From IMG/VR virus record IMGVR_UViG_3300034522_000052, positions 1-60,412 of that record: a DNA stretch of 60,412 bases, one strand, 5' to 3'. The notes below the pieces were generated by a model that saw nothing but the letters and a program-made list of their open reading frames with translations, did not search any database and was not told the DNA's origin. This document shows positions 1 to 60,412 of this stretch, piece by piece. The position numbers were made by a program, and so were the translations under genes. The DNA is from a virus. How positions within the stretch are numbered: position 1 is the stretch's first letter; each line of letters starts with the position of its first letter.

Positions 1-90
1 TTTGAGCATTATAACGAGCACCACCCGCACAGCGCCTTGGGATACCGTTCACCACGGGAATTTCTGCGCAGTCGGGTATCACAACCCTAA
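1..90 (+). CDS. IS3-family transposase (OrfB), C-terminal fragment
   Basis: Frame 1 reads 29 residues and a stop. It contains YNEHHPHSALGYRSPREF, the typical end of the DDE integrase domain of IS3-family OrfB (NxxRPHSALGxxTPxE). The last catalytic Glu lies upstream of the window. Only the C-terminal tail is visible, so whether the full gene is intact is unknown. Confidence 0.8.
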   Translation, partial: FEHYNEHHPHSALGYRSPREFLRSRVSQP

Positions 91-121
91 GCGGGAAAAA
101 GTGTCTGGACCTATGGGGTCA
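1..121 (+). mobile_element. Right end of an IS3-family insertion sequence
   Basis: The window opens inside the 3' part of a transposase gene. After its stop at 90 comes a short non-coding tail ending in a probable terminal inverted repeat (about 101-121) that closes with TCA, as IS3-family right ends do. The element interrupts a tyrosine-recombinase reading frame that resumes at 122. The left end and the target duplication lie outside the window, so the IS cannot be named. Confidence 0.7.
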
Positions 122-343
122 AATCCATTTGTCTATGAGATTGATACCTCTAAGCTCAGCCCACATGAAGAGTGATTGAAGTGCTTGTAGATGCTTTTCA
201 ATCGTACCTAGACGAAGGTGGCGTGCGCGGAGAGAGTTTGTGACATATAGCGTAGACCAGTAGTCGGGCACTCCTGACTCACTATCAAGCAGAAGCATAT
301 TTCTCTGACCAGATGGTTCTATGTATAGTCTCGTTACTAGCAC
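122..343 (-). pseudogene. Tyrosine recombinase, N-terminal fragment cut by the IS
   Basis: An open frame of about 72 residues starts at 343 and runs into the IS end, where it gains two IS-encoded residues and stops. It contains NSLRARHLRLGTIEKHLQAL followed by a short helix, like the N-terminal SAM-like core-binding domain of site-specific recombinases found on genomic islands. The catalytic domain is missing. It lies on the host side of attL, so it probably belongs to a second element at the ssrA locus. Family assignment rests on the N-terminal pattern only. Confidence 0.55.
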
Positions 344-347
344 ATAT

Positions 348-493
348 CTTCCTCAAAACTCTCAGCTTAAAGAAATGCTAGTTGTTGGGCAAAAAAAAAG
401 CAAGCCAACTTTCCTAATGGGAAGTGCTTGCTTTTGTTGCCTGTAAAGGCTTATGAGACATTTTGAGGAGTAAAACTTCCTGAAAACTCTCAG
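348..493. repeat. 18-bp near-perfect direct repeat flanking the ssrA terminator
   Basis: CTTCCTCAAAACTCTCAG at 348-365 recurs at 476-493 with one change (C to G). The copies are 128 bp apart and bracket the old ssrA terminator, next to the start of the broken recombinase. It could be a short duplication or an attachment-type repeat of the older element. Confidence 0.4.
391..435 (-). terminator. Original ssrA intrinsic terminator
   Basis: On the minus strand a long hairpin (AAGCAAGCACTTCCC / GGAAAGTTGGCTTGCTT, small mismatches, TAAT-type loop) is followed by nine T residues. Before phage insertion this would have lain about 70 bp after the ssrA 3' end. Integration moved it to the far side of the prophage. 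Confidence 0.75.
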
Positions 494-501
494 TTGTAAT
501 G

Positions 502-530
502 TGGTGGAGCTGGGGGGATTTGAACCCCCG
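502..530. other. attL: 29-bp copy of the ssrA 3' end
   Basis: Identical to 60288-60316. On the minus strand the repeat is the T-arm and acceptor end of tmRNA, ending in CCA. The base before each copy differs (G at 501, T at 60287), which fixes the left limit. It lies 37 bp from the end of int (568), as expected for a phage whose integrase sits next to attP. Confidence 0.92.
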
Positions 531-563
531 GACTGTGCAGCTTTACCAATTGAACTATAAGGC
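502..563 (-). other. tRNA-like remnant overlapping attL
   Basis: Reading the minus strand from 563, phage DNA gives a good tRNA D-arm (TAGTTCAATTGGTAAAGC). After a few bases follows the tmRNA T-arm and a CCA end from the att core. No anticodon arm is present and the 5' acceptor strand does not pair with the 3' one, so this is not a working tRNA. It may be an old tRNA fragment carried in attP or part of the integrase binding site. Confidence 0.4.
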
Positions 564-567
564 TTTT

Positions 568-1743
568 TTATTTTCCGGTTGGATTTTGGATCAGGATTGG
601 CGCTTTTGCTGTCTGGCCGTCGTACTCGGCAAGGTAGGATCCGTAGTGCCGAAACAGCATTTCTGGCCCCTTGTGTCCCATCTGGGTGGAGAGCCAAAAC
701 AGGTTGCAACCGCGGCTGATGTTGGCGGTGGCGAAGGTGTGGCGGGTTTGGTAGAGGTGGCGGTAGCGAACGCCTGACCGCTTGAGGGTGTAGAGCCAGG
801 CTTTCTTCCTGATGGCGTCGGCCCCGGCCCATGGCTGGTTGAGCTTGGGGTCGTCAAAGACATACTCCCCCCGCATGAAGGTGAAGCGCTTCTGACTGGT
901 CAGCGCCGCCAGCGCCTCGCCGGTCAGTTCGATGGTGCGAGTCCCGGCCCGGGTCTTGGTGGTCTTGATGACGCCAACCACTTTGGCCCGCGACACCTGC
1001 ACGGTGTTACCGATCCAGTCGATGGCCTCCCAGCGAAGGGCGCACAGCTCTGACGGCCGCATCCCGGTCGCGAAAGCGAAGGCGAACAGGTTGGCCCACT
1101 GCTCATTGATGCCGTGGGCTGTTGAGATGATGGCGGCCACTTCCTCCGGGGTGAAGGGGTCCACGTCCTTGGCTCCTTGTTCGGGAACTGAACTCCCGTC
1201 CAAATATCGGGAAACGGTCACCAGCGAAACAGGGTTTGATGCGAGCAAACCATCCGTGACCGCCTCGTCTATGGCGCTGCGCAGGAACGACAGCCGGTTG
1301 CGGGCCGTCTTCGCGGTAGTGCCTCCCCTGATCAGCCAGTTTTTCACCTGGGCGGGGGTCAGCTCCGAGACGGTGATCCCGTGCAGATCGGCCAGCGCCT
1401 TGTGGCATTTGCGGTATCCAACCATCGTGGATGGGCTCAGCCCCCGGCGCTCGCAACGCTGCAGGTACTCGTCCAGGTAGTCGGCCACCTTGGCGGCGAT
1501 CGAGGCGCCGCCGAACATCCGCAGCTTCTTGGATTTCGGGAAGTAGTCGGCATAGGCGAATTGGCCCCGCTCTATCTTGCCCTGGATCTCCCCGAGCAGG
1601 CGGGAGGCGTAGCGCACGTTGGCGGTGGTGTTCGGCAAGTTGGACAGGGGCTCGCGACAGCGAACCCCCTTGAACGTGAAGGTGATGTTGATCGTCTCCC
1701 CGCGGACTGTCACGCCGCGTGGGAGCTGTTTCTCATTGCCCAC
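568..1743 (-). CDS. int: Phage integrase (tyrosine recombinase)
   Basis: A 391-residue protein from a GTG start with GGAGGTGA six bases upstream. A longer in-frame ATG version exists but lacks a ribosome site. An N-terminal arm-binding part and a SAM-like core-binding domain (about residues 80-165) precede the catalytic domain. Catalytic residues are Arg229 (GMRPSEL), Lys near 260, Arg334 (YQTRHTF), His357 (QMGHKG) and Tyr367 (FRHYGSY). It should recombine attP with the ssrA 3' end. It overlaps the excisionase gene by 34 bp, so the two are probably co-translated from the leftward early transcript. Confidence 0.95.
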   Translation of the reverse strand: MGNEKQLPRGVTVRGETINITFTFKGVRCREPLSNLPNTTANVRYASRLLGEIQGKIERGQFAYADYFPKSKKLRMFGGASIAAKVADYLDEYLQRCERRGLSPSTMVGYRKCHKALADLHGITVSELTPAQVKNWLIRGGTTAKTARNRLSFLRSAIDEAVTDGLLASNPVSLVTVSRYLDGSSVPEQGAKDVDPFTPEEVAAIISTAHGINEQWANLFAFAFATGMRPSELCALRWEAIDWIGNTVQVSRAKVVGVIKTTKTRAGTRTIELTGEALAALTSQKRFTFMRGEYVFDDPKLNQPWAGADAIRKKAWLYTLKRSGVRYRHLYQTRHTFATANISRGCNLFWLSTQMGHKGPEMLFRHYGSYLAEYDGQTAKAPILIQNPTGK

Positions 1744-1913
1744 TTTGTCACCTCCGCGATGTTGACCCAACGTTCCTTCACCCCATCCACGTTGACGATG
1801 TGAACCCCCAACTGCCATATACCGCGTTGGATCCGCTTGTTGATGGTGTCCCTATCGGTGAGCTCGATGGTGCTCAGGTAGGTGCTGAGCGGGATGGCGT
1901 CAGGCATTCTCAT
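1710..1913 (-). CDS. xis: Excisionase-like small DNA-binding protein
   Basis: About 67 residues, ending in KERWVNIAEVTKWA, a pattern seen in excisionases of lambdoid phages, with a predicted winged-helix-like core (DRDTINKRIQRGIWQLG). It directly precedes and overlaps int, the usual place for xis. Two ATGs (1913 and 1907) are possible and neither has a strong ribosome site, but the gene overlaps the end of the upstream gene, so coupling is likely. Its role would be to bend attL and drive excision with Int. Confidence 0.65.
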   Translation of the reverse strand: MRMPDAIPLSTYLSTIELTDRDTINKRIQRGIWQLGVHIVNVDGVKERWVNIAEVTKWAMRNSSHAA

Positions 1914-2343
1914 TATGATGAGCTGGCCCTGAATATGGCTGACTGCTGGATCTGCTGCTGTTCCCATGGTGTACGGTCCTCGCGGTTAAAATTGACTCGA
2001 GCCGGTGACGCCCGAGCTGGTTGTAGTAAAAGGTCTGAACTTGCTTGCGGGAGTTGGCCGCCTGGTCAAGGCGGTATTCCCCGAACGCCGGGCGTTTGAG
2101 TTGGTGCTGGTTGGCCAGCCGGCCAATGGCCTGGGCACTGACCCCCAGCTCCTTGCCCAGCTCGGTGGCACTCCAGAGCTGGCCGGTTACCCGAGGCGCT
2201 TCGATAGGCAGGTCGAAGTGCGCCAGGATGCGGCCGATCTCGGCGAGTTTGGCCGAACGGGAAAGGGTGGGGGAGCGCACTGTGCTGACCAGTTCGTTGA
2301 GTAGCTGGCTGTCCTGGTCGATGATCAGTTGAAGTTGTTGCAT
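1900..2343 (-). CDS. Small protein with the HTH-like domain of the Ant2 antirepressor C-terminus
   Basis: 147 residues. Residues about 55-115 (LWSATELGKELGVSAQAIGR, then ANQHQLKRPAFGEYRLDQ and RKQVQTFYYN) line up with the C-terminal domain of the P22AR_N antirepressor at 58635-59456 (YYTAGEVGERLGISANKVGR...). The shared part looks like a short helix-turn-helix found at the ends of phage antirepressors and KilA-type proteins. The N-terminus is helical and acidic. It may contact the same partner as Ant2; no function is proven. Confidence 0.7.
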   Translation of the reverse strand: MQQLQLIIDQDSQLLNELVSTVRSPTLSRSAKLAEIGRILAHFDLPIEAPRVTGQLWSATELGKELGVSAQAIGRLANQHQLKRPAFGEYRLDQAANSRKQVQTFYYNQLGRHRLESILTARTVHHGNSSRSSSQPYSGPAHHNENA

Positions 2344-2399
2344 GGCGTGGCCCTCCTGTCCCAGAGGATGGGGCGCCGGTTGGATTGAAGGAAGGGCCG

Positions 2400-3002
2400 C
2401 TATTTGGCTGGCTCACCAACCACCAGATCATAAGTGGCTGAGAAAATGTCAGGCTTGCATGGGTAGAACTCCCCAGCAACCCCCTTGATAATGAAGTCTC
2501 CTTTGGACGCGACCATGGTTCCTTCTGGGGTGTGAATTTTTAACTCATACGATTCGTTGTCCCACTCACCACCACGTCCCATCCATGACAGGATTTCTGT
2601 TGCATCACCAGTCCACACACCATTGAACTGCATCGCCTCCACAACTACAGGCTTTTTTCGATACATTGCCATCGTTTTTTCTCGATTAGTCGCTGCGGAA
2701 GCGACCACGTCAGCAGCCATGGCGTTAGCCAGTTCTGGAGCCAATACTGTCGTGGCGCTGATCAGCCTGTACTCGCCAGCCTCATGCTCGCTCGGCCAGC
2801 CGACCAGTTCGGCATGAACCTTGATGAGGCCGGACTTTGGCAGGCCAGAGCCGAGAGCATCAATAAACTCCTTGTCGCCATCCTCGGCTATATCATCAAG
2901 AACCATCTTCCGCACATCTGCTTCATGTGCTGACACCTCAAGAACGGCACCAGCCGACCAGCTCACACCAAGGGCTATCAGGGCTTTGAAAGTCATATCC
3001 AT
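2400..3002 (-). CDS. Two-part early phage protein of unknown function
   Basis: 200 residues from ATG at 3002 behind AAGGGGA. The first 112 residues match nothing I know. From Met113 the chain begins MYRKKPVVVEAMQF and continues to IKGVAGEFYPCKPDIFSATY, a small domain usually found as a separate phage protein that starts exactly with MYRKKPVVIEAxQF. It therefore looks like a fusion of two small early proteins. The internal Met could also serve as a second start. Confidence 0.75.
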   Translation of the reverse strand: MDMTFKALIALGVSWSAGAVLEVSAHEADVRKMVLDDIAEDGDKEFIDALGSGLPKSGLIKVHAELVGWPSEHEAGEYRLISATTVLAPELANAMAADVVASAATNREKTMAMYRKKPVVVEAMQFNGVWTGDATEILSWMGRGGEWDNESYELKIHTPEGTMVASKGDFIIKGVAGEFYPCKPDIFSATYDLVVGEPAK

Positions 3003-3015
3003 GGTCTATTTCCCC

Positions 3016-3210
3016 TTAACTTTGCAGCGGTTGCTGCTTTGGTTCGATTGTCACCACCCCGAGATCGCACTCGAACTGGATTGGCTTGGCTTGGCCGTGG
3101 TCTGCTGCGACCCAGCACATCACCCTGGCCATGCAGCCAAGGGCCTCCTCGGTACCAAGTTCCACCATGGCGGCGGCGATCTGCTCGGCGAATTCCTTGT
3201 TGTCAGCCAT
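3016..3210 (-). CDS. Small hypothetical early protein (64 aa)
   Basis: Starts with ATG inside the stop of the upstream small membrane peptide gene (TGATG arrangement), so translation is probably coupled. Residues 1-35 form an amphipathic helix region (EFAEQIAAAMVELGTEEALG), and the end is acidic to neutral. No family recognised. Confidence 0.6.
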   Translation of the reverse strand: MADNKEFAEQIAAAMVELGTEEALGCMARVMCWVAADHGQAKPIQFECDLGVVTIEPKQQPLQS

Positions 3211-3302
3211 CAGCCACCCTTCACAAACAGGTCGGCCGCCACGATGACGGCCAGAATGTTAATGGCCAGGATTGCGATCCCGGCCGCCTTTTGTTTGGTC
3301 AC
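3210..3302 (-). CDS. 30-residue single-span membrane peptide
   Basis: GTG start at 3302 with GGAGG five bases upstream. The start overlaps the stop of the preceding DUF4406 gene (GTGA), and its own stop overlaps the start of the next gene. The peptide is VTKQK followed by one hydrophobic stretch (AGIAILAINILAVIVAA) and DLFVKGG. Tight coupling on both sides and a good ribosome site support it as a real gene, probably an inner-membrane peptide of unknown role. Confidence 0.55.
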   Translation of the reverse strand: MTKQKAAGIAILAINILAVIVAADLFVKGG

Positions 3303-3604
3303 GCTGCCTCCTCATGCAGGATTGAGGTCAGGATCACCGGCTTGCCGAGCTTGATGGCCAGGGCGTGCTCTGCCCTGGCGCCGGCGCTGCGCTCCCAATG
3401 CGGCAGCATGACCAGCTGATCGGCCATCTTGACCATTTCAATGCAGATGGCCATGTACTCGTGTTGCTCCAGCCCATCCGGCAGGATTGCGGGGTTGAGC
3501 GCGATATGCCCGAGGGCATGCAGGCGTTCGGCCTCCAGGTTGAAGGCGTCGCGGTTGAAGTTGGGCAGGCCGGACATCGGCCCGGCTATGTAGATTTTCG
3601 CCAT
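3299..3604 (-). CDS. DUF4406 protein, nucleoside 2-deoxyribosyltransferase-like
   Basis: 101 residues beginning MAKIYIAGPMSGLPNFN, the signature start of DUF4406 proteins, a small Rossmann-like group related to nucleoside deoxyribosyltransferases. Near the end is MLPHWERSAGARAEHALA, which matches the active-site region of that superfamily. Such proteins are common in phage early regions; the substrate is unknown, and nucleotide salvage or modification is a guess. Downstream genes overlap it. Confidence 0.8.
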   Translation of the reverse strand: MAKIYIAGPMSGLPNFNRDAFNLEAERLHALGHIALNPAILPDGLEQHEYMAICIEMVKMADQLVMLPHWERSAGARAEHALAIKLGKPVILTSILHEEAA

Positions 3605-3623
3605 GGTGAATCCTTGAATAGAA

Positions 3624-3644
3624 AGCCCCGTACTGGCCGGGGCT
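3624..3644 (-). terminator. Weak intrinsic terminator between early genes
   Basis: Perfect 7-bp stem AGCCCCG/CGGGGCT with a 7-base loop; on the minus strand it is followed by TTCTATTC. The T-run is poor, so it is at most an attenuator inside the leftward operon. Confidence 0.4.
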
Positions 3645-3648
3645 CTGG

Positions 3649-3867
3649 TTATGCCCGCCAGCCGCGGTACCCGATAAAGCCCGGTGCCAGCACCTGCCGG
3701 AGGGGCAGGACTGGGAGGTGGGCTATCAGGGTCTTGAGCTGGGGGTTATCGGGTTGGCTGTCGATGGTGACCCGGGCGCCGGGGTTAATGCGGAGGTATC
3801 TGGCGCGGGTCTCTTCGGCTTCGGTGCGGGTCAGGCCTTGCTGGATAATGGGGGCTCGGTAGCGCAC
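3649..3867 (-). CDS. Small hypothetical early protein (72 aa)
   Basis: GTG start at 3867 with a near-perfect ribosome site (AAGGAGGTGA). It overlaps the end of the upstream gene by 37 bp. The middle, LTRTEAEETRARYLRINPGA, is a motif seen in other small phage proteins of unknown function. Basic overall. Confidence 0.65.
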   Translation of the reverse strand: MRYRAPIIQQGLTRTEAEETRARYLRINPGARVTIDSQPDNPQLKTLIAHLPVLPLRQVLAPGFIGYRGWRA

Positions 3868-4439
3868 GACTCACCTCCTTGTAACACCGCAGGCGCGGCG
3901 AGATCCGCCCGCACATACGGCACCTCGCAGGCAATCACCGAATCAGCGCACCAACTCACCTCGCTGGTATCGCTCGGGAATGGCTCGCTGTGGTAGTGGC
4001 TCTGGTCGCCAACCTGCAGCCAGATGCGCTCCGGCGCGGTGCGGATGGTTTCGGTTACTGTCACAGCAGGATCCGGCAACTGGCCAGCCAGCACGGAGTC
4101 GATGCTGGACACTATCGACTGCACGATCTGTATTTCAGACTCAGGGCACGATAGCGGAGAAACGTACCTGCGCGCACGCCGCAACAACTCCGCCAGCATC
4201 AGTTCACGCTTGTGGTGATTGGCCAGCAACTCCAGTCGCGAGCGCAGAGGGTGACGGTCTGGGACGATGCCGGAGAGAATGGCGTTGCTGATTGCTATCC
4301 CGGTGCTGTTGCGTTCTTCCAGCAGTGCATAGACCTTGGCCTGCAGTTGCTCAACTTCAGAAAATGTGACATATGCCCCCTCTTTGCGTTCTTCCATGAC
4401 CGGCCCTGTGGCGGTCAGCTCAAGGTCGTATCGCTTCAC
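3831..4439 (-). CDS. Ead/Ea22-type hypothetical phage protein
   Basis: 202 residues from a GTG that overlaps the previous stop (GTGA). A coiled N-terminal segment (SEVEQLQAKVYALLEER) is followed by a C-terminal block PERIWLQVGDQ...SEVSWCADSV resembling a small exchangeable domain in lambdoid early proteins. The longer frame upstream is the shadow of the neighbouring gene and has no start signal. Role unknown. Confidence 0.7.
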   Translation of the reverse strand: MKRYDLELTATGPVMEERKEGAYVTFSEVEQLQAKVYALLEERNSTGIAISNAILSGIVPDRHPLRSRLELLANHHKRELMLAELLRRARRYVSPLSCPESEIQIVQSIVSSIDSVLAGQLPDPAVTVTETIRTAPERIWLQVGDQSHYHSEPFPSDTSEVSWCADSVIACEVPYVRADLAAPAVLQGGESCATEPPLSSKA

Positions 4440-4843
4440 GATTTCTCTCCTTCCACAAATTCGAGGGCGGTTGCCACCTCCGGCAGCAGCTCGTCCCAGG
4501 TGGCGATAGCGCCATTCTGGTGCCAGCCGGCCACGCCCTGGCTGTTGTTCATCACGCCCAGCACGCCATTGAGCGCCTCGAGCAGGGTGTCGCGGTGCTG
4601 CTCCAGCAGGAGAAGCTGAGTGCCGAAGGCACACGCCAGACCCTTCTGCTCCAACTCGTCCGTGGGCAGCCCGTGACAGGCATTCCAGCAGGCGACAATG
4701 CGGCGGGCGTTGGCCCTGCCTTCGCCGTCTGGAAAGCCGTTTTCATCCCGCGGCCATACTTCGCAGACGCCGGTGCCATCGGCAGAGCCGACCGACTGGC
4801 CGTTACGAAAAAGGGCCAGCAGGCCCTTGGTGTGTTCGCTCAT
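4436..4843 (-). CDS. Hypothetical early phage protein with ANARRIVACWNAC motif
   Basis: 135 residues. The motif ANARRIVACWNACHGLPTDE near residues 43-62 is widespread in small phage early proteins that also carry an N-terminal TDG-type strand (here SADGTGVCEVWP). It overlaps both neighbours by 4 bp. Function unknown. Confidence 0.75.
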   Translation of the reverse strand: MSEHTKGLLALFRNGQSVGSADGTGVCEVWPRDENGFPDGEGRANARRIVACWNACHGLPTDELEQKGLACAFGTQLLLLEQHRDTLLEALNGVLGVMNNSQGVAGWHQNGAIATWDELLPEVATALEFVEGEKS

Positions 4844-5184
4844 ACATCCCCCAGCATTCTGATTTCGTCGTCCGTCAGGCCGGCAGCCCGGGCCTTGTCC
4901 ATCACCCGCAGGCGCTCGGCGTTGAGCGCATCAGCACGGCGATCTGCGTCGTTGGGCTCGATGATGCTCACCGGCGCCAGCCAACTGCCTCGCACCTTCA
5001 CGGCGATCTCCTTGCTGACGTGAGCGTCGCTCCCCTGGACGCCCTTGCGTGTCGCCATGCGTGCGGCGGTGGATGCTGATCCGCAGACGTGGATCGGGTA
5101 CTGATGCCCACGCCCCTCGGTGAGGTCGGTGTTGGTGTAAACCACCCAGACCTCTTTGGTGTCGGTAATGGTGATGTCGGTCAT
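4840..5184 (-). CDS. Hypothetical early phage protein (114 aa)
   Basis: The N-terminus, KEVWVVYTNTDLTEGRGHQYP, resembles a small beta-rich domain found in phage early proteins. The C-terminus is a helix ending DDEIRMLGDV. It overlaps rdgC upstream and the next gene downstream by 4 bp each, so it is part of one translationally coupled row. Function unknown. Confidence 0.7.
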   Translation of the reverse strand: MTDITITDTKEVWVVYTNTDLTEGRGHQYPIHVCGSASTAARMATRKGVQGSDAHVSKEIAVKVRGSWLAPVSIIEPNDADRRADALNAERLRVMDKARAAGLTDDEIRMLGDV

Positions 5185-6092
5185 AGCGGCGCCTCCTCAC
5201 CACCCAGGGCATTGAACAGGGCCGGAATGAACTGGGAGAGCTCGCCGGTCACCAGGGCGAAGTCCGCGTCCAGGCGGGCGGCCGGATCTTCACTGGTGAT
5301 GTCGTCGTTCTGCTCGCGCATGTCCTCGCTGAACTTGAGGCGCTTGATGGAGAGGTCATCGTCCAGCACAAAGCTGAGGCGCTCACCCCAGTTCAGGGCC
5401 AACTTGGTGACCAGCTTGTCGTTGGCGAGGTGGTTTTTCACCTCGTCGGTCATCAGGTCTTGCTGTTTGAAGCGGGCGATCCCGCCGTGCTCCATGGCGC
5501 TGCGTAGCTCGGATTCATCCTCCAGGGTGAAAGCTGCCGGCAGGTTTCCCTCTTGCAGCCACTCGGTCATGGTGATCTCGGGTGGGTTCTTGAGCGCCAC
5601 CGGCACCACCGGCAGGCTGCCAATGGACTTGCGAAGCAGAGCCAGCACATCGTCCGCCTTCTTGGCGGAGGAGGCATCGACCATAAGCAGGCCGTCGGCC
5701 GGGTTGATCCAGGCGAAGGTGTTGGCGGTACGGCTGAACGCCCGGGGCAGCAGGGTGTGCAGCAGCTCCTCCTTGAGCGCTTCCTTCTCTTTCTTCTTGA
5801 GGGCGCGGCCCTGCTCGTACTCGATGGCCTCCACCTTCTCTGCCAGCGCTTCCTTGATGACGGCGGTCGGCAGGATCTTGTCCTCGCGGAGGGCGCACAG
5901 CAGGATCTGGCCGTTGGCGGCATGGGTCAGGGTGTGGCCGAGCTTGCCGAAGGGTCGGGTCCAGCCAAAGCGGGAAATATCCTGGCTGCCGCAGGGGGTG
6001 AAGGCACACGCCTCCAGTTGGGTTTCCAGCTGTTCGGCGGTCAACTCGAACGGGCGGGTGAAGCGGTAAACTTGAAGGTTTTTAAACCACAT
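5181..6092 (-). CDS. rdgC: RdgC recombination-associated protein
   Basis: 303 residues, the full length of bacterial RdgC, starting MWFKNLQVYRF as the family does, with ETQLEACAFTPCGSQDISRFGW and the C-terminal DADFALVTGELSQFIP block. RdgC forms a dimeric ring around double-stranded DNA and limits RecA loading. In a phage it may steer recombination toward the phage RecT/exonuclease pair encoded just upstream. The start is preceded by AAAGGACCCAGACC, a leader shared with several genes of this phage. Confidence 0.95.
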   Translation of the reverse strand: MWFKNLQVYRFTRPFELTAEQLETQLEACAFTPCGSQDISRFGWTRPFGKLGHTLTHAANGQILLCALREDKILPTAVIKEALAEKVEAIEYEQGRALKKKEKEALKEELLHTLLPRAFSRTANTFAWINPADGLLMVDASSAKKADDVLALLRKSIGSLPVVPVALKNPPEITMTEWLQEGNLPAAFTLEDESELRSAMEHGGIARFKQQDLMTDEVKNHLANDKLVTKLALNWGERLSFVLDDDLSIKRLKFSEDMREQNDDITSEDPAARLDADFALVTGELSQFIPALFNALGGEEAPL

Positions 6093-6112
6093 GGTCTGGG
6101 TCCTTTGGTCGG

Positions 6113-6292
6113 TTAGTTGCGGGCTTTCTTGGCCTGCAGGTCGTGGATCTTCTTGGCTGCGGCCTCGGCGGTTTGCCGATCGCAGGTGATGCCGCCGGGC
6201 AGGATGAACTTGCCGGGCTGCTTGGGGTGGGGCATAACGACGCCCAACCCGATGACTACTGCGCCGCAGTAGGGGTTTTCCGTGGCTTTCAT
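6113..6292 (-). CDS. Small hypothetical protein (59 aa)
   Basis: ATG at 6292 follows GAGGACCCCC. Contains PYCGAVVIGLGVVMPHPKQP and GITCDRQTAEAAAKKIHDL, similar to small phage proteins encoded beside rdgC. The longer open frame overlaps the methylase gene and is not needed. Function unknown. Confidence 0.6.
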   Translation of the reverse strand: MKATENPYCGAVVIGLGVVMPHPKQPGKFILPGGITCDRQTAEAAAKKIHDLQAKKARN

Positions 6293-6350
6293 GGGGGTCC
6301 TCGACTTATCCACCGTTTCTGTGTGGCCTGAGGTGGATGGGTTGGGGGTA

Positions 6351-6929
6351 TCAGGCGGCAGCGCTGATGGGCTCTGCTCCGGCAAGCAGCAGGGTGAGCT
6401 TGCTGACATCGCGGATCCGGCATTCGCCGCGCCAGTTGGGTGCGAAGATGAGGAGCATGGAGCCCTTGGGGTTTCCCTTCATCTCTTCGCCGGTTGCCTT
6501 GTTGATGAAACTCACCCGGCCGTTGCGCCACTTGCCATTGGCATCGTGGTAGCCGGTGATGTGCCGCACCTCGCTGGCGCGCATACCGGGATACCATTCG
6601 GTGCTGGTGTCCTGGGGGACCAGCATGACGGTGCCGATGCCGCACCCCTGCTGCTCGATGGCCTTTTCCACCCACGGCCCGATATCGGAGTAGGGCGGAT
6701 TGAGCCATGCCCAAGGCGAGCGCACTGACGGGCTGATAAAGTCGCCCCAGTCCACGCTCAGGGCGTCGATATCCGGTGTCAGGAACTTCTCGCAGAGCGC
6801 CGTTTCCGGCAGGGCGGCGGCATCGAGGGCGAAGTTGAACTCCAGATCCAGCGCCCGGAACAGCCAGAGCGGTGTCTGGGTCATGTCCCGGGTCCCGGTG
6901 GGGGTAGTGGAGCCGCGGTAGTCAGCCAT
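6351..6929 (-). CDS. Phage N-6-adenine DNA methyltransferase
   Basis: 192 residues. Begins MADYRGSTTPTGTRDMTQTPLWLF and contains the catalytic motif IV NPPYSD (WAWLNPPYSDIGPWVEKA), as in the phage Dam family (PF05869-type). An FNFALDAAA segment provides the AdoMet-binding part. The start chosen has AAGGAGG upstream and overlaps the previous gene by 8 bp. It probably protects phage DNA or mimics host Dam marking; specificity cannot be read from sequence. Confidence 0.88.
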   Translation of the reverse strand: MADYRGSTTPTGTRDMTQTPLWLFRALDLEFNFALDAAALPETALCEKFLTPDIDALSVDWGDFISPSVRSPWAWLNPPYSDIGPWVEKAIEQQGCGIGTVMLVPQDTSTEWYPGMRASEVRHITGYHDANGKWRNGRVSFINKATGEEMKGNPKGSMLLIFAPNWRGECRIRDVSKLTLLLAGAEPISAAA

Positions 6930-7377
6930 TGGCGGCCTCCTTGCACTCAACTGCGGCCAACTGACCGGCCATCAACGCCTCGCGCAGGGCGATCATCTCC
7001 CTATTTCGGAACAGGCTAGTGGCGTAGATGAAGGGCTTGCGCAGGTTGTGACCTTGGATCTCGAGGAAGTCCTTGCAGCCCTGCTCTGTGAAGCAGGCTG
7101 TTTCGAATCGATCAATCTCCTTGACGGCAAGCCTTACCCAGTCACCTGTTTCACGGCAGTCTTCTTTGAGGAGGTCTAAGCGACGCGCAGTCCGACTATC
7201 GGCTTCCAAATGTCGCTCTTGATGCCACCATAAGGTACGGTCGTGGTCGTAGTCAGCATCAACAACAATTTCGCGCTTGGAGAACACGCAATAGAACGGG
7301 TCGGCAGTGTAACGGCCATCCTGAGTGTTCAGAGACAGCTGCATACGCTGGAGCAATTCTGGTAGTTGCTGGCTCAT
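6922..7377 (-). CDS. Ea22/Ead-like early protein
   Basis: 151 residues; a distinctive block GHNLRKPFIYATSLFRNREM near residue 110 recurs in short early proteins of lambdoid phages. Preceded by LDLLKEDCRETGDWVRLAVKEIDRFE. It overlaps the coiled-coil gene upstream by 4 bp. Function unknown. Confidence 0.65.
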   Translation of the reverse strand: MSQQLPELLQRMQLSLNTQDGRYTADPFYCVFSKREIVVDADYDHDRTLWWHQERHLEADSRTARRLDLLKEDCRETGDWVRLAVKEIDRFETACFTEQGCKDFLEIQGHNLRKPFIYATSLFRNREMIALREALMAGQLAAVECKEAANG

Positions 7378-9104
7378 GCCGCCTCCTTGTGCTGTTCAGC
7401 CTGCTGGTTGGCTGCAAACTGCTCCTCCCACAGCTTCACCTTGAGCTCGCAGGCATAGACGATCTGGCCGACCAGCTTCGCGCCGATCCCCTTCACCTTG
7501 TCCAGCTTGTTCCCCTGGTGGCTCATCACCTTGTAGAGGGTGTCGATCCCGGCCTCTTCCAGCGGCTTGATGGTGCGCGGCGGTAGGCCGCATTCATGGA
7601 TGCTGACTGTCTTGGCCCATTCGGTGCGGGGTTGCAGGTGGGGGTGACTCTGCTCCAGTGCCTCCTGCATGAAGGCGAAGATGTCCTGCGTCATGGCATC
7701 AGGGGCCCCGGCACCATATGGCGTCGGGTAGATGGGGTTCATCCACTGGCTCAGCATGACCGAACAACCGGAGCCATCGGATTTCATGGCGTGCAGCTTC
7801 CAGTTGAGGTCATTGATGAGGTAGGGGAGGTTTGACTGCAGGCCGTGATCCACCAGGTAGACATTCCAGAGCGTGCCGTCCTCGCCCTTGTAGGTCTTGG
7901 CAAGGTGCTTGAACCAGACCAGCTTGGCATCACGGCAGCTCTCGAGCTCCATGATGACGCCGTGGCGGCGTTCCAGCTCACGATCCTGCTCGTTGATGGC
8001 GTCCAGCAGGTCTTTGATTCGCCGCTCGAGTTTCAGCACCTCGGCGCGGTAGGCGGCCTCGTTGCTCTTGTGCTTGGCGATGGCGGTGCGTTGCTCCTCA
8101 AGCAGCTCGTTCTTCTCCTTGATGCGGCGTTTCATGCCTGCCGGATCCATGGCGTTGAGGTCGGCCAGTTGGCGCTCGAGCTGGCGGGCGCTGTATTGCA
8201 GGGCGCTGTATTTGGTCTGGACATCGTTTAGGGCGCGCTGGGCCTTGTAGAGCTCGTCTGCCATGGCCTCCAGCTCGGCGGCTTCGGCATCGCGCCGGGC
8301 TTGTTCTTCACGTTCACGGGCGGCCTGGGCTTGGCGCTGTGCCTCCTGCTCGCGGTGCTGGGCGGCTTCACGCTCCAAGCGCTGGCGATTCTCTTCCTGA
8401 AGGCGGGCTTGCTCCGCCGCCTGCTCGGCTATCAGGCGCTCGCGGTCGATGCGATCCTGTTCGGCCTGCTTCTGGCGCAGCTGCTCCAGCTCTGCCTGCT
8501 CGGCTTCGTACTTCTGGCGGGCTGCCAGGGCCTCGCCGAGGCGCTTGGTTGCCAGCTCCTTGGCGACGGTCGCCTGGGGCAGCAGCTCTTGCCAGGAGTC
8601 GTCCATGGCGTTCTGCTCGACCTCCTGCAGCATGACCTGCAGGTCGGCGGCGGCGATCTCGATGCTGGCAGAGGATCCCAGTTCATTGAGGCGGGCCAGT
8701 CGGGATTGCAGTGCTGCCACCCGGGCCTCCTCTGCCGCTTCGTACTGGGTGAGCGGGGCGCGCACCTCGTCTTTCAAGGTGTCCAGGGTGTCGCGCAGGG
8801 TTTTGCGGTTGGCGTCGATGCGCTTGGGGATCTCCTTGTACTGGTCGGTCAGCTCTTTGCCGAGCCCGTCCAGGTAGGTCTTGGTGCGGGCAACGGCATG
8901 GGCGACGCTGGCGATCTCCTTGCGCCCCTTGGGGGTGGTAATGTCGGGCACCAGGCTGGTTGCCTTCTGGCGGATATCGGCCAGCAGTTCAGCCACGCCC
9001 TGGCCCTCGGTGAACAGGGCGACGGCGGTGGTGGGTTCGATGACAACCAGCTGGGCTTGGGTGTTGTCTGCTTTGGTCTTTTCGACAGTGGCTTGTTCGG
9101 TCAT
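7374..9104 (-). CDS. DUF1351-like coiled-coil protein of the recombination cluster
   Basis: 576 residues from ATG at 9104 (AAGGACCCCACC leader). Residues about 15-130 (TTPKGRKEIASVAHAVARTK...) match DUF1351-type phage proteins that accompany Bet/RecT recombinases. Residues about 150-410 are a long Glu/Gln/Arg-rich coiled coil. The C-terminal 70 residues (ECGLPPRTIKPLEEAGIDTL...KGIGAKLV) look like a helix-hairpin-helix fold. The context suggests a DNA-binding partner of the RecT/exonuclease pair; no catalytic site is seen. Confidence 0.75.
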   Translation of the reverse strand: MTEQATVEKTKADNTQAQLVVIEPTTAVALFTEGQGVAELLADIRQKATSLVPDITTPKGRKEIASVAHAVARTKTYLDGLGKELTDQYKEIPKRIDANRKTLRDTLDTLKDEVRAPLTQYEAAEEARVAALQSRLARLNELGSSASIEIAAADLQVMLQEVEQNAMDDSWQELLPQATVAKELATKRLGEALAARQKYEAEQAELEQLRQKQAEQDRIDRERLIAEQAAEQARLQEENRQRLEREAAQHREQEAQRQAQAAREREEQARRDAEAAELEAMADELYKAQRALNDVQTKYSALQYSARQLERQLADLNAMDPAGMKRRIKEKNELLEEQRTAIAKHKSNEAAYRAEVLKLERRIKDLLDAINEQDRELERRHGVIMELESCRDAKLVWFKHLAKTYKGEDGTLWNVYLVDHGLQSNLPYLINDLNWKLHAMKSDGSGCSVMLSQWMNPIYPTPYGAGAPDAMTQDIFAFMQEALEQSHPHLQPRTEWAKTVSIHECGLPPRTIKPLEEAGIDTLYKVMSHQGNKLDKVKGIGAKLVGQIVYACELKVKLWEEQFAANQQAEQHKEAA

Positions 9105-9120
9105 GGTGGGGTCCTTGGGA

Positions 9121-9148
9121 TTGAAAAGGCCCGCAGTGAGCGGGCCTT
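9121..9148 (-). terminator. Attenuating terminator between recT and the coiled-coil gene
   Basis: Minus strand: AAGGCCCGC/GCGGGCCTT stem with a short loop, followed by TTTTC. It would cut expression of genes from 9104 down unless antiterminated. Confidence 0.65.
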
Positions 9149-9153
9149 GTTGG

Positions 9154-10131
9154 TTATTGCTGGGCGCCGTTCCCGGCACTGAGCTGCTTCTTGCGCTCGC
9201 CGGCGATCTGCTTGATACCTGCGATGATGTTCTGGTCGCCGGTTTCGTTGGCCCAGGTCCAGGCGGTGGTGTAGGCCTGCTGCCACTCGGCGGTATCGCT
9301 GGATCCCTCTATGGCGGCACAGTGGTCGGCGTAGGCGTTGGCGTGGTCCGCTTGGGCGGGTTCGGCCATCTGCTCATGTTCCAGGGTGACCGATTCGGTG
9401 CTCTGGCTGCGGATGGCATCCAGGGTGCGGCTCTTCGCTGGGGAAGTCTGCTGTGGCTGGTTGCCTGGGATCTCGTTGATGATGATCTCCTTGCCCTCCA
9501 TCTCCTCGGCGGTGGGCTCGCTACCGATCTCCGGCCAGGCCTTGCGCAGCGCCTGCGCCTCGGTGCACTTGGCGAGCTGGGCATAGGGCCGCTTGCGCCA
9601 CATGGCGTTGGGGCACTCGGTCTTGCCGCTCTGGGTGGCGTAGTTCTCCTTCCAGCGCTCCAGGGCGTGGAAGGCAACCCGCTGGCCGTTGACCATCTTA
9701 TAGACGGTGTACTTGCACCACTGCGGGTAGGTGACCTTGATCTTGGCGCTCTGGTTGTAGGGGTCTTGGAACTCTTCGGTGACATCCGGCCCGAACACGG
9801 GTTCATCGGCCCCCGCGTAGTTGCCGGAGCGATCGGCCTGGATCCGGTACATGCCGATCCCGGGCATCGGCACATCCCGCCAGACCTTCTCTTTGCTGCG
9901 GGCATCGGTTACCTGCATGGGGACGAGGTGGACCGGCTTGAGCAGAATATCCAGGCCGCGCGCCTTACAGTAGTCGATGGCCATGACCACCGAATCGGGG
10001 TTGGCTCCCGGGTAAATGGTGTTGCACAGGGCGTTCCAGGTCGGCTCGTCGATGCCTCGCTGGACGAGAATGGGGAACTGGGCGGCGAAGTTATCGGCCG
10101 CCTGCTGCTTGATACTGGTGATGTTGTTCAT
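9154..10131 (-). CDS. recT: RecT/Bet-type single-strand annealing protein
   Basis: 325 residues with the RecT-family core: SVVMAIDYCKARGLDILLKP, MPGIGMYRIQADRSGNYAG, and KCTEAQALRKAWPE near residue 195. The C-terminal third is variable, as in other members. It should anneal complementary strands made by the exonuclease encoded just upstream, with which it overlaps by 4 bp (ATGA). Confidence 0.92.
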   Translation of the reverse strand: MNNITSIKQQAADNFAAQFPILVQRGIDEPTWNALCNTIYPGANPDSVVMAIDYCKARGLDILLKPVHLVPMQVTDARSKEKVWRDVPMPGIGMYRIQADRSGNYAGADEPVFGPDVTEEFQDPYNQSAKIKVTYPQWCKYTVYKMVNGQRVAFHALERWKENYATQSGKTECPNAMWRKRPYAQLAKCTEAQALRKAWPEIGSEPTAEEMEGKEIIINEIPGNQPQQTSPAKSRTLDAIRSQSTESVTLEHEQMAEPAQADHANAYADHCAAIEGSSDTAEWQQAYTTAWTWANETGDQNIIAGIKQIAGERKKQLSAGNGAQQ

Positions 10132-10973
10132 GCTGCTTTCCTTGTCGCCCAGGCTGGGCGCTGGAGGGGTTTGAAGTCGTGCCAGTCGTTGTTGACCCGG
10201 CAGTCGTGGAAGCGATGGAGGTCGCGGCGGAACAGGTCCTTGCCCGCATCCTTCCAGTCGTCGGGGAGGGGCCGCACCCGCACCGGGTAGCGGCCACAGT
10301 TCACGCTGGTGCTGACAGCCAGAAACACGAATTCCGGCTGCTCGCCCATCACCCGGTGGAAGCCTTCGGAGTACATGGCGTCCTGAACGTGGTAGCGGAA
10401 GTCCTCGACATGGCGCTCTAAGCGACTCATGTCGTCCACCGACTTCACGTCAATGATGACGGGGTGATTGCTCAGGTGGCGGTCGGGGCGGACCCGGCAC
10501 AGCTCCTGGGTCTCTGGGTCAATCCAGTAGAAGGAGGCCTCGCTGTGCCCCTCCTGCTCCAGCAGCCAGCGGGCGTCCGGGTGGGCCATCACGCTGTCGC
10601 GCATCAGGTAGAGCTTGCGTCCCTCCTCGGCATCCATCACCGTCTTGCCCAGCTCTGCGCAGCTGGCTAGGAACTCGGCCTCTTCTGCCTTGCCGGCGTT
10701 GGTGCGGCGGTTGAACGGTGGGGCGATGATGAAGCGGTCTTTGAACTCGTCTGGCTCCAGCAGCAGGCAGTGGATGGCGCTGCCCATGTCGAAGGCCTTG
10801 AGCTTCTCTTCATCGAGCGGGGCGTTTTTGGCCCAGATGTAGGTGGCCGGGCTTTCGGCGATCTGGTCGAGCTGGCTTTTGCTGACCCCGGGGCCAGCGT
10901 GGTACTCCTCGTTGGAGAGGCCGAACACCCGGCCCAGCGGGTGTGCGGCGGACGTGTCGGCGAAGGCGTTCAT
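10128..10973 (-). CDS. RecE/exonuclease VIII-like PD-(D/E)XK nuclease
   Basis: 281 residues. GLSNEEYHAGPGVSKSQL opens the family. Nuclease motifs follow: GSAIHCLLLEPDEF, then CRVRPDRHLSNHPVIIDVKS (Asp...D-V-K core) and a helix with HVQDAMYSEGF. This is the minimal exonuclease VIII domain, which digests double-stranded DNA to leave 3' tails for RecT. Start at 10973 with GAAGGAGGTCC upstream. Confidence 0.9.
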   Translation of the reverse strand: MNAFADTSAAHPLGRVFGLSNEEYHAGPGVSKSQLDQIAESPATYIWAKNAPLDEEKLKAFDMGSAIHCLLLEPDEFKDRFIIAPPFNRRTNAGKAEEAEFLASCAELGKTVMDAEEGRKLYLMRDSVMAHPDARWLLEQEGHSEASFYWIDPETQELCRVRPDRHLSNHPVIIDVKSVDDMSRLERHVEDFRYHVQDAMYSEGFHRVMGEQPEFVFLAVSTSVNCGRYPVRVRPLPDDWKDAGKDLFRRDLHRFHDCRVNNDWHDFKPLQRPAWATRKAA

Positions 10974-11365
10974 AGAGGACCTCCTTCTGCTGTCAGTCTG
11001 CGACCTATGCGAGTGATGGCGCTTCTAATTTGGCCAAGCCTCACCCTCGCCCTGACTCGCTTCAATTTGTACTCGCGCACTTTCTGGCACCAGCAACAAA
11101 CCTCATCCTTATCGACGCACTCCCGATAGAACTCTTCGAACTCAATGCATTCGTAAGGGTCTTGTTTTAGTGACCGGTATTCATTCACAACCGTCTCGAG
11201 GCATGGGGTGCCAAAGGAGTGAAAGTTACTTCCCTCTCCAGCTGTATCAACGCTTTTGCACCGAGAATATGCCTCAGAACCCAGCGCCTTTAGCCTGCGA
11301 ACCTCATCGGCCCAGAAGGCGTGATCTCGCACCAGCGTTAAAATGCCAGTTTCTGTGGTTTTCAT
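10970..11365 (-). CDS. Hypothetical early protein with Cys pairs (131 aa)
   Basis: ATG at 11365 after AAAGGAG. Starts MKTTETGILTLVRDHAFWAD; has a long middle helix region and CCWCQKVRE near residue 92, which could form part of a metal site. The C-terminus is strongly basic (KLKRVRARVRLGQIR). Overlaps exonuclease and upstream genes by 4 bp. Function unknown. Confidence 0.6.
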   Translation of the reverse strand: MKTTETGILTLVRDHAFWADEVRRLKALGSEAYSRCKSVDTAGEGSNFHSFGTPCLETVVNEYRSLKQDPYECIEFEEFYRECVDKDEVCCWCQKVREYKLKRVRARVRLGQIRSAITRIGRRLTAEGGPL

Positions 11366-11727
11366 GCTGCGCTCCTTTGCTGGTACTGCTCCCATTGCTG
11401 GTCGCTCATGGCGTCGTGCAGGGCGGCGAGGTGACTGCGCCAGGCGGCCTGAGCGAGCTCTGCCAGCCCTGCATCGACCACCTGGTCAATGAACTGCGTC
11501 AGCGGTGCTTGCCGGCCTTCGTGCATCAGCAGCCAGATAGCCTGGTTGTAGTGGCGGTGCTGGTCGGCATTTACCTCGGCGAGCAGGGTGGCCGGGTCGG
11601 TTTCAAGCATCCCGGCCAGTAGCAGAGGGCGGTTTGTCGCGACCCACTCGGCGATCCACTCGGCCTTGGCGTTGGCCTCGGCCTCCTGGCTCTCCAGCAG
11701 GGCAAGCAGGGCTGTTTCGTTGGTCAT
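11362..11727 (-). CDS. Hypothetical helical early protein (121 aa)
   Basis: Nearly all alpha-helical and acidic, with ALLESQEAEANAKAEWIAEW and repeated short Leu/Ala helices. Shares an ATGA overlap with the next gene. No family recognised. Confidence 0.6.
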   Translation of the reverse strand: MTNETALLALLESQEAEANAKAEWIAEWVATNRPLLLAGMLETDPATLLAEVNADQHRHYNQAIWLLMHEGRQAPLTQFIDQVVDAGLAELAQAAWRSHLAALHDAMSDQQWEQYQQRSAA

Positions 11728-11729
11728 GG

Positions 11730-11921
11730 CTACATCTCCATTTCCAGTCGCAGGGTGCGCCGTTCGTGATACTCCTCGATGGCGCGGCTGGCAGAGGCTT
11801 TGTTGCGGGCCATCCTGGCCTGTTCGGCGGATGGGGCGGCGTCTACGTGGTACTTGCGGCGGGTGGGTGGCACCATCGCGCCGCGAAATCCCATCAGCTG
11901 GGCTTCGGTCAGTGGTTTCAT
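11730..11921 (-). CDS. Small basic hypothetical protein (63 aa)
   Basis: MKPLTEAQLMGFRGAMVPP..., then a basic helix (SAEQARMARNKASASRAIEE). Preceded by CACAGGACCCAGACCATG, the shared leader of this phage. First gene after the terminator that follows the KilA-N gene. Function unknown. Confidence 0.55.
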   Translation of the reverse strand: MKPLTEAQLMGFRGAMVPPTRRKYHVDAAPSAEQARMARNKASASRAIEEYHERRTLRLEMEM

Positions 11922-11942
11922 GGTCTGGGTCCTGTGGTGGTT

Positions 11943-11978
11943 AAAAACAAAAACCCCAGCACGAGGGCTGGGGTTTTT
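11943..11978 (-). terminator. Intrinsic terminator after the KilA-N gene
   Basis: Minus strand: AAACCCCAGC/GCTGGGGTTT stem of at least 10 bp with a 6-base loop and a T-rich tail. No clear promoter is seen between it and the gene at 11921, so the genes from 11921 to 568 probably depend on antitermination or read-through. Confidence 0.8.
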
Positions 11979-11996
11979 GGTTGAAACTGGCGCTGG

Positions 11997-12683
11997 TTAG
12001 CGTGGCTGCATCAGCGATTTGGTGCGCCGGGTGACGGAAGCCAGGGTCAGCTTCATCAAGTCGGTCAGGTCGTCATTGCTCATCAGGTCGAGCATGCGCT
12101 GCATGTCGCGCGGGTCGGTTGGGTCAATGACGTGGGCGCAGTCGGCAACCGGCCAGAGGGTGAGGCTATCCCCGCCGTGGCGGCCGCTCATACTGCCACT
12201 GTCTGGCTCGATGCTGAGCATGTAGCGGGTGGCGCCCAGCTTATGGCAGAGGGCCTTGGCTAGTTGCTGCCCGCTGCATTTGTGCAGGTCGCTGGCAATG
12301 GGCGGGAAGGGGATGTCATTATCAGTCAGCTCAGCAAGCTGGCGGTGCAGTGCTTCGCTTTCGCTGCGGCGGGCCGCTTGAGCGGCAGCGTACACCTCGA
12401 CTTCAAAAGCGGGCTCAATCCAGCCTGCATATTTCATGGCCACCAACTCGACCGCCCACACTCCTGGCTTATTGCCACCCCTCACCGTTTTCAAAGCGGG
12501 AAATCCCGCTTTGGCCTCTACCGCTGCGATGTAGGCACCATTGAAGCGCTTGAACTCGCTGGGCTTGTGCGATGTGGTAGCTTTGCCTTGGGCGATGGCA
12601 GCTTTATGCAGGTCGTTGAGGTTGTACATACCATCGGCTGCAATGGTGATGGAGTGGTTGGCAATGGTGAGCTTAGTGTTCAT
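11997..12683 (-). CDS. KilA-N domain protein (antirepressor-type regulator)
   Basis: 228 residues from ATG at 12683 with AAGGAAA upstream. Residues 1-110 are a KilA-N DNA-binding domain (DGMYNLNDLHKAA, KPSEFKRFNGAYIA, GGNKPGVWAVELVAMKYAGW). The C-terminal part has no known motif. The same frame is open upstream to 12851 and would add an Ash-like stretch. The C4-type RNA and complementary leader just upstream suggest antisense control, as for the P1 ant gene. Its likely role is to oppose a repressor or regulate lytic entry. Confidence 0.8.
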   Translation of the reverse strand: MNTKLTIANHSITIAADGMYNLNDLHKAAIAQGKATTSHKPSEFKRFNGAYIAAVEAKAGFPALKTVRGGNKPGVWAVELVAMKYAGWIEPAFEVEVYAAAQAARRSESEALHRQLAELTDNDIPFPPIASDLHKCSGQQLAKALCHKLGATRYMLSIEPDSGSMSGRHGGDSLTLWPVADCAHVIDPTDPRDMQRMLDLMSNDDLTDLMKLTLASVTRRTKSLMQPR

Positions 12684-12851
12684 AGTTGATTTCCTTCGGT
12701 TCAAAGATGAATCGCCACCGAAGAGACCAATCTTACTGGTGACGAACTGAGCAGGATTGGTCTTACCGGGAACCAAAGAAACCGGCGCCCCCGAAGAGGC
12801 TCCTGCCCAGCCCGTCATAACTGAAATTGCGGGTACTACTGGGCTGCACAT
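12684..12851 (-). other. Ash-like 56-codon leader frame fused in phase to the KilA-N gene
   Basis: From ATG 12851, which lies in the T-run of the C4-RNA terminator, the frame encodes 56 residues ending LNRRKST directly before the KilA-N Met, with no stop. The part NPAQFVTSKIGLFGGDSS resembles the Ash family of P4-like phages (known as short separate peptides). Either the leader is translated as an N-terminal extension or it is conserved because the RNA is the antisense target. Confidence 0.5.
12724..12763 (-). promoter_or_regulatory. Target hairpin of the C4-like RNA in the KilA-N leader
   Basis: AGACCAATC (minus strand 12763-12755) pairs with GATTGGTCT (12732-12724), forming a 9-bp stem around a 22-base loop. 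The same GATTGGTCT occurs in the loop of the small RNA (12903-12895), so the RNA can compete for AGACCAATC. This fits the a/a' pairing logic of C4 RNA. Confidence 0.6.
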
Positions 12852-12926
12852 AAAAAAACACGCGGGCGCGTGTTGTGCGCTTTAGTTCATCGGGAGACCA
12901 ATCCCGGCAATGGATTTTGCCATTGC
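12852..12926 (-). ncRNA. C4-type antisense RNA
   Basis: A unit of about 75 bases on the minus strand with its own strong promoter. First hairpin GCAATGG/CCATTGC (12926-12907). Second hairpin GGGA/TCCC exposes GATTGGTCT (12905-12892). The last hairpin, AACACGCG/CGCGTGTT followed by seven Ts (12874-12852), is an intrinsic terminator. Size, order, position before an Ash/KilA-N gene and complementarity to its leader match the C4 RNA family of phages P1/P7 and the related P4 cI RNA. I could not compare it with the family model. Confidence 0.65.
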
Positions 12927-12932
12927 TTTTAT

Positions 12933-12962
12933 AGTATCTAGAAACATTGGCATGGTTGTCAA
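12933..12962 (-). promoter_or_regulatory. Promoter of the C4-like RNA
   Basis: Minus strand: TTGACA (12962-12957), an 18-bp spacer, GATACT (12938-12933). The predicted start near 12926 coincides with the first RNA hairpin. It sits directly behind the terminator of the Sel1 gene, as expected for an independent lysogenic transcript. Confidence 0.65.
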
Positions 12963-12967
12963 TCCAT

Positions 12968-12993
12968 GAAAAAGCCCAGCGGTTGCCGGGCTT
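12968..12993 (-). terminator. Terminator after the Sel1-repeat gene
   Basis: Minus strand AAGCCC/GGGCTT stem with an imperfect middle, followed by TTTTC. It separates the Sel1 gene from the C4-RNA promoter. Confidence 0.65.
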
Positions 12994-13015
12994 GGTCTGG
13001 TGGTCGTTGTGGCGA

Positions 13016-13795
13016 CTACTTTGGTTGGTATTTCTCGAAGTAGCTGGCGGCCAGTTCTTGGCCTTTGGCCAGTTGGTCTGGGGTGAGGCGCTGTGCTGCA
13101 TTGTCACGCGCTTCACTGGATTGCTTGGAGCCATTGGCAGCAGCTACAGAATACCAGGCGTATGATTTAACAAAATCCTGGGTAGCACCCTCTCCTCGTC
13201 CGTACATTGCACCAAGATTGTGCTGCGCGCCCTCATCCCCTTGTTCTGCGGCCTTGCGATACCAAGTAACAGCCTGTTTATAGTCCTGTTGCACACCTCT
13301 TCCTTGATCGTACATGGACCCCAAGAAGTACTGTGCTGTTGCATGTCCTTGTTCTGCAGCTTTACGAAACAAGGATACTGCCTGTTTATCGTCTTGTGGC
13401 ACACCTAATCCCTTGATAGACATTGCAGCCAGACTGAACTGCGATTCTAGATCTCCTTGCTCGGCCGATTTGTTGTACCAGAATGCAGCTTGTTTATAAT
13501 TTCTAGCTACACCCCTGCCATTTTCGTACATCCGCCCCAAGAAGTACTGAGCACCCGCGTGACCCAGATCTGCAGCCCTCTGGTACCAAATCACAGCTTG
13601 CTTATCACTCTGTGGCACTCCTTTGCCGATGTCATAGCTAAGGCCAAGGAAATATTGATCCTCTCTGTTGCCAGCCTCAGCTTGTTTGATGACCTTTGCC
13701 ATGTCAGCAGCACTGGGTTCTGCCTGCGCTACTGGCATAACCAGCAACGCCAACCCCAGCAACACAGCTCCTATCCAACCCCCTACTCGATTCAT
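13016..13795 (-). CDS. Exported Sel1-repeat protein
   Basis: 259 residues from ATG at 13795 with AAGGAGGGG upstream. Residues 1-25 are a signal peptide (WIGAVLLGLALLVMPVAQA). Five consecutive Sel1-like repeats of 36 residues follow, for example AQYFLGRMYENGRGVARNY and AVTWYRKAAEQG. It should be periplasmic. Sel1 proteins are protein-binding scaffolds; in a prophage this is a candidate lysogenic-conversion gene. Its place in the leftward early region downstream of boxA is unusual for a host-altering gene. Confidence 0.88.
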   Translation of the reverse strand: MNRVGGWIGAVLLGLALLVMPVAQAEPSAADMAKVIKQAEAGNREDQYFLGLSYDIGKGVPQSDKQAVIWYQRAADLGHAGAQYFLGRMYENGRGVARNYKQAAFWYNKSAEQGDLESQFSLAAMSIKGLGVPQDDKQAVSLFRKAAEQGHATAQYFLGSMYDQGRGVQQDYKQAVTWYRKAAEQGDEGAQHNLGAMYGRGEGATQDFVKSYAWYSVAAANGSKQSSEARDNAAQRLTPDQLAKGQELAASYFEKYQPK

Positions 13796-13879
13796 AACCC
13801 CTCCTTGTTTCGAAGGGGGTATTATGGATCTGTTTGGGGCGGCTGTCAGCCTGCAACCCCCTGATGCAAGGGGCTCCAG

Positions 13880-13905
13880 GCTGGCCACTGTTGCCAGTGG
13901 CCAGC
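13880..13905 (-). promoter_or_regulatory. Perfect 11-bp hairpin with GCAA tetraloop
   Basis: On the minus strand CTGGCCACTG stem with loop GCAA (a GNRA tetraloop) and a fully complementary arm. There is no T-run, so it is not a terminator. A GNRA loop is the shape boxB RNAs use to bind N proteins, but this one lies about 90 bases after boxA and is longer than a lambda boxB. Confidence 0.5.
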
Positions 13906-13996
13906 GTTCACGTTCACGCGCCGCTTTCCGGTTTGAACGGGGTATCGGCGCATCCCTACCGGCATCGGGATTCGTGGTTGTGAGCCGGTTCCAGGT

Positions 13997-14008
13997 TGTT
14001 AAAGAGCA
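13997..14008 (-). promoter_or_regulatory. boxA antitermination sequence
   Basis: TGCTCTTTAACA on the minus strand is identical, 12 of 12, to the ribosomal-operon boxA bound by NusB/S10. It lies in the leftward early transcript. This suggests Nus-dependent antitermination of the left operon, which contains at least two internal terminators further on. Confidence 0.7.
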
Positions 14009-14107
14009 GGCCCAGCCGAATTAGGCGTGAGCGAAGCCAAAGCATCCTTGCGGTGCTTGAGAAAGAGGCTTTGGCTACGGCGCTATCAGGGAAGCGCCAG
14101 ACCCGGG

Positions 14108-14410
14108 TCAGATGGCGTTGCGGTGGAACTCGGCCCGCCAGTGGAGGAGGGCGCTGTGCTTGGTGATGCCGGCGGTGCGCTTCTGGGCGGCTCGAGCAGC
14201 AACAATGTGGTGCCGCTCGGTGGCCATCATGGCAACCGTCAAGCGTTGCTTGATGGTTCGGCGGCGGGCGGCGTTGCCGTTCAGGCGGTCGGCGATGGCG
14301 GCAACGATCTGGTCGGCGCGTTTTGCGGCTCTGGAAATAGTGACTTTCATCATGTTATCCTTGCGTCTGTTGGCGAGTTGGTCCTCGCTAATTCCCACTT
14401 GATTCGTCAT
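14108..14410 (-). CDS. Small strongly basic protein, candidate N-like antiterminator
   Basis: 100 residues from ATG 14410 (AGGACCCAGC leader), or 81 from ATG 14353 (AAGGATAAC leader). Arg-rich region AARRRTIKQRLTVAMMATER and a very high basic content. Its place early in the leftward operon, just before boxA, is where lambdoid phages keep N. No sequence match to known N proteins is claimed; it could equally be another nucleic-acid-binding protein. Confidence 0.5.
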   Translation of the reverse strand: MTNQVGISEDQLANRRKDNMMKVTISRAAKRADQIVAAIADRLNGNAARRRTIKQRLTVAMMATERHHIVAARAAQKRTAGITKHSALLHWRAEFHRNAI

Positions 14411-14451
14411 GCTGGGTCCTGATTGCTGGGGTTGGTCCCTCGGCTTTCACT

Positions 14452-14496
14452 GACCGGGTGGTACCCGGTCCTTCGAAGCCCGCCTTGTGCGGGCTT
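14452..14496 (-). terminator. Pair of hairpins in the left operon leader
   Basis: GACCGGGT/ACCCGGTC (14452-14470, perfect 8 bp) and AGCCCGC/GCGGGCT (14477-14496). The second has T-rich flank only on the plus strand (CTTTGTCGTTCTT), so it may stop plus-strand noise; on the minus strand it would be a weak attenuator. The 180-bp stretch around them has no gene. Confidence 0.4.
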
Positions 14497-14589
14497 TGTC
14501 GTTCTTACGCGCTGGTCAGGCGCTTCACTGCTGCCCTGGTCAGGGGCTGGGTCCTGTTGCCGGGTGGTACTCAATTCTTTGCTGGCTTT

Positions 14590-14739
14590 TTACTCCGCCA
14601 GATCCGGAGGTTTGCCGGTTACGTCTCCGGCCCGGGCTCTCACCGTTCGTGTGGCATTACCCAAGACCTTCACCACGGTTGGCCGCCTTCCACGTTGCCC
14701 CTTGTTGCTATCGGTCTTGGTTCGCTTTACCTCACGCAT
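14590..14739 (-). CDS. 49-residue basic peptide, first gene after the leftward promoter
   Basis: MREVKRTKTDSNKGQRGRRP then VKVLGNATRTVRARAG; about one third Lys or Arg. ATG at 14739 sits 35 bp after the -10 of the leftward early promoter, with a weak GAGAG ribosome site. Position and charge fit an N-type RNA-binding regulator. The longer upstream frame crosses the promoter and is not real. Confidence 0.5.
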   Translation of the reverse strand: MREVKRTKTDSNKGQRGRRPTVVKVLGNATRTVRARAGDVTGKPPDLAE

Positions 14740-14772
14740 TGAATCTCTCGTTAGGCAAAACTTACTGAGGTC

Positions 14773-14801
14773 ATGATAGGAAGGAATAACTAACAATGCA
14801 A
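14773..14801 (-). promoter_or_regulatory. Leftward early promoter (PL)
   Basis: Minus strand: TTGCAT (14801-14796), a 17-bp spacer, TATCAT (14778-14773). Drives the basic peptide genes and the long leftward operon. It lies just downstream of the repressor gene terminator. No repressor-type operator repeat is obvious around it. Confidence 0.7.
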
Positions 14802-14864
14802 TAGGGTGGTAAGAAAAATTTAACTGCGTGAGCGAGTGTCGCACAGACTGTTGAAGTGGGGGTA

Positions 14865-14890
14865 AGAAAAAACCCGCCAATTGGCGGGCT
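14865..14890 (-). terminator. Repressor gene terminator
   Basis: CCCGCCAATTGGCGGG perfect palindromic stem followed on the minus strand by six Ts, 24 bp after the repressor stop. Insulates PL from repressor transcription. Confidence 0.85.
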
Positions 14891-14913
14891 GTGCAGCATG
14901 ATGTCGGGGGGGG

Positions 14914-15519
14914 TTATGCCCTTCTTAGCTCGATCATCTTACCAAGGATAAGGGCGTCACTGGCTTTCAGGAAACCGAAGTGGGGGTCATCAACGACTAG
15001 GTTCATTCCATCAAGAGCTGTCTTAGCTCGGAGGAGCAGGACCTTATCTCCGTGCCGTACCAATGCAATGTCCTCAGGAACTAACTTGCGCTGTTCAGGG
15101 CTCATATCAATGACTATGACATCTCCCTTATGGATGCCACTACCGGCCAAGTCGTCGTTGGCTGCAACCACGGCACACAAGTGACCACCTTCCTCTACGA
15201 CCAGGTGGCGGCCGGTATCAATTAGCGGGATGGCATCGCTTGGCTGGCCAGCCAGATCGGCGAGTTCCCAGATTGGCACCTTCGATATTTCCATGCTTGA
15301 TGCGTATTCAGAGCTGCTTTTCCCTACGAAAAGCCATATCGGGTCACAACCAAGCACTCTTGATATACCCAAGACGCTGCTGATTCTTGGGTCGGTAGTG
15401 TTGCCGTGGATGATGGCACTCAGCGTTGGTTTTGATAGGCCCGTTTTTCTAGCCAGATCTGCTGGCTTAAGACCTTTCTCATCCATCAGTTGCTGGAGTC
15501 TTTCGTTAAAGGAAGACAT
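14914..15519 (-). CDS. CI-type phage repressor with degenerate S24 domain
   Basis: 201 residues from ATG 15519; in-frame starts at 15531 and 15552 are possible. Residues 8-45 are a helix-turn-helix (LMDEKGLKPADLARKTGLSK). The C-terminal half has the LexA/CI fold (KGDVIVIDMSPEQ...ALVRHGDKVLLLRAK). In my alignment with lambda CI, Asp stands where Ser149 should be (AANDD against EGNSM) and Leu where Lys192 should be, so self-cleavage is unlikely. It should bind the operators at 15575-15611 and block cro. Confidence 0.85.
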   Translation of the reverse strand: MSSFNERLQQLMDEKGLKPADLARKTGLSKPTLSAIIHGNTTDPRISSVLGISRVLGCDPIWLFVGKSSSEYASSMEISKVPIWELADLAGQPSDAIPLIDTGRHLVVEEGGHLCAVVAANDDLAGSGIHKGDVIVIDMSPEQRKLVPEDIALVRHGDKVLLLRAKTALDGMNLVVDDPHFGFLKASDALILGKMIELRRA

Positions 15520-15574
15520 CAATTTCACCATATCGTTAGATTCAACAAACATATCCCATTATGCCTCTGTGCAA

Positions 15575-15619
15575 GTTAGGTTTGTTTTTGTTGCTTAGTT
15601 AGTTTGTTCTTACTAATAT
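15575..15619 (+). promoter_or_regulatory. PR promoter with repressor/Cro operator repeats
   Basis: TTGCTT (15591-15596), 17-bp spacer, TAATAT (15614-15619): a good promoter reading into cro. Two direct repeats, GTTAGGTTTGTTTTT (15575-15589) and GTTAGTTTGTTCTT (15598-15611), are 23 bp apart, about two helical turns, one on each side of the -35. They are the best operator candidates. A repressor-maintenance promoter for the minus strand is not clear. Confidence 0.65.
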
Positions 15620-15646
15620 TGCTGTGGATACATAAGGGGACCAACC

Positions 15647-15862
15647 ATGCGAATTGAAGAACCGATTGAGTTTTTTGGCAGTGCAGCAAAGGCTGCAAGT
15701 GCCATTGGTTACAACCGGGTTTGTTTTAACGACTGGAAGAAAAAGAACGGCGGGATCGTGTCCCCAAAGGCTGCGGCCCTGTTTGTTGGGGCAAGCAACG
15801 GGGCTTTGGATTTCGGGTTTGGCGATTACTCCAGTTCTGACAAAGCACAGCAAGCGGCCTAA
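15647..15862 (+). CDS. cro: Cro-like repressor
   Basis: 71 residues; FGSAAKAASAIGYNRVCFNDWKK is a Cro/YdaS-type helix-turn-helix with the usual G-S-xxAA start and W-K end. First gene of the rightward operon, divergent from the repressor. ATG preceded by AAGGGGACCAACC. Confidence 0.85.
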   Translation: MRIEEPIEFFGSAAKAASAIGYNRVCFNDWKKKNGGIVSPKAAALFVGASNGALDFGFGDYSSSDKAQQAA

Positions 15863-15895
15863 CCAGTCGCCCAACCATCCACAGGACCCAAGACC

Positions 15896-16597
15896 ATGAC
15901 CAATCTGAGCCTTATCAACAACAACGACCAGACCATGAGCAGCGTTGAGATCGCTGAACTGACAGGGAAAGAGCACAAGAACGTTCTGGCCGATATCCGC
16001 AAAATGCTGGTCGAAATTCAATCGGCTGAAAAGCCAGCCGATTACAAAGACGGCAGAGGTCGCACCCAGCCGTGCCTTTTGCTGACCAAGGAAGAAACCC
16101 TCTGCCTTGTTGCTGGCTACAGTGCCGCCCTGCGCATGGCGATCATCAAGCGCTGGCAGGAGCTGGAATCCCAGCAGGGGCCGCAGATCCCGCAGACCTA
16201 TGCCGCCGCGCTGCTTGAGGCCGGACGCCTTGCGCTGGAAGTGGAGCAGAAAAACCATCTGTTGGCGGTTCAGGCACCCAAGGTGGCATTTGCCGATCGC
16301 GTTGCCGGTGATGACAAGGGCGTCAATATCGGCAACTACGCCCGCGCTGTCGGGCTCGGACAGAACGTGCTGTTTCGGGCGTTGCGCGATCATCGCATCC
16401 TGATGAGCGGCGGGAACCGGCACAACCTGCCGTTTCAGGACTACATCGAGCGCGGTTACTTCACCGTCAAGGAGGGCACCCGCACCAACAACGATGAAAC
16501 AGTCCCTACTTTCACGCCCATGGTGACCGGCAAAGGTCAGCAGTGGCTGACCCGACGACTGATCGACCTTGGCTATTTGAAGCCCATCGCCGCCTGA
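15896..16597 (+). CDS. Rha-type antirepressor with C-terminal KilAC domain
   Basis: 233 residues. N-terminal Rha domain (MSSVEIAELTGKEHKNVLAD, LLTKEETLCLVAGYSAALRM). C-terminal KilAC/Ant domain from about residue 125 (APKVAFADRVAGDDKGVNIG, NYARAVGLGQNVLFRALRDH, GYFTVKEGTR, MVTGKGQQWL). Such proteins counter phage repressors. Directly after cro, it would be made early once PR opens. Leader ACAGGACCCAAGACC. Confidence 0.88.
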   Translation: MTNLSLINNNDQTMSSVEIAELTGKEHKNVLADIRKMLVEIQSAEKPADYKDGRGRTQPCLLLTKEETLCLVAGYSAALRMAIIKRWQELESQQGPQIPQTYAAALLEAGRLALEVEQKNHLLAVQAPKVAFADRVAGDDKGVNIGNYARAVGLGQNVLFRALRDHRILMSGGNRHNLPFQDYIERGYFTVKEGTRTNNDETVPTFTPMVTGKGQQWLTRRLIDLGYLKPIAA

Positions 16598-16638
16598 CCA
16601 CCGGCCAGCTTTTCTATCCAACATAGAGGACCAACCCC

Positions 16639-17028
16639 ATGGGAAGAGTAACGCTCCCCGATCATGAAAATATGAGCACCCGCTCCCCGCTGCGGGTGCG
16701 TGGCACGCCGGCGCAGCGCCAGGTATGGCAGGAAGTCGGCGCCGAGTGTGGCATGACCGAAACCGCATTTGCGCGCGCTTCATTGCTGATCTTGCTCAAG
16801 GCCATATCTCAGCATGAGCCCGGCATCTTGGCGAGGGCCGTAAAACGGGCCAATCGAAGCCTGCTCGAGCAGGGATTCCCGCCCGTGACCGTCGAGGAGA
16901 TCCTGGATGGCTCCGGCCTGCCCGAGCGCGGCCTGCTCCAGTTCAGCCAAGCAGACGAGGCCGCCTACAACGAGGAGCGCCCGCTGCGCCCCCTGCAAAA
17001 ACTCATCAACTTCGTTATCGGGAGGTAA
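16639..17028 (+). CDS. Hypothetical protein at the CII position (129 aa)
   Basis: Begins MGRVTLPDHENMSTRSPLRV, with TPAQRQVWQEVGAECGMTET and AFARASLLILL following. Mostly helical. It sits where lambdoid phages carry cII, but no CII signature is visible. ATG preceded by AGAGGACCAACCCC. Confidence 0.6.
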   Translation: MGRVTLPDHENMSTRSPLRVRGTPAQRQVWQEVGAECGMTETAFARASLLILLKAISQHEPGILARAVKRANRSLLEQGFPPVTVEEILDGSGLPERGLLQFSQADEAAYNEERPLRPLQKLINFVIGR

Positions 17029-17032
17029 CCCC

Positions 17033-17251
17033 ATGACCATGCAACTCCGTCCGCCGCGCCCGGCATCCCAGCACGTCAGTGATCGCGACAACATCATCCT
17101 GAAGTCGGTCATGCACGAGCTGGCCCTAGCCCTCGACGAGCCGCTGATCTCGACCGCTCACGCAGCCGGCACCGACCGCCAAGCCGTTCGCCTGGCCCGC
17201 GAGCTCGAAGCCCGCACCCTTGAACGTGCCGAGGCACAACCCAGCGCATAG
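17033..17251 (+). CDS. Small hypothetical helical protein (72 aa)
   Basis: MTMQLRPPRPASQHVSDRDN, then two helices ending RELEARTLERAEAQPSA. ATG at 17033 with GGAGG seven bases upstream and 4 bp after the previous stop. Unknown role. Confidence 0.55.
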   Translation: MTMQLRPPRPASQHVSDRDNIILKSVMHELALALDEPLISTAHAAGTDRQAVRLARELEARTLERAEAQPSA

Positions 17252-17258
17252 GCAGTAC

Positions 17259-17281
17259 CTGCCCGCCTCACCAGCGGGCAG
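17259..17281 (+). promoter_or_regulatory. Perfect 8-bp GC-rich hairpin
   Basis: CTGCCCGC/GCGGGCAG with a 7-base loop, between two early genes. No T-run follows, so it may be a pause or RNA-stability element rather than a terminator. Confidence 0.4.
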
Positions 17282-17304
17282 CTTAAACACCACAGGACCC
17301 AACA

Positions 17305-17472
17305 ATGACCAATTCAACCATGGCCCATGGGGGCCACCCCTTGCTGCACTCTTTGCCGCATGACCTCGCCCACTGCCCGCTGTGCGGCGGTGAGCTGCAG
17401 TCCGGCACCAATGACCGCGCCTATGAGTGCCCAGCCTGTGAGTGCACCGAGCAGGAGGTGACCAATGGCTAA
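17305..17472 (+). CDS. 55-residue zinc-ribbon peptide
   Basis: Two knuckles, CPLCGG and CPACEC, spaced 18 residues apart, are typical of a zinc ribbon (Com-like or rubredoxin-type small phage proteins). ATG at 17305 follows ACAGGACCCAACA; it overlaps the next gene by 8 bp. DNA, RNA or protein binding is possible. Confidence 0.6.
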   Translation: MTNSTMAHGGHPLLHSLPHDLAHCPLCGGELQSGTNDRAYECPACECTEQEVTNG

Positions 17473-17596
17473 TCCGTCATCTGTTGCCACCTGGGAGCTC
17501 TATGAGCTCAGGAAGCGCGAATTACAGCAACAGGGCCTTACCCAGCACGAGTACGAGCTGGCTGTGCGCCGATTGGCTGATGAATTGGAGGTGTGA
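17465..17596 (+). CDS. 43-residue hypothetical peptide before the replication gene
   Basis: MANPSSVATWELYELRKREL, then a second helix (EYELAVRRLADELEV). ATG lies within the end of the zinc-ribbon gene behind AGGAGG, and the stop is 1 base before the initiator gene start. Tight spacing supports coding; function unknown. Confidence 0.5.
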   Translation: MANPSSVATWELYELRKRELQQQGLTQHEYELAVRRLADELEV

Positions 17597-17597
17597 G

Positions 17598-18431
17598 ATG
17601 GCGGCGCTTTTGAAGTTTCCAGATAGACGCCCACAGAGTGCCCCACAGGAGGTTCGTGTGGCAGACCTTGATGATGGCTATACCCGCATTGCCAATGAGC
17701 TCTACGAGGCGCTGATAGGTGCAAACCTGACTCGTAACCAGGCGAAGGTTGCTCACGCCATCACGCGCAAGACATATGGCTTCAACAAAAAGACCGACCG
17801 GATAAGTGATAGCCAGATTGCTGACCTGACAAAGCTTCCTCGCCAGAAGGTAAACAAGGCAAAAAATGAGCTGATCGCGATGAAGGTGGTCATTCGTAGC
17901 GGCCACGAAATAGGTCCCAATAAGAACCTTTTTGAGTGGGAAATTGAGTGTCACCAAAACGGTGACAGTGTCACTAATACAGTGACAAAAAGTGTCACCA
18001 AAACCGTGACAAGGGTGTCACCAAAACAGGGACACACAAAAGACACTATTCAAAAGACAGTAAAGACAACTACTGATGGGGCATCAGCTTGCGCTGAACC
18101 CCCAGCAGCAACCCCCGAAAAGCGACCAGTGAAAAATACACCATACCAGGCGATCCTGGATGCTTACCACGAAATACTCCCTGAGATGCCAGCCATCCGT
18201 GAGCTGACCGATTCTCGCAAAACCAAAATCAGGAACTTCTGGACCAAGTTCAAGTTCGACGAGACCCGCTGGCGCGCCTACTTGGATTTCATCGCCAAGA
18301 ACTGCCGTTGGATGTGCGAGAGCCGTCCGCGCCGCGATGGCGAGTCGGCCTGGAAGCCGAAGAACTTGGATTTTTTGGTGACCGAGAGGTGTTATCTGGG
18401 CGTGCGGGAGGGGCGGTTCAATGACGAGTGA
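17598..18431 (+). CDS. Lambda O-like replication initiator
   Basis: 277 residues. Residues 20-115 form the O N-terminal DNA-binding domain (DDGYTRIANELYEALIGANL, TRNQAKVAHAITRKTYGFNK, LTKLPRQKVNKAKNEL). A low-complexity Thr/Val linker encoded by the iterons follows (about residues 118-145). The C-terminal domain starts at NTPYQAILDAYHEILPEMPA. O proteins bind the iterons within their own gene and recruit helicase. It overlaps dnaB by 11 bp. The longer in-frame extension upstream overlaps the previous small genes and is rejected. Confidence 0.88.
   Translation: MAALLKFPDRRPQSAPQEVRVADLDDGYTRIANELYEALIGANLTRNQAKVAHAITRKTYGFNKKTDRISDSQIADLTKLPRQKVNKAKNELIAMKVVIRSGHEIGPNKNLFEWEIECHQNGDSVTNTVTKSVTKTVTRVSPKQGHTKDTIQKTVKTTTDGASACAEPPAATPEKRPVKNTPYQAILDAYHEILPEMPAIRELTDSRKTKIRNFWTKFKFDETRWRAYLDFIAKNCRWMCESRPRRDGESAWKPKNLDFLVTERCYLGVREGRFNDE
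17949..18034 (+). other. Predicted replication origin: four iterons inside the O gene
   Basis: Four imperfect 19-bp palindromes: TGTCACCAAAACGGTGACA (17949), TGTCACTAATACAGTGACA (17969), TGTCACCAAAACCGTGACA (17993) and TGTCACCAAAACAGGGACA (18016). Starts are spaced 20, 24 and 23 bp. An A-rich stretch (18035-18075) follows, as in lambda ori. The O protein N-domain should bind them. Confidence 0.82.
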
Positions 18432-19833
18432 TGCAATGGGGTTTGTGCCCCCTCACAACTTCGAGGCAGAGCAGTCTGTGCTGGGCGGGCTGATGCTGCG
18501 GGCTGACTCGTTCCACGACTTGGGCCTGTCTGAACGCGATTTTTACAGTCGCCCGCACCAGATCATTTTCGGGGCGATCTCCCAACTGATCGCCGCCAAG
18601 CAGCCGGTTGACATCATGACAGTGCAGCACCGTATCGAGCAGGACGGCGAGCTCGATGTTGCCGGCGGGTTTGCCTACCTAGTCGAGATCGCCAAGAACA
18701 CCCCAAGCGCGGCGAACATCGTGACCTATGGGGGGATGGTGCGTAGCGCTGCAGAGCGGCGCTTCGCTGTTGCCAAGCTGCATGACTGTATCGCGGCGAT
18801 GATGGAGCCTGGATTCAGCAACACCGATGAGCGGTTCGCTGCGATGGGGTCGCTGTTGTCTGAGGTCGATGCCAAGCGCTCTGGGGGTGTGACCGGGATT
18901 GCGGTACACGCCAGCGAAATCGTGCGGGACTGGTGTGATGAGCTGGATCGCCGGGCAAGCCGCCGCCCAGGGGAGATGACCGGTTATGCCACGGGGATCG
19001 CGTCCTTGGATGAGTTGCTCTACCCAGGTGGGATCAGCCCTACGGCGCTGGTGTGTATCGGAGCTCGACCGAAGATGGGCAAGACCACGCTGATGGCGAG
19101 CCTGTGTAACCACACGTCGCTGGTCAAGAAACTCCCTGTGGTTGGTTTTTCGCTGGAGATGACACGGGGTGAGCTGTTCGAGGTCATGGTATCGCAAGCG
19201 TCCGGTGTCTCCGGCAAGCATCTGAAATCAATGTCTGACCAGTGCAAGATGGACAAGGCCTACGCTGTTGCCGCAGAGCTTGGTAACTCCAAACTCCATA
19301 TCGCAGATCTGCCTGGGCTGACTGTGCACCAGGTGGTGCGTGAGAGTCGCCGGCTGAAGCGACAGTTCGGTCAGCTCGGGCTGATCGCTGTTGACTACCT
19401 GACGCTGATGACTGCCGACAAGGCTGAGCGTAACGATCTGGCTTACGGCGCGATAACCAAGGCGCTCAAGATGCTGGCCAAGGAGATGGGTTGCCCGGTG
19501 ATCCTGCTGACTCAGCTCAATCGAGGGCTGGAGCAGCGTGCAGACAAACGCCCGGTTCCCAGCGACAGCCGTGACACCGGCCAGATCGAGCAGGATTGCG
19601 ATGTGTGGATCGGCTGTTATCGCGATGAGGTCTATAACGAGGCTTCCCCGATGGCAGGAGTCATGGAGTTGCTGGTCAGGCTCAACCGAGGCGGTAAGAC
19701 GGGAACCGCTTACTGCCAGTTCCATGATGGGGTGATCTCAAATATCGACCAGCAAGAGGTTGCGCGCATGGCACATGCTGCAGAAGTGGAACGCAGCAAA
19801 TCCAAGCCAGCGAAAGGGGGGTGGGATGGCTGA
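18421..19833 (+). CDS. dnaB: Replicative DNA helicase, DnaB family
   Basis: 470 residues, full length. N-terminal DnaB domain (PPHNFEAEQSVLGGLMLRAD). RecA-like motor with Walker A GARPKMGKTTLM near residue 222, Walker B LIAVDYLTLM near 324, and the LTQLNRGLEQRADKRPVPSD motif. Encoding its own helicase next to O, the phage need not capture host DnaB. GGAGGGG precedes the ATG. Confidence 0.95.
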   Translation: MTSDAMGFVPPHNFEAEQSVLGGLMLRADSFHDLGLSERDFYSRPHQIIFGAISQLIAAKQPVDIMTVQHRIEQDGELDVAGGFAYLVEIAKNTPSAANIVTYGGMVRSAAERRFAVAKLHDCIAAMMEPGFSNTDERFAAMGSLLSEVDAKRSGGVTGIAVHASEIVRDWCDELDRRASRRPGEMTGYATGIASLDELLYPGGISPTALVCIGARPKMGKTTLMASLCNHTSLVKKLPVVGFSLEMTRGELFEVMVSQASGVSGKHLKSMSDQCKMDKAYAVAAELGNSKLHIADLPGLTVHQVVRESRRLKRQFGQLGLIAVDYLTLMTADKAERNDLAYGAITKALKMLAKEMGCPVILLTQLNRGLEQRADKRPVPSDSRDTGQIEQDCDVWIGCYRDEVYNEASPMAGVMELLVRLNRGGKTGTAYCQFHDGVISNIDQQEVARMAHAAEVERSKSKPAKGGWDG

Positions 19834-20137
19834 TTTTTTCAATCCTGACGTGAGTGCCGCGGTCGTGGCCGCGAAATTCTGCCGGGTGGTGATCTATCCC
19901 GCCGTGCGGGGCTGGTGTGGGGAGCGGATGCAGCTCGAGGTGGCCGACGAGATCGATGCGCTGGGATACACCGACCAGCGGCGTGGCGCAGGGCATTGGC
20001 TGGTGCAGAGCACGACGCCGGAGCGAGTGGCTGAGGAGGCTGCACGGCTGAGAGCCGCGCCAGTGCTGGTGTTGCGAGGTGGTGATTCATTTGGGGTTGT
20101 GGATAACTTCGAGAGGGAGGGCCTTGCCAACCAGTGA
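19826..20137 (+). CDS. Hypothetical nin-region protein (103 aa)
   Basis: Overlaps the dnaB stop by 8 bp. MADFFNPDVSAAVVAAKFCR..., with a second half QSTTPERVAEEAARLRAAPV. Resembles no named Nin protein that I can identify. A 76-bp gap with no gene follows. Confidence 0.6.
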   Translation: MADFFNPDVSAAVVAAKFCRVVIYPAVRGWCGERMQLEVADEIDALGYTDQRRGAGHWLVQSTTPERVAEEAARLRAAPVLVLRGGDSFGVVDNFEREGLANQ

Positions 20138-20213
20138 CACAAGGGGTAGCGCCCCGTACCATTGCCAGTGCCGGACCTAGACCACCCGGCTGTTTAACCA
20201 AAGGACCTAGACC

Positions 20214-20507
20214 ATGACCAAGCCGCATACCCGAGATCTATCCATCGCGACCCAGTTGGGGCGCGTGATATCCATCATGAGCGACGGCAAGGCCCGCACC
20301 CTGCGCGACATCGAGCGCGAGTGCTGGAGCCGCTACGGCCACGCCGACACCCAGGCCGCCATCAGCGCCAGACTGCGTGAAGTCTGCTGCCACGGCTGGG
20401 TGAAGCACTCCAACTGCAAAAACATCGACGGCAAGCAGGTGTGGCATTACCGCATCGAGCTGCCTCCCACCACCGAGGCCGTTGCAGCCAAGGCGGTGGC
20501 GGCATGA
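20214..20507 (+). CDS. Small winged-helix-like protein (97 aa)
   Basis: MTKPHTRDLSIATQLGRVIS..., GKARTLRDIERECWSRYGHA, DTQAAISARLREVCCHGWVK and a terminal strand form the pattern of a small winged helix, common in phage early regions. ATG behind AAAGGACCTAGACC; its stop overlaps the next start. Confidence 0.65.
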   Translation: MTKPHTRDLSIATQLGRVISIMSDGKARTLRDIERECWSRYGHADTQAAISARLREVCCHGWVKHSNCKNIDGKQVWHYRIELPPTTEAVAAKAVAA

Positions 20508-21040
20508 CTACCCTGACACAATCCCAAGTGGCCCAATTCCGTGAGCTGGTGATTGCCCAGCACGGGGAGGTGTTCACGACTTCCCGCCAGGTTGCTGAGC
20601 TGTTTGGTAAGCGGCACAAGGACGTTCTGAAAGCCCTTCGCAACCTGGAATGTTCACCTGATTTTGCAGGGCGCAATTTTGCGCTTTGCCATGATTTCAG
20701 TGAGTTACAGAACTGCAAGCCACTCCCGTACTACCAGATGACCAAGGATGGGATGATCTTTCTGGTCATGGGATTCATTGGCCCTCAAGCAGCCAAGTTC
20801 AAGGAGCTCTACATCCTTGCTTTCAACTGGATGGCCGAGCAGATCCGCACCACCCATGAGCTGACCCACTGGCAGCACGACTTCACCAGGCGAGAGGCTG
20901 CGTCCGTTGCCAATGGCTCGATGCATGGGCAAGGCCTGGCCCGCCGCCGCATCGAGAAGCATGCTCTGAGCCAGGAGCAGGCAGCTATCCATGCGAAGCT
21001 CCAGCTGTGCTTGAACCTGACCGGTGAGGTGGCGGCTTAA
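20504..21040 (+). CDS. Rha family regulatory protein
   Basis: 178 residues; VFTTSRQVAELFGKRHKDVL, FAGRNFALCHDFSELQNCKP, YQMTKDGMIFLVMGFIGPQA and FKELYILAFNWMAEQ are the Rha (pRha) core. Unlike the protein at 15896 it has no KilAC domain; its C-terminus is a helical tail (RRRIEKHALSQEQAAIHAKL). Rha proteins interfere with phage growth or repressors in some hosts. Confidence 0.85.
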   Translation: MTTLTQSQVAQFRELVIAQHGEVFTTSRQVAELFGKRHKDVLKALRNLECSPDFAGRNFALCHDFSELQNCKPLPYYQMTKDGMIFLVMGFIGPQAAKFKELYILAFNWMAEQIRTTHELTHWQHDFTRREAASVANGSMHGQGLARRRIEKHALSQEQAAIHAKLQLCLNLTGEVAA

Positions 21041-21042
21041 CC

Positions 21043-21636
21043 ATGGAGCTCACCCTTCTGAAAATGTCCGGCGGGGTGCTTGCCCCGTCCACTCCGGCCG
21101 ATGCAGAAGCCATCAAGCTGATGCCGATCGGTACCACCATCCTGGCCAAGGGCAAGGGGCGCCGCAACCTGGCGTTTCATCGCCGTTTCTTCGCCCTGCT
21201 CAACCTGACTTTCGATTACTGGGAGCCAACTGGCGGCATGGTATCGCCAGCAGAACAGGGGATCCTGTCCCGGTTTGTTCGCTACCTCGCCCAGTTCGGC
21301 GCTGGCAACGTGCTGAACAAGGCCAAGGATGAGTTTATCGACCAGCTGGCCAGCAGCCGTATCGAGCGCCACGGTCCCCAGGCTGAGAAGTCGTTTGAGG
21401 TGATGCGCAAGTGGCTCACTGTCGAGGCCGGTTATTACACCGTGGTGATGCTGCCGGATGGCGGCATGCGCAAGGAGGCCAAGAGCGTCAGCTTTGCCAA
21501 GATGGATCAGACTGAGTTCTCCGACCTGTACCGGGCTGTGTTCGGGGTCTGCTGGCGCTATGTGCTGAGCAAGCAGTTTGCCACCGAGGAGGAGGCTGAG
21601 AACGCCTGCGCCCAACTGATGGGTTTTGCCGGATGA
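21043..21636 (+). CDS. DUF1367 family nin-region protein
   Basis: 197 residues with the DUF1367 signature: LLKMSGGVLAPSTPADAEAI, GKGRRNLAFHRRFFALLNLT, FDYWEP, and FSDLYRAVFGVCWRYVLS. Common in lambdoid phages between replication and Q genes. No experimental function known to me. Confidence 0.85.
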   Translation: MELTLLKMSGGVLAPSTPADAEAIKLMPIGTTILAKGKGRRNLAFHRRFFALLNLTFDYWEPTGGMVSPAEQGILSRFVRYLAQFGAGNVLNKAKDEFIDQLASSRIERHGPQAEKSFEVMRKWLTVEAGYYTVVMLPDGGMRKEAKSVSFAKMDQTEFSDLYRAVFGVCWRYVLSKQFATEEEAENACAQLMGFAG

Positions 21637-21962
21637 GATTCGAGACCAGCCCAATCCGCTCCAGCGACCTGCGCGATGGCGCTCGCGGCCAGCTCTGCAA
21701 GATCCAGCTTGCCGGGGTCTGCATAGGTGGCACTGAAACCACCGTGCTGGCCCATCTGCCCAGTGCTCCGCATGGAATGGCCCTCAAGGGGGATGATTTG
21801 GTGGCGGTTGAGGCGTGCTGCGCTTGCCATGACGCCATTGATGGCCGTATTGCCTACGACTGGCAGCCCGGGGAGCGTGAAGAGGTTACCTATAGCGCCC
21901 TGACCCGTCAGTTGCACAGCTGGGTGGTGCGTGAGCTTGTCAGTGTGAAGGGGGCGGCATGA
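21633..21962 (+). CDS. DUF1364 HNH-like small nuclease-type protein
   Basis: 109 residues. SDLRDGARGQLCKIQLAGVC..., ETTVLAHLPSAPHGMALKGD and ACCACHDAIDGR give the Cys/His pattern of DUF1364 phage proteins (HNH/Endonuclease-VII-like zinc fold). It may process recombination intermediates. Overlaps both neighbours by 4 bp. Confidence 0.82.
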   Translation: MRFETSPIRSSDLRDGARGQLCKIQLAGVCIGGTETTVLAHLPSAPHGMALKGDDLVAVEACCACHDAIDGRIAYDWQPGEREEVTYSALTRQLHSWVVRELVSVKGAA

Positions 21963-22381
21963 TCCACCTCACCGCCCTCGATGCGGCCCGGTTACTGGGT
22001 AGCAGCCCGAAGGTCAGGACCGCAGCCAACCAGGTGCGCAAGGCCCAGCAGGTCACGTCCCTGCACGACAAGGTGCTGGCCCAGCTTGTTGGTTTCCCTG
22101 ACCCCGCCACCGAGCTGTTGTTCCACCCCAAGCGCAAATGGCGCTTCGACTACGCCTGGCCCACCCGCATGGTCGCCCTTGAGGTCCACGGCGGGATCCA
22201 CTCCGGTGGCCGGCACACCCGGGGGAGGGGGTTTGTAGAGGACCGGGCCAAGATGAACGAGGCCACCTTGCTCGGGTGGACCGTGTTGGAAGTTACCCCG
22301 GAACACATCAAATCCGGCCAGTTGCGCGCTTGGCTGCTCGCCGCCTTCAATCAGGACCAAGACCAGAGGACCAAACCATGA
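21959..22381 (+). CDS. Putative PD-(D/E)XK endonuclease (140 aa)
   Basis: Residues about 43-75 give ELLFHPKRKWRFDYAWPTRM then VALEVHGGIHSGG: a Glu, the FDYAW Asp, and a Glu-x-Val-H core as in restriction-endonuclease-like nucleases. RHTRGRGFVEDRAKMNEATL and GWTVLEVTPEHI follow. This class appears at the Rus/NinG resolvase position in phages, so Holliday-junction or branch cleavage is likely, but not shown. Confidence 0.7.
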   Translation: MIHLTALDAARLLGSSPKVRTAANQVRKAQQVTSLHDKVLAQLVGFPDPATELLFHPKRKWRFDYAWPTRMVALEVHGGIHSGGRHTRGRGFVEDRAKMNEATLLGWTVLEVTPEHIKSGQLRAWLLAAFNQDQDQRTKP

Positions 22382-23076
22382 CCCACGCTATCGAAATGGC
22401 TCTGCGCCTTTTCTCGCCGAAAGGCGCACTACATGAGCCATCGTCTGGTCGCTCCAGCACGCTGGGGAGAGAGGAGTTTCTGGGAGCCCTGCAGGTGGCC
22501 GCAAAGAGCAACCCGCAAGGACTTCAGTTCCTGATGGCCGACCACCTGGGGGACGAGCAGGCCATGGTGTCATTGCTGGCGTACTTCAGCACCACGCTGG
22601 ACAGTGACGAGGCCGGTGGTATGGCGCTCGCTATTCTGCTGCGCCGGCCTCTGCCTGAGCAGATGGATCAGTTGGTACTGTCTCACCCGCACTATGACAA
22701 GGAGCGCCGCCGGGCCGCCGTGGTGATGGAGAAAGCCAAGCGAGCTCACCGCGGTGGCAATGACCACGAGTACCAGCGCCTTCTGGCCGAGCGTAACGGG
22801 ATCTTGTCTCTCGCCCACGACCACTGTGTCGCCGAGATGCTGCAATCCGGCCGCTGCCAGCACTGCAAGGGGACCGGGATCCGTCCCCGCAAGGGTGACG
22901 GCTGCCCGAAGTGCCACGGCACCGGCCGGGTCGTGCCACACGTAGAGTTGGTGTCGCGCCGGTTCGGGCAGGAGATGAGGCAGGCCGTAGAGCGTGCTGT
23001 TGATGAGGTGATCCACCAGGCGTCAGATCTGGCCAAAGTCATGGGCCGACAAGTGAGGGAGATGCGGGCGGATTAG
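22378..23076 (+). CDS. Q-like late antitermination protein with zinc ribbon
   Basis: 232 residues from ATG 22378 behind AGAGGACCAAACC. Near residues 160-187 two knuckles, CQHCKGTG and CPKCHGTG, form the zinc finger of the lambda-type Q family. The C-terminal helical part (RFGQEMRQAVERAVDEVIHQ) fits as well. Last gene before the lysis genes, with a promoter and hairpin 53 and 93 bp after its stop: exactly the Q-pR'-tR' order. Three more copies of that promoter occur downstream. Confidence 0.85.
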   Translation: MTHAIEMALRLFSPKGALHEPSSGRSSTLGREEFLGALQVAAKSNPQGLQFLMADHLGDEQAMVSLLAYFSTTLDSDEAGGMALAILLRRPLPEQMDQLVLSHPHYDKERRRAAVVMEKAKRAHRGGNDHEYQRLLAERNGILSLAHDHCVAEMLQSGRCQHCKGTGIRPRKGDGCPKCHGTGRVVPHVELVSRRFGQEMRQAVERAVDEVIHQASDLAKVMGRQVREMRAD

Positions 23077-23128
23077 GCGCGGAGCGTTCGCCGCCGAGCA
23101 GGCGCAACCCCATGAATAGACGCAGTGA

Positions 23129-23157
23129 TTGAATATACCCCTCCCCGGCGTTAGTAT
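23129..23157 (+). promoter_or_regulatory. Late promoter unit A
   Basis: TTGAAT, 17 bp, TAGTAT, with CCCCGGCGT directly before the -10. Start predicted near 23164. Shares spacing, the GCGT before the -10 and the ATGGCC downstream with units B, C and D. Drives the lysis, terminase and portal genes. Confidence 0.75.
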
Positions 23158-23168
23158 TGCTCAAAGAT

Positions 23169-23198
23169 GGCCAGAGTCTCCGTGACCCTGGCCTTTTT
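23169..23198 (+). terminator. Hairpin terminator next to late promoter A
   Basis: GGCCAG/CTGGCC stem, extended by GTC/GAC inside, followed by TTTTT. It would end an RNA of about 35 bases unless RNA polymerase is modified. Confidence 0.75.
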
Positions 23199-23206
23199 CA
23201 TTTCTG

Positions 23207-23226
23207 GCCCGCCTCGTGCGGGCTTT
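23207..23226 (+). terminator. Second hairpin before the holin gene
   Basis: GCCCGC/GCGGGC with a 5-base loop, followed by TTT and GTCGTTTCTG. The same tail occurs after hairpins at 33072 and 36806. Confidence 0.55.
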
Positions 23227-23244
23227 GTCGTTTCTGGAGGGGCG

Positions 23245-23562
23245 ATGACGCCTGACAAGGATCCACAGAACTACAGCGTGCTCGCCTATCTGGCATTCGG
23301 CGGGCTGAGCGTATGGGGAGGGCTTGTGACCTACATACAGACGGTGAAACGCGAGGGAAGGAAATTCCGATGGGCTGAGGCGCTGCTCCAGGTGGTGGTG
23401 TCAGGGTTCGCCGGGATGTTGACCATGCTGCTGAGCTGGTACATCGCAGCCCCACTCCCGTTGTGCGGCTTCATGGCTGGCCTGGCTGGCTTGATGGGAT
23501 CGAAAGCACTGGAGCTGTACGAACGCCGGGCAACCGGCTGGATGACTGGGGGGAAGGGGTAA
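23245..23562 (+). CDS. LydA-like holin
   Basis: 105 residues from ATG 23245 with GGAGGGGCG upstream. Three hydrophobic segments: VLAYLAFGGLSVWGGLVTYI, LLQVVVSGFAGMLTMLLSWY and LCGFMAGLAGLMGSKALE. Pattern and size match LydA-type phage holins. It should open the inner membrane for the muramidase; its stop overlaps the next start (TAATG). Confidence 0.85.
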   Translation: MTPDKDPQNYSVLAYLAFGGLSVWGGLVTYIQTVKREGRKFRWAEALLQVVVSGFAGMLTMLLSWYIAAPLPLCGFMAGLAGLMGSKALELYERRATGWMTGGKG

Positions 23563-24110
23563 TGAGTATTCGCCTGCAGGTTATTGATGAGGTGATCCAG
23601 CGTGAGGGGGGTGACAAGTTCACTGATCGCGCAGAGGACCGCGGCGGCCCGACTCGCTGGGGGGTGACTCAAGCCACCGCTCGCCAGTTTGGCTACACCG
23701 GCCATATGCGCGACTATCCAAAGGCTGAGGCGGTAAAGGTCTACACCTCTTATTGGAACCAGATGCGCCTCTCATCCATTGAGGTGATTGATGCCGATCT
23801 GGCCACCTACCTGTTTGACTATGGGGTCAACTCCGGTCCAGGTCGGGCAGCAAAAGACCTTCAGCGCCTGCTGAATGTGTTGAACGACAGGCAAAAGCTC
23901 TATCCGGACGTGAAAGCAGACGGGGCCATAGGGCCTCGTTCTCTTTCTGCGCTGGAGAGTTACATCAAGGCGCGCGGTACCGGTGGCAAGCGCCTGCTGG
24001 CCGAGGCTGTGAACTCCCTTCGAATTGCCCACTGCATCACACTGGCTGAGCGCCAGGAGTCGCAGGAGGCCAATGCCTACGGCTGGCTGAGCCGGGTTTG
24101 TAACCTGTGA
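23562..24110 (+). CDS. Endolysin, GH108 N-acetylmuramidase
   Basis: 182 residues. REGGDKFTDRAEDRGGPTRW holds the catalytic Glu (REGG) of GH108. LFDYGVNSGPGRAAKDLQRL and DGAIGPRSLSALESY form the second half and the peptidoglycan-binding part. No signal peptide, so it depends on the holin. It cleaves the glycan strands at lysis. Confidence 0.92.
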   Translation: MSIRLQVIDEVIQREGGDKFTDRAEDRGGPTRWGVTQATARQFGYTGHMRDYPKAEAVKVYTSYWNQMRLSSIEVIDADLATYLFDYGVNSGPGRAAKDLQRLLNVLNDRQKLYPDVKADGAIGPRSLSALESYIKARGTGGKRLLAEAVNSLRIAHCITLAERQESQEANAYGWLSRVCNL

Positions 24111-24117
24111 GGTAGAT

Positions 24118-24342
24118 ATGGAGCACATCGTTGAGGTGGTCATCAACTGGATTGTCATCCTGATGGCTGTAGTGGGCGGCGCGTCCATGGTGGTGCAGGG
24201 GCTGGCCAAGATCGCGGCCGTCACCCCTTCCACCCGGGACGATGAGGTGATCGGGAAGGTGCAGGCCTTCTTGGTTGGCCTGACCAAGGTGCTGGATAAG
24301 CTGGCTATGAACCTGCCGGCTGAGAAAGCCAGGAAGCAATAA
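24118..24342 (+). CDS. Small single-span membrane protein of the lysis cassette
   Basis: 74 residues; one membrane segment at 7-30 (VVINWIVILMAVVGGASMVV), then a soluble amphipathic tail. It lies between endolysin and spanin genes and could be a second holin or an antiholin. Ribosome site GAGGTAG. Confidence 0.7.
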   Translation: MEHIVEVVINWIVILMAVVGGASMVVQGLAKIAAVTPSTRDDEVIGKVQAFLVGLTKVLDKLAMNLPAEKARKQ

Positions 24343-24343
24343 C

Positions 24344-24574
24344 ATGAACAGCTTGCTCCAACTGCTCGACATTCTAACGGCCCTTCTGGGCCGTTGGCTT
24401 AAGCAGGAGAGGGCAAGGGAGGCGCAGGAAAGCCATGACAAGAATCATGCGGACCCACAGGGGCGTTTTGCTGAGCGTTTCGGTGCTGCTTCTGGCCAGT
24501 TGCCAGATAGCCCCAAGTCAAACAGTGAACTGCCCGCCACCCACACCCAGGCTGACATGGAGCCCCGCCGCTAA
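24344..24574 (+). CDS. Short Rz-like inner-membrane spanin
   Basis: 76 residues: N-terminal hydrophobic stretch LLQLLDILTALLGRWL and a charged periplasmic part. Shorter than lambda Rz, but the o-spanin gene is nested in another frame, which is diagnostic for Rz/Rz1 pairs. Confidence 0.7.
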   Translation: MNSLLQLLDILTALLGRWLKQERAREAQESHDKNHADPQGRFAERFGAASGQLPDSPKSNSELPATHTQADMEPRR

Positions 24575-24653
24575 TGGCGGGGTTTGTCTTTCTGGGGAAT
24601 CCACAGCCGACTTACTGGACTATCTCGATGGACTGGAGCGATGCGGTGGTTAA
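24435..24653 (+). CDS. Rz1-like outer-membrane spanin lipoprotein
   Basis: 72 residues; signal peptide with lipobox LLAS-Cys23 (VLLSVSVLLLASC) and a Pro-rich stretch (NCPPPTPRLTWSP). It begins inside the Rz-like gene in the +1 frame. With Rz it should fuse the inner and outer membranes at lysis. Confidence 0.8.
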   Translation: MTRIMRTHRGVLLSVSVLLLASCQIAPSQTVNCPPPTPRLTWSPAANGGVCLSGESTADLLDYLDGLERCGG

Positions 24654-24807
24654 TGGCGTGACCGTGACCGGGGTTGTTACTCACGTGAGGGAGTATGACG
24701 GGAGTCAGGCCCTGGTCACCCTGAATACTGGCGTCTCCGTTCTGGTACCGGCAACTCACGAGCCCGCACCAGGCGACACCATCGTTGAAGGCGAGCTATC
24801 TCTCTAA
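24628..24807 (+). CDS. Small hypothetical beta-rich protein (59 aa)
   Basis: MDWSDAVVNGVTVTGVVTHV..., ending PGDTIVEGELSL one base before the next ATG. An alternative start at 24574 would overlap Rz1 almost fully; neither has a good ribosome site. Unknown role, between the lysis and packaging genes. Confidence 0.5.
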   Translation: MDWSDAVVNGVTVTGVVTHVREYDGSQALVTLNTGVSVLVPATHEPAPGDTIVEGELSL

Positions 24808-25698
24808 ATGGCAAAGACCGACTGGGCACAGCTCAATGCAGAGTTCCTGCAAGAGCATGACGCGACCGGCATCAGTGCGAAAGACTGGTGTGACAGCCGC
24901 GGCCTGAACTACAACTCGGCGCGTCGCTATTTGAAATCTCGGGGGCAATCCCCTGCGCAACCTGACAAATCTCGCGTAGCTGCGCAATCTGCGCATTCCG
25001 AAGTGCGCAAAACTACGCAGTCTGCGCAAAGTGCGCAAACCAAGGGGAATGAGGCCAAGGCCAAAGGGGGAGAGCGAAGAGGGGAGAAGTCCTCGGCATC
25101 CACTTATACCCCGGCCAGCTTGGACCAGAACTCGAAAACCAACTCGGGGCGCCAGCCAGATGGGCGCTTTGACAAGGGAAATCGGGAGTCCGTAGGCAAC
25201 CAAGGCAACCAGAACCCACCGAATAAGTGGCAACCCGGCGACCGCCCGGCGCTGACCCATGGCGGTTATGCCAAGTTCCTCGATGCCGAGGAGCTGTTCG
25301 ACCAGGCCCGCGAGCTGCAATTACGCGACGAGCTGGACTTCACCCGGGCTCGCGTCATCTCCGTCACCAAGCTGCTCAAGGGGCTGCAGCAGGACCTGGT
25401 CACGGCCAGCGAGATGACCGACCGGATTGCGCTCTACGACAAGATCCTGAAAGCCGAGCAGGCCCTCGACCGCAATATCCAGAGGATTGAGTCCATCGAG
25501 CGAACCCTAAGCGCCCTTCGCATCGACGAAGTGAGTGTGCCGAAGATTGAGGAAGATACTCGCCGGATCCGGGCTGCGGCCCGCAAGCTGACCGCAGAAG
25601 CGGACCGGCTGGAGAAGGATGGCGGCAGCGAGTCCACCCCGGTCAGCGAGATGGTCACCGAGCTGCAGGGGATGGGGACTGGCGGGCTGATGTCGTAA
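24808..25698 (+). CDS. Terminase small subunit
   Basis: 296 residues. N-terminal helix-turn-helix (LNAEFLQEHDATGISAKDWC, SRGLNYNSARRYLKSRG) of phage terminase small subunits. A low-complexity Ser/Gln/Lys linker (55-150) follows, then WQPGDRPALTHGGYAKFLDA and a long coiled C-terminus. It should bind the packaging start site and regulate TerL. A cluster of TGCGCAA repeats in its own gene is a candidate pac site, as in P22. Confidence 0.8.
   Translation: MAKTDWAQLNAEFLQEHDATGISAKDWCDSRGLNYNSARRYLKSRGQSPAQPDKSRVAAQSAHSEVRKTTQSAQSAQTKGNEAKAKGGERRGEKSSASTYTPASLDQNSKTNSGRQPDGRFDKGNRESVGNQGNQNPPNKWQPGDRPALTHGGYAKFLDAEELFDQARELQLRDELDFTRARVISVTKLLKGLQQDLVTASEMTDRIALYDKILKAEQALDRNIQRIESIERTLSALRIDEVSVPKIEEDTRRIRAAARKLTAEADRLEKDGGSESTPVSEMVTELQGMGTGGLMS
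24981..25038 (+). repeat. TGCGCAA repeat cluster, candidate pac site
   Basis: TGCGCAA at 24981, 25004, 25023 and 25032 plus TGCGCAT at 24990, within the small terminase gene. P22-type phages keep pac inside this gene. The protein encoded here is low-complexity (QSAHSEVRKTTQSAQSAQ), so DNA-level selection is plausible, but so is a simple repeat. Confidence 0.45.
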
Positions 25699-25717
25699 AA
25701 AAAATTAAAACAATAAT

Positions 25718-25727
25718 GTGGTAAAAT
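25718..25727 (+). promoter_or_regulatory. Extended -10 promoter of the moron gene
   Basis: TGTGGTAAAAT: TG one base before TAAAAT, in an A-rich stretch right after the small terminase stop. No good -35, as usual for extended -10 promoters. Confidence 0.5.
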
Positions 25728-25763
25728 GGCTTCGTGAATAACCACACCAGAAAAGGAATTGTG

Positions 25764-26198
25764 ATGGAAATCAATGTTGAGCATGTGAAATATATCCTCT
25801 CTACATTTTTGGAGGGTGATAAAATGTATGTTGATCTGCTCCCAGACATTGTTGAAAATTACCCGATTCAGGGTGATGGTAATCATGATTTTATATTCCA
25901 CTACTTGATGCTTATTGAACAAGGTTTCATCGCCTCTGCGGCAACATGCGAAAGGTACCGTCCAAGCTCCTTAGGCTACTTAGGTCTTGAACGAATGGTT
26001 GATGGGTACGAGATAGGCCTTGGTAATACCCAAGTTAGAATTACAAAAGAAGGATATGAGTTTGCTAAGGCACTTAGTAAACCGACTATATATGACCGAA
26101 TGCAAGAGCTGTCCAGTGAGCCAATAAGTGTAATGGTAGATATAGGCAAAGAGCTTATGGTTGGTTACTTAAAACAGAAGTGCGGAATAATATCGTAA
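25764..26198 (+). CDS. DUF2513-like protein in a self-contained moron cassette
   Basis: 144 residues from ATG 25764 (AAAAGGAATT upstream). NHDFIFHYLMLIEQGFIASA and VRITKEGYEFAKALSKPTIY resemble DUF2513 phage/plasmid proteins, which look like winged helices. The gene is clearly more AT-rich than the terminase genes on either side and has its own promoter and terminator, so it is probably an insertion expressed in the lysogen. Function unknown. Confidence 0.65.
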   Translation: MEINVEHVKYILSTFLEGDKMYVDLLPDIVENYPIQGDGNHDFIFHYLMLIEQGFIASAATCERYRPSSLGYLGLERMVDGYEIGLGNTQVRITKEGYEFAKALSKPTIYDRMQELSSEPISVMVDIGKELMVGYLKQKCGIIS

Positions 26199-26215
26199 CC
26201 ACCCCTACTTAAACT

Positions 26216-26238
26216 AACCCGCTTCGGCGGGTTTTTTA
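26216..26238 (+). terminator. Terminator of the moron cassette
   Basis: AACCCGC/GCGGGTT with a TTCG-type loop and six Ts: a textbook intrinsic terminator in front of terL. Late transcription must read through it. Confidence 0.85.
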
Positions 26239-26255
26239 TTGCCTGAGATCCCACG

Positions 26256-27953
26256 ATGACCGAACTCGAAACCTCCGCCATGACCGAGCAGGAGCAGATG
26301 GCCTACATCCGCTCGAAGCTCAGCGATAAGTGGTGGCGGATGAACAACCTCTACATGATCGAGAACGAGCAGGGCCAACTGGTGCGCTTCCGGCTGCGCC
26401 CGGCGCAGGAGCTGCTGTTCCGGACCATGTGGTACCTGAACATCATCCTCAAGGCGCGTCAGCTCGGATTCTCCACGGCTATCGACATCTATCTGCTCGA
26501 CGAGGCGCTGTTCAACAAGAACCTCAAGTGCGGGATCATTGCCCAGGACCTGACGGCTGCTGGCGAGATCTACCGCACCAAGATTGAAGTGCCGTTCGAT
26601 AACCTGCCTGGCTGGCTCAAGGCCCAGTTCAAGGTTGTGACCCGGCGCGGCGGGGCGAATGGCGGGCACATCCTGTTCCGGCACGGCTCCAGCATCCAGG
26701 TGGCCACCTCGTTCCGCTCCGGTACCGTGCAGCGCCTGCATGTCTCCGAACATGGGAAGATCTGCGCCAAGTATCCCGAGAAGGCCAAGGAGGTGCGAAC
26801 CGGGACGCTGCAGGCGATCCACCCGGGCGCCGTGGCCTTCATCGAGAGCACAGCCGAAGGGGTAGGGGGCGACTTCCACGCTATGAGCATGAAGTCCCTC
26901 GAGCTGGCCAGGGCATCCGGTGAGCTCAGCCAGCTCGATTGGAAGTTCCACTTCTTCGCCTGGTGGCAGGATCCCAAGTATCGCGCCGACGTGCCGGCAT
27001 TCGGCGTAGTGATGAGCAAGACCCAGGCGGAGTATTTCGCCGCGGTCGAGAAGTCGATGGGTTGCACCATTACCGACGAACAGCGGCAATGGTACGTGCT
27101 GAAAGAGTCCACCTTGGGCGCCGAGATGAAGCAGGAGTTCCCCAGCACGCCGCTGGAGGCCTTCCTGACCTCTGGGCGCCGGGTGTTCGACCCCATCCAT
27201 ACCATGGATGCCGAGGGCGATTGCATGGCCCCACTCATCGTCTACGACATCGACCCGGTGACCGGCAAGCGCGAGAAGGCTCGCAAGCCGGAGAAGCTGG
27301 ACGAGCGTGGCCAGCGCTCCCTCGAGAACATGCTGCTGGTCTGGGAGCTGCCAGACCCCGACGAGGATTACGCCATCGGCGCCGACGTGGCGGAAGGGCT
27401 GGAGCACGGCGACCGTTCAAGCCTCGACGTGACAGCCAAGAGTGACGGCCGTCAGGTGGCCCACTGGTTCGGGCATCTGGATCCCGGGCTGTTTGCCCAA
27501 CTGCTGGCCCACGTTGGAAGGTTCTACGGCAGCGCAGAGCATGGCCCGGCCTACATCGGGCCAGAGCGCAACAACCACGGCCACGCTGTGCTGCTCAAGC
27601 TCCGTGAAATCTACCCGACCCGACGCATCTACACCCAGGAGCACATCGACCGGGACCGCGACGACGAGACGCCACGCCTCGGATGGCTCACCACCCGGCA
27701 GTCCAAGCCGATCCTCGTCGATGGCCTCAAGGCCCTGCTGCGTGCCGGGCAATCCGGGATCCGCTGGATAGGCACCATTCACGAGGCTACCACCTACGTC
27801 TACGACAAGAGCGGCAGCATGAACGCCCAGGACGGCTGCTACGACGACCAGCTCATGAGCTACATGATTGCCCAAGAGATGCTTGCCCGGATGCCGGCCC
27901 GCATCGTCAAACCTGAATCCTTCCGCAAACCCAAGCACTGGATGGCCAACTGA
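26256..27953 (+). CDS. Terminase large subunit
   Basis: 565 residues. Motor domain with IILKARQLGFSTAIDIYLLD (Walker-A-like RQLGFST near residue 69) and VAFIESTAEG (Walker-B/coupling region). C-terminal nuclease with DYAIGADVAEGLEHGDRSSL (first Asp) and later Asp residues (CYDDQLMSY). It translocates and cuts DNA during packaging. Its stop overlaps the portal start by one base (TGATG). Confidence 0.93.
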   Translation: MTELETSAMTEQEQMAYIRSKLSDKWWRMNNLYMIENEQGQLVRFRLRPAQELLFRTMWYLNIILKARQLGFSTAIDIYLLDEALFNKNLKCGIIAQDLTAAGEIYRTKIEVPFDNLPGWLKAQFKVVTRRGGANGGHILFRHGSSIQVATSFRSGTVQRLHVSEHGKICAKYPEKAKEVRTGTLQAIHPGAVAFIESTAEGVGGDFHAMSMKSLELARASGELSQLDWKFHFFAWWQDPKYRADVPAFGVVMSKTQAEYFAAVEKSMGCTITDEQRQWYVLKESTLGAEMKQEFPSTPLEAFLTSGRRVFDPIHTMDAEGDCMAPLIVYDIDPVTGKREKARKPEKLDERGQRSLENMLLVWELPDPDEDYAIGADVAEGLEHGDRSSLDVTAKSDGRQVAHWFGHLDPGLFAQLLAHVGRFYGSAEHGPAYIGPERNNHGHAVLLKLREIYPTRRIYTQEHIDRDRDDETPRLGWLTTRQSKPILVDGLKALLRAGQSGIRWIGTIHEATTYVYDKSGSMNAQDGCYDDQLMSYMIAQEMLARMPARIVKPESFRKPKHWMAN

Positions 27954-30079
27954 TGATCAACGCCCAACCCAAGGCCCCTGAAAAAGGCGGCCTCGATACC
28001 CCGCGCCTGCTCAAACTGATGAGCGATATCAACGGCCAGCCGGACTGGCGAAGCCTTGCCAATCGAGCTTGCGCTTACTACGACAACGACCAACTGCCAC
28101 CTGCGGTAAAAAAGGCACTCGATGAACGCGGGCAGCCCATCACGATCCACAACCTCATCGCCCCGACTATCGACGGCGTGCTGGGGATGGAGGCCAAGAG
28201 CCGCACCGATCTGATGGTGATCGCCGATGACCACGACGACGAGCTGGAGCAGCTGGCGGAGGCCGTCAACGCTGAATATGCCGATATGTGCCGCCTGGGT
28301 GGACTGGACCGCGCCCGAGGCGAGGCGTATGGCGGCCAGATAAAGACCGGTGTGGGCTGGGTTGAGGTATGCCGCCGCGATGACCCGTTCGGCCCGCGCT
28401 ACAAGTTCAGCAACGTCCACCGAGACGAGGTTTATTGGGACTGGCACAGCAGGGAGCCGGACCTAAGCGACTGCCGCTGGTTGATGCGCCGCCGCTGGGT
28501 CGATCTGGATGAGGCCAAGACCATGTTCCCGAGCAAGGCACAGGCGCTGCAGTGGGGCGTCAACGACTGGGAGGGGATGGTAAGCCTGACCGCCATCGAG
28601 GGGATGGATCCCAACCTAGTCAGTGCCTATGACGAGTGGAGTCAGTTCAGCGGCAAGGAGATAGAGTGGTGCAGCCGGGAGCGGGACCGGGTGCTGCTGC
28701 AAGTGGTCTACTACCGCACCTACGCCATGCGTCAGGTGCTGAAGCTCGACTCAGGCCGGGCGTTGGAATACGACAAGACCAATCAACTGCATCTCGCTGC
28801 TGTGGCCATGGGGCGCGCCAAGCTGGAACGCTGCCCGGTGGCCGTGATCCGGGAATCCTGGTTCGTCGGCCCTCATCATCTGGTTGATCGACCCTGCTCT
28901 GCTCCCCACAACATGTACCCGCTGGTGCCGTTCTGGGGGTATCGCAAAGACCGCACCGGCGAACCCTATGGGCTGATTGCTCGAGCCATGCCGGCGCAGG
29001 ACGAGGTGAACCTGCGGCGTATCAAGCTCACCTTCCTGCTGCAGGCCAAGCGCGTCATCATGGACAAGGACGCCACCAACATGAGCCGGGATCAGGTGCT
29101 GGAGCAAGTCGAGCGCCCCGATGGCTATATCGAGCTCAACCCTGACCGAGCCAACAAGACCAGCGTGAGCGATGCCTTCAAGGTAGAGCAGGACTTCAAC
29201 GTGGCGGCCCAGCAGTTTCAGGTGATGCAGGACTCGGTGAAGCTGATCCAGGACACCATGGGGGTTTATGCCGCCTTCCTGGGCCAGGGCTCCACCGGAC
29301 AATCTGGTGTGGCCATCAGCAACCTGGTGGAGCAGGGGGCAACCACGCTTTCCGAGATCAACGACAACTACCGGATGGGCTGCCAGCAAGTGGGGCAATT
29401 GGCACTGGCATACCTGCTGGAAGACATGGCCAGCAAGCGCAACTACAAGGTGACAGTGAACCGGGATGACCCCCGCCGCCGCAAGGCCGTGGTGGTCAAT
29501 GTGGAGCAGGAGGATGGCAAGCTCACCAATGATGTGACCCGGCTGCGGGCCCATATCGCACTGGCGCCGATCCAGCAAACCGCCGCCTATAAGCAGCAGT
29601 TGGCTGAGCGGATGACCCAGGCCATGTCACAACTCCCGCCCGAGGCTGCCGGCGCTTGCTTTGACCTGCTGGTCGAGCTGATGGATGTACCGCGCAAGGC
29701 CGAGTTTGTGGAGCGGATCCGCAATGCCCTGAACATCCCGAAAGACCCGGACGAGATGAGCGACGATGAGCGCGCTGCCGCCGAGCAGCAGGCTCAGCAG
29801 GCCCAGATGCAGCAGGAGCTGGCCATGCGCGAGATGCAGGCCAAGCTGGCCGAGCTGGAGGGCAAAGCCGCCAAGTGGCAGGCAGAGGCTCAGCGCATCG
29901 CCAAGCTGACCGACTCTATCCGGTTTGAGGATGCTCTCAAGCAGGCCCAGACTGGCAAGACACTTCAGGAGATGGAGCGCCTTGCTGCCGAGCAACAGAG
30001 CATCCAGGGGGAGCAGGCTTTGCTGCAGGCTCAGCTGTTGGACACCATCCAGCAGCAGATCGACGCCATCGCGCTCTGA
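27953..30079 (+). CDS. Portal protein (P22-like)
   Basis: 708 residues, close to P22 gp1. Conserved VEVCRRDDPFGPRYKFSNVH, EVYWDWHSREPDLSDCRWLM and YGLIARAMPAQDEVNLRRIK. A long C-terminal helical barrel rich in Gln and Ala (residues about 600-700) ends the chain. A dodecameric ring at the packaging vertex is expected. Confidence 0.92.
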   Translation: MINAQPKAPEKGGLDTPRLLKLMSDINGQPDWRSLANRACAYYDNDQLPPAVKKALDERGQPITIHNLIAPTIDGVLGMEAKSRTDLMVIADDHDDELEQLAEAVNAEYADMCRLGGLDRARGEAYGGQIKTGVGWVEVCRRDDPFGPRYKFSNVHRDEVYWDWHSREPDLSDCRWLMRRRWVDLDEAKTMFPSKAQALQWGVNDWEGMVSLTAIEGMDPNLVSAYDEWSQFSGKEIEWCSRERDRVLLQVVYYRTYAMRQVLKLDSGRALEYDKTNQLHLAAVAMGRAKLERCPVAVIRESWFVGPHHLVDRPCSAPHNMYPLVPFWGYRKDRTGEPYGLIARAMPAQDEVNLRRIKLTFLLQAKRVIMDKDATNMSRDQVLEQVERPDGYIELNPDRANKTSVSDAFKVEQDFNVAAQQFQVMQDSVKLIQDTMGVYAAFLGQGSTGQSGVAISNLVEQGATTLSEINDNYRMGCQQVGQLALAYLLEDMASKRNYKVTVNRDDPRRRKAVVVNVEQEDGKLTNDVTRLRAHIALAPIQQTAAYKQQLAERMTQAMSQLPPEAAGACFDLLVELMDVPRKAEFVERIRNALNIPKDPDEMSDDERAAAEQQAQQAQMQQELAMREMQAKLAELEGKAAKWQAEAQRIAKLTDSIRFEDALKQAQTGKTLQEMERLAAEQQSIQGEQALLQAQLLDTIQQQIDAIAL

Positions 30080-30082
30080 CAG

Positions 30083-30111
30083 TTGCTTTCCTGACCTGCC
30101 AGCGTTACGAT
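30083..30111 (+). promoter_or_regulatory. Late promoter unit B
   Basis: TTGCTT, 17 bp, TACGAT, with CCAGCGT before the -10, 4 bases after the portal stop. Same layout as unit A. Start predicted near 30118. Confidence 0.7.
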
Positions 30112-30122
30112 TTCCCCAACAT

Positions 30123-30150
30123 GGCCCAGTCTCTCGAGATTGGGCCTTTT
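30123..30150 (+). terminator. Hairpin next to late promoter B
   Basis: GGCCCAGTC/GATTGGGCC (9 bp with one G-T) around TCTCGA, followed by TTTTC. It begins about 5 bases after the predicted transcript start. Confidence 0.75.
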
Positions 30151-30236
30151 CTTTGGTTGAGTTGTCAATCAGTAGCGTAACTGACTCCCTTTGAGTATGA
30201 TGTGTGGTGAGTCTAATGACTCCCGTACTTGTTTTA

Positions 30237-30289
30237 AGCCCGCCCTCCCGCGGGCTTTTTTTATGGACCAGCCTCGAGCTGGTTTTTTT
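30237..30289 (+). terminator. Two tandem terminators before the scaffold gene
   Basis: AGCCCGC/GCGGGCT (30237-30256) plus seven Ts, then ACCAGC/GCTGGT (30267-30283) plus seven Ts. With unit B this makes three terminators within 170 bp. The 300 bp between portal and scaffold genes hold no gene. Confidence 0.85.
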
Positions 30290-30379
30290 GTGCCCAGCTC
30301 CAGCCGGAGAGGGCTTTCACCGAGAGCCTTCCCCCGCTTGGGCAGCGATACCACCCACTGAAAACCCACGAGGACAACC

Positions 30380-31306
30380 ATGGATATGAACATCGACGAC
30401 CTGAACGGCACTGAGAGCCTGGACGAACTGGAAGCCATGCTGGAGGCGATCGAACGTGAGCCCGATGCCGAGCTGGATGATGGCACTGCTACCGAGCAAA
30501 CGGACGTAGACCCCGCGCCGTCGGCGGGTGAGGTGGCAGCCGGTATCGAACAAGCCAACACCGAGCAGGGCGGTGAAGGGGCCACGGAGCCTGAGAAGGT
30601 GATCCTGGCCAAGAGCGGTAAACACACCATCCCGTATGAAGTGCTGGAGCAGGCACGCAATGAAGCCAAGCAACTGCGTGAGCAGCTGGCTCAGTCGCAG
30701 CAGGCCCAAGCCGAGCGGGACAAGCTGCAGGCGCTGATGGAGAAGCACGGGATCAACCCCGACGTGGACCCCGACGATATCAGCCAGGAGGAGCTCGAGC
30801 AGTTGGCGCAGGACTACCCGGATCTCGGCAAGTCCATCGCCGCCATTGCCCGCAAGCTCCAAAAGCTGGAGCCCCAGGTCGCCCCGCAGCAGGTTCAACC
30901 CACCCTCAACCCGGTACAGGCCGCACTGCAGGCGGTACCTGATCTGGTGAGCTGGCGGGAAAAGGACCAGGACCGTTTCGACTTCGCCATCATCGTCGAT
31001 GAGAAGCTCCAGGCTGATCCCGCGTGGCAAGGCAAGTCGCTGGATGAGCGATTCGCAGAGGCGGCGCGCCGCACCAAGCTGGCCTTTGGTGATGAGGTCA
31101 TCCCTCCCGCCAAGGTACCCGGCAAGGGTGCAGAAAAGCCCGCTGATTTCATCCCGTCCAGCCCTTCGGCACTCGGCCAGACCCATCATGCCGCTCCCAC
31201 TGGAGTGGAGCGCTTTGGCGCCATGTCTCAGACCGAACTTATCGGCGAGATGGGCGCCATGACGGACGCCCAGATGGAGGCGCTGCTGGAGCAGGCCGGG
31301 TTCTAA
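30380..31306 (+). CDS. Scaffold-like head assembly protein
   Basis: 308 residues, very acidic N-terminus (DELEAMLEAIEREPDAELDD), a coiled middle (EQARNEAKQLREQLAQSQQA) and a Pro-rich tail. It lies directly before the major capsid gene, the place of scaffold proteins in N4-gp56-type phages. Residues about 179-237 are matched by a membrane protein at 57034-57792. Leader GAGGACAACC. Confidence 0.75.
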   Translation: MDMNIDDLNGTESLDELEAMLEAIEREPDAELDDGTATEQTDVDPAPSAGEVAAGIEQANTEQGGEGATEPEKVILAKSGKHTIPYEVLEQARNEAKQLREQLAQSQQAQAERDKLQALMEKHGINPDVDPDDISQEELEQLAQDYPDLGKSIAAIARKLQKLEPQVAPQQVQPTLNPVQAALQAVPDLVSWREKDQDRFDFAIIVDEKLQADPAWQGKSLDERFAEAARRTKLAFGDEVIPPAKVPGKGAEKPADFIPSSPSALGQTHHAAPTGVERFGAMSQTELIGEMGAMTDAQMEALLEQAGF

Positions 31307-31329
31307 CCCACCACCCATTTCAATAAGCC

Positions 31330-31360
31330 AACCCCGACCACTGTGTCGGGGTTTTTGTTT
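31330..31360 (+). terminator. Terminator before the major capsid gene
   Basis: ACCCCGAC/GTCGGGGT with TTTTT. It may balance scaffold and capsid expression in a read-through transcript. Confidence 0.8.
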
Positions 31361-31377
31361 TCATGTAGGAGAGGACC

Positions 31378-32595
31378 ATGACCCAAGTCACCTCGGCGCA
31401 AGCCAACAAGATTTTGCAGGCCGCACTGTTTACGGCGGCCAACCGTTCTCACTCGCTGGTGAACATGCTGACCGAAGAGGCCCCCAAGGGTGCCAAGGTC
31501 AACGGCGGCAAACAGACCAGCGCCGGCGCCCCCGTGGTGCGCATCACCGACCTCGGTAAAGGCGCCGGGGATGAAGTGGACATGCAGCTGTTCCACCAAC
31601 TGTCTGGCCGCCCGACCATGGGTGACAAGAAGCTGGCAGGGCGCCTCGAGAGCATGTCCTTCGCGGACTTCTCGCTCAAGATCAACCAGACCCGCCACGG
31701 TGTGGACGCGGGCGGCAAGATGAGCCAGAAGCGCACCAAGCACGACCTGAACAAGACGGCTCGCGTGCTGCTGGGTGATGGCTACTACGGCCGCCTGGTT
31801 GACCAGCGCGGCTTTGCTCAGCTGGCCGGTGCACGCGGCGATTACTCGGCCACCGATATCATCCTGCCGCTGGCGGATGATCCCGAGTTTGCCGACATCA
31901 TGATCAACGAGCTGACCGCGCCGACCTACGAGCGCCACTTCTTCGGTGGTGATGCGACCAGCTTCGAAGCCCTCGATGCGGCGGATCGCTTCAACCTCGG
32001 CTGTGTGGACAACATGGCGCTCTACCTGGCCGAGATGGCCAACCCCATCCAGCCGATCCGCATGGTGGCGGACCCGTCCGGTGGTGAGCCGCTCTACGTG
32101 CTCTACGTGACCCCGCGCCAGTGGCACGACTTCTACACCTCCAGCTCCGGCAAGGACTGGCAGGCAATGCTGGCTTCCGCGATGGAGCGCAGTAAGGGCT
32201 GGAACCACCCCATCTTCCGCGGTGAAGGTGCGATGTGGCGCGGCATCCTGGTCAAGCCCTACAAGGGCATGCCGATCCGCTTCAACCAAGGCAGCACCGT
32301 CAAGGTGTGCGCCGCCAACTCCGCGACCGGCGTGGAAGTGGACAAGGTAGCAGGCACCACCATCGACCGCGCCGTGCTGCTGGGTGGTCAGGCGCTGGCT
32401 AACGCCTTCGGCTCTGGCGAGCAGGGCGGCTCCTTCGGCATGCACGAAGAGAAAACCGACCACGGCAACAGTACCGAGATCTCCATCAGCTGGGTATCCG
32501 GCCTGCAGAAGATCCGCTTCAAGCAGCGCAACGGCAACATTCAGGACCATGGTTGCATGGTGCTGGATACCGCCGTCAGCGCCGTCGCGCGCTAA
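31378..32595 (+). CDS. Major capsid protein, N4-gp56 family
   Basis: 405 residues. SLVNMLTEEAPKGAKVNGGK, GRPTMGDKKLAGRLESMSFA, INQTRHGVDAGGKMSQKRTK and YVLYVTPRQWHDFY are hallmarks of the N4-gp56/DUF4043 capsid family (HK97-like fold). Ribosome site GGAGAGG. Most abundant virion protein expected. Confidence 0.93.
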   Translation: MTQVTSAQANKILQAALFTAANRSHSLVNMLTEEAPKGAKVNGGKQTSAGAPVVRITDLGKGAGDEVDMQLFHQLSGRPTMGDKKLAGRLESMSFADFSLKINQTRHGVDAGGKMSQKRTKHDLNKTARVLLGDGYYGRLVDQRGFAQLAGARGDYSATDIILPLADDPEFADIMINELTAPTYERHFFGGDATSFEALDAADRFNLGCVDNMALYLAEMANPIQPIRMVADPSGGEPLYVLYVTPRQWHDFYTSSSGKDWQAMLASAMERSKGWNHPIFRGEGAMWRGILVKPYKGMPIRFNQGSTVKVCAANSATGVEVDKVAGTTIDRAVLLGGQALANAFGSGEQGGSFGMHEEKTDHGNSTEISISWVSGLQKIRFKQRNGNIQDHGCMVLDTAVSAVAR

Positions 32596-32610
32596 TCCAC
32601 CCACCAGAGC

Positions 32611-32630
32611 GAGGGGGTTGATACCCCCTC
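32611..32630 (+). terminator. Hairpin after the capsid gene
   Basis: GAGGGGGT/ACCCCCTC with a short loop 15 bases after the stop. No T-run; more likely an mRNA stabiliser than a terminator. Confidence 0.4.
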
Positions 32631-32663
32631 CTGTTGATATCTGACCAGATAAGGAGCCATGTC

Positions 32664-33053
32664 ATGGCCAAAACTACCCTGATCGCCCGAGCTTACCGCT
32701 GGTTTGTTGGTTCGTTCGGCAACCTCTCTATCTCCCCGACCCTGGTGGCCAAGCTGGCGGCTGTGCCGTCAGGCGACGTCATCGCGTTTGGTGACAAGGT
32801 GGAGCCCAACCTGAAAGTGGTGGGTGTGACGATGTTCAGCACTGCGCTGGGCGCGAGTACCACCATCACCGCCAAGATCGGCACGACCACCATCATCAAC
32901 GCCGAGAGTACGGTGGGGGCGGTGGCAAAGTATTACCCGGTCGATGACTTGCTGACCGAGCCTGACCAGGAGCTCACCCTCACGGTTGGCGGCGGCGCTG
33001 CGACGGGCACGGTCAAGCTCAAACTGCATTACGAGGTAGTCGGCAACCTGTAA
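32664..33053 (+). CDS. Small beta-rich head protein (decoration-type)
   Basis: 129 residues from ATG 32664 (AAGGAG upstream). Starts MAKTTLIARAYRWFVGSFGN, then Thr/Val-rich strands (TTITAKIGTTTIINAESTVG) and a Gly-rich end. Position right after the capsid gene and beta content suggest a capsid decoration or head-stabilising protein; this is inference. Confidence 0.65.
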   Translation: MAKTTLIARAYRWFVGSFGNLSISPTLVAKLAAVPSGDVIAFGDKVEPNLKVVGVTMFSTALGASTTITAKIGTTTIINAESTVGAVAKYYPVDDLLTEPDQELTLTVGGGAATGTVKLKLHYEVVGNL

Positions 33054-33071
33054 GGCTGCCGATCACTGTCC

Positions 33072-33096
33072 GCCCGGCCCTGTGCCGGGCTTTTTC
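33072..33096 (+). terminator. Terminator after the head protein gene
   Basis: GCCCGGC/GCCGGGC hairpin with TTTTTCGTTTCTG tail, identical in its tail to the one at 36806. Confidence 0.75.
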
Positions 33097-33119
33097 GTTT
33101 CTGAATAGGAGTCATCGCC

Positions 33120-33557
33120 ATGAGCGACAAGATTGCCGTGGTTTACATCGGCGACAAGCCGAGCAAGAAAGACACCGTGACCGGATCCCGCCTGGTGTTC
33201 CCGCGCCATACGCCCGTTGACGTGGAGAGCCACATCGCCATGCAGCTGCTGGAGTTCCCCACCGTCTGGGTCAGCAAAGAAGCGCTGGCCGGCACGCTGG
33301 AGCGACAGGAGACCATCGCCAAGATGGAGGCCGAAGAGCAGGGGCGCCTTGCTGCCGAAGCTGCCCGCCTGGCCGAAGAGCAGAGCATGGTGGTCGGTGA
33401 GCGCGATCTGGCCAAGATGACCTCTGCCCAACTGGCCACCCTGGTGGAAGGGGAAGATCTGGATATCGAGCCGCAGGGCCCGCAAGAGAAAGTGCCCGAT
33501 TACCGGGTGCGCGTGCGTGATGCCCTGAAGGCCAAGCTGGCAGAGCAGGGGGAATAG
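33120..33557 (+). CDS. Virion-region protein of unknown function (145 aa)
   Basis: MSDKIAVVYIGDKPSKKDTV and SRLVFPRHTPVDV resemble a small beta domain seen in phage head-gene clusters; the second half is a Glu/Ala coiled coil and a short basic domain (DYRVRVRDALKAKLAEQ). Probably a minor head protein. Confidence 0.65.
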   Translation: MSDKIAVVYIGDKPSKKDTVTGSRLVFPRHTPVDVESHIAMQLLEFPTVWVSKEALAGTLERQETIAKMEAEEQGRLAAEAARLAEEQSMVVGERDLAKMTSAQLATLVEGEDLDIEPQGPQEKVPDYRVRVRDALKAKLAEQGE

Positions 33558-33558
33558 C

Positions 33559-34140
33559 ATGCAGATGGCGTCGCGTGAGCAGTTCCTGCCCACTGTCAGG
33601 CTGCACATCACCGGCCCGCTCGAAGTCATGCTGAGTGAGGCCGTCACAGAGGCGGCCATCACGTTCTGCCGGGAGTCGGCCTTGCTGACCCTTGACCGAC
33701 TGCTGCCCAGCGCGTCAGCCGGCAGCCTGGTGGAGGTCTGCAACATCAGCGGGATGACATCGTGCAATATGCTGCACCTGACCGGTGAAGGGGGCGCGCC
33801 ATTTGTCAGTGGGCGTGACTACTTCGCCATGTCGGCCAATGAGCTGAGCATCCTGACTGATCTCAGCGATGTGCGGATCTGGTATGTGGCTGCCCCGGTC
33901 AAGAACGCCACCGAGCTCCCAGCCCAGCTCTACCACGATCACGCCGATGCCATTGCCCATGGCGTCGCTGCCTTGCTCTATGCCCAGCCAGACCGCCCTT
34001 GGTCTGACCCTAAGCGGGCAGGATACCACCGGACTGAGTTTGTCGAAGGTTGGCGTCGCGCTGGCCGGTTCCGCAAAGAGCACAGCGCCCCGACCCAAGT
34101 TGAATTCCACAACCCGCCCCGCAAACACTCTTTTTTCTAA
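33559..34140 (+). CDS. Head-completion or connector-type protein (193 aa)
   Basis: LSEAVTEAAITFCRESALLT at the start, a beta middle and KRAGYHRTEFVEGWRRAGRF at the end. The position between capsid and adaptor genes suggests a connector component. No family named with confidence. Confidence 0.6.
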   Translation: MQMASREQFLPTVRLHITGPLEVMLSEAVTEAAITFCRESALLTLDRLLPSASAGSLVEVCNISGMTSCNMLHLTGEGGAPFVSGRDYFAMSANELSILTDLSDVRIWYVAAPVKNATELPAQLYHDHADAIAHGVAALLYAQPDRPWSDPKRAGYHRTEFVEGWRRAGRFRKEHSAPTQVEFHNPPRKHSFF

Positions 34141-34152
34141 AGGACTCCACAC

Positions 34153-34830
34153 ATGGCAACAGTTACCGTTGACTCGATCTTGAAGCGGGTAAATACCCTG
34201 CTCAACGATCGCACCTGGGTTCGCTGGCCCAAGCAGGAGCTGCTGGACTACTACAACGATGCTGCCAAAGCGATCGTGTTGATGCGTCCTGACGCCCACA
34301 CCAAGAACGTGCAGTTCAACTGCGCAGCCGGCACCAAGCAGAGCCTGCCTGCAGATGCCCTGCGGCTGATCGAGGTGCTGCGCAATGCCGACGGCAAAGT
34401 GATCCGCTTCGTGCCGCGGCGCGCCCTCGATGACAGTTACCCGGACTGGCATGCTGGCAAGGATGGCACCAGCGTGGCCGCCTACACCTATGACGATCGG
34501 GACCCCAAGAACTTCTATCTCTACCCGGGCCCCGCCGCCGCAGTGAAGGTGGATGTGATCTACTCCGTAGCGCCGCAATCCAAGGTGCTGGCGGACGTGG
34601 AAAACGTGGGCACGCCGGCGCTGGCCGATCTGGATGACATCTACATCAACCCGCTGATCGACTTCATCATGTACCGGGCCTTTTCGAAGGACTCCGAGTA
34701 CAGCGCCAACTCCAATCGGGCGGTCGGCCACTACAATGCCTACCTGCAGCAACTGGGTGAAAAAACCCAGGTTGATACCAACATGGAGCAGCGCAAGTCC
34801 GAAGGCTTCTCCCGCGTGACCGGGCAGTAA
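34153..34830 (+). CDS. DUF6682-type adaptor (gateway) protein
   Basis: 225 residues. TVDSILKRVNTLLNDRTWVR, ELLDYYNDAAKAIVLMRPDA and YINPLIDFIMYRAFSKDSEY are typical of the phage adaptor family (DUF6682), which joins portal and tail nozzle in short-tailed phages. AAAGGACTCCACAC leader. Confidence 0.85.
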   Translation: MATVTVDSILKRVNTLLNDRTWVRWPKQELLDYYNDAAKAIVLMRPDAHTKNVQFNCAAGTKQSLPADALRLIEVLRNADGKVIRFVPRRALDDSYPDWHAGKDGTSVAAYTYDDRDPKNFYLYPGPAAAVKVDVIYSVAPQSKVLADVENVGTPALADLDDIYINPLIDFIMYRAFSKDSEYSANSNRAVGHYNAYLQQLGEKTQVDTNMEQRKSEGFSRVTGQ

Positions 34831-34839
34831 GGGGGCAGC

Positions 34840-36432
34840 ATGGCTGGAGTGTGGAAGCGTGACGGTACGGTGGCCGTCACCAATGGCAACAAGAAGGTGA
34901 CCGGTACCGGGACCACCTTCGCAGACACCAAGAACGGGGTGGCCAAGGGCCACCTTTTTTGTATCACCAGTGGCACCTCGGTGGATTTCTACGAGGTGGA
35001 CTACGTGGTGTCCAACACGGAGTTGTATCTGGTGCAGGCCTATCGTGGCGTTACTGCCACGGGCAAAGCCTACGAGATCATCACGACCTTTTCGGATTCC
35101 GTTCCGGAGTTCGCCCGTCGCCTGACGGCCACCCTGAGCGCCTATCAGCAGCAGAGCGATGCCTTCCAGGCGCTGCTGACGAGCACTGCCACCACTGTTG
35201 AGGTGACTGCACCGGATGGAACCAAGCAAACACTGATCCCGTGGAAGCGTGTGACCAGTGAAGGGGAGGGCCAGGCGGCCCGCGCCAAGACGGAGGCGGA
35301 CAAGGCAGCAGCAAGCGCGGCCCTGGCTGGCGATATTGTCGCAGCGTCTGCCCTCCCACTGCCGGATGTGTGGGCGCCGCTCTCTGACAGCCTGCGCCTC
35401 ATCACCGGCTATGGGCGTGATGTGCTGGTCGGGTCGGACGTGGTGGCGAGGATGGTGAATTTCAGCCGCAGTACCACAGCGACCTATATCGGCAAAGATG
35501 GCCAGCTTAAAACCGCAGCCGCGAATGAGCCGAGGTTCGAGAAAGAGGGCCTGCTGGTTGAGGGGCAGAGTACGAATCTATGGACCTCGCAGAGCACCTC
35601 GCTAAACATCGTCAACGCCGCGCAGGAGTCCGTAACATTGCCAACTGGGGTTTCTGGTAATGTGTACAAAGTTGTACCAAGTTCTACTGATTACTCCTAC
35701 GTTAGAACCTCACCGCCACAACAAACCGGGCCACACACTCTGTCATGTTTCGCGAGAAAGGCGGATGGATCTGACGGAATGCCGACACTTTACGCTGGCC
35801 AAGCTGGCGCCCTGAATGTAAAGGCTTCCGGCATTTATCTTGGAGCAGGTTGGTGGCGGATGTACGCACTACTGACCAACCCCGTTGGTAATACGGGGTT
35901 TGGTTTCGCACCCTCAGCACTTGACCAGATCCCTGTCCACATTTGTTTCTTCCAACTGGAAGCGTTGCCCTTCGCCAGCTCCTATATACCGACAAATGGC
36001 GCGGCGGCAACTAGAACGAAGGACCTTCTCTATTTGGCCCCGTCAGGAAACGTCCCTGGCGATTTGAATATGGCTTATGCAGCCCAAATTAGGCTGATGG
36101 GCAAGGGGTTGAACTCTTGGCCTAGAGTATTTGAAATTTCAGGCGCTGAAAATAAGGGGCCCTTTATCGATCTGCAAACGGGGAGGTGGGGCGGGGTAGA
36201 CATTGTCGGGGTCAGAAAAACACTCGCAGCCAGATTTAGCGATACATCACACTGGTTGGATGGTGTGAAAGTTGGGTCCGCGTGGCAACCTTACCCCGTA
36301 AAAACCTACTCGGACCCGGTTTATATCGCCGGTTCAAATGTCGCGGTTTCGCGAGATTTCTATGGTCACATTCGCAATCTAAGAGCGTGGTTCTTCTCTC
36401 CAACCGATGATCAGATGAGGGCAACACGATGA
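34840..36432 (+). CDS. Tail fiber/spike-like receptor-binding protein
   Basis: 530 residues. The N-terminal 180 residues are a virion-attachment part (VWKRDGTVAVTNGNKKVTGT...) with a coiled linker (ARAKTEADKAAASAALAGDI). From about residue 205, VNFSRSTTATYIGKDGQLKT and EKEGLLVEGQSTNLW open a lectin-like module that ends with LEALPFASSYIPTNGAAATR, common in phage tail spikes; an LamG-like end follows. The DNA from about 35570 is noticeably poorer in GC than the 5' part, which suggests exchange of the host-recognition half. Confidence 0.75.
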   Translation: MAGVWKRDGTVAVTNGNKKVTGTGTTFADTKNGVAKGHLFCITSGTSVDFYEVDYVVSNTELYLVQAYRGVTATGKAYEIITTFSDSVPEFARRLTATLSAYQQQSDAFQALLTSTATTVEVTAPDGTKQTLIPWKRVTSEGEGQAARAKTEADKAAASAALAGDIVAASALPLPDVWAPLSDSLRLITGYGRDVLVGSDVVARMVNFSRSTTATYIGKDGQLKTAAANEPRFEKEGLLVEGQSTNLWTSQSTSLNIVNAAQESVTLPTGVSGNVYKVVPSSTDYSYVRTSPPQQTGPHTLSCFARKADGSDGMPTLYAGQAGALNVKASGIYLGAGWWRMYALLTNPVGNTGFGFAPSALDQIPVHICFFQLEALPFASSYIPTNGAAATRTKDLLYLAPSGNVPGDLNMAYAAQIRLMGKGLNSWPRVFEISGAENKGPFIDLQTGRWGGVDIVGVRKTLAARFSDTSHWLDGVKVGSAWQPYPVKTYSDPVYIAGSNVAVSRDFYGHIRNLRAWFFSPTDDQMRATR

Positions 36433-36761
36433 CCGACTTTATCGACCTCAACCTCAAGGCGGCCACTCAGGCCGCCATGACCAAGGCCCTGCTGGCAGCT
36501 GGCTTCGTCAAAGACAGCGAAACCGGCACCCTCTATCACCCCACTGCCAGCTTGCAGCTTCTGCCGCCTGGTATGATCACTCGCCCCACCGGCGAGGTGC
36601 AGACCGTCGATGGCATCGAGCTGGAGGTGCGGGAGGCCGTGCCCGGCTATCACGCCAACGTGCGCACCACCGACCCCGCCATGGCCGCCGCGCTGGCGCC
36701 GGTGACTGTCATCGTAGATACGCCCCAGTATGTCTGGGCATCAGATCCCGCCAGTATGTGA
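36429..36761 (+). CDS. Small protein following the fiber gene (110 aa)
   Basis: ATGA overlap with the fiber gene. MTDFIDLNLKAATQAAMTKA, a beta middle (VDGIELEVREAVPGYHANVR) and a short end. Could be a fiber chaperone or a small tail protein; no family match made. GC-rich again, unlike the fiber 3' half. Confidence 0.6.
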   Translation: MTDFIDLNLKAATQAAMTKALLAAGFVKDSETGTLYHPTASLQLLPPGMITRPTGEVQTVDGIELEVREAVPGYHANVRTTDPAMAAALAPVTVIVDTPQYVWASDPASM

Positions 36762-36764
36762 GCC

Positions 36765-36793
36765 TTGCCTCCTGGCGCTCCCGGCGTTAGGAT
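36765..36793 (+). promoter_or_regulatory. Late promoter unit C
   Basis: TTGCCT, 17 bp, TAGGAT, with CCCGGCGT before the -10, 3 bases after the preceding stop. Same layout as units A and B. Start predicted near 36800. Confidence 0.7.
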
Positions 36794-36805
36794 TTACCCA
36801 TCATG

Positions 36806-36832
36806 GCCCTGCTCTCTCGAGCGGGGCTTTTT
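36806..36832 (+). terminator. Hairpin next to late promoter C
   Basis: GCCCTGCTC/GAGCGGGGC (9 bp with one T-G) around TCTC, followed by TTTTTCGTTTCTG. Starts about 6 bases after the predicted transcript start. Confidence 0.75.
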
Positions 36833-36856
36833 CGTTTCTGCCTCTCTGAGATCCCC

Positions 36857-38464
36857 ATGCCCATACTCGATATCGTCACCATGCGAGGGACTATGCCGCG
36901 CGTGGAGCCCCATCTTTTGTCTGATGAGGTCGCGGTGATTGCTCGCGACTGCCATTTTGACCATGGCGTCATCTCGCCTCTGGAGGATGACGCCAGTGCT
37001 GGTGTGGAATTGCCCATCGTGCCTACCACCCTTTTTCACTATGGCCAGCACTGGTTCGCCTGGAACAAGGTGGTGGAGGCCATCCGCTCCCCGATAGCTC
37101 AGGACCCGTATGGCCGGGTTTACTACACGGATGGTGAGTATCCCAAGGTGACCCATGCCCAGATAGCCACAGGCGGCAGCAACAAGCCGACGGCGTGGTA
37201 TCGACTGGGCATTCCAGCCCCAGGTGTTCCGGTCGGGGTTGGCACCATCACCCCACCTGTTGGTGGTGTGGATGATGACCTGACAGATGACGAAACTCGC
37301 TTCTACGTGGATACCTTCGTTACTGCGATGGGTGAGGAGGGGCCCCCGGGCCCTGTCAGCGGAAAGGTGAATATCGGGATCCCAGGGTCATCCGTCACCT
37401 TGATGCTGAGCCCACCGACAACCCAGAACAGTAACATCACCAAGCGCCGGATATATCGGTCGGTGTCAGGTGGCGGCCTTGCCGATTACCTGTTGGTCGC
37501 CGAGCTGCCCATTGCTCAAGCATCGTTTGTCGATACCCGGGAGGATGGGGAGCTGGGCGCTGTGCTGGAGACCTACGACTACACCATGCCGCCGGATGGC
37601 ATGCGTGGCTTGTGTCAAATGGCGAATGGCATGTGTGCGGGGTTTGCTGGCAACTCCCTCTACCTGTGCGAGCCTTACCTTCCCTACGCCTGGCCGGAGA
37701 AGTACAGGCTGACCACTGAGCACGACATAGTGGCGATCGCTGCCATCGATACCACCTTGGTGATCGGGACCAAGGGGTACCCCTATCTTGCCCAGGGTGT
37801 GAGCCCGGCATCGGTGACCACCCAGAAGCTCAGCCAACTGCCGCAGTCCTGTGTCAGTGGTCGCTCTATGGTTGCCATGGATGGGGTGGTGCTCTATGCC
37901 TCCCCGGACGGGCTGGTCGGTATCGGCGCCAACGGTGGGCAGGTGGTGACCGAGCAGGTCATCACCAGAAAGCAGTGGCGCGCCATGAAGCCCGAGACCA
38001 TGCGGGCATGGCACCACGAGGGAAAATATGTGGCCATGACCGACACCCACGCATTCATCTTTGACCCGAAAAGTGGCGACTTGCGTGAGCTGACGAACCG
38101 GTGGGAGGCGGCTGTATCCGATATGGAGAGCGATTCACTCTACATTGCCAAGGGGCGCAGCTTGCAGATTTGGCGCGGCGGGAGCTCCAGCAATGGTCAG
38201 TTCGTCTGGCGGTCCAAGCCATTTATGGAGCCAGAGGGTTCGTCTTTCAGCTGCTGCCGGGTGTTGGCTCAAGATGTCGGTCAGGTCGGGATCAAGTTGT
38301 TCGTTGACGGGGAGCGGGTGATGGAGCTGTCCCCTGGCAACCTGGTGCCCGGGGCGTTCAGGTTGCCGCCAGTGCGGGGCCGGTTCTGGCAGATAGAGGT
38401 CTTTGGCACCTCGGTGGTGAGCCGCATCACCCTCGCGAGCAGCATGGCGGAGATGGTGAACTGA
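36857..38464 (+). CDS. Tail nozzle-like protein
   Basis: 535 residues from ATG 36857; the longer frame begins inside the terminator hairpin and is rejected. PILDIVTMRGTMPRVEPHLL, WYRLGIPAPGVPVGVG, FVTAMGEEGPPGPVSGKVNI and repeated beta blades (MCAGFAGNSLYLCEPYLPYA, VVLYASPDGLVGIGANGGQV) suit a beta-propeller/nozzle protein of podovirus tails (tail tubular B or gp10-like). Stop overlaps the next start. Confidence 0.7.
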   Translation: MPILDIVTMRGTMPRVEPHLLSDEVAVIARDCHFDHGVISPLEDDASAGVELPIVPTTLFHYGQHWFAWNKVVEAIRSPIAQDPYGRVYYTDGEYPKVTHAQIATGGSNKPTAWYRLGIPAPGVPVGVGTITPPVGGVDDDLTDDETRFYVDTFVTAMGEEGPPGPVSGKVNIGIPGSSVTLMLSPPTTQNSNITKRRIYRSVSGGGLADYLLVAELPIAQASFVDTREDGELGAVLETYDYTMPPDGMRGLCQMANGMCAGFAGNSLYLCEPYLPYAWPEKYRLTTEHDIVAIAAIDTTLVIGTKGYPYLAQGVSPASVTTQKLSQLPQSCVSGRSMVAMDGVVLYASPDGLVGIGANGGQVVTEQVITRKQWRAMKPETMRAWHHEGKYVAMTDTHAFIFDPKSGDLRELTNRWEAAVSDMESDSLYIAKGRSLQIWRGGSSSNGQFVWRSKPFMEPEGSSFSCCRVLAQDVGQVGIKLFVDGERVMELSPGNLVPGAFRLPPVRGRFWQIEVFGTSVVSRITLASSMAEMVN

Positions 38465-41400
38465 TGGCCAAGAAACCCGCTTATCGCGCCGGCCGTGACC
38501 AGGCCGCAACAGCCGAGAGCGTGGAGCTGCTCACCGGGCAGCGTGGCGATCGCCTTGATAAGGCAGTCACTTTCCGGGAGCTGGCGGCATTGGGGCTGTC
38601 TACGCTGCGCCCTGGTGCTGGCGGTGTTTATGTCCCGGGCAAGAACCTAGACCTTTTCCCTCCGGGCCAGATGGAGTTTCCCCACGCCCCGGTCAATGTG
38701 ATCGCCAATGGCGCATTTCATACGGTCCTGGTTGAGTGGGATCCGCCGCGGTACCGGGGGCACGCTCACGCCGAGATCTGGCGAGCGGAGAGCGACAACC
38801 AAGCCCAGGCCACCCTGGTGGGGACCTCTTCGGCCAATCTCTTCTCTGACGCCATTGGCAAGGGTGCCACGTTTTACTACTGGGTGCGCTTTGTCAACGG
38901 AAAGGATGATAGGGGCCCCTTCCAGGGCATGCAGGGCATCGTGGCGGAAACCAGTCGGGATGTGCAGGACATTCTGGACGAGTTGCAGGGCAAGATTGAA
39001 AAGAGCCATCTGGTTCAGTCGTTGCTCAACCCCATAGAGGATGTTCCTCAGCTCCAGTTGGATGTGTCGATCCTAAAGCCAAAGGTCGATGAAATCGAGG
39101 TTATCCGTCCCAAGGTCGCTGCCATCGAGGGCAAGATCCCCAGTATTGAGCAGGACATTGCGATCCTAAAGCCAAAGGTCGATGAAATCGAGGTTATCCG
39201 TCCCAAGGTCGCCGCCATCGAGGGCAAGATCCCCAGTATTGAGCAGGACATTGCGATCCTAAAGCCAAAGGTCGATGAAATCGAGGTTATCCGTCCCAAG
39301 GTCGCCGCCATCGAGGGCAAGATCCCCAGTATTGAGCAGGAGTTGGCCGGGCTGGATGAGCGCCAGAAGGTAGCTCAAGAGCTGCTGGATGATGCCCAGC
39401 AGCAACTGGGGATGTCGAGCATTGAGATCGGCCTAGTGCAGGATCGCTTGAATGCGAAGCTCGATAAGTACAAGGGTGATTTCGACTCGTTCCGCGATGC
39501 GGTGTTTGTCGTGGATCCAGAAAGCGGCAGCATCACGATGGATGCGGTCAATGCGGTGCGAGAGGAGCTTCACTCTTCCATTACTGGAGTTCAGCAGGAG
39601 CTTGATGCCGTATCAGGGCAGATCACCAGCAAGGCGGATAACGTCACGGTTGATAGCCAGGGGCAGCGCATTACCGAGGCCGAGCAGCGTATCAACGGGC
39701 TCGATGCCAGCCTGAGCCAAACCGTCACCCGGGGGGAGTTCACAGGCGAACAGCAGCGGGTCACCCAGATCGGTCAAGAGCTTGATGCGACAAAAGGGGT
39801 GCTGGCCCAGAAGGCGACACAGCAAGAGGTTGACGAGCAGGGCGAGCGGCTGGCCAACGCGGAAAGCAAGCTGACGGTACACACCGATGAGCTGAGTTCA
39901 CAGGCGCAGCGCCTTGATGGGCTGGCGGCCCAGATCACCCAGGGTGACGAGACTCTTCGGGCCAGTATCACTGAGCTGGCGCGTGTTTCGGCGGAAAGCG
40001 ATCAGGTGACCACGCAGCGGGTCAGCGGGCTCGAAGTGAGGGCGGGGGCATCAGAGGCCAAGATCCAGGCGCTCGAAGAAATCTTCGCGGATGACGGTGG
40101 TATTACTGCTGGCCGATTCGACGCCATCACGGCAGAACTCGAGCTGCAGCGAGGGAATGATGACGACAACGCATCTGCTGCGATCGATGGTGCCCTGGCC
40201 GTGGATGAGCGGGATCGGGAGACGCGGAAGGCGTTCGGGGCCATCCGTACAGAGCAGAGGGTAATCCTGACGGAGCAGCAGGCCCAGGCTCAGCGCACAG
40301 CAGACATGGAAGTGAAGTTTGAAGCGAAGGACGCTGCTACCCAAGCCAGGATCTCGTCGGTTGAGAAGGTGACCTCTGATGCAGACTCGGCGCTGGCACA
40401 GCGCATTGATAACGTCACAACGGAGTTCAAGGCGGCTGATGCTCAGGTCAATGCCGATATCCTGTCGCTGGCGCGGTCGAGCGCCGCCGCGGACGAGGCC
40501 CTGTCCTTGCGCCAGGACCAATTGGCTGCGACGTTATCGAGTGCGGCGGCAGATATTGCGGCGAACATCACGCGGGAAGAATCAGCAAGGGTTACTGCCG
40601 ATGAGGCCATCTCGAGGCGGGTGTCTGAGGTTGAAGCGCAGTTTGGCAGCGATCTCGAGGATACGAATGCGAGGCTTGCGACGGAGGAGCTGACCCGGGC
40701 GAGCCAGGGGGAAGCGCTCGCCCAGCAGATCAGCACTGTAGATGCTGCTTTCAAGGCCGCGGATACAGAGCTGTCTGCCTCCCTCGCTGAGTCGAGCAAG
40801 GCCCTGGCAGATGCCAAGCAGGCACTGGGGGAGCGTATCAGCACCATCGATGTGACGGTCGAGGAGAACGCGGCCAGCATCACCGAGCTGCAGCAGGCCG
40901 TGGTGAGCAATGAGGAGTCGCTGAGCCAGCGCCAGGACAAGCTGGAATCAGAGGTAGATGTTGGCGCCGTCAGCCAGGTTGAAGGTGCCTTGGCCGGGGA
41001 TGAACGTGACCGAGAGAACCGAAAGGCTCGCGGCGTCATTCTCCAACAGCAGAGCACGCTGGCGAATCAACAGGAGGCGCAAGCCAGGACTGTTGAGCAA
41101 CTGACCGCTGAGTTTGATGCTGAGAATGCGGAGATCAGGGCGCAGATCACCAATGAGCAGTTGACCAGGGCGACGGCTGATGAGGCGCTGTCACAGCGGA
41201 TCAGTGTTGTGGATGCCGAGTTCAAGGCGGCCAATGCGGATACCAATGCCGTTATCAGCGCTCTTGAACAATCGAGCGCATCGGCTGATGAGGCGTTGTC
41301 CTTGCGCCAGGACCAATTGGCTGCGACGTTATCAAGTGCGACGGCAGATCTTGCGGCGAACATCACCCAGGAGGAATCAGCCAGGGTCACCGCAGATGAG

Positions 41401-43557
41401 GCCATTTCGAGGAGAGTGTCAGAGGTTGAAGCGCAGTTCAGCGGCGACCTTGATGAGGTGAATGCGAGGGTTGCGTCCGAGGAGCTGGCCCGAGCGAACC
41501 AAGATGAGGCGCTCGCCCAGCAGATCAGCACTGTCGATGCGGCGTTCAAGGCCGCCGATACGGCACTGTCTGCATCTCTCGCTGAATCGAGCAAAGCCAT
41601 GGCAGATGCCGACCGAGCGCTGGGTGAGCGGATCAGCACCCTTGATGTGACGGTCGGAGAGAACTCAGCCAGCATCACTGAGCTGCAGCAGGCCGTGGTG
41701 AGCAATGAGGAGTCGCTGAGCCAGCGCCAGGACAAGCTGGAATCAGAGGTAGATGTTGGCGCCGTCAGCCAGGTTGAAGGTGCCTTGGCCGGGGATGAAC
41801 GTGACCGAGAGAACCGAAAGGCTCGCGGCGTCATTCTCCAACAGCAGAGCACGCTGGCGAATCAACAGGAGGCGCAAGCCAGGACTGTTGAGCAACTGAC
41901 CGCTGAGTTTGATGCTGAAAATGCGGAGATCAGGGCGCAGATCACCAATGAGCAGTTGGTTCGATCAACGGCAGATGAAGCCCTGGCACAGAAGACATCT
42001 GTGCTTGAAGCGCAAATCGAGGGGGTGGATCAGTCCCTCTCAGCCAGTATTGCCGAGGTGGCCAGGGTCAGCGCTGATGCTGATGCCGTCATGACCGAGA
42101 AGCTGAATCAGCAACAGTCCACAATGCAAACGGCGGATGCTGAGCTTTCTAGTCGCATCAATGAAGAGGCAACCACCCGGGCTGATGCCGTCGAGTCGCT
42201 GGCCAGTCAGATCCAGCAGGTAACGGCAAACTATCAGCAGGGAGATCAGCAACTCCAAGGCCAGATCACGGCAGAGTCAGTCGCTCGTGCCGATGCGATG
42301 CAAGCCCTCGGAAGCCAGATTGATACGGTGTCTGCTGTTGCAGGTAGCAAGAATAAAACGTTCTTCCAAGCCACTGCCCCAGGGTCAGCGATGGGCACCG
42401 GTGATCTGTGGTTTGATACCGACAACAACAACAGGCCGTACCGTTACAGTGGAACTGCTTGGGTTGCCACTGACGACCCGAGGATTGCAGCCAATGCCGC
42501 CGCCGTTCAACTCCAGAGCCAAGCTATTGCAGACTTGCAAAATGGTGCCCAGGCCATGTGGACAGCGAAAGCCAGCGCGGGCCAGATCACTGCCGGGATA
42601 GGGTTGATTGCAAACTCTGACGGCACGAGTCAGGTGGCTATCTCTGCCTCTCAGGTGTTCGTATTCAACCCGAATAGTTCAACGCCCATGGCGCCGCTGT
42701 TTGCCATCGACAACGGGCAGGCCGTGATTGCCGAGGCCATCATCCGAAAGGCCACCATCCAGATCATCCAGTCAGAGAAGATCACCGCCGACTACATCAA
42801 GGCCGGGGCGAGCATCACAACCCCGTTGATTAACGGTGGCCAGATCGATATGGGCAATGCCTTCCTGTCTGGAGGGGCTGCAGGGTTCGGTAAAGGCGGG
42901 CCATATGGTGGTTGGTCATGGATGTGGCATACGATCATCTATGCCGATGGCTCGCTCTACACTGACCGTTTATTCGCCTCGAACGGATCATTTACAGGTA
43001 CAGTCAACGCCAATGCAGGCACATTCCAGAATGTCACCATCGAGGAAACCTGCAATGTGAAAGGCACTGTCTATGCCAACAAGATTGTTGGGGATGTGCT
43101 GAGTGCTAAGGTTGTCAGTGCGAACTCAACAGACAGCGCAGGGAGTGGTCATGTAGTGGCATCGGCGTCCGTAAAAGGTTCGAGGACTCATGCCGCAAAC
43201 TTGTATTGCCTTGGGGTAACAGTTGAGGTGTATGCGTCGGGTGGATATCGGCCAGGTGGTAACGATCAGGATGTGCCGGCGACCATATCGGGCCGCCTCG
43301 TTCTGACAAATTCAGCCGGGGGCATCATCGCGACAGCCCCATTCAAGGTGAGATCAGAAAGCAACATTTCAATTGCCGAAGCCAGCCAATCGATAACAAT
43401 CCAAGGTGGGTTTGACGCTGGTACTGGCGCGGCCTCCATATCCTGCGCGGTCATCATAGATTCTAAGTCTGCGTCATACGGCGGTAGTGCAGGTGTTAGG
43501 GTCCCCGCTCAAAGCATTGCATTCTGCTTGCTACCCTCAGGGAGCCAGTTTAATTGA
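38464..43557 (+). CDS. Giant central tail fiber / host-specificity protein (1697 aa)
   Basis: Residues about 75-150 are a fibronectin type III domain (VLVEWDPPRYRGHAHAEIWR). Residues 200-1290 are a long coiled coil with two repeat systems: three near-identical 31-residue units (ILKPKVDEIEVIRPKVAAIE...) and 265-residue units starting GALAGDERDRENRKARG. The C-terminus (LFAIDNGQAVIAEAIIRKAT, IQSEKITADYIKAG) is the DUF1983-type end of lambda J-like proteins, and the last 150 residues are a distinct, lower-GC tip. A trimeric fiber is likely. Confidence 0.82.
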   Translation: MAKKPAYRAGRDQAATAESVELLTGQRGDRLDKAVTFRELAALGLSTLRPGAGGVYVPGKNLDLFPPGQMEFPHAPVNVIANGAFHTVLVEWDPPRYRGHAHAEIWRAESDNQAQATLVGTSSANLFSDAIGKGATFYYWVRFVNGKDDRGPFQGMQGIVAETSRDVQDILDELQGKIEKSHLVQSLLNPIEDVPQLQLDVSILKPKVDEIEVIRPKVAAIEGKIPSIEQDIAILKPKVDEIEVIRPKVAAIEGKIPSIEQDIAILKPKVDEIEVIRPKVAAIEGKIPSIEQELAGLDERQKVAQELLDDAQQQLGMSSIEIGLVQDRLNAKLDKYKGDFDSFRDAVFVVDPESGSITMDAVNAVREELHSSITGVQQELDAVSGQITSKADNVTVDSQGQRITEAEQRINGLDASLSQTVTRGEFTGEQQRVTQIGQELDATKGVLAQKATQQEVDEQGERLANAESKLTVHTDELSSQAQRLDGLAAQITQGDETLRASITELARVSAESDQVTTQRVSGLEVRAGASEAKIQALEEIFADDGGITAGRFDAITAELELQRGNDDDNASAAIDGALAVDERDRETRKAFGAIRTEQRVILTEQQAQAQRTADMEVKFEAKDAATQARISSVEKVTSDADSALAQRIDNVTTEFKAADAQVNADILSLARSSAAADEALSLRQDQLAATLSSAAADIAANITREESARVTADEAISRRVSEVEAQFGSDLEDTNARLATEELTRASQGEALAQQISTVDAAFKAADTELSASLAESSKALADAKQALGERISTIDVTVEENAASITELQQAVVSNEESLSQRQDKLESEVDVGAVSQVEGALAGDERDRENRKARGVILQQQSTLANQQEAQARTVEQLTAEFDAENAEIRAQITNEQLTRATADEALSQRISVVDAEFKAANADTNAVISALEQSSASADEALSLRQDQLAATLSSATADLAANITQEESARVTADEAISRRVSEVEAQFSGDLDEVNARVASEELARANQDEALAQQISTVDAAFKAADTALSASLAESSKAMADADRALGERISTLDVTVGENSASITELQQAVVSNEESLSQRQDKLESEVDVGAVSQVEGALAGDERDRENRKARGVILQQQSTLANQQEAQARTVEQLTAEFDAENAEIRAQITNEQLVRSTADEALAQKTSVLEAQIEGVDQSLSASIAEVARVSADADAVMTEKLNQQQSTMQTADAELSSRINEEATTRADAVESLASQIQQVTANYQQGDQQLQGQITAESVARADAMQALGSQIDTVSAVAGSKNKTFFQATAPGSAMGTGDLWFDTDNNNRPYRYSGTAWVATDDPRIAANAAAVQLQSQAIADLQNGAQAMWTAKASAGQITAGIGLIANSDGTSQVAISASQVFVFNPNSSTPMAPLFAIDNGQAVIAEAIIRKATIQIIQSEKITADYIKAGASITTPLINGGQIDMGNAFLSGGAAGFGKGGPYGGWSWMWHTIIYADGSLYTDRLFASNGSFTGTVNANAGTFQNVTIEETCNVKGTVYANKIVGDVLSAKVVSANSTDSAGSGHVVASASVKGSRTHAANLYCLGVTVEVYASGGYRPGGNDQDVPATISGRLVLTNSAGGIIATAPFKVRSESNISIAEASQSITIQGGFDAGTGAASISCAVIIDSKSASYGGSAGVRVPAQSIAFCLLPSGSQFN
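39069..39341 (+). repeat. Three tandem 93-bp repeats in the fiber gene
   Basis: Units start at 39069, 39162 and 39255. Copies 2 and 3 are identical over nearly the full length and copy 1 differs by GCT for GCC. 93 bp keeps the frame, so unit number can vary and lengthen or shorten the coiled coil by 31 residues. Confidence 0.9.
40186..41960 (+). repeat. 795-bp (265-codon) internal duplications in the fiber gene
   Basis: Homologous units begin near 40186, 40981 and 41776 (third partial). The block 40885-41165 recurs at 41680-41960 almost without change, while the rest of each unit has diverged, pointing to older duplication followed by recent copying. Confidence 0.85.
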
Positions 43558-43916
43558 TGAAAGCCGCTCTGGGCCGGATAGGAAAATCGGTAGGAGAGCC
43601 CAACCTACCAAGCAACATCGCCAGCGCCTGCCATCAAAAGCAGGCGTTTTTGTTTGTGCGCGGTGCTGACGGGTTTGTGCTCAAGCCACAGGCAGAAGAT
43701 GGCGTGATCGGCGTCCTGGTCTGGGTGGGGTGGGGTGATGGCGGGGCACCGGAGCGACACCTGCCGGAAGTGAAGCGCCTGGCACGCCTGATTGGGGCAC
43801 GCTGGCTGCGCTTCCACTCGGCGCGTAAGGGGTGGCTCAAGGTCGCACCAAGAATGGGATGGGTCCGTCAGCCGGATGATGCTGATGGGCTCTATGTGTT
43901 TCAGATCAACCTATGA
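43557..43916 (+). CDS. Small virion-region protein, possibly GNAT-like (119 aa)
   Basis: ATG overlaps the fiber stop (TGATG). FVRGADGFVLKPQAEDGVIG, VKRLARLIGARWLRFHSARK and RMGWVRQPDDADGLYVFQI give a beta-alpha pattern seen in phage proteins with an acetyltransferase-like fold. The match is by eye and weak. Confidence 0.55.
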   Translation: MKAALGRIGKSVGEPNLPSNIASACHQKQAFLFVRGADGFVLKPQAEDGVIGVLVWVGWGDGGAPERHLPEVKRLARLIGARWLRFHSARKGWLKVAPRMGWVRQPDDADGLYVFQINL

Positions 43917-43926
43917 GGTGTAGGTG

Positions 43927-44559
43927 ATGGGGAAGGGTGGCTCGAACGAAATTCAGGAGACCGAGGCTCAGAAGGCTGCGGCCAGTGTGGCCATGGAGCA
44001 GTGGGACCTCTACAAGAATGACCTGCAGCAGTACGAGGACCTCTTCATGGAGAAGGTGGATGACCTCAACAGCGAGGGGGAGTTCGACAAACTGGCAGGC
44101 ACGGCAGCGCTTGGCACTGCTCAATCCTTTGGTGAGGCGCGCGCCGGGCTGGCTGACTCCATGGCTGCCAGTGGAGTAGATCCAACCAGCGGCAGGTACC
44201 AGGAGGCGATGGAAGGACTGGCAACGGACCAAGCCCTGAGTCAGACCGATACCACTAACCGCGCACAGTCCAGCCAGCAGGACAAGCATGTTGCTGGGCT
44301 CAAGGATGTGGTGAGCATTGGCGCAGGGCAGAAGGCTGAATCGCTGGCTGGTATGGGGGATGTGGCCACAACCAGCTTGCGCAAGGCGACCAGTGATGCA
44401 CAGAGCTCTTACCAAAGCCAGCAGGCGACGGCTGGTTTGGTGGGAACCCTGGCAGGAGCTGCCACCTCGTATGGGCTGGCCAGCCTGAAAGCGCCGGCTG
44501 CAACGGAGATCAAGAAAATCAGCCCGACAGCATCCGTGCTGCAGGGCAAGGGTTACTAA
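43927..44559 (+). CDS. Internal virion protein candidate (210 aa)
   Basis: EAQKAAASVAMEQWDLYKND, a helical middle and a Gly/Ala C-terminal segment (ATAGLVGTLAGAATSYGLAS). Ser/Gln/Ala-rich composition and position fit an ejected internal protein. Confidence 0.6.
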   Translation: MGKGGSNEIQETEAQKAAASVAMEQWDLYKNDLQQYEDLFMEKVDDLNSEGEFDKLAGTAALGTAQSFGEARAGLADSMAASGVDPTSGRYQEAMEGLATDQALSQTDTTNRAQSSQQDKHVAGLKDVVSIGAGQKAESLAGMGDVATTSLRKATSDAQSSYQSQQATAGLVGTLAGAATSYGLASLKAPAATEIKKISPTASVLQGKGY

Positions 44560-44568
44560 GGGGGTTCC

Positions 44569-44949
44569 ATGGGTTACGCCGCAGACACTTACGCCAAAAT
44601 CACCCGAGAGCAGTACCAGGACTGGAAGACGCGCTTCTACCCCAAGCAGCAGGAGCTGATGGAGTTGGCCACCAACGGCCAGCTACTGCGGGAGCAACTG
44701 GGGCGGGTGGATGAGAACAACGCCAACGCGCTCCGCTCAGCTCAGCAGGCTACGGCCAACCGCAATGCGCGGATGGGGCTGGGCACCAGCAGCAATGCCA
44801 ATGATAACAGCCAGGGGCTGCGCATGGCGCTGATGACGGCAGGCACCGAGAACGGCCTGCGTGAACAGGAGCGGACCCGGCAAATGGGGATCCTGACCGG
44901 CGCGGATGCGGGGCTGCGTGAGGCAATTAAAACCGGAGGGGGTGTGTGA
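44569..44949 (+). CDS. Internal virion protein candidate (126 aa)
   Basis: MGYAADTYAKITREQYQDWK, a helical middle rich in Asn/Ala (NARMGLGTSSNANDNSQGLR). Ribosome site AAGGGGG. Belongs with its neighbours to a row of small helical proteins; function inferred from context only. Confidence 0.55.
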   Translation: MGYAADTYAKITREQYQDWKTRFYPKQQELMELATNGQLLREQLGRVDENNANALRSAQQATANRNARMGLGTSSNANDNSQGLRMALMTAGTENGLREQERTRQMGILTGADAGLREAIKTGGGV

Positions 44950-45206
44950 TGGGGTACGGCATTTTGGATATCGGCGGTCAGACTCGCCAGCAAGGTCTGG
45001 CAGGCCTGCGCGATGCGGCCAACCGAGAGTCGGAGATGGAGGCTGCCAACAAGAGTCTCAAGACCGCTCGCAAGGGGCAAACCCTGAGCACCATCGGTAC
45101 TGGCGCATCGATGGGCGCCATGTTGGGCATGGCGGGTTCACTCGGTGGCCCTCTGGGCGCACTGGCAGGTGCTGGGGTTGGTTTTCTGGCAGACAGCTTG
45201 TTTTAA
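44949..45206 (+). CDS. Glycine-rich small ejection-type protein (85 aa)
   Basis: ATG overlaps the previous stop (TGATG). Polar first half; second half is a membrane-active Gly/Ala stretch (TGASMGAMLGMAGSLGGPLG, ALAGAGVGFLADSLF) with GxxxG spacing, as in proteins forming the DNA-ejection channel. Confidence 0.6.
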   Translation: MGYGILDIGGQTRQQGLAGLRDAANRESEMEAANKSLKTARKGQTLSTIGTGASMGAMLGMAGSLGGPLGALAGAGVGFLADSLF

Positions 45207-45212
45207 GGAGGC

Positions 45213-46835
45213 ATGATGAGCGTATCGGGATTGGCGGAAGGTTTTCTGGCTGGCTTCAACACCATGGACCGCTACCAGCGGGGCCAGAAAGAGGACGCTC
45301 GGCAAGAGCGCGAGTTGGGGCTGCGCGATGCAATGGTGAAGCAGAACAAGGAGAACTCAGATCGCGACTTCTCTCTTCGGAAGGCCACTTTTGACAACTC
45401 GGTTGAGCAACAGAAAACAGCCAAGGAGCAATGGGGGCAGGAGTTTGACCTCAAAAAGAAAGAGGCGGGTAGCCTGCGGGATTACCGCAATGCCAACTTG
45501 GTGCTCGCTCAGGCTGCGGAGGGGAGGGCCAAACAAGAGAGTGACTGGCTGGTAAGTGAGAGAGTAAACCAAAAGCTTCTTGAGGATAGCCTGCCATTGA
45601 TTGACTCTGCATTCCAAGCGAGATTAAGGGGCGAGGCGGATCCGGCAGGGTATGTTGACCTGATGAAGAACAAGGAGTTCCAGAAGGGCGGAGCCCTCTA
45701 CCGGTTCAATTTTGACCGATACAGTGATAATCAGCACCTTCAGGACGCTCGGCAAATCGTGCCGCAAATTTCTGGCCTGATGAAGGATATCGACTCTGGG
45801 AAATTGAGTTGGGAAAATGAGGATGATCAGCGAGCCATTGTCCAACGCATCAACTCGTCGAAAATAATTGGCCCATTAAATACCATCTTGGAGCAGGAGG
45901 TTAAGCGCGGTATTGGCGAGGTCGATGCGGCATCTGGTAAAAAAATCACAGATAAAGAGCTGACGCATGTCATTCCAACTCAAGATGGGCGCGGTGTCAT
46001 GTATGGACTGAAGGTAACTTATGCTGACGGCAGCACTGCTGATAGCGTAGTGACCGAAGGTCGAAGCACGCAGCCAGGCGATCCGGTTAAAGTCTCAAAA
46101 TGGGGGGATCTGATAAAGACGGTGTACCAGCGTAGCCAGATGTACCATCAGCTTAGTGGGGCAGGGCAAAACCGCGAGACACTAAACCGTGTTGGTCAGA
46201 ACCTTGGCTTAGCCCAACAAGCTGACTTGAAAGGTCATAAGCAGGCGAGTGTTGACTTGATCAAGGAGCTCAACAAAAACGTAGCAAAAGTTCTCTCCAG
46301 TGATGCAGTGGGCAGTCTGGAAGAGAGGCAAGCACAAGCCAAACAACTACTCGCAAGTTACGAAGAAAACCAAGCCAAAATAGACAGCATCTATGGCGTC
46401 AGCAATGGTGCAGCGCCGGATGAATCATCTGGTGTCAATCCTGAGCAGTGGAGCCAGGGCAACCCTGAACGCCAGCAGTTTATGAGGGAGGCTGAGCAGG
46501 GGGGGTGGCTTGGCAGCTATCTTGAAAGCCCGGAAAAAATGGACGGTGCCTTTGCGTTATGGCGCCAAGCTGTTGCGAAAGAGGAGGCAGCCAAGCAAGC
46601 GGCGGCATCTGCTGAGAGGATTCGTGAAATTGAAGGGCCGAAAGAACCACAGCGGCCTAGCATTGCGCAAGCCAGACAGCTGGCGAGCGCCAATATGGCC
46701 ACAGGTTCAGGAAAACCGCCCCAGCCATACGGCAAACCAGTTGACGTCATGGGTTTAATCAAGGCTCACAACCAAAGTAACGCTGACAAGCAGGCTTCTG
46801 ACGGTTACGGATTGTACCAGCATGGTTACAAGTAA
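45213..46835 (+). CDS. Internal virion protein (540 aa)
   Basis: Almost entirely helical. MSVSGLAEGFLAGFNTMDRY, RQERELGLRDAMVKQNKENS, a central beta patch (DGRGVMYGLKVTYADGSTAD) and a Gln/Ala-rich C-terminus. AAGGAGG upstream. Position before the giant protein suggests a large ejection protein. GC content drops in 45450-46400. Confidence 0.65.
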   Translation: MMSVSGLAEGFLAGFNTMDRYQRGQKEDARQERELGLRDAMVKQNKENSDRDFSLRKATFDNSVEQQKTAKEQWGQEFDLKKKEAGSLRDYRNANLVLAQAAEGRAKQESDWLVSERVNQKLLEDSLPLIDSAFQARLRGEADPAGYVDLMKNKEFQKGGALYRFNFDRYSDNQHLQDARQIVPQISGLMKDIDSGKLSWENEDDQRAIVQRINSSKIIGPLNTILEQEVKRGIGEVDAASGKKITDKELTHVIPTQDGRGVMYGLKVTYADGSTADSVVTEGRSTQPGDPVKVSKWGDLIKTVYQRSQMYHQLSGAGQNRETLNRVGQNLGLAQQADLKGHKQASVDLIKELNKNVAKVLSSDAVGSLEERQAQAKQLLASYEENQAKIDSIYGVSNGAAPDESSGVNPEQWSQGNPERQQFMREAEQGGWLGSYLESPEKMDGAFALWRQAVAKEEAAKQAAASAERIREIEGPKEPQRPSIAQARQLASANMATGSGKPPQPYGKPVDVMGLIKAHNQSNADKQASDGYGLYQHGYK

Positions 46836-46898
46836 TCGGTTTGCTCGGTTGCGGAGCCTATCAGGCGATGAGTTTGGCTCAAGCAAGGAGGTAAGGCA

Positions 46899-46919
46899 GG
46901 CCGGGGCTCCCCGGCCTTT
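46899..46919 (+). terminator. Terminator between internal protein gene and the first immI-like cassette
   Basis: GGCCGGGG/CCCCGGCC with TTT. It also lies just after the stop of the minus-strand Mnt-like gene, but its T-run is on the plus strand. Confidence 0.65.
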
Positions 46920-46921
46920 GG

Positions 46922-47155
46922 TTATTTATCCTGGTTGCCGCTCATTGCGTCATCGAAGAGTTTGTTGATGACCGCCTTAATCTCTTCGTAGCTGGCTTGT
47001 TGAGGGGTGTCCCCACGATTAATCGCGTCTTGGAGTATCTGCACGATTTCCGAGTTCATTGATCGGCCATTCTTCCTCGCGCGCTCCTGAATTTTAATTT
47101 TTAAATCATCAGGCAACCTGACTCCAAGCGGGGCGATATTGCTTGCTCCTTTCAT
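46922..47155 (-). CDS. Mnt/Arc-type ribbon-helix-helix repressor, cassette 1
   Basis: 77 residues. GVRLPDDLKIKIQERARKNG and RSMNSEIVQILQDAI are the Arc-family strand-helix-helix core, with a C-terminal helix extension as in Mnt. Divergent from the Arc-like gene at 47266; three palindromic operators lie between. By analogy with P22 immI it should repress the antirepressor transcript in the lysogen. Confidence 0.88.
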   Translation of the reverse strand: MKGASNIAPLGVRLPDDLKIKIQERARKNGRSMNSEIVQILQDAINRGDTPQQASYEEIKAVINKLFDDAMSGNQDK

Positions 47156-47180
47156 GCGTGACCTCTGGCAAAAAAAATAT

Positions 47181-47251
47181 CTACATAATGTAGCAATTTC
47201 TCACTTGACTGAATAGCTACATGATGTAGAGTTTGTGTCTACATGGTGTAG
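47181..47251. promoter_or_regulatory. Three operator palindromes, cassette 1
   Basis: CTACATAATGTAG (47181-47193), CTACATGATGTAG (47217-47229) and CTACATGGTGTAG (47239-47251). They fill the gap between the divergent ribbon-helix-helix genes. A plus-strand promoter with TTGACT at 47205-47210 would place its -10 in or next to the second operator. Confidence 0.85.
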
Positions 47252-47265
47252 GTATTGGAGCGACG

Positions 47266-47421
47266 ATGAAGACGAGCAGCATCCCGCCATTTGGCGTTCG
47301 GATGGAAAAAGAACTGAAAGACTTGCTGGCCAAGCAGGCAAGGAAAAATGGGAGATCTCTTAACTCTGAAGTGGTCCAGATCCTGAAAGAGGCACTTAAG
47401 TATGAAGAGAAAGATGTGTGA
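47266..47421 (+). CDS. Arc-like repressor, cassette 1 (51 aa)
   Basis: MKTSSIPPFGVRMEKELKDL, LAKQARKNGRSLNSEVVQIL: a minimal Arc protein (P22 Arc has 53 residues). First gene of the rightward antirepressor transcript, so it should limit its own expression as Arc does. ATG behind TTGGAG. Confidence 0.88.
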   Translation: MKTSSIPPFGVRMEKELKDLLAKQARKNGRSLNSEVVQILKEALKYEEKDV

Positions 47422-47435
47422 GGGTGTAAATGGCT

Positions 47436-47465
47436 CGGCCCCGGCGGGTGCAACCGCCAAGGCCG
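47436..47465 (+). promoter_or_regulatory. Conserved two-part hairpin before antirepressor 1
   Basis: CGGCC, 2 bases, GGCGG, 6-base loop, CCGCC, 2 bases, GGCCG. It lies 15 bases after the Arc-like stop. The same 5-2-5-6-5-2-5 layout occurs in cassette 2 at the same distance, with a paired change inside the inner stem. Confidence 0.8.
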
Positions 47466-47500
47466 AAGGATGTAAATCAAACCAAGTTGAGGACCTGTGT

Positions 47501-48298
47501 ATGAATTTACACGAGAAGTGTAACGCTTCTGATACTGACAGCCAAGTGGCGCTGATCCCGGTTAACCAGAGCCAGGTCGGTGATGATCTGGTGCAGACCG
47601 TCAATGCTCGCGAGCTTCATGCCTTTCTGGAGGTTGGGAAGGTGTTTGCCGCCTGGATCCAAGAGCGCATAGAGCAGTTTGGCTTCGTTGAAAATCAAGA
47701 CTTTATAGTTATTTCCGAAACTGGAAAAAACCCTAAAGGTGGGCGACCTAGCAAGGAATACTTCCTCGCACTGGACATGGCCAAAGAACTGTCCATGGTT
47801 GAGCGCAACGCGAAGGGGAAGCAGGCTCGCCAATACTTTATCCAGTGCGAGCGCGTGGCAAAGTCACCGAACAACAACCCCATGCTGGTCGCTTCCACCA
47901 TGAATAGCGATCAACTGGCCCTGTTGATGGGGGAGGTTAAGCGGCGTGAAGCGGTGCAGCGTGAGCGAGACGAGGCGATCCGCACCAAGGCTTGCATCTC
48001 CAGCAGCCGAGAGGCGTCCGTAATGGCCAAGCTGGGCCATACCAAACGTGAGAACGAAGCGCTCAAAGAGCAATTGGGAGTTGGCACCAAGCACAAGAGC
48101 GTGAAGGGTGCAGGGCTGGAGCAGTTCTATATCGATGAGGGTGGCAACCGACGCCAGACCGCCAACCGGCTCAAGAAGATTGCGCTGGAGATGGGATTGG
48201 CTGGCGACATCATCGACATTGAAGACCCTAACTACGGCACGGTGAAGGCGTATCCGGTCAGTGTGATAGAGCGTTTCAAGCTGGAGGTGGCGGCATGA
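47501..48298 (+). CDS. AntA/AntB-type antirepressor, cassette 1
   Basis: 265 residues from ATG 47501 with GAGGA upstream. Residues 25-105 form the AntA/AntB N-domain (QTVNARELHAFLEVGKVFAA, GRPSKEYFLALDMAKELSMV, NAKGKQARQYFIQCER). The C-terminus (GAGLEQFYIDEGGNRRQTAN...) is a second small domain. Should bind and inactivate the CI-type repressor or a related one. The upstream frame through the hairpin is open but is probably leader. Confidence 0.87.
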   Translation: MNLHEKCNASDTDSQVALIPVNQSQVGDDLVQTVNARELHAFLEVGKVFAAWIQERIEQFGFVENQDFIVISETGKNPKGGRPSKEYFLALDMAKELSMVERNAKGKQARQYFIQCERVAKSPNNNPMLVASTMNSDQLALLMGEVKRREAVQRERDEAIRTKACISSSREASVMAKLGHTKRENEALKEQLGVGTKHKSVKGAGLEQFYIDEGGNRRQTANRLKKIALEMGLAGDIIDIEDPNYGTVKAYPVSVIERFKLEVAA

Positions 48299-48438
48299 GT
48301 GCAACCCAACTGCAAGACGAGCTGACCGCCTTGCTCGGCGATCTGGATGCTATTGACCTGACCCCAGAGGATCGCAGGCTGATTGCCAATCGGATTGAGC
48401 GCATGATGCCGGTTGAATATTCACCCGCCCAGCGTTAG
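48295..48438 (+). CDS. 47-residue helical peptide following antirepressor 1
   Basis: MSATQLQDELTALLGDLDAI, DLTPEDRRLIANRIERMMP. ATGA overlap with the antirepressor gene. Clearly related to the peptide at 59698 in cassette 2 and less closely to the one at 59957. Late promoter D overlaps its end. Confidence 0.75.
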   Translation: MSATQLQDELTALLGDLDAIDLTPEDRRLIANRIERMMPVEYSPAQR

Positions 48439-48441
48439 CAT
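48413..48441 (+). promoter_or_regulatory. Late promoter unit D
   Basis: TTGAAT, 17 bp, TAGCAT, with CCCAGCGT before the -10. It overlaps the last codons and stop of the 47-residue peptide gene. Start predicted near 48448; reads into the giant virion gene. Confidence 0.7.
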
Positions 48442-48485
48442 CTCTCCATCGTCGGTCAGTCTGCATGCTGATCGCCCCATCTCAA

Positions 48486-48520
48486 AAGCCCCGAACGGTT
48501 CGCCGCTCGGGGCTTTTCTT
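48486..48520 (+). terminator. Hairpin terminator after late promoter D
   Basis: AAGCCCCGA/TCGGGGCTT with a 12-base loop and a TTCTTTT tail, about 40 bases after the predicted start. Confidence 0.78.
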
Positions 48521-48544
48521 TTGAATACAGCCGAGGCCACTCGA

Positions 48545-51500
48545 ATGGACAAGTACAGTCTCCGTGACGCATCCCTGCCACAACCGCTGCAATCTGACTC
48601 TCGAGGAAAGCAGTTCTGGGATGGCATCAACAGTCAGCTTTCATCACCGCCCGCAGCTGCGGCCCCAAAGCGAGACCTCGACACAGAATGGAGCGATTAT
48701 CCCAAGGCGGTAGGCGCTGGCGCGTTGGAGCTGGTCGGTGGCATTGGTGAGTTAGCGCGGGGCGTGATAAGTCACGGGAAAGAGAATGGGGGGAAGACTG
48801 CTTGGGGGAATGTTGCCTCTGCGATCACCCCCTTGATGAAAGGGGTTGCGGCAACAGGGGATTTAGCTCAATCCGGCGCGGATGCCTTGAACGAGAGTAT
48901 GAGTGCTGACGCCAAGGAGGCACTGGGACGCCGACTGGTCGATGAAACGCCAGAAGGCCGGTTGACCCTGGGGGATGGCGCAGGGGATATCGATGTCTGG
49001 GCGATGAAAATGGCGCAGGGCGTTGGCTCTTTGCTACCGACACTCGCCGCTGGCGGGGTGACTGGGGTGGCCGCCAAAGCCTCTATCGGCCGGGCTGTCA
49101 CTGCATCCATGGTCAAGCGTGGCGCGACCCAGGAGGTAGCCGAAGCGGTTGCCGCCAAGGCCGTGTCCAAAATTGCCACCGGCGCCGCCGTCACCACTGG
49201 TGCGACCGGGTCAGTCGGCAGTGCGGGGGTGAACACTCGTGACACCGTGCTGGGCATGAGCTTTGATGAGCTTTCCCGCAGCGATACCTTCCGCCAGGCA
49301 TTCACCCGCATCGACCAGGATCAGCAGACGCAACACCTCTCTGATGAGGAAAAGCTGTCGTTGGCCCGGGAGGAGACTGCCAATGTTGCCAGCCGAGCCA
49401 CCATGAGCGACGCCAAGGTGTGGGGCGCGGCGGCTGTCGGTTCCATGATGGGCGATGCCATGCTGTTCAAGATGCTGGCTGGCAAGGCGGCCACCGGTGG
49501 AGTGCTGAAAGGTGCTGCCAAGGGGGCGGCAGGTGAGGGTATCAGCGAAACCCTGGAGGAGGGGGTGCAGCAATACGCTGTCAACGAATCCCTCAACGAG
49601 GTGGCCGCCGCTGATATCGACCCGATGAAGGGGGTCATGTCGAGCGCGATCGAGGGCGGCTTGATAGGGATGGGGGCAGGTGGTGCGGTAGGTGCTGTCG
49701 GTGGGGCGCGAGGCGGTAAGCATGCCAGCCAGGAAGATGGCGTTGGGACCGATCCGGTTTCAGAACCTTCCGCGCCGGTGACGGAGGGCGCTGCTGGTCC
49801 GGCAGTGGATCCGAACTTTGCATCTGCTCCACTGGAAGACGGCGAGCAGGCGCCCTCCTCCTCGCAGGCCGAGGGGGAGCTGAATCCGCTCGGCCCCAGC
49901 GCCAGCCAGTTTGACGAGCTGCGTGATGTGCCGGCCTATCTGCGTCAAGACGATACCGCCGATCGTTTCAAGGGGATGGCGCAGGATAGCGACGTTCAGC
50001 GAGCCTTGGCCGGTGAGTACGGGAGGTCAGTGCAGGAGCTGGTTGCTTCCCAGATGCAGGCTGGCGATCAGGGCAAGAGTCTTTATGAGCGAGCTCAGGC
50101 TGGTGAGCTTGGGCTTGACCCGTTCGCAGGCAACAAGAGCGCCCAGCAGGTAGCCATGGAGAACCAGCGCCTAGCCCTGCCGCTCAAGGATGTGATCTTT
50201 GCGGGCGATGCCAATGCTAAACCCAAGGGGGAGGCAGTGGCAGCACCTGGGGATCACGATGACCAACAGGCTGGCCCCGGCCCGCAATTCCGAGGTGGTG
50301 AGCGTACCCGCTGGCAGAGCGGGCAGGAGGGGGATGTGTTGCCGCCAGAGGCATCTTCCACCAAGCCCGCTGGCGAGCTGCCGGGCGCGGTGATTGAGGG
50401 TGAGGCCCGCGAGGTGGGTAACGAGTTGCCGCACCGCAATGTGGTCTATGGCAATGACTTGCGCGCCGAGCAGCAACGGGCCGCCGATCTGGCCCGCCGT
50501 GAGCGCGAGCTGAACAACCAGCCCCTGCAGATCGGTCAGTCAGAGACCCTCTTTGCCGGGGGCACACCGGGCGCTGACCCGCGCAATAGCGCCTATACCC
50601 CGCCCAGGCTGTCACGGGATCAGGTCGATACCAGCATGGGCGAGCAGTCCACCCGCGATCCGCGCAGCCCGGTGGCGCAGTCCATCGAGCAGGCAGGCAG
50701 CGCCACCGATTCGGTATTTGGCCCGCTCAAGTCGTTGCGCATCACCCGCAAAGGCAAGCCGTTCGCAACCGAGAAAGAGGCTGCCATGGCCAGCCGCAAG
50801 GGCCAGGAGATGCCGGTGCCGCTCAATGGTGGCGGCTTTGGGGTAGCGGCTATCGGTGAGGTGCAACAGGCCCAAGCGCAGCAGGGCGCAGTCAAGCAAC
50901 CGTCAAGCAATTCGGCCCAGCAGGATCGCCAAGACGGAAAGACTGAGATCGCGCAAAATGGCATGGTGATCGTTCATGGTTCCGGCAATCCAGGCATGAG
51001 CGAGCAGGATATTCAGATTGTCCGCGCAAGTGGTCAGAAGCAGGGCAAAAAGGGCCGTGTCTATGGTGGCTTCTATGGCACCAGCGAGCAGGACGCGCAC
51101 CAAGCGCAAGCCTACGCCGATATGATGGGCGGCACGCCCACCCTGTACGATGTCAAGATTAAGCCTGGCACCAAGGTGTTGCACAAGCAGGGGGATATTA
51201 CCCGCCTTTCTGAAAGCTACATCAACGAGTTGGTGAGTCAGGGATATGGTGTGGTCACCGGCACCGACCCGCGCGGCCAGACAGAGCATGTAGTTATCGA
51301 CAAAAGCGCCGTAGCAAGCATGGCCCCGCGCGGCGCGCAAGCAACCCCGTCCCAAGTCAACGACACGAATGTCGCTGACATAAGGCAACCATCTGATCAG
51401 CCAGCTGCAAGCGTAAGCGCTGAAACAGTTCCGGCACCGTCTGCCACAGCGGGCGAGGCCAGCCAATTAGTACCAGCTATCGATACCGGCTACCGGGATG

Positions 51501-54500
51501 TTATCCCTTCCAGCGAACAATCCGAGGTGACCCATGGCCAGCCTACCCCGATACCTGCAATCAGCAGTGAGCGACCAGGTGATCAGCCTGGAGCAGGCGA
51601 TCCGGTTGCAACAGGTGTTGGACAAACCACTGCCGAACTCGCGGAGCGAGCTGGACCCGGAGATCCGGCAGATGGTGCTCCTCTTACACCTTTACCTGTC
51701 ACCCAACCAGGAGAGGAAAATGCACTGACAGCCCCGGCACCTGCCGGGGTTGCTGTATCTGAAGGGGGGCAACCTGAGCAAGCCCGCGCGACTGCTGGGC
51801 CAGCGGCAGCGCCGACACCCTGGTCGGGGATGATCGATAACCCTGACGGCACCATCACCCTGGAAGGGGAAGTGGCGGCCCTCAAGTCGTGGGCGAAGGA
51901 TAACGGCGTGAAGGCGATCCCGGGCAAGGGTGGCCTGGTAGTGTCCACGACTTCGGTAGCTAAGGTGCGACAGCTCACCACGCCTGCCACCAGTGAACCG
52001 GTGCGGCAGATTGAAGCGGCCCGCGCCGAGATAGCGCCGGAGCCCACCGAAGCACAGAAGGAAGCGGGGAACTACAAGAAGGGGCACATCAAGCTGCAGG
52101 GGCTGGACATTGCGCTCGAGAACCCCAAAGGCTCTACCAGATCAGGTACCGATCAGGATGGCAGGGCGTGGCATTCAACCATGGCCCATGACTACGGCTA
52201 CATCAAACGCACCCTGGGGGCGGACGGTGATCATGTCGATGTGTTCATCGGTGACAAGCCAGATAGCGAGACGGTCTATGTGGTTGACCAGGTTGACCCC
52301 AAAACCGGCAAGTTTGACGAACACAAGGTGATGATGGGCTTTTCCGATGAGCAGGCCGCCCGGGAAGGCTACCTTGGCAACTACGAGGCGGGCTGGAAAG
52401 GACTGGGTGCCATCAAGGCGATGCCGGTGGAATCGTTCAAGCGCTGGGTGAAGGAGGGGGATACCACCAAGCCAGTCGCCAAGAAAGTCCGCATGTCTCA
52501 GCAGCGGGAGGGACTGTCCGCTGACGATGTGGCTCAGATTGTTTCTGACTTTAGACGTGAGTATAAAGGGGCTCAGTCACTCGACTTTATTGTTGGTCAA
52601 ACTCAAGAGGACCTTTATGGACCAGAAGGCGGCCCCGAGCAAATTGGATGGCGGGATGGGGGATACCTCCCCGGCAAGCAGCAAGTCCACCTCATCGCAG
52701 ACAGCATCACCCGCAGAGCCGGGCGTCAGGGTGTTCACGAAGGCGCAGGGGGAGAAAGAGGGGTATCTGGAGATCCCCGTCTTTTACAGCAGAACAGACC
52801 TGCGCCACGAAATGAACAGGGTATGGGAGGAGTTGAAAGAGCAAAAGCGGAAGTCGTCTCTACGTTACGTCATGAGGTCCTGGGTCACTATGGCCTGGAC
52901 ACGTTTACGCCTGAAAATAAGCGAGCTCTCCTCCAAAAGCTGAGTGATGCCAAAAGTGAGAAATGGCTTGCTCCTGCCTGGTCAGAAATCTCCCGCCCGG
53001 AGATGTATGGCGATAAAAGTGAGCAGCACCAGGCGGAAGAGGTGTTTGCCCACCTTACTGAAAACGAGTTGCCACCCCGTGCCATTCAAGCCTGGAACGA
53101 TATCAAGACCGAGTTCTCCCGCATGTTGCGCAAGACTGGCTTGGTGAAAGGCCCCATTAAAGAGCATGAGCTGGACAGCCTTATCAAGGCGGTTGGTAAA
53201 GGCATTCGCAGTGGAGAGCGCACCAAGCAGAACATCCGCAGCGATCAGGAGGTGATCGGCAAACAAGCCGATGAGCCAGCCAAGGATGACAAGCCCGAGC
53301 GCATCATCCGCTTCTCAAAGCAGGCAATGGCACAAGGGGACAAGCCGGCCAAGCACCTGACCCGTAAAGAGGTTGAGCTGGTTTCCCATGGTTGGTTCAA
53401 GCAGTACCGGGGGGCGAGCGGCATCAAGGTACAGATCCACGCCACCCAAGCAGAGCTTGAAGGGGCCCTGGGGCTGGATGCCAAGGACGGATTGATCCGT
53501 CGCGCGGCGTTTGACGACGATGCAGGCACTCTCCATGTGGCTGCCGACACCATCTCCGACCCCAAGCGGATGCGCGAGATCCTGCGCCATGAGGTGCTGG
53601 CCCACTACGGCCTGGCCAACGTCCTGGGTGATGGGGAATACACCAAGCTGATGAGCCGTCTCATCCAGTCGCAGAAGGACCCCAGCATGAAGCCGGTGTG
53701 GGACTGGGTGAACACCCATTACGCCGATGAGGACATCGGCACCCAAGCCGAGGAAGTGGTGGCCCACCTCGCCGAAGTCGAGCAGGGGGCCTGGGGCCGT
53801 GGCTGGGATCGGGTTGTGGCCATGGTCACCCGGGCGCTGCGCGCCGTTGGCTTCGTGCCGGATGGCATCACTGCTGCTGAGACCCGTTCCCTTATCGAAG
53901 GACTGGGTAAGCAGTTGCAGCGAACTGGACAGGATGACGGAGGCTCAGGCGGCAAGAAGTTCAGCCAAGAGGCCGAGCGGCCAGCCAATGATGGCGGCAT
54001 CAAGATGAGCCAGAGTATTGCTGATAACAGCCCTTCCCTTGAGCAATCCATCACGCAAAAGGCGAAATACCAAGCCGGCGCGGCGCTTGGCTCGGTGAAG
54101 AACTACATCAAGCAGAAACGCCCGGTGATGCTTGGCACCTTGACGGACCTGCAAATTGATCAGGTATACCGCGACATAACCGGCGGGGCTGTGTCGGAAT
54201 ACCAGCGCCTGCGCACTCAGATGGAGGCTGATCGTAACGACATCCTGCTGGATGCTGAAACCCGGATCGACCCGCTGTGGGATGCGCTGGACAAGCAGGT
54301 GAAGACGGCTCTTTCCAACCTGATGCACGATGCCACCATGACCCGCTTGCACCCTGACAAGTCACTCGATGAGAACAGCTACTACCTGGAGGCCAAACAG
54401 AAGGTAGAACGAGCCAAGAAACCGGAGACCAAAGCAGCCTATGAAGCAGAGCTTCACATCATCGAGCGCAATCACTCCGAGCTGGCCAGGCAGTACAACG

Positions 54501-56782
54501 CGCTGCCAGCCAATGCCAAGGCTCTCTACGACACCATGCAGGACACCTACACCAAGCAATGGGAATCCCTGCGTGGTGCGATTGAGCAGCGACTGGAGGA
54601 TTTGCTAGGTGTAAACCAAGGGCGTGCCATGGCTGCCGAGATGCGCCAGAAGATGGAGCACGCCCTGCAGCATGGCCCTTACTTCCCGCTGACCCGCTAC
54701 GGCGACTACGTGGTTAAGGCTCGCAAGGGGGACGAGTACGTTCGCGAGCACTTTGAGCGACGAGCCGACGCCGAACAGGCGGTTAAGCAGTACCAGCGTG
54801 ACGGTTACAACGCGGTGATGACGGTCAAAGAGGAGGGCGGTGGCGATAGCGCCAACGCGAACCAGCTCGGCATGGAGATGCTGAGCTTCCTCGATAGCGC
54901 CGATGGGGTCAGTAAGAGCGCCTTGAAAGACGAGATATGGCAGGCGATGCTGCGCATGATGCCGGATGCCTCCTACGCCAAGCATGCTATTCACCGCCGT
55001 CGGGTGAAGGGGGCCAGCCGAGATGCACACCGAGCCTACCTCAACAGCGTCTACCACTATGCCCGCCACGTATCCAAGATCCGCTATGGCCACAAGATGC
55101 AGGGGGAGCTGGACAAGCTGAGCGAGCAGATCCGGGCTGGTGTCGCAGGTGAACCAAGCAGCCTCAAGCCTGAAGACCTGGAGATAGCTCAGCAGGTGCT
55201 CAATGAGATGAACAAGCGCCATGACCTGAACATGAACCCGACCGGCAAGGCGTGGGCGGGTTCTGCCGGTAATATCGGCTTTCTCTACTACATCGGCCCA
55301 TCGGTTGCCTCTGCTGTGGTCAACATGACCCAGAACTTCACCGTGATGCTGCCCCAGCTGGGGGCCAAATATGGTTTTGCGAAGTCTGCTGCCGCCATGA
55401 CCCAGGCGCTGGGGGATTATGTGAAGCACGGTAAATTCAAGGCTGGCACTACCGAAGCGTGGCACTCACTGACGCGCTCTACCACGTTGCCAGCGGATGA
55501 GCGGGCCATCCTGGATAGGCTTTACCGTGCAGGGGCGCTGGATCTCACCCAGGCGCACAGCATTGCTGCCAAGGCTGACACCGACCAGCAAGATGCCAAG
55601 CCGATGGGGAAACGCTGGCGCCGAGCCATGCGCTGGGCGGGGGCCACCTTCCACAACGCCGAGGTGCTCAACCGTGAGGTGGCGGCCCTGGCCGCCTACC
55701 GTTTGCTCAAGCAGGCGGAGCCGACGCTCAATGGCCAGCAATACGCTGACCGGGTGGCTGAAATGGTGTATGACGGCCACGGCAACTACGCCGCCAGCAA
55801 CCGACCACGCTACATGCGCAACGACATCACCAAGGTGCTGACCCAGTTCAAGATCTACAGCCAGATGATGACCTACGTCCTTTACTCCAATGCCATCAAG
55901 GCAGCCAAGGGCGACAAGGTGGCGCAGAAGACGCTTGCCGGCGTGTTGGCAACGCACTGGGTGATGGCAGGGGTGATGGGATTGCCGACACCAATCACCG
56001 CCGTCGTTTATGCGATAGCAGCAGGGCTGGACGACGACGATGACCGCAGCGGTGAAGCGTCATTCCGCCTGGCACTGACCGAGGCGCTCGGGCCCCGCGC
56101 CGGGGAGCTGCTAGCCAAAGGGCCGATGGATGCCTTGACCAATCTCAGCATTGCCGGCCGTACCGGGCTGGGCGATCTGTGGTGGCGTAGCCCCAAGGAG
56201 GGCACCGAAGGGGACGATCTGGCATGGCACGCTGTTCAGCAACTGCTGGGCCCGGTTGCCGGGATTGGCATAAACCTGGCGCGGGGCGCGGGGCAGATGA
56301 CGGATGGCCACATTCAGCGCGGACTGGAAACTATGTTGCCCAAGTCGATTCGCGACGTTGCCAAGTCCTATCGCCAAGCGACAGAAGGGGAGCAGACCAT
56401 TAAAGGCGACATCATCATGGATGATGTTTCGACCTGGAACGTCGCCATGCAGGGGCTGGGTTTCGGTAGCGCCCAAATGGCCAAGAATTACGACGCCCGC
56501 GAATACATCAAAGGCAAGGAGAAACGCATCGCGGATAAGCGCTCCCAGTTGCTGACCGACTATTACATGGCCCGCAAAAGTGGTGAGATGGACGAGGTGC
56601 AAGAGGTACTGGAGCGCATCAAAATGTTCAATTCCATCAACCACCCTCGCGAGCGCATCACCGGCAAGAGCTTGGCGTTGTCGTTTAAGTCAAAGCTTCG
56701 CAGCAACGAGCGCACTCAGGGCGGGGTATACCTCAATCGCAACCGCGAATACCTGAGAGAGGAGGGGCGCTTCGCCGATTAA
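48545..56782 (+). CDS. Giant polyvalent virion protein (2745 aa)
   Basis: Start ATG 48545; the open frame before it crosses the terminator. Residues 1-420 are Ala/Gly-rich and membrane-active (SIGRAVTASMVKRGATQEVA). About 805-930 resemble an ADP-ribosyltransferase-like fold (MVIVHGSGN, RVYGGFYGTSEQDAHQAQAY). About 1170-1310 are the pyrophosphatase-like polyvalent domain (KGHIKLQGLDIALENPKGST). Zincin motifs HEVLGH (about 1442) and HEVLAH (about 1681) follow. The last 650 residues include an LPD38-type region. Such proteins are ejected into the host with the DNA. Confidence 0.85.
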   Translation: MDKYSLRDASLPQPLQSDSRGKQFWDGINSQLSSPPAAAAPKRDLDTEWSDYPKAVGAGALELVGGIGELARGVISHGKENGGKTAWGNVASAITPLMKGVAATGDLAQSGADALNESMSADAKEALGRRLVDETPEGRLTLGDGAGDIDVWAMKMAQGVGSLLPTLAAGGVTGVAAKASIGRAVTASMVKRGATQEVAEAVAAKAVSKIATGAAVTTGATGSVGSAGVNTRDTVLGMSFDELSRSDTFRQAFTRIDQDQQTQHLSDEEKLSLAREETANVASRATMSDAKVWGAAAVGSMMGDAMLFKMLAGKAATGGVLKGAAKGAAGEGISETLEEGVQQYAVNESLNEVAAADIDPMKGVMSSAIEGGLIGMGAGGAVGAVGGARGGKHASQEDGVGTDPVSEPSAPVTEGAAGPAVDPNFASAPLEDGEQAPSSSQAEGELNPLGPSASQFDELRDVPAYLRQDDTADRFKGMAQDSDVQRALAGEYGRSVQELVASQMQAGDQGKSLYERAQAGELGLDPFAGNKSAQQVAMENQRLALPLKDVIFAGDANAKPKGEAVAAPGDHDDQQAGPGPQFRGGERTRWQSGQEGDVLPPEASSTKPAGELPGAVIEGEAREVGNELPHRNVVYGNDLRAEQQRAADLARRERELNNQPLQIGQSETLFAGGTPGADPRNSAYTPPRLSRDQVDTSMGEQSTRDPRSPVAQSIEQAGSATDSVFGPLKSLRITRKGKPFATEKEAAMASRKGQEMPVPLNGGGFGVAAIGEVQQAQAQQGAVKQPSSNSAQQDRQDGKTEIAQNGMVIVHGSGNPGMSEQDIQIVRASGQKQGKKGRVYGGFYGTSEQDAHQAQAYADMMGGTPTLYDVKIKPGTKVLHKQGDITRLSESYINELVSQGYGVVTGTDPRGQTEHVVIDKSAVASMAPRGAQATPSQVNDTNVADIRQPSDQPAASVSAETVPAPSATAGEASQLVPAIDTGYRDVIPSSEQSEVTHGQPTPIPAISSERPGDQPGAGDPVATGVGQTTAELAERAGPGDPADGAPLTPLPVTQPGEENALTAPAPAGVAVSEGGQPEQARATAGPAAAPTPWSGMIDNPDGTITLEGEVAALKSWAKDNGVKAIPGKGGLVVSTTSVAKVRQLTTPATSEPVRQIEAARAEIAPEPTEAQKEAGNYKKGHIKLQGLDIALENPKGSTRSGTDQDGRAWHSTMAHDYGYIKRTLGADGDHVDVFIGDKPDSETVYVVDQVDPKTGKFDEHKVMMGFSDEQAAREGYLGNYEAGWKGLGAIKAMPVESFKRWVKEGDTTKPVAKKVRMSQQREGLSADDVAQIVSDFRREYKGAQSLDFIVGQTQEDLYGPEGGPEQIGWRDGGYLPGKQQVHLIADSITRRAGRQGVHEGAGGERGVSGDPRLLQQNRPAPRNEQGMGGVERAKAEVVSTLRHEVLGHYGLDTFTPENKRALLQKLSDAKSEKWLAPAWSEISRPEMYGDKSEQHQAEEVFAHLTENELPPRAIQAWNDIKTEFSRMLRKTGLVKGPIKEHELDSLIKAVGKGIRSGERTKQNIRSDQEVIGKQADEPAKDDKPERIIRFSKQAMAQGDKPAKHLTRKEVELVSHGWFKQYRGASGIKVQIHATQAELEGALGLDAKDGLIRRAAFDDDAGTLHVAADTISDPKRMREILRHEVLAHYGLANVLGDGEYTKLMSRLIQSQKDPSMKPVWDWVNTHYADEDIGTQAEEVVAHLAEVEQGAWGRGWDRVVAMVTRALRAVGFVPDGITAAETRSLIEGLGKQLQRTGQDDGGSGGKKFSQEAERPANDGGIKMSQSIADNSPSLEQSITQKAKYQAGAALGSVKNYIKQKRPVMLGTLTDLQIDQVYRDITGGAVSEYQRLRTQMEADRNDILLDAETRIDPLWDALDKQVKTALSNLMHDATMTRLHPDKSLDENSYYLEAKQKVERAKKPETKAAYEAELHIIERNHSELARQYNALPANAKALYDTMQDTYTKQWESLRGAIEQRLEDLLGVNQGRAMAAEMRQKMEHALQHGPYFPLTRYGDYVVKARKGDEYVREHFERRADAEQAVKQYQRDGYNAVMTVKEEGGGDSANANQLGMEMLSFLDSADGVSKSALKDEIWQAMLRMMPDASYAKHAIHRRRVKGASRDAHRAYLNSVYHYARHVSKIRYGHKMQGELDKLSEQIRAGVAGEPSSLKPEDLEIAQQVLNEMNKRHDLNMNPTGKAWAGSAGNIGFLYYIGPSVASAVVNMTQNFTVMLPQLGAKYGFAKSAAAMTQALGDYVKHGKFKAGTTEAWHSLTRSTTLPADERAILDRLYRAGALDLTQAHSIAAKADTDQQDAKPMGKRWRRAMRWAGATFHNAEVLNREVAALAAYRLLKQAEPTLNGQQYADRVAEMVYDGHGNYAASNRPRYMRNDITKVLTQFKIYSQMMTYVLYSNAIKAAKGDKVAQKTLAGVLATHWVMAGVMGLPTPITAVVYAIAAGLDDDDDRSGEASFRLALTEALGPRAGELLAKGPMDALTNLSIAGRTGLGDLWWRSPKEGTEGDDLAWHAVQQLLGPVAGIGINLARGAGQMTDGHIQRGLETMLPKSIRDVAKSYRQATEGEQTIKGDIIMDDVSTWNVAMQGLGFGSAQMAKNYDAREYIKGKEKRIADKRSQLLTDYYMARKSGEMDEVQEVLERIKMFNSINHPRERITGKSLALSFKSKLRSNERTQGGVYLNRNREYLREEGRFAD

Positions 56783-56796
56783 TCGCGGCCCTGGCT

Positions 56797-56830
56797 GACC
56801 CCCAGTGACAGATGTAAGCTGGGGGTATTT
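56797..56830 (+). terminator. Late transcript terminator
   Basis: ACCCCCAG/CTGGGGGT with a 13-base loop and ATTTTC, 15 bases after the giant gene. Confidence 0.75.
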
Positions 56831-56844
56831 TCAGGGAGCGAGTT

Positions 56845-57030
56845 ATGACGGTGAGAGAGTGTGTCGAAGGAATTCAAGAGGTGCTATGGTTTCTGGCTGG
56901 CCGCATTATGGAGGGGGTGGCAATGGGGTTTATCATCGCCTGCCTGATCGGTAGCACAGACACCTTCTTGGGGGTGTGGATCATCACCGGCGCCATGTTC
57001 GCGATGTTTGGGCGGCACTGGAGGGGATAA
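56845..57030 (+). CDS. Small two-span membrane protein (61 aa)
   Basis: Two hydrophobic segments, FLAGRIMEGVAMGFIIACLI and FLGVWIITGAMFAMFG. GGGAGCGAG upstream of ATG. Convergent with the membrane protein on the other strand, 3 bp apart. Possibly superinfection exclusion; not proven. Confidence 0.6.
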   Translation: MTVRECVEGIQEVLWFLAGRIMEGVAMGFIIACLIGSTDTFLGVWIITGAMFAMFGRHWRG

Positions 57031-57033
57031 GCA

Positions 57034-57792
57034 TTATTTGTCATTGGGTTTTCTATTAATGAACAACAAGGCAGCCACGCCACCAAGAGCGGCCCACTGA
57101 ATCAACAACCGATGAAAGTCTATCGATACGCTGGTTCTGTTCATATTAGATGTCGGGGTCGGTGGTGTTAATATAAATGAATACCCTGCCGGAGATTCTT
57201 TTTTTGCCCTTCCCCAGTCAACTGCATACTTCCATGGCGGGATTATGCTCATCAGTATGAATGCCAGTAACAATATGTTCAGTGTTTTTTTACGAGCATC
57301 CATCACCAAAAATTTCCCTTTTAGCAACATATAAGCACCAAAAACAAGGATGATAAGCGCCGCACTTAGCCCTCCAATTATAGCCTTTTCAATAATCTTG
57401 CTAGCCCCTTGCGTAGGGGCTTGATTATTTTTAGGTGGAGTTGGCTGGTTAAATGATTCTCTTTGTTCTTCCCAAAACTCAGCCATCGAATCGCTATCTT
57501 TATCGCTTGCAACTTTCACATTGGCAATGTTGTTATTGACTATTTCCCTAGTTAAACGCTCAACCTCTCTAAATCTTTCAGATAGAGGTTTGTCGCGCCA
57601 TTCTGGATCTGCGCTAAGTTTATCATCTATCCCAATGGCTATATCTGCAACCTCACCACCCTGAGCCATCCATGACTTTAGGTCTGGATTTTTATTTAAT
57701 GCTGATTGCACCTCTGACTGCGAATCAGCACTTGCAATGGATCCAGCAGATATTAAAAATGCAAATAATAAGGCAAAAATAAAACGCATCAT
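57034..57792 (-). CDS. Membrane protein with a scaffold-like exported domain
   Basis: About 252 residues. Signal peptide (FIFALLFAFLISAGSIASA). Residues 28-86 match the phage's own scaffold-like protein (30380-31306, residues about 179-237) at 27 of 59 positions with no gap: VQ.AL...PDL.SW and KL.ADP.W..K.L.ERF. Three membrane spans follow (GGLSAALIILVFGAYMLL, LLLAFILMSII, QWAALGGVAALLF). AT-rich, alone on the minus strand: a lysogen-expressed moron is likely. Starts 57792 or 57789; ribosome site weak. Confidence 0.75.
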   Translation of the reverse strand: MMRFIFALLFAFLISAGSIASADSQSEVQSALNKNPDLKSWMAQGGEVADIAIGIDDKLSADPEWRDKPLSERFREVERLTREIVNNNIANVKVASDKDSDSMAEFWEEQRESFNQPTPPKNNQAPTQGASKIIEKAIIGGLSAALIILVFGAYMLLKGKFLVMDARKKTLNILLLAFILMSIIPPWKYAVDWGRAKKESPAGYSFILTPPTPTSNMNRTSVSIDFHRLLIQWAALGGVAALLFINRKPNDK

Positions 57793-57864
57793 ATACCAAC
57801 CATTACGCTGAAAAAAAAACATAATGCATCACTTGGACGGTGCATGTCAGTGACCATAATCACG

Positions 57865-58248
57865 TCATCTTTTCTTACTTTTCATTTCTTGCCGAATGTA
57901 GTCCAGCACTTCCTGTATTTCCTCGCGCCGAACGTAAGGGGTATAGCGAGGATCATCCTTGTCGATCTCGTGAGGCGTGAGGACAGTGCCGGGTGGCAGT
58001 GTGAGTGCGGGGCGATCGAGGTTGAGACCTTCAATGATCTTCATTCCTTCAATGATTTTCACACCACTTTCAGCAAGCGCGGTATCTTCGTCGATGGTTC
58101 GCTGGATGCGATGAACCAACTCGGCGTTCATGGATCTGCCACTTGCCTTTGCCAACTCAGAAATAGTGTCCCTCATGCCGTCAGGCAGCCTGAGTACAAA
58201 CTTGTCTGATTCCCGGCTGGTTGGAACGGTACTTTTCTTACTCATCAT
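57865..58248 (-). CDS. Mnt/Arc-type ribbon-helix-helix repressor, cassette 2
   Basis: 127 residues. KFVLRLPDGMRDTISELAKA and SGRSMNAELVHRIQRTI are the Arc-family core; the C-terminal 75 residues are an extra acidic-helical domain (PYVRREEIQEVLDYIRQEMK). Divergent from the Arc-like gene at 58404. Expected to hold the second antirepressor transcript off in the lysogen. Confidence 0.87.
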   Translation of the reverse strand: MMSKKSTVPTSRESDKFVLRLPDGMRDTISELAKASGRSMNAELVHRIQRTIDEDTALAESGVKIIEGMKIIEGLNLDRPALTLPPGTVLTPHEIDKDDPRYTPYVRREEIQEVLDYIRQEMKSKKR

Positions 58249-58305
58249 CTACTTACGTTTGCTTAAACATATAAGAGAAGCATACAGGCACGGTGACATA
58301 CATCA

Positions 58306-58382
58306 ATGGTGGCACAGAGCCATCTTTTGTGTTGACAGTGCTAGATAGCTGACATAATCTCACGATGGTGGCACAGGGCCAT
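58306..58382 (+). promoter_or_regulatory. Antirepressor promoter with two operators, cassette 2
   Basis: TTGACA (58332-58337), 17 bp, TAATCT (58355-58360). Two copies of an 18-bp sequence, ATGGTGGCACAGAGCCAT (58306-58323) and ATGGTGGCACAGGGCCAT (58365-58382), flank it: one just upstream of the -35, one on the start point. The operator sequence is unrelated to cassette 1, so the two cassettes can be controlled separately. Confidence 0.82.
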
Positions 58383-58403
58383 CATCCATAGAGGAGATGC
58401 AGA

Positions 58404-58553
58404 GTGAGGGATTGGGACAAGTTTATGGTGCGGCTGCCACCCGGCTTTCGGGAGAGAGTTAAGGAGCTGGCAAAAGAGAATGGCCGTTCGATGAATGCCG
58501 AGATCGTGCAGCGATTGAAGGAGGCGCTGAAAAATGAAGGTAAGTTGGCTTGA
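58404..58553 (+). CDS. Arc-like repressor, cassette 2 (49 aa)
   Basis: GTG start with GAGGAG eight bases upstream. DKFMVRLPPGFRERVKELAK, ENGRSMNAEIVQRLKEAL: a complete minimal ribbon-helix-helix protein. Too short for most gene finders but in the exact place of arc. Confidence 0.82.
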   Translation: MRDWDKFMVRLPPGFRERVKELAKENGRSMNAEIVQRLKEALKNEGKLA

Positions 58554-58567
58554 TGCCAGAAAGAATT

Positions 58568-58597
58568 CGGCCAAGACGGTAGCCGCCGTCAAGGCCG
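58568..58597 (+). promoter_or_regulatory. Conserved two-part hairpin before antirepressor 2
   Basis: CGGCC, AA, GACGG, 6-base loop, CCGTC, AA, GGCCG; 15 bases after the Arc-like stop as in cassette 1. The inner stem has an A-T pair where cassette 1 has G-C, which keeps pairing. AATGTAAA follows, close to GATGTAAA in cassette 1. Confidence 0.8.
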
Positions 58598-58634
58598 AGG
58601 AATGTAAACCCAACAACCAAGTAAGGATTACGGT

Positions 58635-59456
58635 ATGACTATACAACAACAGTATCAGCAAACCAAAGTTATTGGCAGGGCCGCGAATCAGTCCATGGTC
58701 GTGCCGTTCCATGGCGACAACCTCTATCTGGTCGAGCACGATGGCGACCCCTATGTACCGATGAAGCCAGTGGTTGAGGGAATGGGGCTGGCTTGGCAGG
58801 TGCAGCATCGCAAGCTGGCAAGTAAGTTCGGCAAAGGTATCATCGAAATGGTGATCCCTTCAGCCGGTGGCAAGCAGACCATGACCTGCCTCCCCCTCCG
58901 CAAGCTACCTGCCTGGCTCTACTCGATTCAGCCGGGGAAGGTTGCCCCCGAGATCCGGGAGAAGGTGGTTGCCTATCAGGAAGAGTGTGACGAAGTGCTG
59001 TGGCAATACTGGACCACCGGTAAGGCCGATCGCCAATCCGTCAGGAAGGCTGCCAAGTCCTACTTGCCGGAATACCGTCAGGCGCGGGCGATCAAGATGA
59101 CCGCAGATGCCATTACGGTGGCGCTCTCGGTCATGCCAAACCTGAGCCAAGAGGCAAGGCAAACTGCGATGGCGACGGCCGTCAACACGGTGGTTGGTGA
59201 CAACATCCTTCCTCTTCCGGTGCTGACTGAGCGTTACTACACCGCCGGAGAGGTGGGTGAGCGGCTTGGTATCAGCGCCAACAAGGTGGGCCGCATCGCC
59301 AACGAGCACAACCTGAAAACCGAGCGATACGGGAAGTTCTTCCTGGACAAGTCCCGCAGCTCGACCAAGCAGGTGGAGACTTTCCGCTACAACGAGGCGG
59401 GGGCTGAGGCGGTTGGCGTCATCATCACTGCGCTGGAAGTTGGGGGTGCGGCATGA
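58635..59456 (+). CDS. P22AR_N-type antirepressor, cassette 2
   Basis: 273 residues with AAGGA upstream. MVVPFHGDNLYLVEHDGDPY, VPMKPVVEGMGLAWQVQHRK, LPLRKLPAWLYSIQPGKVAP and IREKVVAYQEECDEVLWQYW are the N-terminal domain of P22-like antirepressors. The C-terminal HTH-like domain is shared with the protein at 1900-2343. Should inactivate phage repressors; unrelated in sequence to the antirepressor of cassette 1. Confidence 0.9.
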   Translation: MTIQQQYQQTKVIGRAANQSMVVPFHGDNLYLVEHDGDPYVPMKPVVEGMGLAWQVQHRKLASKFGKGIIEMVIPSAGGKQTMTCLPLRKLPAWLYSIQPGKVAPEIREKVVAYQEECDEVLWQYWTTGKADRQSVRKAAKSYLPEYRQARAIKMTADAITVALSVMPNLSQEARQTAMATAVNTVVGDNILPLPVLTERYYTAGEVGERLGISANKVGRIANEHNLKTERYGKFFLDKSRSSTKQVETFRYNEAGAEAVGVIITALEVGGAA

Positions 59457-59701
59457 GCGACAGCAATGTGGTTCCATTCCCGTCTGGCGGAGAGCCAACC
59501 AACGAAACGATTGAGTATCTTCTTGAGATTGAAGGGCTTCTTGAAGATGCAAAGTTGTTGACGTCAGAGTGCGCCATTGCCACCGCTGATGAGCGCAGCG
59601 AGGGGTGCAGGTCGATGGCAAACAGCAAAATCGATGAAGCTCTCATTCATATAGAGTGCTGGATCAGCGAGGAGAGATTTAGCCTGGGAGGTCTGCAATG
59701 A
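59453..59701 (+). CDS. Small helical protein after antirepressor 2 (82 aa)
   Basis: ATGA overlap with the antirepressor. NETIEYLLEIEGLLEDAKLL and a second helix (MANSKIDEALIHIECWISEE). No counterpart in cassette 1. Unknown role. Confidence 0.65.
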   Translation: MSDSNVVPFPSGGEPTNETIEYLLEIEGLLEDAKLLTSECAIATADERSEGCRSMANSKIDEALIHIECWISEERFSLGGLQ

Positions 59702-59829
59702 GTGCCGCCCAACTACAGGTTGAGTTGAATGCCCTGCTGGGGGAGCTGGAGGTTATCGACCTCTGCCCCCAGGAACGCCGGGCGCTTGTTGACAGGATCC
59801 AGCGCATGATGCCTGACAAAGCTGACTGA
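59698..59829 (+). CDS. 43-residue helical peptide, cassette 2
   Basis: MSAAQLQVELNALLGELEVI, DLCPQERRALVDRIQRMMP. Same length class and sequence pattern as the peptide at 48295 in cassette 1. ATGA overlap with the gene before. Confidence 0.75.
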   Translation: MSAAQLQVELNALLGELEVIDLCPQERRALVDRIQRMMPDKAD

Positions 59830-59834
59830 TACTG

Positions 59835-59858
59835 ATGGGGCTGCGGCCCCATTTTTAA
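59835..59858 (+). terminator. Terminator of cassette 2
   Basis: ATGGGGC/GCCCCAT with a 4-base loop and TTTTT. Separates cassette 2 from the LexA-controlled gene. Confidence 0.85.
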
Positions 59859-59898
59859 TACCCAAATCAGTCCGAAAATGATAAATTCAAGAGATGCA

Positions 59899-59914
59899 CT
59901 GTATGGGTATACAG
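59899..59914 (+). promoter_or_regulatory. LexA (SOS) box over the promoter of the last phage gene
   Basis: CTGTATGGGTATACAG: CTGT, 8 bases, ACAG, with A before and TA after, close to the gammaproteobacterial SOS box. A -10-like TATACA lies inside it (59908-59913) with TTCAAG 16 bases upstream. The only gene downstream is the 40-residue peptide. Confidence 0.78.
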
Positions 59915-59956
59915 TATTTCACAGTCGAGAGACTGGGAGAGCAAGGGGGAAATCGG

Positions 59957-60079
59957 ATGGAATCACTACTAAGCGAACTGGAAGAGTTTGTTGAGACGCT
60001 GGACCTGGCGCCTGAGGAGGAGAGCAAGATCGCGCGCATTCTGGAAAAACTACGCGATGAAGCCACCGCGTCAGCGTGA
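59957..60079 (+). CDS. LexA-controlled 40-residue helical peptide
   Basis: MESLLSELEEFVETLDLAPE, EESKIARILEKLRDEATASA. ATG behind AAGGGGGAAATCGG, 43 bases after the LexA box. Helix-DL.PE-helix pattern like the peptides ending both antirepressor cassettes. Last gene before attR. Because CI seems unable to cleave itself, this peptide is a candidate SOS-driven antirepressor or co-factor, like the small LexA-controlled antirepressors of Gifsy prophages; untested. Confidence 0.7.
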   Translation: MESLLSELEEFVETLDLAPEEESKIARILEKLRDEATASA

Positions 60080-60098
60080 CGCGGAAGGATTCGGATTG

Positions 60099-60122
60099 GC
60101 CCGCCACTGTGCGGGCTTTTCT
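60099..60122 (+). terminator. Terminator of the LexA-controlled gene
   Basis: GCCCGC/GCGGGC with TTTTCT, 19 bases after the stop. Confidence 0.8.
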
Positions 60123-60145
60123 ATGCCTGGATGGCAGAAAAGAAA

Positions 60146-60175
60146 AAAGCCTGCATTTCTGCAGGCTTTCTTGCT
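60146..60175 (-). terminator. Two-way terminator serving ssrA in the lysogen
   Basis: AAAGCCTGCA/TGCAGGCTTT, perfect, with T-rich flanks on both strands (TTTTTTCTTTTC on the minus). It lies about 115 bp past the ssrA 3' end, so phage DNA supplies a replacement for the ssrA terminator it displaced. The rest of 60176-60287 has no gene. Confidence 0.75.
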
Positions 60176-60287
60176 CTTGGATCACCAGTGGATCATTTCG
60201 ATTCCAGTTTTGGTCCAGTCACTGTCGCTATGTTTTTGCTAAGTGGCTGTTTTTTCTGGGTTTGTCCTGTCGGTGTCCTAGTTAAAT

Positions 60288-60316
60288 TGGTGGAGCTGGG
60301 GGGATTTGAACCCCCG
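60288..60316. other. attR: 29-bp repeat at the ssrA 3' end
   Basis: Identical to 502-530. The tmRNA T-loop and acceptor end stay intact here, so integration preserves ssrA function. Confidence 0.92.
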
Positions 60317-60412
60317 TCCAAAATTACTACATCCTCGGTACTACATGCTTAGTCACTCTTTACATTCGCCAACACGCTGCGGAGAGACACGCCACGCATT
60401 GACTAGCTCGAT
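60288..60412 (-). ncRNA. ssrA: tmRNA (ssrA), 3' part
   Basis: The minus strand shows the tmRNA 3' end: GACTAAGCATGTAGTACCG, then a TTTTGGAC lead into the T-arm and acceptor ending CAGCTCCACCA. The tag-coding part and 5' end lie outside the window. tmRNA rescues stalled ribosomes; its 3' end is a frequent phage attachment site. Confidence 0.93.

Follow-up and report, generated by a model that had tools for sequence, protein, structure and literature searches.

In phage lambda, the late promoter pR' combines a 17-bp spacing with an element between the -35 and -10 boxes, a -10-like hexamer just after the start (AACGAT) and a terminator downstream. The hexamer causes a sigma-dependent pause that Q needs. 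The biology of Q is covered in earlier work (PMC6606751, PMC9371919), and the Q of phage 21, which belongs to another protein family without similarity to lambda Q, likewise acts through an element between -35 and -10, here two direct repeats, and a -10-like pause sequence, at one site (PMC6606751). Searches of the open-access literature yielded no account of a phage with several Q-dependent late promoters and none naming the protein family TIGR02642. Here we analyze a 60,412-base stretch of DNA (the window), which is from a temperate phage. As judged from sequence comparisons, its late region is very probably driven by four dispersed promoter-terminator units of the Q type, opened by one protein of the lambda Q family.

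Results

The gene that precedes the first unit (Table 1) encodes a protein that scores 232.5 bits against TIGR02642 (cut-off, 101.4), a family with no function on record. The four cysteines of its zinc finger are invariant in 31 homologues and align with the cysteines of lambda Q. Single-sequence searches of Pfam and PDB returned only DnaJ-like zinc fingers and similar domains; it took profile-profile comparison to detect lambda Q. The comparison (hhalign) with the lambda Q alignment gave a probability of 98.1% (E 1e-13, 219 columns), the N-terminal and C-terminal (zinc finger) halves alone matched their lambda Q counterparts at 95.9% and 96.5%, and crossed halves gave 0.1 to 0.3%. The protein profile also recovered lambda Q from the PDB (E 3.7e-5). 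The top PDB match of the predicted structure (pLDDT 87.7) was again lambda Q, whose fold is a helix-turn-helix into which a zinc finger is inserted (7ubn_Q; probability 0.84, TM 0.43 to 0.47), a match that is not significant at E 0.45. The gene lies at the end of the early, nin-like region and before the lysis genes, the next late gene being the holin at 23248; in phage phiARM81mr, NinB and other early genes lie upstream of it. These profile matches identify the product as a divergent member of the lambda Q family.

The preliminary description had reported four units sharing TTGNNT, a 17-bp spacing and TANNAT, with (A/G)GCGT directly before the -10 box, and both their coordinates and their boxes hold. 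The pattern TTGNNT N12 RGCGT TANNAT has exactly 4 perfect matches in the 60,412 bases, all on the + strand; with up to two mismatches it has 10, against 1.07 expected in shuffled sequences, and 0 of 100 shuffles reached 10. RGCGT directly 5' of the -10 box, with TTG at 17 bp, is found in 4/4 units and across the relatives. A search for the lambda pR' anatomy (TTG, 17 bp, TANNNT, 4 to 6 bases, NANNNT) returned, for the window, exactly units A to D on the late strand and 1 site on the opposite strand; in lambda and P22 it found one pR' each and no multi-unit set. The units stand at the borders of the late gene blocks, and accessory or variable genes adjoin them.

Table 1. Positions of the Q-like gene, the four units and the late gene blocks in the window
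Feature	Position	Strand	Details
Q-like gene (TIGR02642/phrog_17382)	22378..23076	+	232 aa; zinc finger C160-C163-C176-C179
Unit A promoter	23129..23157	+	-35 TTGAAT, element GGCGT (23147-23151), -10 TAGTAT; kept in relatives
Unit A -10-like (pause-type) hexamer	23163..23168	+	AAAGAT; offset constant in 97% of Aeromonas-type units
Unit A terminator hairpin and U-tract	23169..23198	+	-16.5 kcal/mol, z -4.75; paired changes on both arms in L052 (GACC/GGTC)
Block after A	23248..30079	+	Holin, endolysin, small genes, terminase, portal; large terminase subunit via collinear phiARM81mr annotation
Unit B promoter	30083..30111	+	-35 TTGCTT, element AGCGT (30101-30105), -10 TACGAT; kept in relatives
Unit B -10-like hexamer	30117..30122	+	CAACAT
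Unit B terminator hairpin and U-tract	30123..30152	+	z -4.29; paired change at stem base in L056
Block after B	30380..36761	+	phrog_479 gene in scaffold position, major capsid, tail-fibre-like genes
Unit C promoter	36765..36793	+	-35 TTGCCT, element GGCGT (36783-36787), -10 TAGGAT; kept in relatives
Unit C -10-like hexamer	36799..36804	+	CATCAT
Unit C terminator hairpin and U-tract	36805..36833	+	z -4.80
Block after C	36857..46835	+	Internal virion protein (phrog_511), 1697-aa fibre-like protein, further late genes; start read by eye, in frame and 3' of hairpin
Unit D promoter	48413..48441	+	-35 TTGAAT, element AGCGT (48431-48435), -10 TAGCAT; kept in relatives
Unit D -10-like hexamer	48447..48452	+	CATCGT
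Unit D imperfect hairpin, then terminator	48453..48517	+	Hairpin without U-tract (48453-48474), terminator (48484-48517); z -4.90 for whole stretch
Block after D	48545..56782	+	Giant gene; ORF 48413-56782 in mechanical list, 48545 being first ATG after terminator

At the units, a terminator lies between the promoter and the first late gene. The hairpins of A to C had been placed about 5 bases from the predicted start; they begin about 5 to 6 bases from it and fold far better than shuffled sequences (z -4.3 to -4.8). For unit D, a hairpin about 40 bases on had been described; the true terminator indeed lies about 36 bases on, but an imperfect hairpin also directly follows the start. A third common part had been overlooked: the -10 box is followed at a constant distance by another -10-like hexamer, whose A2 and T6 are kept at that offset in 97 to 100% of 99 units from five groups. 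ATGGCC, noted just downstream of A to C, is common to these three, but what is conserved is this hexamer (xANNNT), which ends there. It is not a shared start codon, since other groups have GATACC or AATAGCC at this position, without an ATG. Deviations from the plan are a 20-bp spacing in L052 and the absence of TTG from some fourth units of one group of homologues (the GCGCTAAATT group, see below).

When the motif was sought in related phages, as had been proposed, every near-complete Aeromonas relative had 4 perfect sites, all on the late strand, and reversed-pattern controls in these relatives were near zero; the units are therefore not a product of chance. The four sites are kept in phiARM81mr, even where, as at C and D, other sequence has taken the place of that upstream. 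Across 37 Aeromonas genomes, a unit is present in 13/13 with the Q-like gene and in 1/24 without it, and in that single genome it sits on an integrase-bearing, satellite-like element. This type of element was found in four Aeromonas genomes, with one unit before an alpA-primase region. A site in G031 (L068) that fits the promoter pattern is put down to chance, since it has neither the -10-like hexamer nor a hairpin.

More distant homologues of the Q-like protein, only 20 to 34% identical to it, come with a unit sequence of their own in 2 to 4 copies per prophage. It is RCAGTAAGAT in Pasteurellaceae and GCGCTAAATT in another homologue group, whose genomes matched no E. coli genome closely and phage records only remotely. 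The record of a diverged homologue that we examined again has four units, each placed ahead of its counterpart among the four gene blocks. In at least four lineages, a change of the protein goes with a change of the unit sequence, and the multi-copy layout persists. The unit sequence tracks the protein family rather than the capsid module: the Stx phage ST2-8624 and two Vibrio phages share this module, and their genomes contain terminators but no repeated promoter. No units were found with the weak TIGR02642 homologues G157, G230, G250, G108, and G325.

Discussion

That one Q-like protein works at several dispersed sites, as the preliminary description had suggested, gains support from the remote homology to lambda Q, the presence of the parts of a Q site, the concerted change of motif and protein and their co-occurrence in Aeromonas. 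From these comparisons we infer both the dependence of the units on the protein and the events of initiation, pausing, binding, and antitermination at them. Sigma-70 RNA polymerase would start about 5 bases before the terminator hairpin (at D, about 36 bases ahead of the true terminator). If the phage protein is absent, the polymerase would release an RNA of about 30 to 35 nucleotides (about 70 at D). The -10-like hexamer, located at about -1 to +5, would make sigma pause during early elongation, and the Q-like protein, bound to the element beside the -10 box (RGCGT, probably extending into the -10 box itself), would load onto the paused polymerase and make it resistant both to the terminator next to the unit and to those farther on. 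A single protein, produced once, could in this manner open the blocks for lysis, packaging, and portal, for scaffold and capsid, for internal virion and tail proteins, and for the giant protein.

The terminator directly after the start recurs in nearly every unit, unrelated groups included, and would be superfluous if the Q-like protein were instead an activator of initiation at several late promoters, like Ogr, Mu C, or GafY, with the hairpins ending upstream transcription or insulating the blocks. We consider this reading improbable, even though one factor at several dispersed promoters is the rule in such systems and the -10 boxes of the units are weak. GafY, for its part, acts at about 18 promoters (PMC11150451). 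The site of activators of this kind replaces the -35 box or lies upstream of it, whereas the conserved box here lies between -35 and -10; moreover, nearly all units retain the -35 TTG at 17 bp, the offset of the -10-like hexamer is constant, and the protein itself is a lambda Q relative. The units might also be constitutive promoter-terminator pairs independent of the Q-like protein, a layout that would yield small RNAs or insulate the accessory genes adjoining them. This is very unlikely, as A, B, and C have hairpins of different sequence, which offer no common small-RNA body, the presence of units across the 37 Aeromonas genomes tracks the gene, and their sequence follows the protein family, with none in the Stx and Vibrio relatives that share the capsid module. 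They can scarcely be mere recombination borders, that is, nonregulatory linkers between exchangeable modules: they do stand at block borders beside variable genes, and across phages the B units resemble one another, as do the C units and the D units, but the short boxes are constant in sequence and spacing while the stretch from -35 to the element is free to vary, A to D of one genome have no long identity to one another, and other groups realize the same plan in other letters.

If four units opened by one Q-like protein is the correct reading, it would provide a function for TIGR02642/phrog_17382 and would mean that Q-type control can be a multisite regulon, not only one promoter with one long late operon, and that, in several lineages, the sites of such a regulon change in step with the protein. 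The natural variety of element and protein pairs would offer a direct way to read DNA recognition by lambda-type Q, and the units, with terminators some 30 bases from the start, would be compact antitermination switches. The chances seem evenly balanced for a wider scheme, in which one antiterminator of the lambda Q family opens the four late blocks and also acts in trans on an unrelated, integrase-bearing satellite. The satellite would have copied the unit of the phage, its alpA-primase region would be opened as well, and it would be switched on only if a helper makes Q. The unit copies suggest a route by which satellites could sense a helper phage.

Lambda Q/pR'/tR' (Antiterm family, PF03589) is among the closest known systems: the protein is a homologous zinc finger protein, its gene likewise precedes the lysis genes, and the parts of pR' described above recur at the units. 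The differences are that lambda has one unit and the window four dispersed ones, that the hairpin before the T-run lies well over 100 bases downstream in lambda, as read from its sequence, against about 5 here (about 36 at D), that the units lack the -35-like TTGACT after the -10 box, and that the proteins are only 20 to 25% alike, the Q-like protein being missed by Pfam. In P2 Ogr and P4 delta, one zinc finger phage protein also serves several dispersed late promoters, and the satellite P4 has responsive promoters, yet these proteins activate initiation through a site 5' of the promoter and do not work by antitermination. The Caulobacter gene transfer agent, a phage-like cluster opened by antitermination through an element between -35 and -10, has several jointly controlled promoters in its GafY/GafZ system, for which no similarity to Q is reported; however, the antiterminator GafZ has one target, and the multipromoter factor is the activator GafY (PMC11150451). 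AlpA of Pseudomonas aeruginosa differs in being a host cell death regulator with two targets, as against four phage late blocks, and in having no reported sequence homology to Q (PMC7969949, PMC9371919). Nevertheless, it is a single antiterminator of the Q type that serves more than one promoter (alpB and PA0807), it employs an element between -35 and -10 and requires a -10-like sequence, and the PA0807 terminator begins 26 bp after the start (PMC7969949, PMC9371919).

Four promoter-terminator units in the late region

The window, a virus sequence of 60,412 bases, has the same gene order as Aeromonas phage phiARM81mr and is collinear with it; of the 24.9 kb compared, 81% aligns at 92% identity. 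Its P22-type portal is about 60% identical to Stx phage portals. Its late genes lie on the + strand; the first is a holin gene at 23248, and the last, a giant gene, ends at 56782. The preliminary description had placed four promoter-plus-hairpin units (A to D) across this region, and all are borne out as matches to TTGNNT-N12-RGCGT-TANNAT, in which RGCGT directly precedes the -10; with up to two mismatches allowed, the pattern has 10 matches in the window versus 1.07 expected, of which only the four units are perfect. Strong terminator hairpins begin about 5 bases on in A to C, as claimed; at D, a + strand terminator does lie about 36 bases on, preceded by an imperfect hairpin that the earlier claim lacked.

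Mechanical ORF starts at 36803 and 23167 are ATG codons inside the hairpins of C and A, and p62 of phiARM81mr is annotated from such an ATG (L001:39090); the real genes after these hairpins in the window probably start at 36857 and 23248. Elsewhere in the window, direct repeats lie within a fibre-like ORF, a P22 immI-like module immediately precedes unit D, and a short ORF ends in the -10 box of D (table).

Coordinates of features in the window and in related loci
Feature	Coordinates	Remark
Q-like gene	window 22378-23076	232 aa
Units A, B, C, D	window 23129, 30083, 36765, 48413	
Three direct repeats	window 39070-39284	93-bp spacing; in 1697-aa fibre-like ORF
P22 immI-like module	window 46922-48298	
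ORF on opposite strand	window 46922-47155	in immI-like module, by eye
Small Arc-like ORF	before Ant antirepressor	in immI-like module of window, by eye
Ant antirepressor	window 47402-48298	part of immI-like module
ORF of about 47 codons	window 48296-48439	TAG stop in unit D -10 box, by eye
Reverse transcriptase and "23S rRNA-intervening sequence" protein	L001:36971-39048	phiARM81mr, just upstream of unit C
Perfect unit of satellite-like element	L178:14239-14267 (-)	
Stray D-like unit	L179:11669-11708 (+)	A. popoffii
Integrase near stray unit	L179:12363-13532 (-)	A. popoffii

The units share a third part, a -10-like hexamer at a fixed offset after the -10 (e.g., CAACAT, CATCAT, AAAGAT, CACAAT, CATAAT). 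Across 99 units from five groups, its second base is A and its sixth is T in 97-100% of cases, a signature not found at neighbouring offsets of the same 99 units. The offset is 5 bases in the RGCGT groups and 4 in Pasteurellaceae, genome G327, and the GCGCTAAATT group, a second set of genomes with Q-like homologues. Such a hexamer is common to these units and lambda pR', which reads TTGACT-17-TAAATT-6-AACGAT in its record. In Q systems, a -10-like sequence holds sigma, causing the pause where Q loads, and the Q element is located between the -35 and -10 (PMC6606751, PMC9371919). On the late strand, a search by the pR'-type plan returned the four units and nothing else, both in the window and in phiARM81mr.

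Conservation among Aeromonas relatives

When the motif was sought in Aeromonas relatives collected via the Q-like gene, as the preliminary description had proposed, every near-complete record yielded four late-strand sites with 0 mismatches; shorter records had fewer, and the reversed control pattern was almost absent. In phiARM81mr, the boxes of C and D are kept although the sequence upstream of both has been replaced. Among 37 Aeromonas genomes, the pattern including the -10-like hexamer is present in 13/13 with the Q-like gene versus 1/24 without (one-sided Fisher 3.9e-9, the gene and sites lying on the same prophages and hence not being independent). Some of the records are fragments. Near relatives inherit sites jointly, so their genomes cannot be counted as separate events; what counts as independent evidence is that units recur in separate groups with other letters.

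These phages also carry accessory genes. A hotspot of 1.4-6.7 kb separates the Q-like gene from unit A (L010, L012, L018, L025, L028, L044, L045, L051, L053, L054), with cargo including an umuDC-like pair on the opposite strand, a K+ transporter, a GGDEF protein, a protein homologous to the PD-T7-3 defence protein, and KilA-N/ANT. As in diversity-generating retroelements, phiARM81mr has a reverse transcriptase and a "23S rRNA-intervening sequence" protein; both are absent from the window.

Covariation of units and protein in other groups

Pasteurellaceae prophages, whose Q-like protein is 20-26% identical, have two RCAGTAAGAT units, one preceding lysis and the other following the giant gene. 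In the second group (23-26% identical), GCGCTANNTTNNNNAANGAT units number four in six of the seven records of at least 45 kb and five in the seventh, counting 1-mismatch matches; all are on the late strand, and reversed controls gave zero. Those of G425, from this group, precede the lysis/terminase/portal block, the phrog_479/capsid pair, the phrog_511 internal virion protein, and a giant gene; these borders are the four that carry units in the window. G273, with a homologue about 34% identical to that of the window, has four units with RGCGTTASNCT; the Aeromonas genome G212 has four, and genome G327 has two.

A motif-independent search for 8-mers common to regions upstream of terminators recovered repeated units in these genomes, with a single unit in G291, a 24-kb fragment. 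An Stx phage, two Vibrio phages, and genomes with weak homologues yielded none; a few other 8-mers were common there and elsewhere, without a promoter at a fixed position. Lambda and P22 yielded one pR' apiece and no repeated pair.

The Pasteurella phage Pmp11 record looks incomplete: it stops within, or immediately past, 7 kb that carry no annotation (L030:25867-32838), at a point beyond which related prophages have another unit and more late genes.

Affinity of the Q-like protein and proposed mechanism

As a single sequence, the Q-like protein resembles only DnaJ-type zinc fingers and TIGR02642 and phrog_17382, families without a recorded function. A profile of 31 members, in turn, finds lambda Q in PDB (E 3.7e-5) and aligns over 219 columns with eight lambda-Q-type proteins (E 1e-13). 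The N-terminal and zinc-finger halves each match lambda-Q separately, with no match between crossed halves. AlphaFold gives a confident model (pLDDT 87.7), whose top PDB match is lambda Q in the loading complex, with an E-value that is not significant. Its sequence places the protein with the lambda-Q family, and the units show all the features by which a Q site is recognised in sequence.

From the anatomy of the units and the established Q mechanism, we infer that transcription would initiate at the four sites, the polymerase pausing on the -10-like hexamer while the Q-like protein loads at the element adjoining the -10; the polymerase would thereby be converted to a terminator-resistant form that reads through adjacent and later terminators. 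The terminator right after the start would hold each block silent until the Q-like protein appears. With a late region of about 34 kb, into which accessory genes have often been inserted, it may be an advantage to have four places for loading.

A satellite-like element

A satellite-like element is present in four Aeromonas genomes (G027, G162, G448, G444; loci L178, L182, L183, L184). In it, an integrase is followed, after 34 bases, by a perfect phage late unit; small genes come next, one of them for an AlpA-type regulator (by Pfam in G162, by eye in G027). A DUF927-type gene or near-identical counterpart is present in G027, G162, and G448; no TIGR02642 gene was found in G162 at the limit used. 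This is what a satellite listening for its helper's Q would look like. A second stray unit, in A. popoffii, neighbours another integrase and polysaccharide genes.

Comparison with known Q systems

AlpA of P. aeruginosa acts at two promoters (PMC7969949), so that multiple targets have a precedent; a phage carrying several Q sites was not encountered in the open-access literature.

Follow-up and report, generated by a model that had tools for sequence, protein, structure and literature searches.

Two complete immI-like antirepressor cassettes are found in one temperate Aeromonas prophage, at two different sites, and they probably work as P22-immI-type cassettes ('ant morons') in the manner proposed below. 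The stretch of DNA analysed here (the window) spans positions 1 to 60,412 of IMGVR_UViG_3300034522_000052 and carries P22-like late genes. The anatomy of both cassettes is read directly from the sequence: a minus-strand Mnt-like gene, operators, an Arc-like gene, a hairpin, an antirepressor and a small helical peptide, in the same order in both cases (Table 1). Gene order, strands and coordinates, as described in a first-pass annotation, were confirmed with the sequence, its open reading frames and Pfam, and all the cassette reading frames are intact. That annotation had overlooked the minus-strand identity of the hairpin, the 82-aa ORF of cassette 2 (100% in the relatives L003 and L004, missing in L005) and the 262-aa minus-strand gene, whose product has no Pfam match and whose position is taken by other minus-strand genes in relatives.

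P22 Ant is a textbook case of a phage antirepressor. The immI region of P22, ordered sieA-mnt-operators-arc-sar-ant, lies in the late operon between genes 16 and 9, and the cassettes share with it the gene order and strands, two RHH repressors, operators on P_ant (to which binding is predicted), an antisense terminator between arc and ant, a promoter in the ant start (here a candidate) and the location in a late operon. On the other hand, P22 has one such locus and this prophage two, the operators are different, and an extra helical peptide follows each ant.

In the proposed mechanism, each Mnt-like/Arc-like pair would bind its own operators over the rightward P_ant in the lysogen, keeping the antirepressor off. 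A short leftward sar-like RNA would run from the first ant codons to the arc-ant hairpin and, by pairing with the ribosome-binding site of ant, damp its translation. When the repressors are absent, for example upon entry into a new cell, P_ant would fire, and the antirepressor would inactivate CI-type repressors, of its own phage or of prophages already resident, until it is turned off again by Arc, Mnt and sar.

Table 1. Features of the two cassettes and adjoining genes in the window
Feature	Position	Strand	Evidence or remark
mnt1, Mnt-like RHH repressor, cassette 1, 77 aa	46922..47155	-	Pfam Arc 1e-13; recognition strand P-L-G-V-R
Three putative operators, cassette 1, CTACATNNTGTAG	47181-47193, 47217-47229, 47239-47251		0/100 shuffles
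Predicted P_ant, cassette 1, TTGACT-16-TAGAGT	47205..47232	+	operator 2 overlaps
arc1, Arc-like RHH repressor, 51 aa, ATG at 47266	47266..47421	+	Pfam Arc 2e-14
Sar-like terminator hairpin, cassette 1	47431..47475	-	covariance model 61.2 bits minus vs 29.5 plus; covariation
ant1, AntA/AntB-type antirepressor, 265 aa, ATG at 47501	47501..48298	+	Pfam AntA 7e-28; PHROG anti-repressor Ant
Candidate P_sar, cassette 1, TTGGCT-17-TACACT, within ant1 start	47517..47545	-	promoter scan score 8.6
pep1, small helical peptide, 47 aa, overlaps ant1 stop	48295..48438	+	64% identity with pep2
Predicted membrane protein, 262 aa, beyond mnt2, at sieA position of P22	57034..57822	-	
mnt2, Mnt-like RHH repressor, cassette 2, 127 aa	57865..58248	-	Pfam Arc 1e-14; recognition strand K-F-V-L-R
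Two putative operators, cassette 2, ATGGTGGCACAGNGCCAT	58306-58323, 58365-58382		motif search
Predicted P_ant, cassette 2, TTGACA-17-TAATCT or TTGACA-15-CATAAT	58332..58360	+	between both operators
arc2, Arc-like RHH repressor, 49 aa	58404..58553	+	Pfam Arc 7e-21
Sar-like terminator hairpin, cassette 2	58563..58607	-	covariance model 62.1 bits minus vs 23.9 plus
ant2, P22_AR_N-type antirepressor, 273 aa	58635..59456	+	Pfam P22_AR_N 1e-44
Candidate P_sar, cassette 2, TTGGTT-17-TATAGT, -10 = ant2 codons 2-3	58638..58666	-	promoter scan score 9.0
ORF of 82 aa separating ant2 from pep2	59453..59701	+	found in some relatives
pep2, small helical peptide, 43 aa	59698..59829	+	

Repressors, operators and the question of shared control

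The operators had been described as different in the two cassettes, and so they are: CTACATNNTGTAG occurs in the window solely at its three positions in cassette 1, and ATGGTGGCACAGNGCCAT solely at its two positions in cassette 2, with no further site at up to 3 mismatches in the 60 kb. In both cassettes the putative operators overlap or flank the predicted P_ant; those of cassette 2 are just two imperfect palindromes. The recognition residues of the repressors differ as well, following the pattern P-x-G-x-R in the cassette 1 type and K-x-V/M-x-R in the cassette 2 type. The CTACATNNTGTAG motif recurs in the mnt-arc gaps of L055, L068, L071 and L168, and P-x-G-x-R repressors accompany operators of this type in five cassettes, a correspondence that offers a simple predictor of which repressor controls which cassette.

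Because operators and recognition-strand residues both differ, we infer that the two cassettes are controlled independently in this prophage. Under an opposite reading, one repressor pair would control both antirepressors and the cassettes would form a single circuit. All four repressors are indeed Arc-like RHH proteins (Pfam, E 1e-13 to 7e-21), but the unrelated operators, each confined to its own cassette, and the distinct recognition residues make shared control improbable in the window. The situation may be other in a sister phage, contig 3300024308_000206 (L168), which keeps cassette 1 at site 1 and bears at site 2 a cassette with repressors and operators of the same type (P-x-G-x-R, CTACA-type). 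The correspondence therefore predicts cross-control of both L168 cassettes, and independent control would be no general rule. Control by the SOS response was also considered and rejected, since no LexA box (CTGTN8ACAG, at most 1 mismatch) was found at either cassette promoter.

The hairpin between arc and ant

The conserved hairpin of the first-pass annotation corresponds to a block common to both arc-ant gaps (0/500 shuffles), and it is best read, from its pairing and strand, as the terminator of an antisense RNA like sar of P22. A strict DNA pattern of the hairpin retrieved only five IMG/VR contigs and was thus replaced by a covariance model, which matches the window at exactly two places, both on the minus strand. 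In the hairpin alignment 95.7% of the cells are paired, with six pairs changed on both sides (0/500 shuffles). Moreover, although P22 was not in its training set, the model recovers the sar terminator annotated in P22 (E 0.028), and it also matches arc-ant junctions in other hosts. No curated family matched the hairpins in an Rfam search at permissive thresholds, and the sar-like RNA seems to be a constant element of wide occurrence.

The hairpin could also be conceived as a cis-acting element of the ant mRNA, and the plus strand does fold in a similar way with a somewhat weaker pairing. Wobble pairs, however, amount to 24 on the minus strand and 1 on the plus strand, and this asymmetry led us to drop a plus-strand element. 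On the minus strand the hairpin is followed in most cassettes by a U-rich tail, which together with the match to the annotated P22 terminator leaves the mRNA element with little probability. Against a sar-like terminator, the minus-strand fold is the stabler one in 13 of 17 hairpins and not in all, and the hairpin of cassette 1 lacks a clear U-tract, its tail being CCAUUUACAC.

An antisense RNA ending at this terminator would start inside ant, where P_sar-like sites were found at ant+17 in cassette 1 and ant+4 in cassette 2. The candidate of cassette 1 is the best minus-strand site in the region, above the 95th percentile of the background (8.0), and that of cassette 2 equals the annotated P22 P_sar used as positive control in the same scan (9.0). 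The first lies 13 bp deeper inside ant than the second.

Insertion sites and exchange of parts

Site 1 lies between late genes, and site 2 is close to ssrA, where the late region ends. In the sister phage phiARM81mr both sites are empty of cassettes, and since this phage induces well (PMC10432266), neither cassette is needed for induction. Among the relatives most sites are empty (38 of 48 for site 1), and the occupants found carry an AntA, P22_AR_N, KilA-N or Rha antirepressor. In this line, the repressor pair and the N- and C-terminal domains of the antirepressor reassort independently around a conserved sar block: L089 and L181 have common repressors (96%) with AntA and Rha antirepressors, respectively; cassette 2 of the window and L007 have a common antirepressor (85-97%) with different repressors; and L208 and L213 share the C-domain (97%) with different N-domains. 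The exchange junctions concentrate at the hairpin and the ant start. The earlier proposal of a modular slot into which different antirepressors are fitted is thus well supported by the empty sites, the four antirepressor types and the reassortment, whereas its second half, independent control, is predicted from the differing operators and recognition residues.

Such a pattern suggests that the cassettes are accessory insertions whose repressor pair with operators, ant N-domain and C-domain may be exchanged around a conserved block of hairpin, leader and ant start. New repressors might allow escape from the Mnt of a resident prophage and a new antirepressor might reach other CI targets, so that two cassettes would permit escape and target change together. 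With the antisense-RNA joint conserved and the parts around it exchanged, phages may mix the repressors they attack and the control they obey.

Two other functions have to be weighed. If the cassettes mainly tuned late transcription, read-through into downstream genes would depend on RHH binding, the sar terminator and P_ant, the antirepressors being secondary; a role of this kind was suggested earlier for the P22 ant moron and tailspike. Yet no late structural gene lies downstream of site 2 within the window, and the antirepressor frames stay intact while their domains are exchanged, which suggests selection on the proteins; we consider this function quite unlikely. Still less probable are passive mobile morons or remnants with no present function in the prophage. 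Most relatives do have empty sites and some cassettes are degraded (L189, L185), but in the window the frames are intact and the operators, hairpin pairing and promoter-like site in the ant start are kept.

Antirepressors, their targets and related systems

The types assigned to the antirepressors and their lack of relationship were both upheld. Pfam finds an AntA domain in ant1 (PF08346, 97.5 bits for a cut-off of 27), which is not a P22 Ant, and P22_AR_N without P22_AR_C in ant2, and no significant similarity was detected between both proteins. Cassette 1 is immI-like in its predicted control and not in its effector. No solved structure of similar sequence was found for ant1 or ant2, nor a convincing match for the peptides. 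The trailing helical peptides have a distant homologue at the end of these phages, a peptide preceded by a perfect LexA box.

A CI-like protein with HTH and S24 domains is encoded at 14914-15552 (minus strand). The possibility that the antirepressor type tracks the CI type was not borne out, as ant2 (87-95% identity) occurs in phages whose CI is just 37-40% identical to the one of the window; the two closest CIs (73-78%) accompany KilA-N and AntA cassettes. The action of either antirepressor on CI is a prediction.

Much of this landscape is already known from P22 immI, from the ant moron in P22-like phages and from clusters of antirepressor genes in E. coli phages. What is new here is the presence of two complete immI units in separate sites, the way in which parts reassort, and the operator/residue correspondence, which forecasts cross-control in one sister phage. 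Domain shuffling in viral transcription regulators was reportedly described by Iyer, Koonin and Aravind in 2002. Deletion of P22 immI lowers lysogeny (PMC11016777). Ten types of ant moron were recognised in sixteen genomes of P22-like phages (Villafane et al. 2008, PMC2629481), a region also described as variable in PMC8022706. Like our cassettes, these morons are variable late-operon insertions, empty or with differing sets of ant, arc and mnt, but they occupy a single location (PMC2629481), whereas the present phage group, a different one, makes use of a second location and exchanges parts around its conserved sar block. Escherichia phage JEP4 (MT740315) and contig L031, an E. coli prophage, both have several genes for antirepressors (Rha, KilA or Bro-N) adjoining mnt or mnt-arc-ant at the P22 site. 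Unlike here, these genes form a tandem cluster at one site, and in the extra part the position of Mnt is taken by a C2-like repressor, without a Pfam-Arc pair of its own. The Stx phage vB_EcoS_P32 (KU238068) also combines AntA/AntB and P22-type antirepressors in one genome, although its AntA gene has no annotated adjoining divergent RHH pair and its P22-type Ant is short. The Gifsy/Fels antirepressors, which can act on other prophages, are likewise of prophage origin, but they are small, LexA-controlled proteins (PMC3121763), in contrast with the RHH control predicted here.

A more speculative scheme, doubtful at present, is that each cassette is a three-part secondary-immunity device joined by the sar gene, where the repressor/operator type would define the immunity group, the ant N-domain the CI attacked, and the trailing helical peptide an effector linking to SOS induction. 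With two cassettes, a phage would have two secondary immunities at its disposal and would attack resident prophages of two classes. In this phage group one control frame is combined with AntA, P22_AR_N, KilA-N or Rha effectors and may be present once or twice, which allows direct tests of whether the cassettes provide secondary immunity, serve to attack resident prophages, or do both.

Two antirepressor cassettes and their operators

The virus record of 60,412 bases carries a part of ssrA at one end and an integrase at the opposite one, and encodes a P22-like portal protein as well as a CI-like repressor with an S24 domain. Its closest named relative is the Aeromonas phage phiARM81mr, and every cellular relative found was Aeromonas. 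The first-pass annotation had described two cassettes resembling immI, the antirepressor region of P22, and each of the named elements was found in the window with firm domain assignments for the proteins. Unrelated antirepressors and differing operators had also been claimed; indeed, BLASTP gave no relationship between ant1 and ant2, and the CTACATNNTGTAG and ATGGTGGCACAGNGCCAT operators are each confined to their own cassette within the 60 kb. Predicted rightward ant promoters (P_ant) are located beneath or between the operators in both cassettes, as in P22, in whose record the Arc and Mnt operators are annotated on P_ant. No LexA box was found at either cassette promoter.

Features of the prophage and its two cassettes
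Feature	Position	Strand	Details
Cassette 1	46922-48438		mnt1 (minus), three CTACATNNTGTAG operators, arc1, hairpin, ant1, pep1 (small helical peptide)
Predicted P_ant, cassette 1	47205		TTGACT-16-TAGAGT
Candidate sar promoter, cassette 1	ant1+17	leftward	TTGGCT-17-TACACT; scan score 8.6
Cassette 2	57865-59829		mnt2 (minus), two ATGGTGGCACAGNGCCAT operators, arc2, hairpin, ant2, 82-aa ORF, pep2
Predicted P_ant, cassette 2	58332		TTGACA
Candidate sar promoter, cassette 2	codons 2-3 of ant2	leftward	TTGGTT-17-TATAGT; scan score 9.0
ssrA (tmRNA), 3′ part	60288-60412	minus	one window end

The beta strand of Arc-family proteins contacts DNA, as established for P22 Arc and Mnt. A P-x-G-x-R motif in both the Mnt and Arc repressors accompanies CTACATNNTGTAG-type operators in cassette 1, in three relatives with other antirepressors (L055, L068 and L071) and at site 2 of contig L168 (IMGVR 3300024308_000206), a combination seen in none of the remaining cassettes examined. 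Cassette 2 repressors carry K-x-V/M-x-R and their operators differ from the CTACATNNTGTAG type, so that independent control of both cassettes in the window, as first proposed, is likely. The window and L168 are the two two-cassette phages of the sample (n=2), with an identical cassette 1. The site 2 cassette of L168, with an ANT/KilAC antirepressor, has operators of the cassette 1 type, and cross-control between the cassettes of this phage is predicted.

A sar-like hairpin as a joint between exchangeable modules

The antisense RNA sar of P22, annotated at 15021-15090 on the minus strand, is transcribed from a promoter (P_sar) within the start of ant and has a terminator lying between arc and ant. 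Comparative sequence analysis suggests that the arc-ant hairpin of our cassettes is sar-like. Across 16 cassettes of the phage group, 95.7% of the hairpin pairs are kept and six pairs show changes on both sides, the count of such cells being reached in 0 of 500 shuffles. Standard pairs other than Watson-Crick are G-U on the minus strand in 24 cells versus 1, which are not independent cells, or 6 versus 1 by distinct types. A U-rich tail follows on the minus strand in most cassettes, most clearly not in cassette 1. When a covariance model was built from the hairpins, it gave exactly two strong matches in the window, both at minus-strand arc-ant junctions, recovered the sar terminator of P22, a phage left out of model building, and also matched arc-ant junctions of phages that infect other hosts. 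In the promoter scan, which yielded a candidate in each cassette, the annotated P_sar of P22 ranked first (9.0, against a background 95th percentile of 8.0). The antirepressor start MTIQQQYQQTKV is identical before P22_AR_N, KilA-N and Rha domains, and we infer that it is conserved partly because its DNA carries the sar promoter.

The idea of a modular slot was borne out by empty sites, varied antirepressors and reassorted modules. Both cassettes are missing from phiARM81mr, with homology restarting at window positions 48420 (site 1) and 59828 (site 2). Among the 48 relatives with site 1 resolved, the site is empty in 38, holds antirepressor cassettes in three (identical copies of cassette 1 in two, a cassette with a KilA-N antirepressor in the third) and unrelated genes in seven. 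The products of these genes are proteins of 306 and 156 aa and a membrane protein of 359 aa encoded on the minus strand (L169/L185, L199/L200/L213 and L208/L215). Site 2 antirepressors of relatives are of P22_AR_N, AntA, KilA-N or Rha type, with occupancy counts that are lower bounds since several contigs stop near this site. Repressors are 96% common between L089 and L181, with AntA versus Rha antirepressors, and L170 and L213 likewise share repressors but not antirepressors. Conversely, cassette 2 and L007 have the antirepressor 85-97% in common and different repressors, cassette 1 and L089 share the antirepressor and not the repressors, and L208 and L213 join a 97% common C-domain to KilA-N versus Rha N-domains. 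BLAST block edges fall at the hairpin and the start of ant, and 58557-58688 is common to cassettes differing in both arc and ant. This reassortment, together with the block edges, points to the sar block as the constant joint of the cassettes, whether as a functional unit, as homology for recombination, or both.

Beyond mnt, in the position of P22 sieA, the minus-strand gene (57034-57822) is replaced by differing small membrane proteins or lipoproteins in many relatives (L175, L181, L196, L206 and L168 included), which are possible superinfection-exclusion or conversion genes.

Possible roles and known systems

Besides inactivating C2, the Ant protein of P22 acts on repressors of three further phages, L, lambda and 21 (PMC3121763), and lysogeny falls upon deletion of immI (PMC11016777). 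Ciprofloxacin increased particles of phiARM81mr, which lacks both cassettes, 140-fold (PMC10432266), and SOS induction therefore does not require them. Copies of ant2 at 87-95% identity accompany CIs merely 37-40% identical to that of the window, a pattern compatible with a wide range of targets or with targets located in other prophages. Our reading is that of a secondary immunity and attack module, whose repressors would shield the lysogen against like cassettes and whose antirepressors, on entry, would break own or foreign repression.

The variability of immI was already known as the 'ant moron', with ten types in sixteen P22-like genomes at a single location (PMC2629481), and phage L lacks it (PMC8022706). 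Antirepressors are clustered at the P22 site in JEP4 and in a P22-like E. coli prophage (L031, 2706-6312), where genes for a C2-like repressor, a ParD-like RHH protein and a Bro-N/P22_AR_C antirepressor, together with another antirepressor-like gene, stand directly ahead of a P22-type mnt-arc-ant. An Stx phage also has two antirepressors in one genome, but without the double cassette frame. What is new here is that one prophage holds a complete unit at each of two sites, as well as an AntA effector inside the immI frame with sar, the map of reassortment, and the correspondence between residues and operators.

Neighbouring genes

A 147-aa protein adjoining the integrase (1900-2343, minus strand) resembles the C-terminal domain of ant2 (37% over 104 aa), and about a third of 37 Aeromonas genomes contain similar stand-alone copies. 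In phiARM81mr, a retron-type reverse transcriptase lies within the structural gene region (L001 16972-18605, corresponding to phiARM81mr 36971-38604). The final gene before ssrA encodes a 40-aa helical peptide (MESLLSELEEFVETLDLAPEEESKIARILEKLRDEATASA), a candidate SOS-induced small regulator, with a perfect LexA/SOS box, CTGTATGGGTATACAG, 42 nt upstream (box and gene at 59899-60079, plus strand). Over 20 relatives, phiARM81mr among them, keep the box and a similar peptide, and profile comparison ties the peptide to pep1 and pep2 (hhalign probability 94.8).

What the first reader, a model, noticed from the sequence alone, without database searches (positions are those of the whole stretch)
57034..57792. 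Membrane protein displaying a copy of the phage scaffold domain
Residues 28-86 of this exported three-span protein match residues about 179-237 of the scaffold-like protein at 27 of 59 positions without gaps. The gene is AT-rich, on the minus strand and isolated, so probably expressed in the lysogen. A host-membrane copy of a virion-assembly domain could block superinfecting phage, act as decoy for an ejected factor, or show that the 'scaffold' has a membrane role.
Basis: partly seen in the sequence, partly recalled or inferred. Interest (0 to 1): 0.78.

Follow-up and report, generated by a model that had tools for sequence, protein, structure and literature searches.

The report
Envelope-displayed phage scaffold domain
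A dormant virus in an Aeromonas bacterium makes a membrane protein that appears to carry, on the outer side of the inner membrane, a copy of a domain from its own capsid-building protein, and it sits in exactly the place where a related virus (P22) keeps the gene that stops other viruses injecting their DNA, so it may be a new kind of exclusion factor that traps incoming virus proteins.

Summary
In detail: residues 28-86 of the minus-strand protein match residues 179-237 of the scaffold-like protein at 27 of 59 positions without gaps (score 139; best of 2000 shuffles 64). The "scaffold" is phrog_479, between portal and major capsid protein. The gene is not isolated. The order giant packaged protein(+) / this gene(-) / Arc-Mnt-like(-) / small Arc-like(+) / ant(+) is that of P22, 16(+) / sieA(-) / mnt(-) / arc(+) / ant(+), and sieA blocks DNA injection by acting on ejection proteins. 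In all genomes searched, the domain occurs in scaffolds and otherwise only in exported proteins: this protein, a different lipoprotein at the same spot in related Aeromonas prophages, further lipoprotein/secreted forms in other prophages, and two chromosomal lipoproteins. Best reading: a superinfection-exclusion factor that uses the scaffold's cargo-docking domain as bait for ejected virion proteins in the periplasm. Domain sharing, export signals, locus and (for the lipoproteins) purifying selection were computed here; exclusion and the binding partner are inferred. The protein is not homologous to SieA. The chromosomal copies keep a generic role possible. New variant of a known kind.

The parts
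57034..57792 (-). Membrane protein P0001 (252 aa): signal peptide 1-22, scaffold-type domain about 28-90, linker 91-135, TM 138-156, TM about 166-186, loop, TM 227-245
   Evidence: (pLDDT 93 or more over residues 31-80)
57523..57711 (-). DNA of the displayed scaffold-type domain (residues 28-90)
30380..31306 (+). Scaffold-like protein (308 aa, phrog_479) upstream of the major capsid protein
30908..31111 (+). DNA of the scaffold's copy of the domain (within residues 177-244); holds most of the scaffold's invariant columns
31378..32595 (+). Major capsid protein (phrog_334), identifies the scaffold by position
43924..46835 (+). Virion genes phrog_611, phrog_596, phrog_601: candidate ejection proteins (inference from order and conservation)
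48413..56782 (+). Giant polyvalent protein (2789 aa; InPase and LPD39 domains, DarB-like C-terminal half), predicted packaged and injected
56845..57030 (+). 61-aa membrane ORF between the giant gene and P0001
57865..58248 (-). Arc/Mnt-like repressor (127 aa) directly upstream of P0001 on the same strand
58404..58553 (+). Small Arc-like ORF (49 aa), counterpart of P22 arc by position
58635..59456 (+). Anti-repressor Ant (phrog_524)

Best explanation
The gene is a prophage superinfection-exclusion factor at the sieA position. The protein is exported, anchored in the inner membrane, and presents in the periplasm the domain with which the phage scaffold holds cargo (ejection proteins, possibly including the giant polyvalent protein) during procapsid assembly. 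When a related phage ejects those proteins into the periplasm, the displayed domain binds them and stops conduit assembly or DNA entry. Shown by computation: domain homology, export signals, locus, recurrence with different anchors, purifying selection on the lipoprotein form. Inferred: that the scaffold domain docks ejection proteins in this phage group, that the displayed copy binds the same partner, and that exclusion results.
For: Domain match. Signal peptide and topology. Synteny with P22 16 / sieA / mnt / arc / ant, strand by strand. Same spot in related Aeromonas prophages carries a different protein, a lipoprotein, bearing the same domain (G024, G030; further copies in G045 and G046); G502 has one next to an Arc-like gene. 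Enterobacterial prophages G035 and G370 carry further lipoprotein/secreted forms at other loci. All prophage cases with enough sequence also hold a domain-bearing scaffold. dN/dS 0.04-0.13 in the lipoprotein domain between clearly distinct copies. The domain is the most conserved and most confidently folded part of the scaffold, with the same helix boundaries in both models. In P22 the scaffold is thought to be needed for gp16 and gp20 incorporation and its column to dock ejection proteins (PMC12005531); SieA escape mutations lie in gp16 and gp20 (PMC10883804). Lipoprotein Ltp of TP-J34 excludes phages by binding the tape measure protein of the incoming phage (PMC3952083).
Against: No phenotype or binding data. 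No homology to SieA and no PADLOC match. Two chromosomal lipoproteins outside prophages carry a divergent copy. P0001's domain groups weakly with scaffolds of other prophages (L118, L125) rather than with its own, with poor support (94/55) and a long branch. The candidate ejection module is present in every phage compared, so presence/absence could not single out a partner. No solved structure or significant fold match of the domain.
Confidence: 0.5

Rival explanations
1. Generic helical interaction module: the domain serves several unrelated roles, and in P0001 and the lipoproteins it does some envelope or lysogenic-conversion task unconnected with phage entry.
For: Chromosomal lipoproteins with a divergent copy and no prophage around, in 2 of 40 genomes of one family; their N-terminal part shares the CM..GW motif with the prophage lipoproteins.
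Against: In about 1300 genomes and records the domain is otherwise confined to scaffolds and exported proteins, nearly all in prophages that also carry the scaffold form; P0001 lies at the sieA locus.
Confidence: 0.25
2. Exclusion factor of the sieA locus that acts through its membrane part, the scaffold-type domain being only a spacer or oligomerisation piece.
For: P22 SieA excludes without any such domain; unrelated exported proteins without the domain occupy the same spot in other prophages.
Against: The lipoprotein forms share the domain but not the three-span membrane part; the domain keeps invariant residues over wide divergence.
Confidence: 0.13
3. Assembly role: the protein tethers procapsid assembly or scaffold partners at the membrane during the phage's own lytic growth.
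For: Shared domain; proheads of some other phages assemble at the membrane (own knowledge).
Against: Signal peptide and charges place the domain in the periplasm; most relatives, phiARM81mr included, lack the gene; the gene is oriented with the repressor side, against the late genes.
Confidence: 0.06
4. Chance fusion or decaying duplicate without function.
For: AT-rich, rare gene found in only two records.
Against: Intact in both records; other displayed forms exist, with purifying selection in the lipoprotein form; not a recent copy of the resident scaffold.
Confidence: 0.06

Closest known systems
SieA of Salmonella phage P22
   Same: Same locus and strand order (ejection gene / sieA / mnt / arc / ant), inner-membrane protein, expected expression from the prophage.
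   Different: No sequence similarity; SieA has no scaffold-type domain; SieA's exclusion is proven, this one's is not.
Ltp lipoprotein of Streptococcus phage TP-J34
   Same: Exported, membrane-anchored prophage protein outside the cytoplasm; excludes by binding the tape measure protein of the incoming phage (PMC3952083). Works like the mechanism proposed here.
   Different: Gram-positive siphophage; homology was not tested and is not claimed; bait not known to derive from a scaffold.
phrog_479 scaffold-like proteins (Aeromonas, Stx-type, Vibrio podoviruses)
   Same: About 62-residue helical domain with invariant L, W, D, L, R positions.
   Different: P0001 has only this domain, no coiled coil and no C-terminal tail, and is exported and membrane-anchored.
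HK97 gp15 superinfection-exclusion protein (own knowledge)
   Same: Prophage inner-membrane protein that acts on genome injection linked to the tape measure protein.
   Different: No scaffold-type domain known; long-tailed phage target.

Membership tests
SieA family | Sequence similarity to P22 SieA | tested here: not met
   BLASTP E=7.7 over 10 residues
SieA family | Gene between last ejection-type gene and mnt/arc/ant, on the opposite strand | tested here: met
SieA family | Multi-span inner-membrane protein | tested here: met
   hydropathy and charge only
SieA family | Blocks DNA injection by related phages | not testable with these tools
   needs plating and injection assays
phrog_479 scaffold family | Central helical domain | tested here: met
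   phrog_479 E=1.8e-14
phrog_479 scaffold family | Acidic N-terminus, coiled coil, C-terminal tail, gene before the capsid gene | tested here: not met
Superinfection-exclusion proteins (functional class) | Expressed from the prophage and lowers infection by other phages | not testable with these tools
   promoter scan at chance level; needs experiment
Known defence systems (PADLOC) | Match to a PADLOC model | tested here: not met
Ltp-type exclusion lipoproteins | Sequence or fold similarity to Ltp | not tested
   compared by published mechanism only

The most novel reading that the evidence does not exclude
Prophages, perhaps more than once independently, have taken the cargo-docking domain of a capsid scaffold, put it behind an export signal on different membrane anchors, and use it in the periplasm as bait for the ejection proteins of incoming phages; the scaffold's binding partner would thereby be readable from the exclusion target.
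Probability: 0.38. Interest if true: 0.86.

Novelty: new variant of a known kind. Interest (0 to 1): 0.7.

Why it matters
Injection-blocking exclusion proteins are known, but how they recognise incoming proteins is mostly open. Reuse of an assembly domain as bait would give a general principle (the same contact that loads ejection proteins into the head is used to stop them at the next host), would name the scaffold's docking domain in a group that includes Stx-converting phages, and would make both testable with one small soluble domain.

Tried and rejected
Homology to SieA: none. Pfam, NCBIfam, PADLOC: no family above cut-off. PDB by sequence and fold, BFVD by fold: nothing significant; the weak InvH pilotin and P22 scaffold matches (E 1.9 and 3.9) are not used. 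Plasmids (P0001) and E. coli genomes (Citrobacter lipoprotein gene): no match. Partner search by presence/absence of virion genes: all modules present everywhere, E-values inflated by self-training, no discrimination. Three other exported proteins at the same spot were tested for mimicry of virion proteins: none found. Weak match inside a 3597-aa giant ORF (E=0.008) not followed. Prior description of scaffold-derived exclusion: none found in the library searched. A 195-aa hit in G292 is a scaffold remnant.

Full report
OBSERVATION. The ORF at 57034-57792(-) encodes 252 residues. Among all 831 stop-to-stop frames of the window only one matches it significantly, the ORF 30380-31306(+), E=8e-10. 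At offset 151 there are exactly 27 identities in 59 positions; neighbouring offsets give 2-5; the local score is 139 against at most 64 in 2000 shuffles. PHROG profiles agree: P0001 hits phrog_10114 (1.7e-16) and phrog_479 (1.8e-14), and the scaffold-like ORF is phrog_479 end to end (8e-91), directly upstream of the major head protein phrog_334. That it is the scaffold rests on position and architecture; PHROGs calls it unknown function.

WHAT THE WINDOW IS. The structural region is 92% identical to Aeromonas phage phiARM81mr, and scaffold relatives lie in 33 further IMG/VR loci. Related scaffolds occur in Stx-converting and other E. coli podoviruses and in Vibrio phages. The giant ORF 48413-56782 carries InPase and LPD39 domains and a DarB-like C-terminal half, that is, a polyvalent protein of the class proposed to be packaged and injected (PMC5512222).

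TOPOLOGY. A signal peptide (cleavage motif ASA|DSQ) is followed by the domain, then spans at 138-156, 166-184 and 227-245; positive charges follow the first and last of these, so the domain should face the periplasm and the C-terminus the cytoplasm. This is a hydropathy reading, not a trained predictor. AlphaFold2 gives pLDDT of 93 or more for residues 31-80 (86 for 81-90) as a small helical domain, low confidence for the rest; in the scaffold model the same region is the most confident part, with helices 187-195 and 197-212 in exact register with 36-44 and 46-61 of P0001. The alignment used for P0001 contained scaffold fragments, so this is consistency, not independent proof.

LOCUS. It is not: an Arc/Mnt-like gene (57865-58248, -) lies 42-72 nt upstream on the same strand, followed by a small Arc-like ORF (58404-58553, +) and an Ant gene (58635-59456, +). 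In P22 the order is gene 16(+), sieA(-), mnt(-), arc(+), ant(+). P22 has in addition orf59a, a terminator and a separate sieA promoter between mnt and sieA. In the window a 61-aa membrane ORF lies between the giant gene and P0001. The order is otherwise the same, strand by strand. [quoted passage not shown]

RECURRENCE. Searching 35 related records with P0001 found its near-identical copy in one (G001), and in two others (G024, G030) a different protein at the same position: a 225-226 aa lipoprotein whose C-terminal 62 or so residues are the same domain. Two more records carry this lipoprotein. Other relatives have unrelated exported proteins there, or none. Profile searches of genomes then found a lipoprotein next to an Arc-like gene in an Aeromonadaceae prophage (G502), a lipoprotein in the early region of a Citrobacter braakii prophage (G035), and a secreted form between two late genes in an enterobacterial prophage (G370). 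Each of these three prophages also carries a domain-bearing scaffold. Among roughly 1300 genomes and records the only other non-scaffold cases were two chromosomal lipoproteins in one family, 2 of 40 genomes. They are real exceptions to a purely prophage-borne pattern.

EVOLUTION. On a 62-column tree the displayed copies do not form one clade (0% of 200 bootstrap trees), but branches are long and one origin is not excluded by the well-supported forks. P0001's domain sits near scaffolds L118 and L125 (50% identity), not with its own scaffold (44%), with weak support. So it is unlikely to be a recent copy of the resident gene. The lipoprotein genes are under purifying selection, dN/dS 0.04-0.13 in the domain between distinct copies and 0.06 in the N-terminal part where dS could be estimated. 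For P0001 only two near-identical copies exist, so selection on it could not be measured.

MECHANISM. In P22 the scaffold is thought to be required for gp16 and gp20 incorporation, and its column is proposed as the docking site for ejection proteins (PMC12005531). A domain that docks ejection proteins inside the procapsid and is also shown in the periplasm would meet the same proteins when the next phage ejects them. Lipoprotein Ltp of phage TP-J34 already works in this general way on the tape measure protein (PMC3952083). In this phage group the docking role of the domain is my inference: the domain is simply the most conserved part of the scaffold. Presence of virion genes across eight phages did not discriminate a partner.

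VERDICT. The shared domain is certain; the sieA-like locus is clear; exclusion is the most likely function (about one in two with the mechanism stated); it may work like SieA and Ltp, but it is not a member of the SieA family by sequence, and membership in the Ltp family was not tested. I rate it a new variant of a known kind.

Noticed in passing
window 46925-48298: A second Arc-like ORF (46925-47200, -) and an AntA-type antirepressor (47402-48298, +) form a second arc/ant-like module between phrog_601 and the giant gene; in prophage G370 the secreted scaffold-domain protein sits at this spot.
   Followed up: partly
window 56845-57030: A 61-aa membrane ORF directly after the giant gene; relatives have different small membrane ORFs there.
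   Followed up: no
L084, L085, L086, L094 (end regions of related prophages): A 115-119 aa secreted protein with Asn/Ser/Thr-rich repeats occupies the P0001 position; L087 has a 321-aa protein with a GYF-like start and several membrane spans; L070 another secreted protein. The spot looks like an exchange site for envelope proteins.
   Followed up: partly
G815 contig C1:879335-880048; G1203 contig C44:28100-28714: Chromosomal lipoproteins with a divergent copy of the domain, sporadic within one family, no prophage nearby.
   Followed up: partly
[quoted passage not shown] only these two carry P0001.
   Followed up: no
L002 26819-28105 (phiARM81mr): Annotated retron-type reverse transcriptase inserted among late structural genes of the nearest named phage.
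   Followed up: no
window 60290-60412: The right edge reads like the 3' part of a tmRNA gene, suggesting integration at ssrA; judged by eye, ARAGORN reports nothing in the truncated piece.
   Followed up: no
window 40373-41458: Internal repeats in the 1697-aa tail tip protein gene.
   Followed up: no
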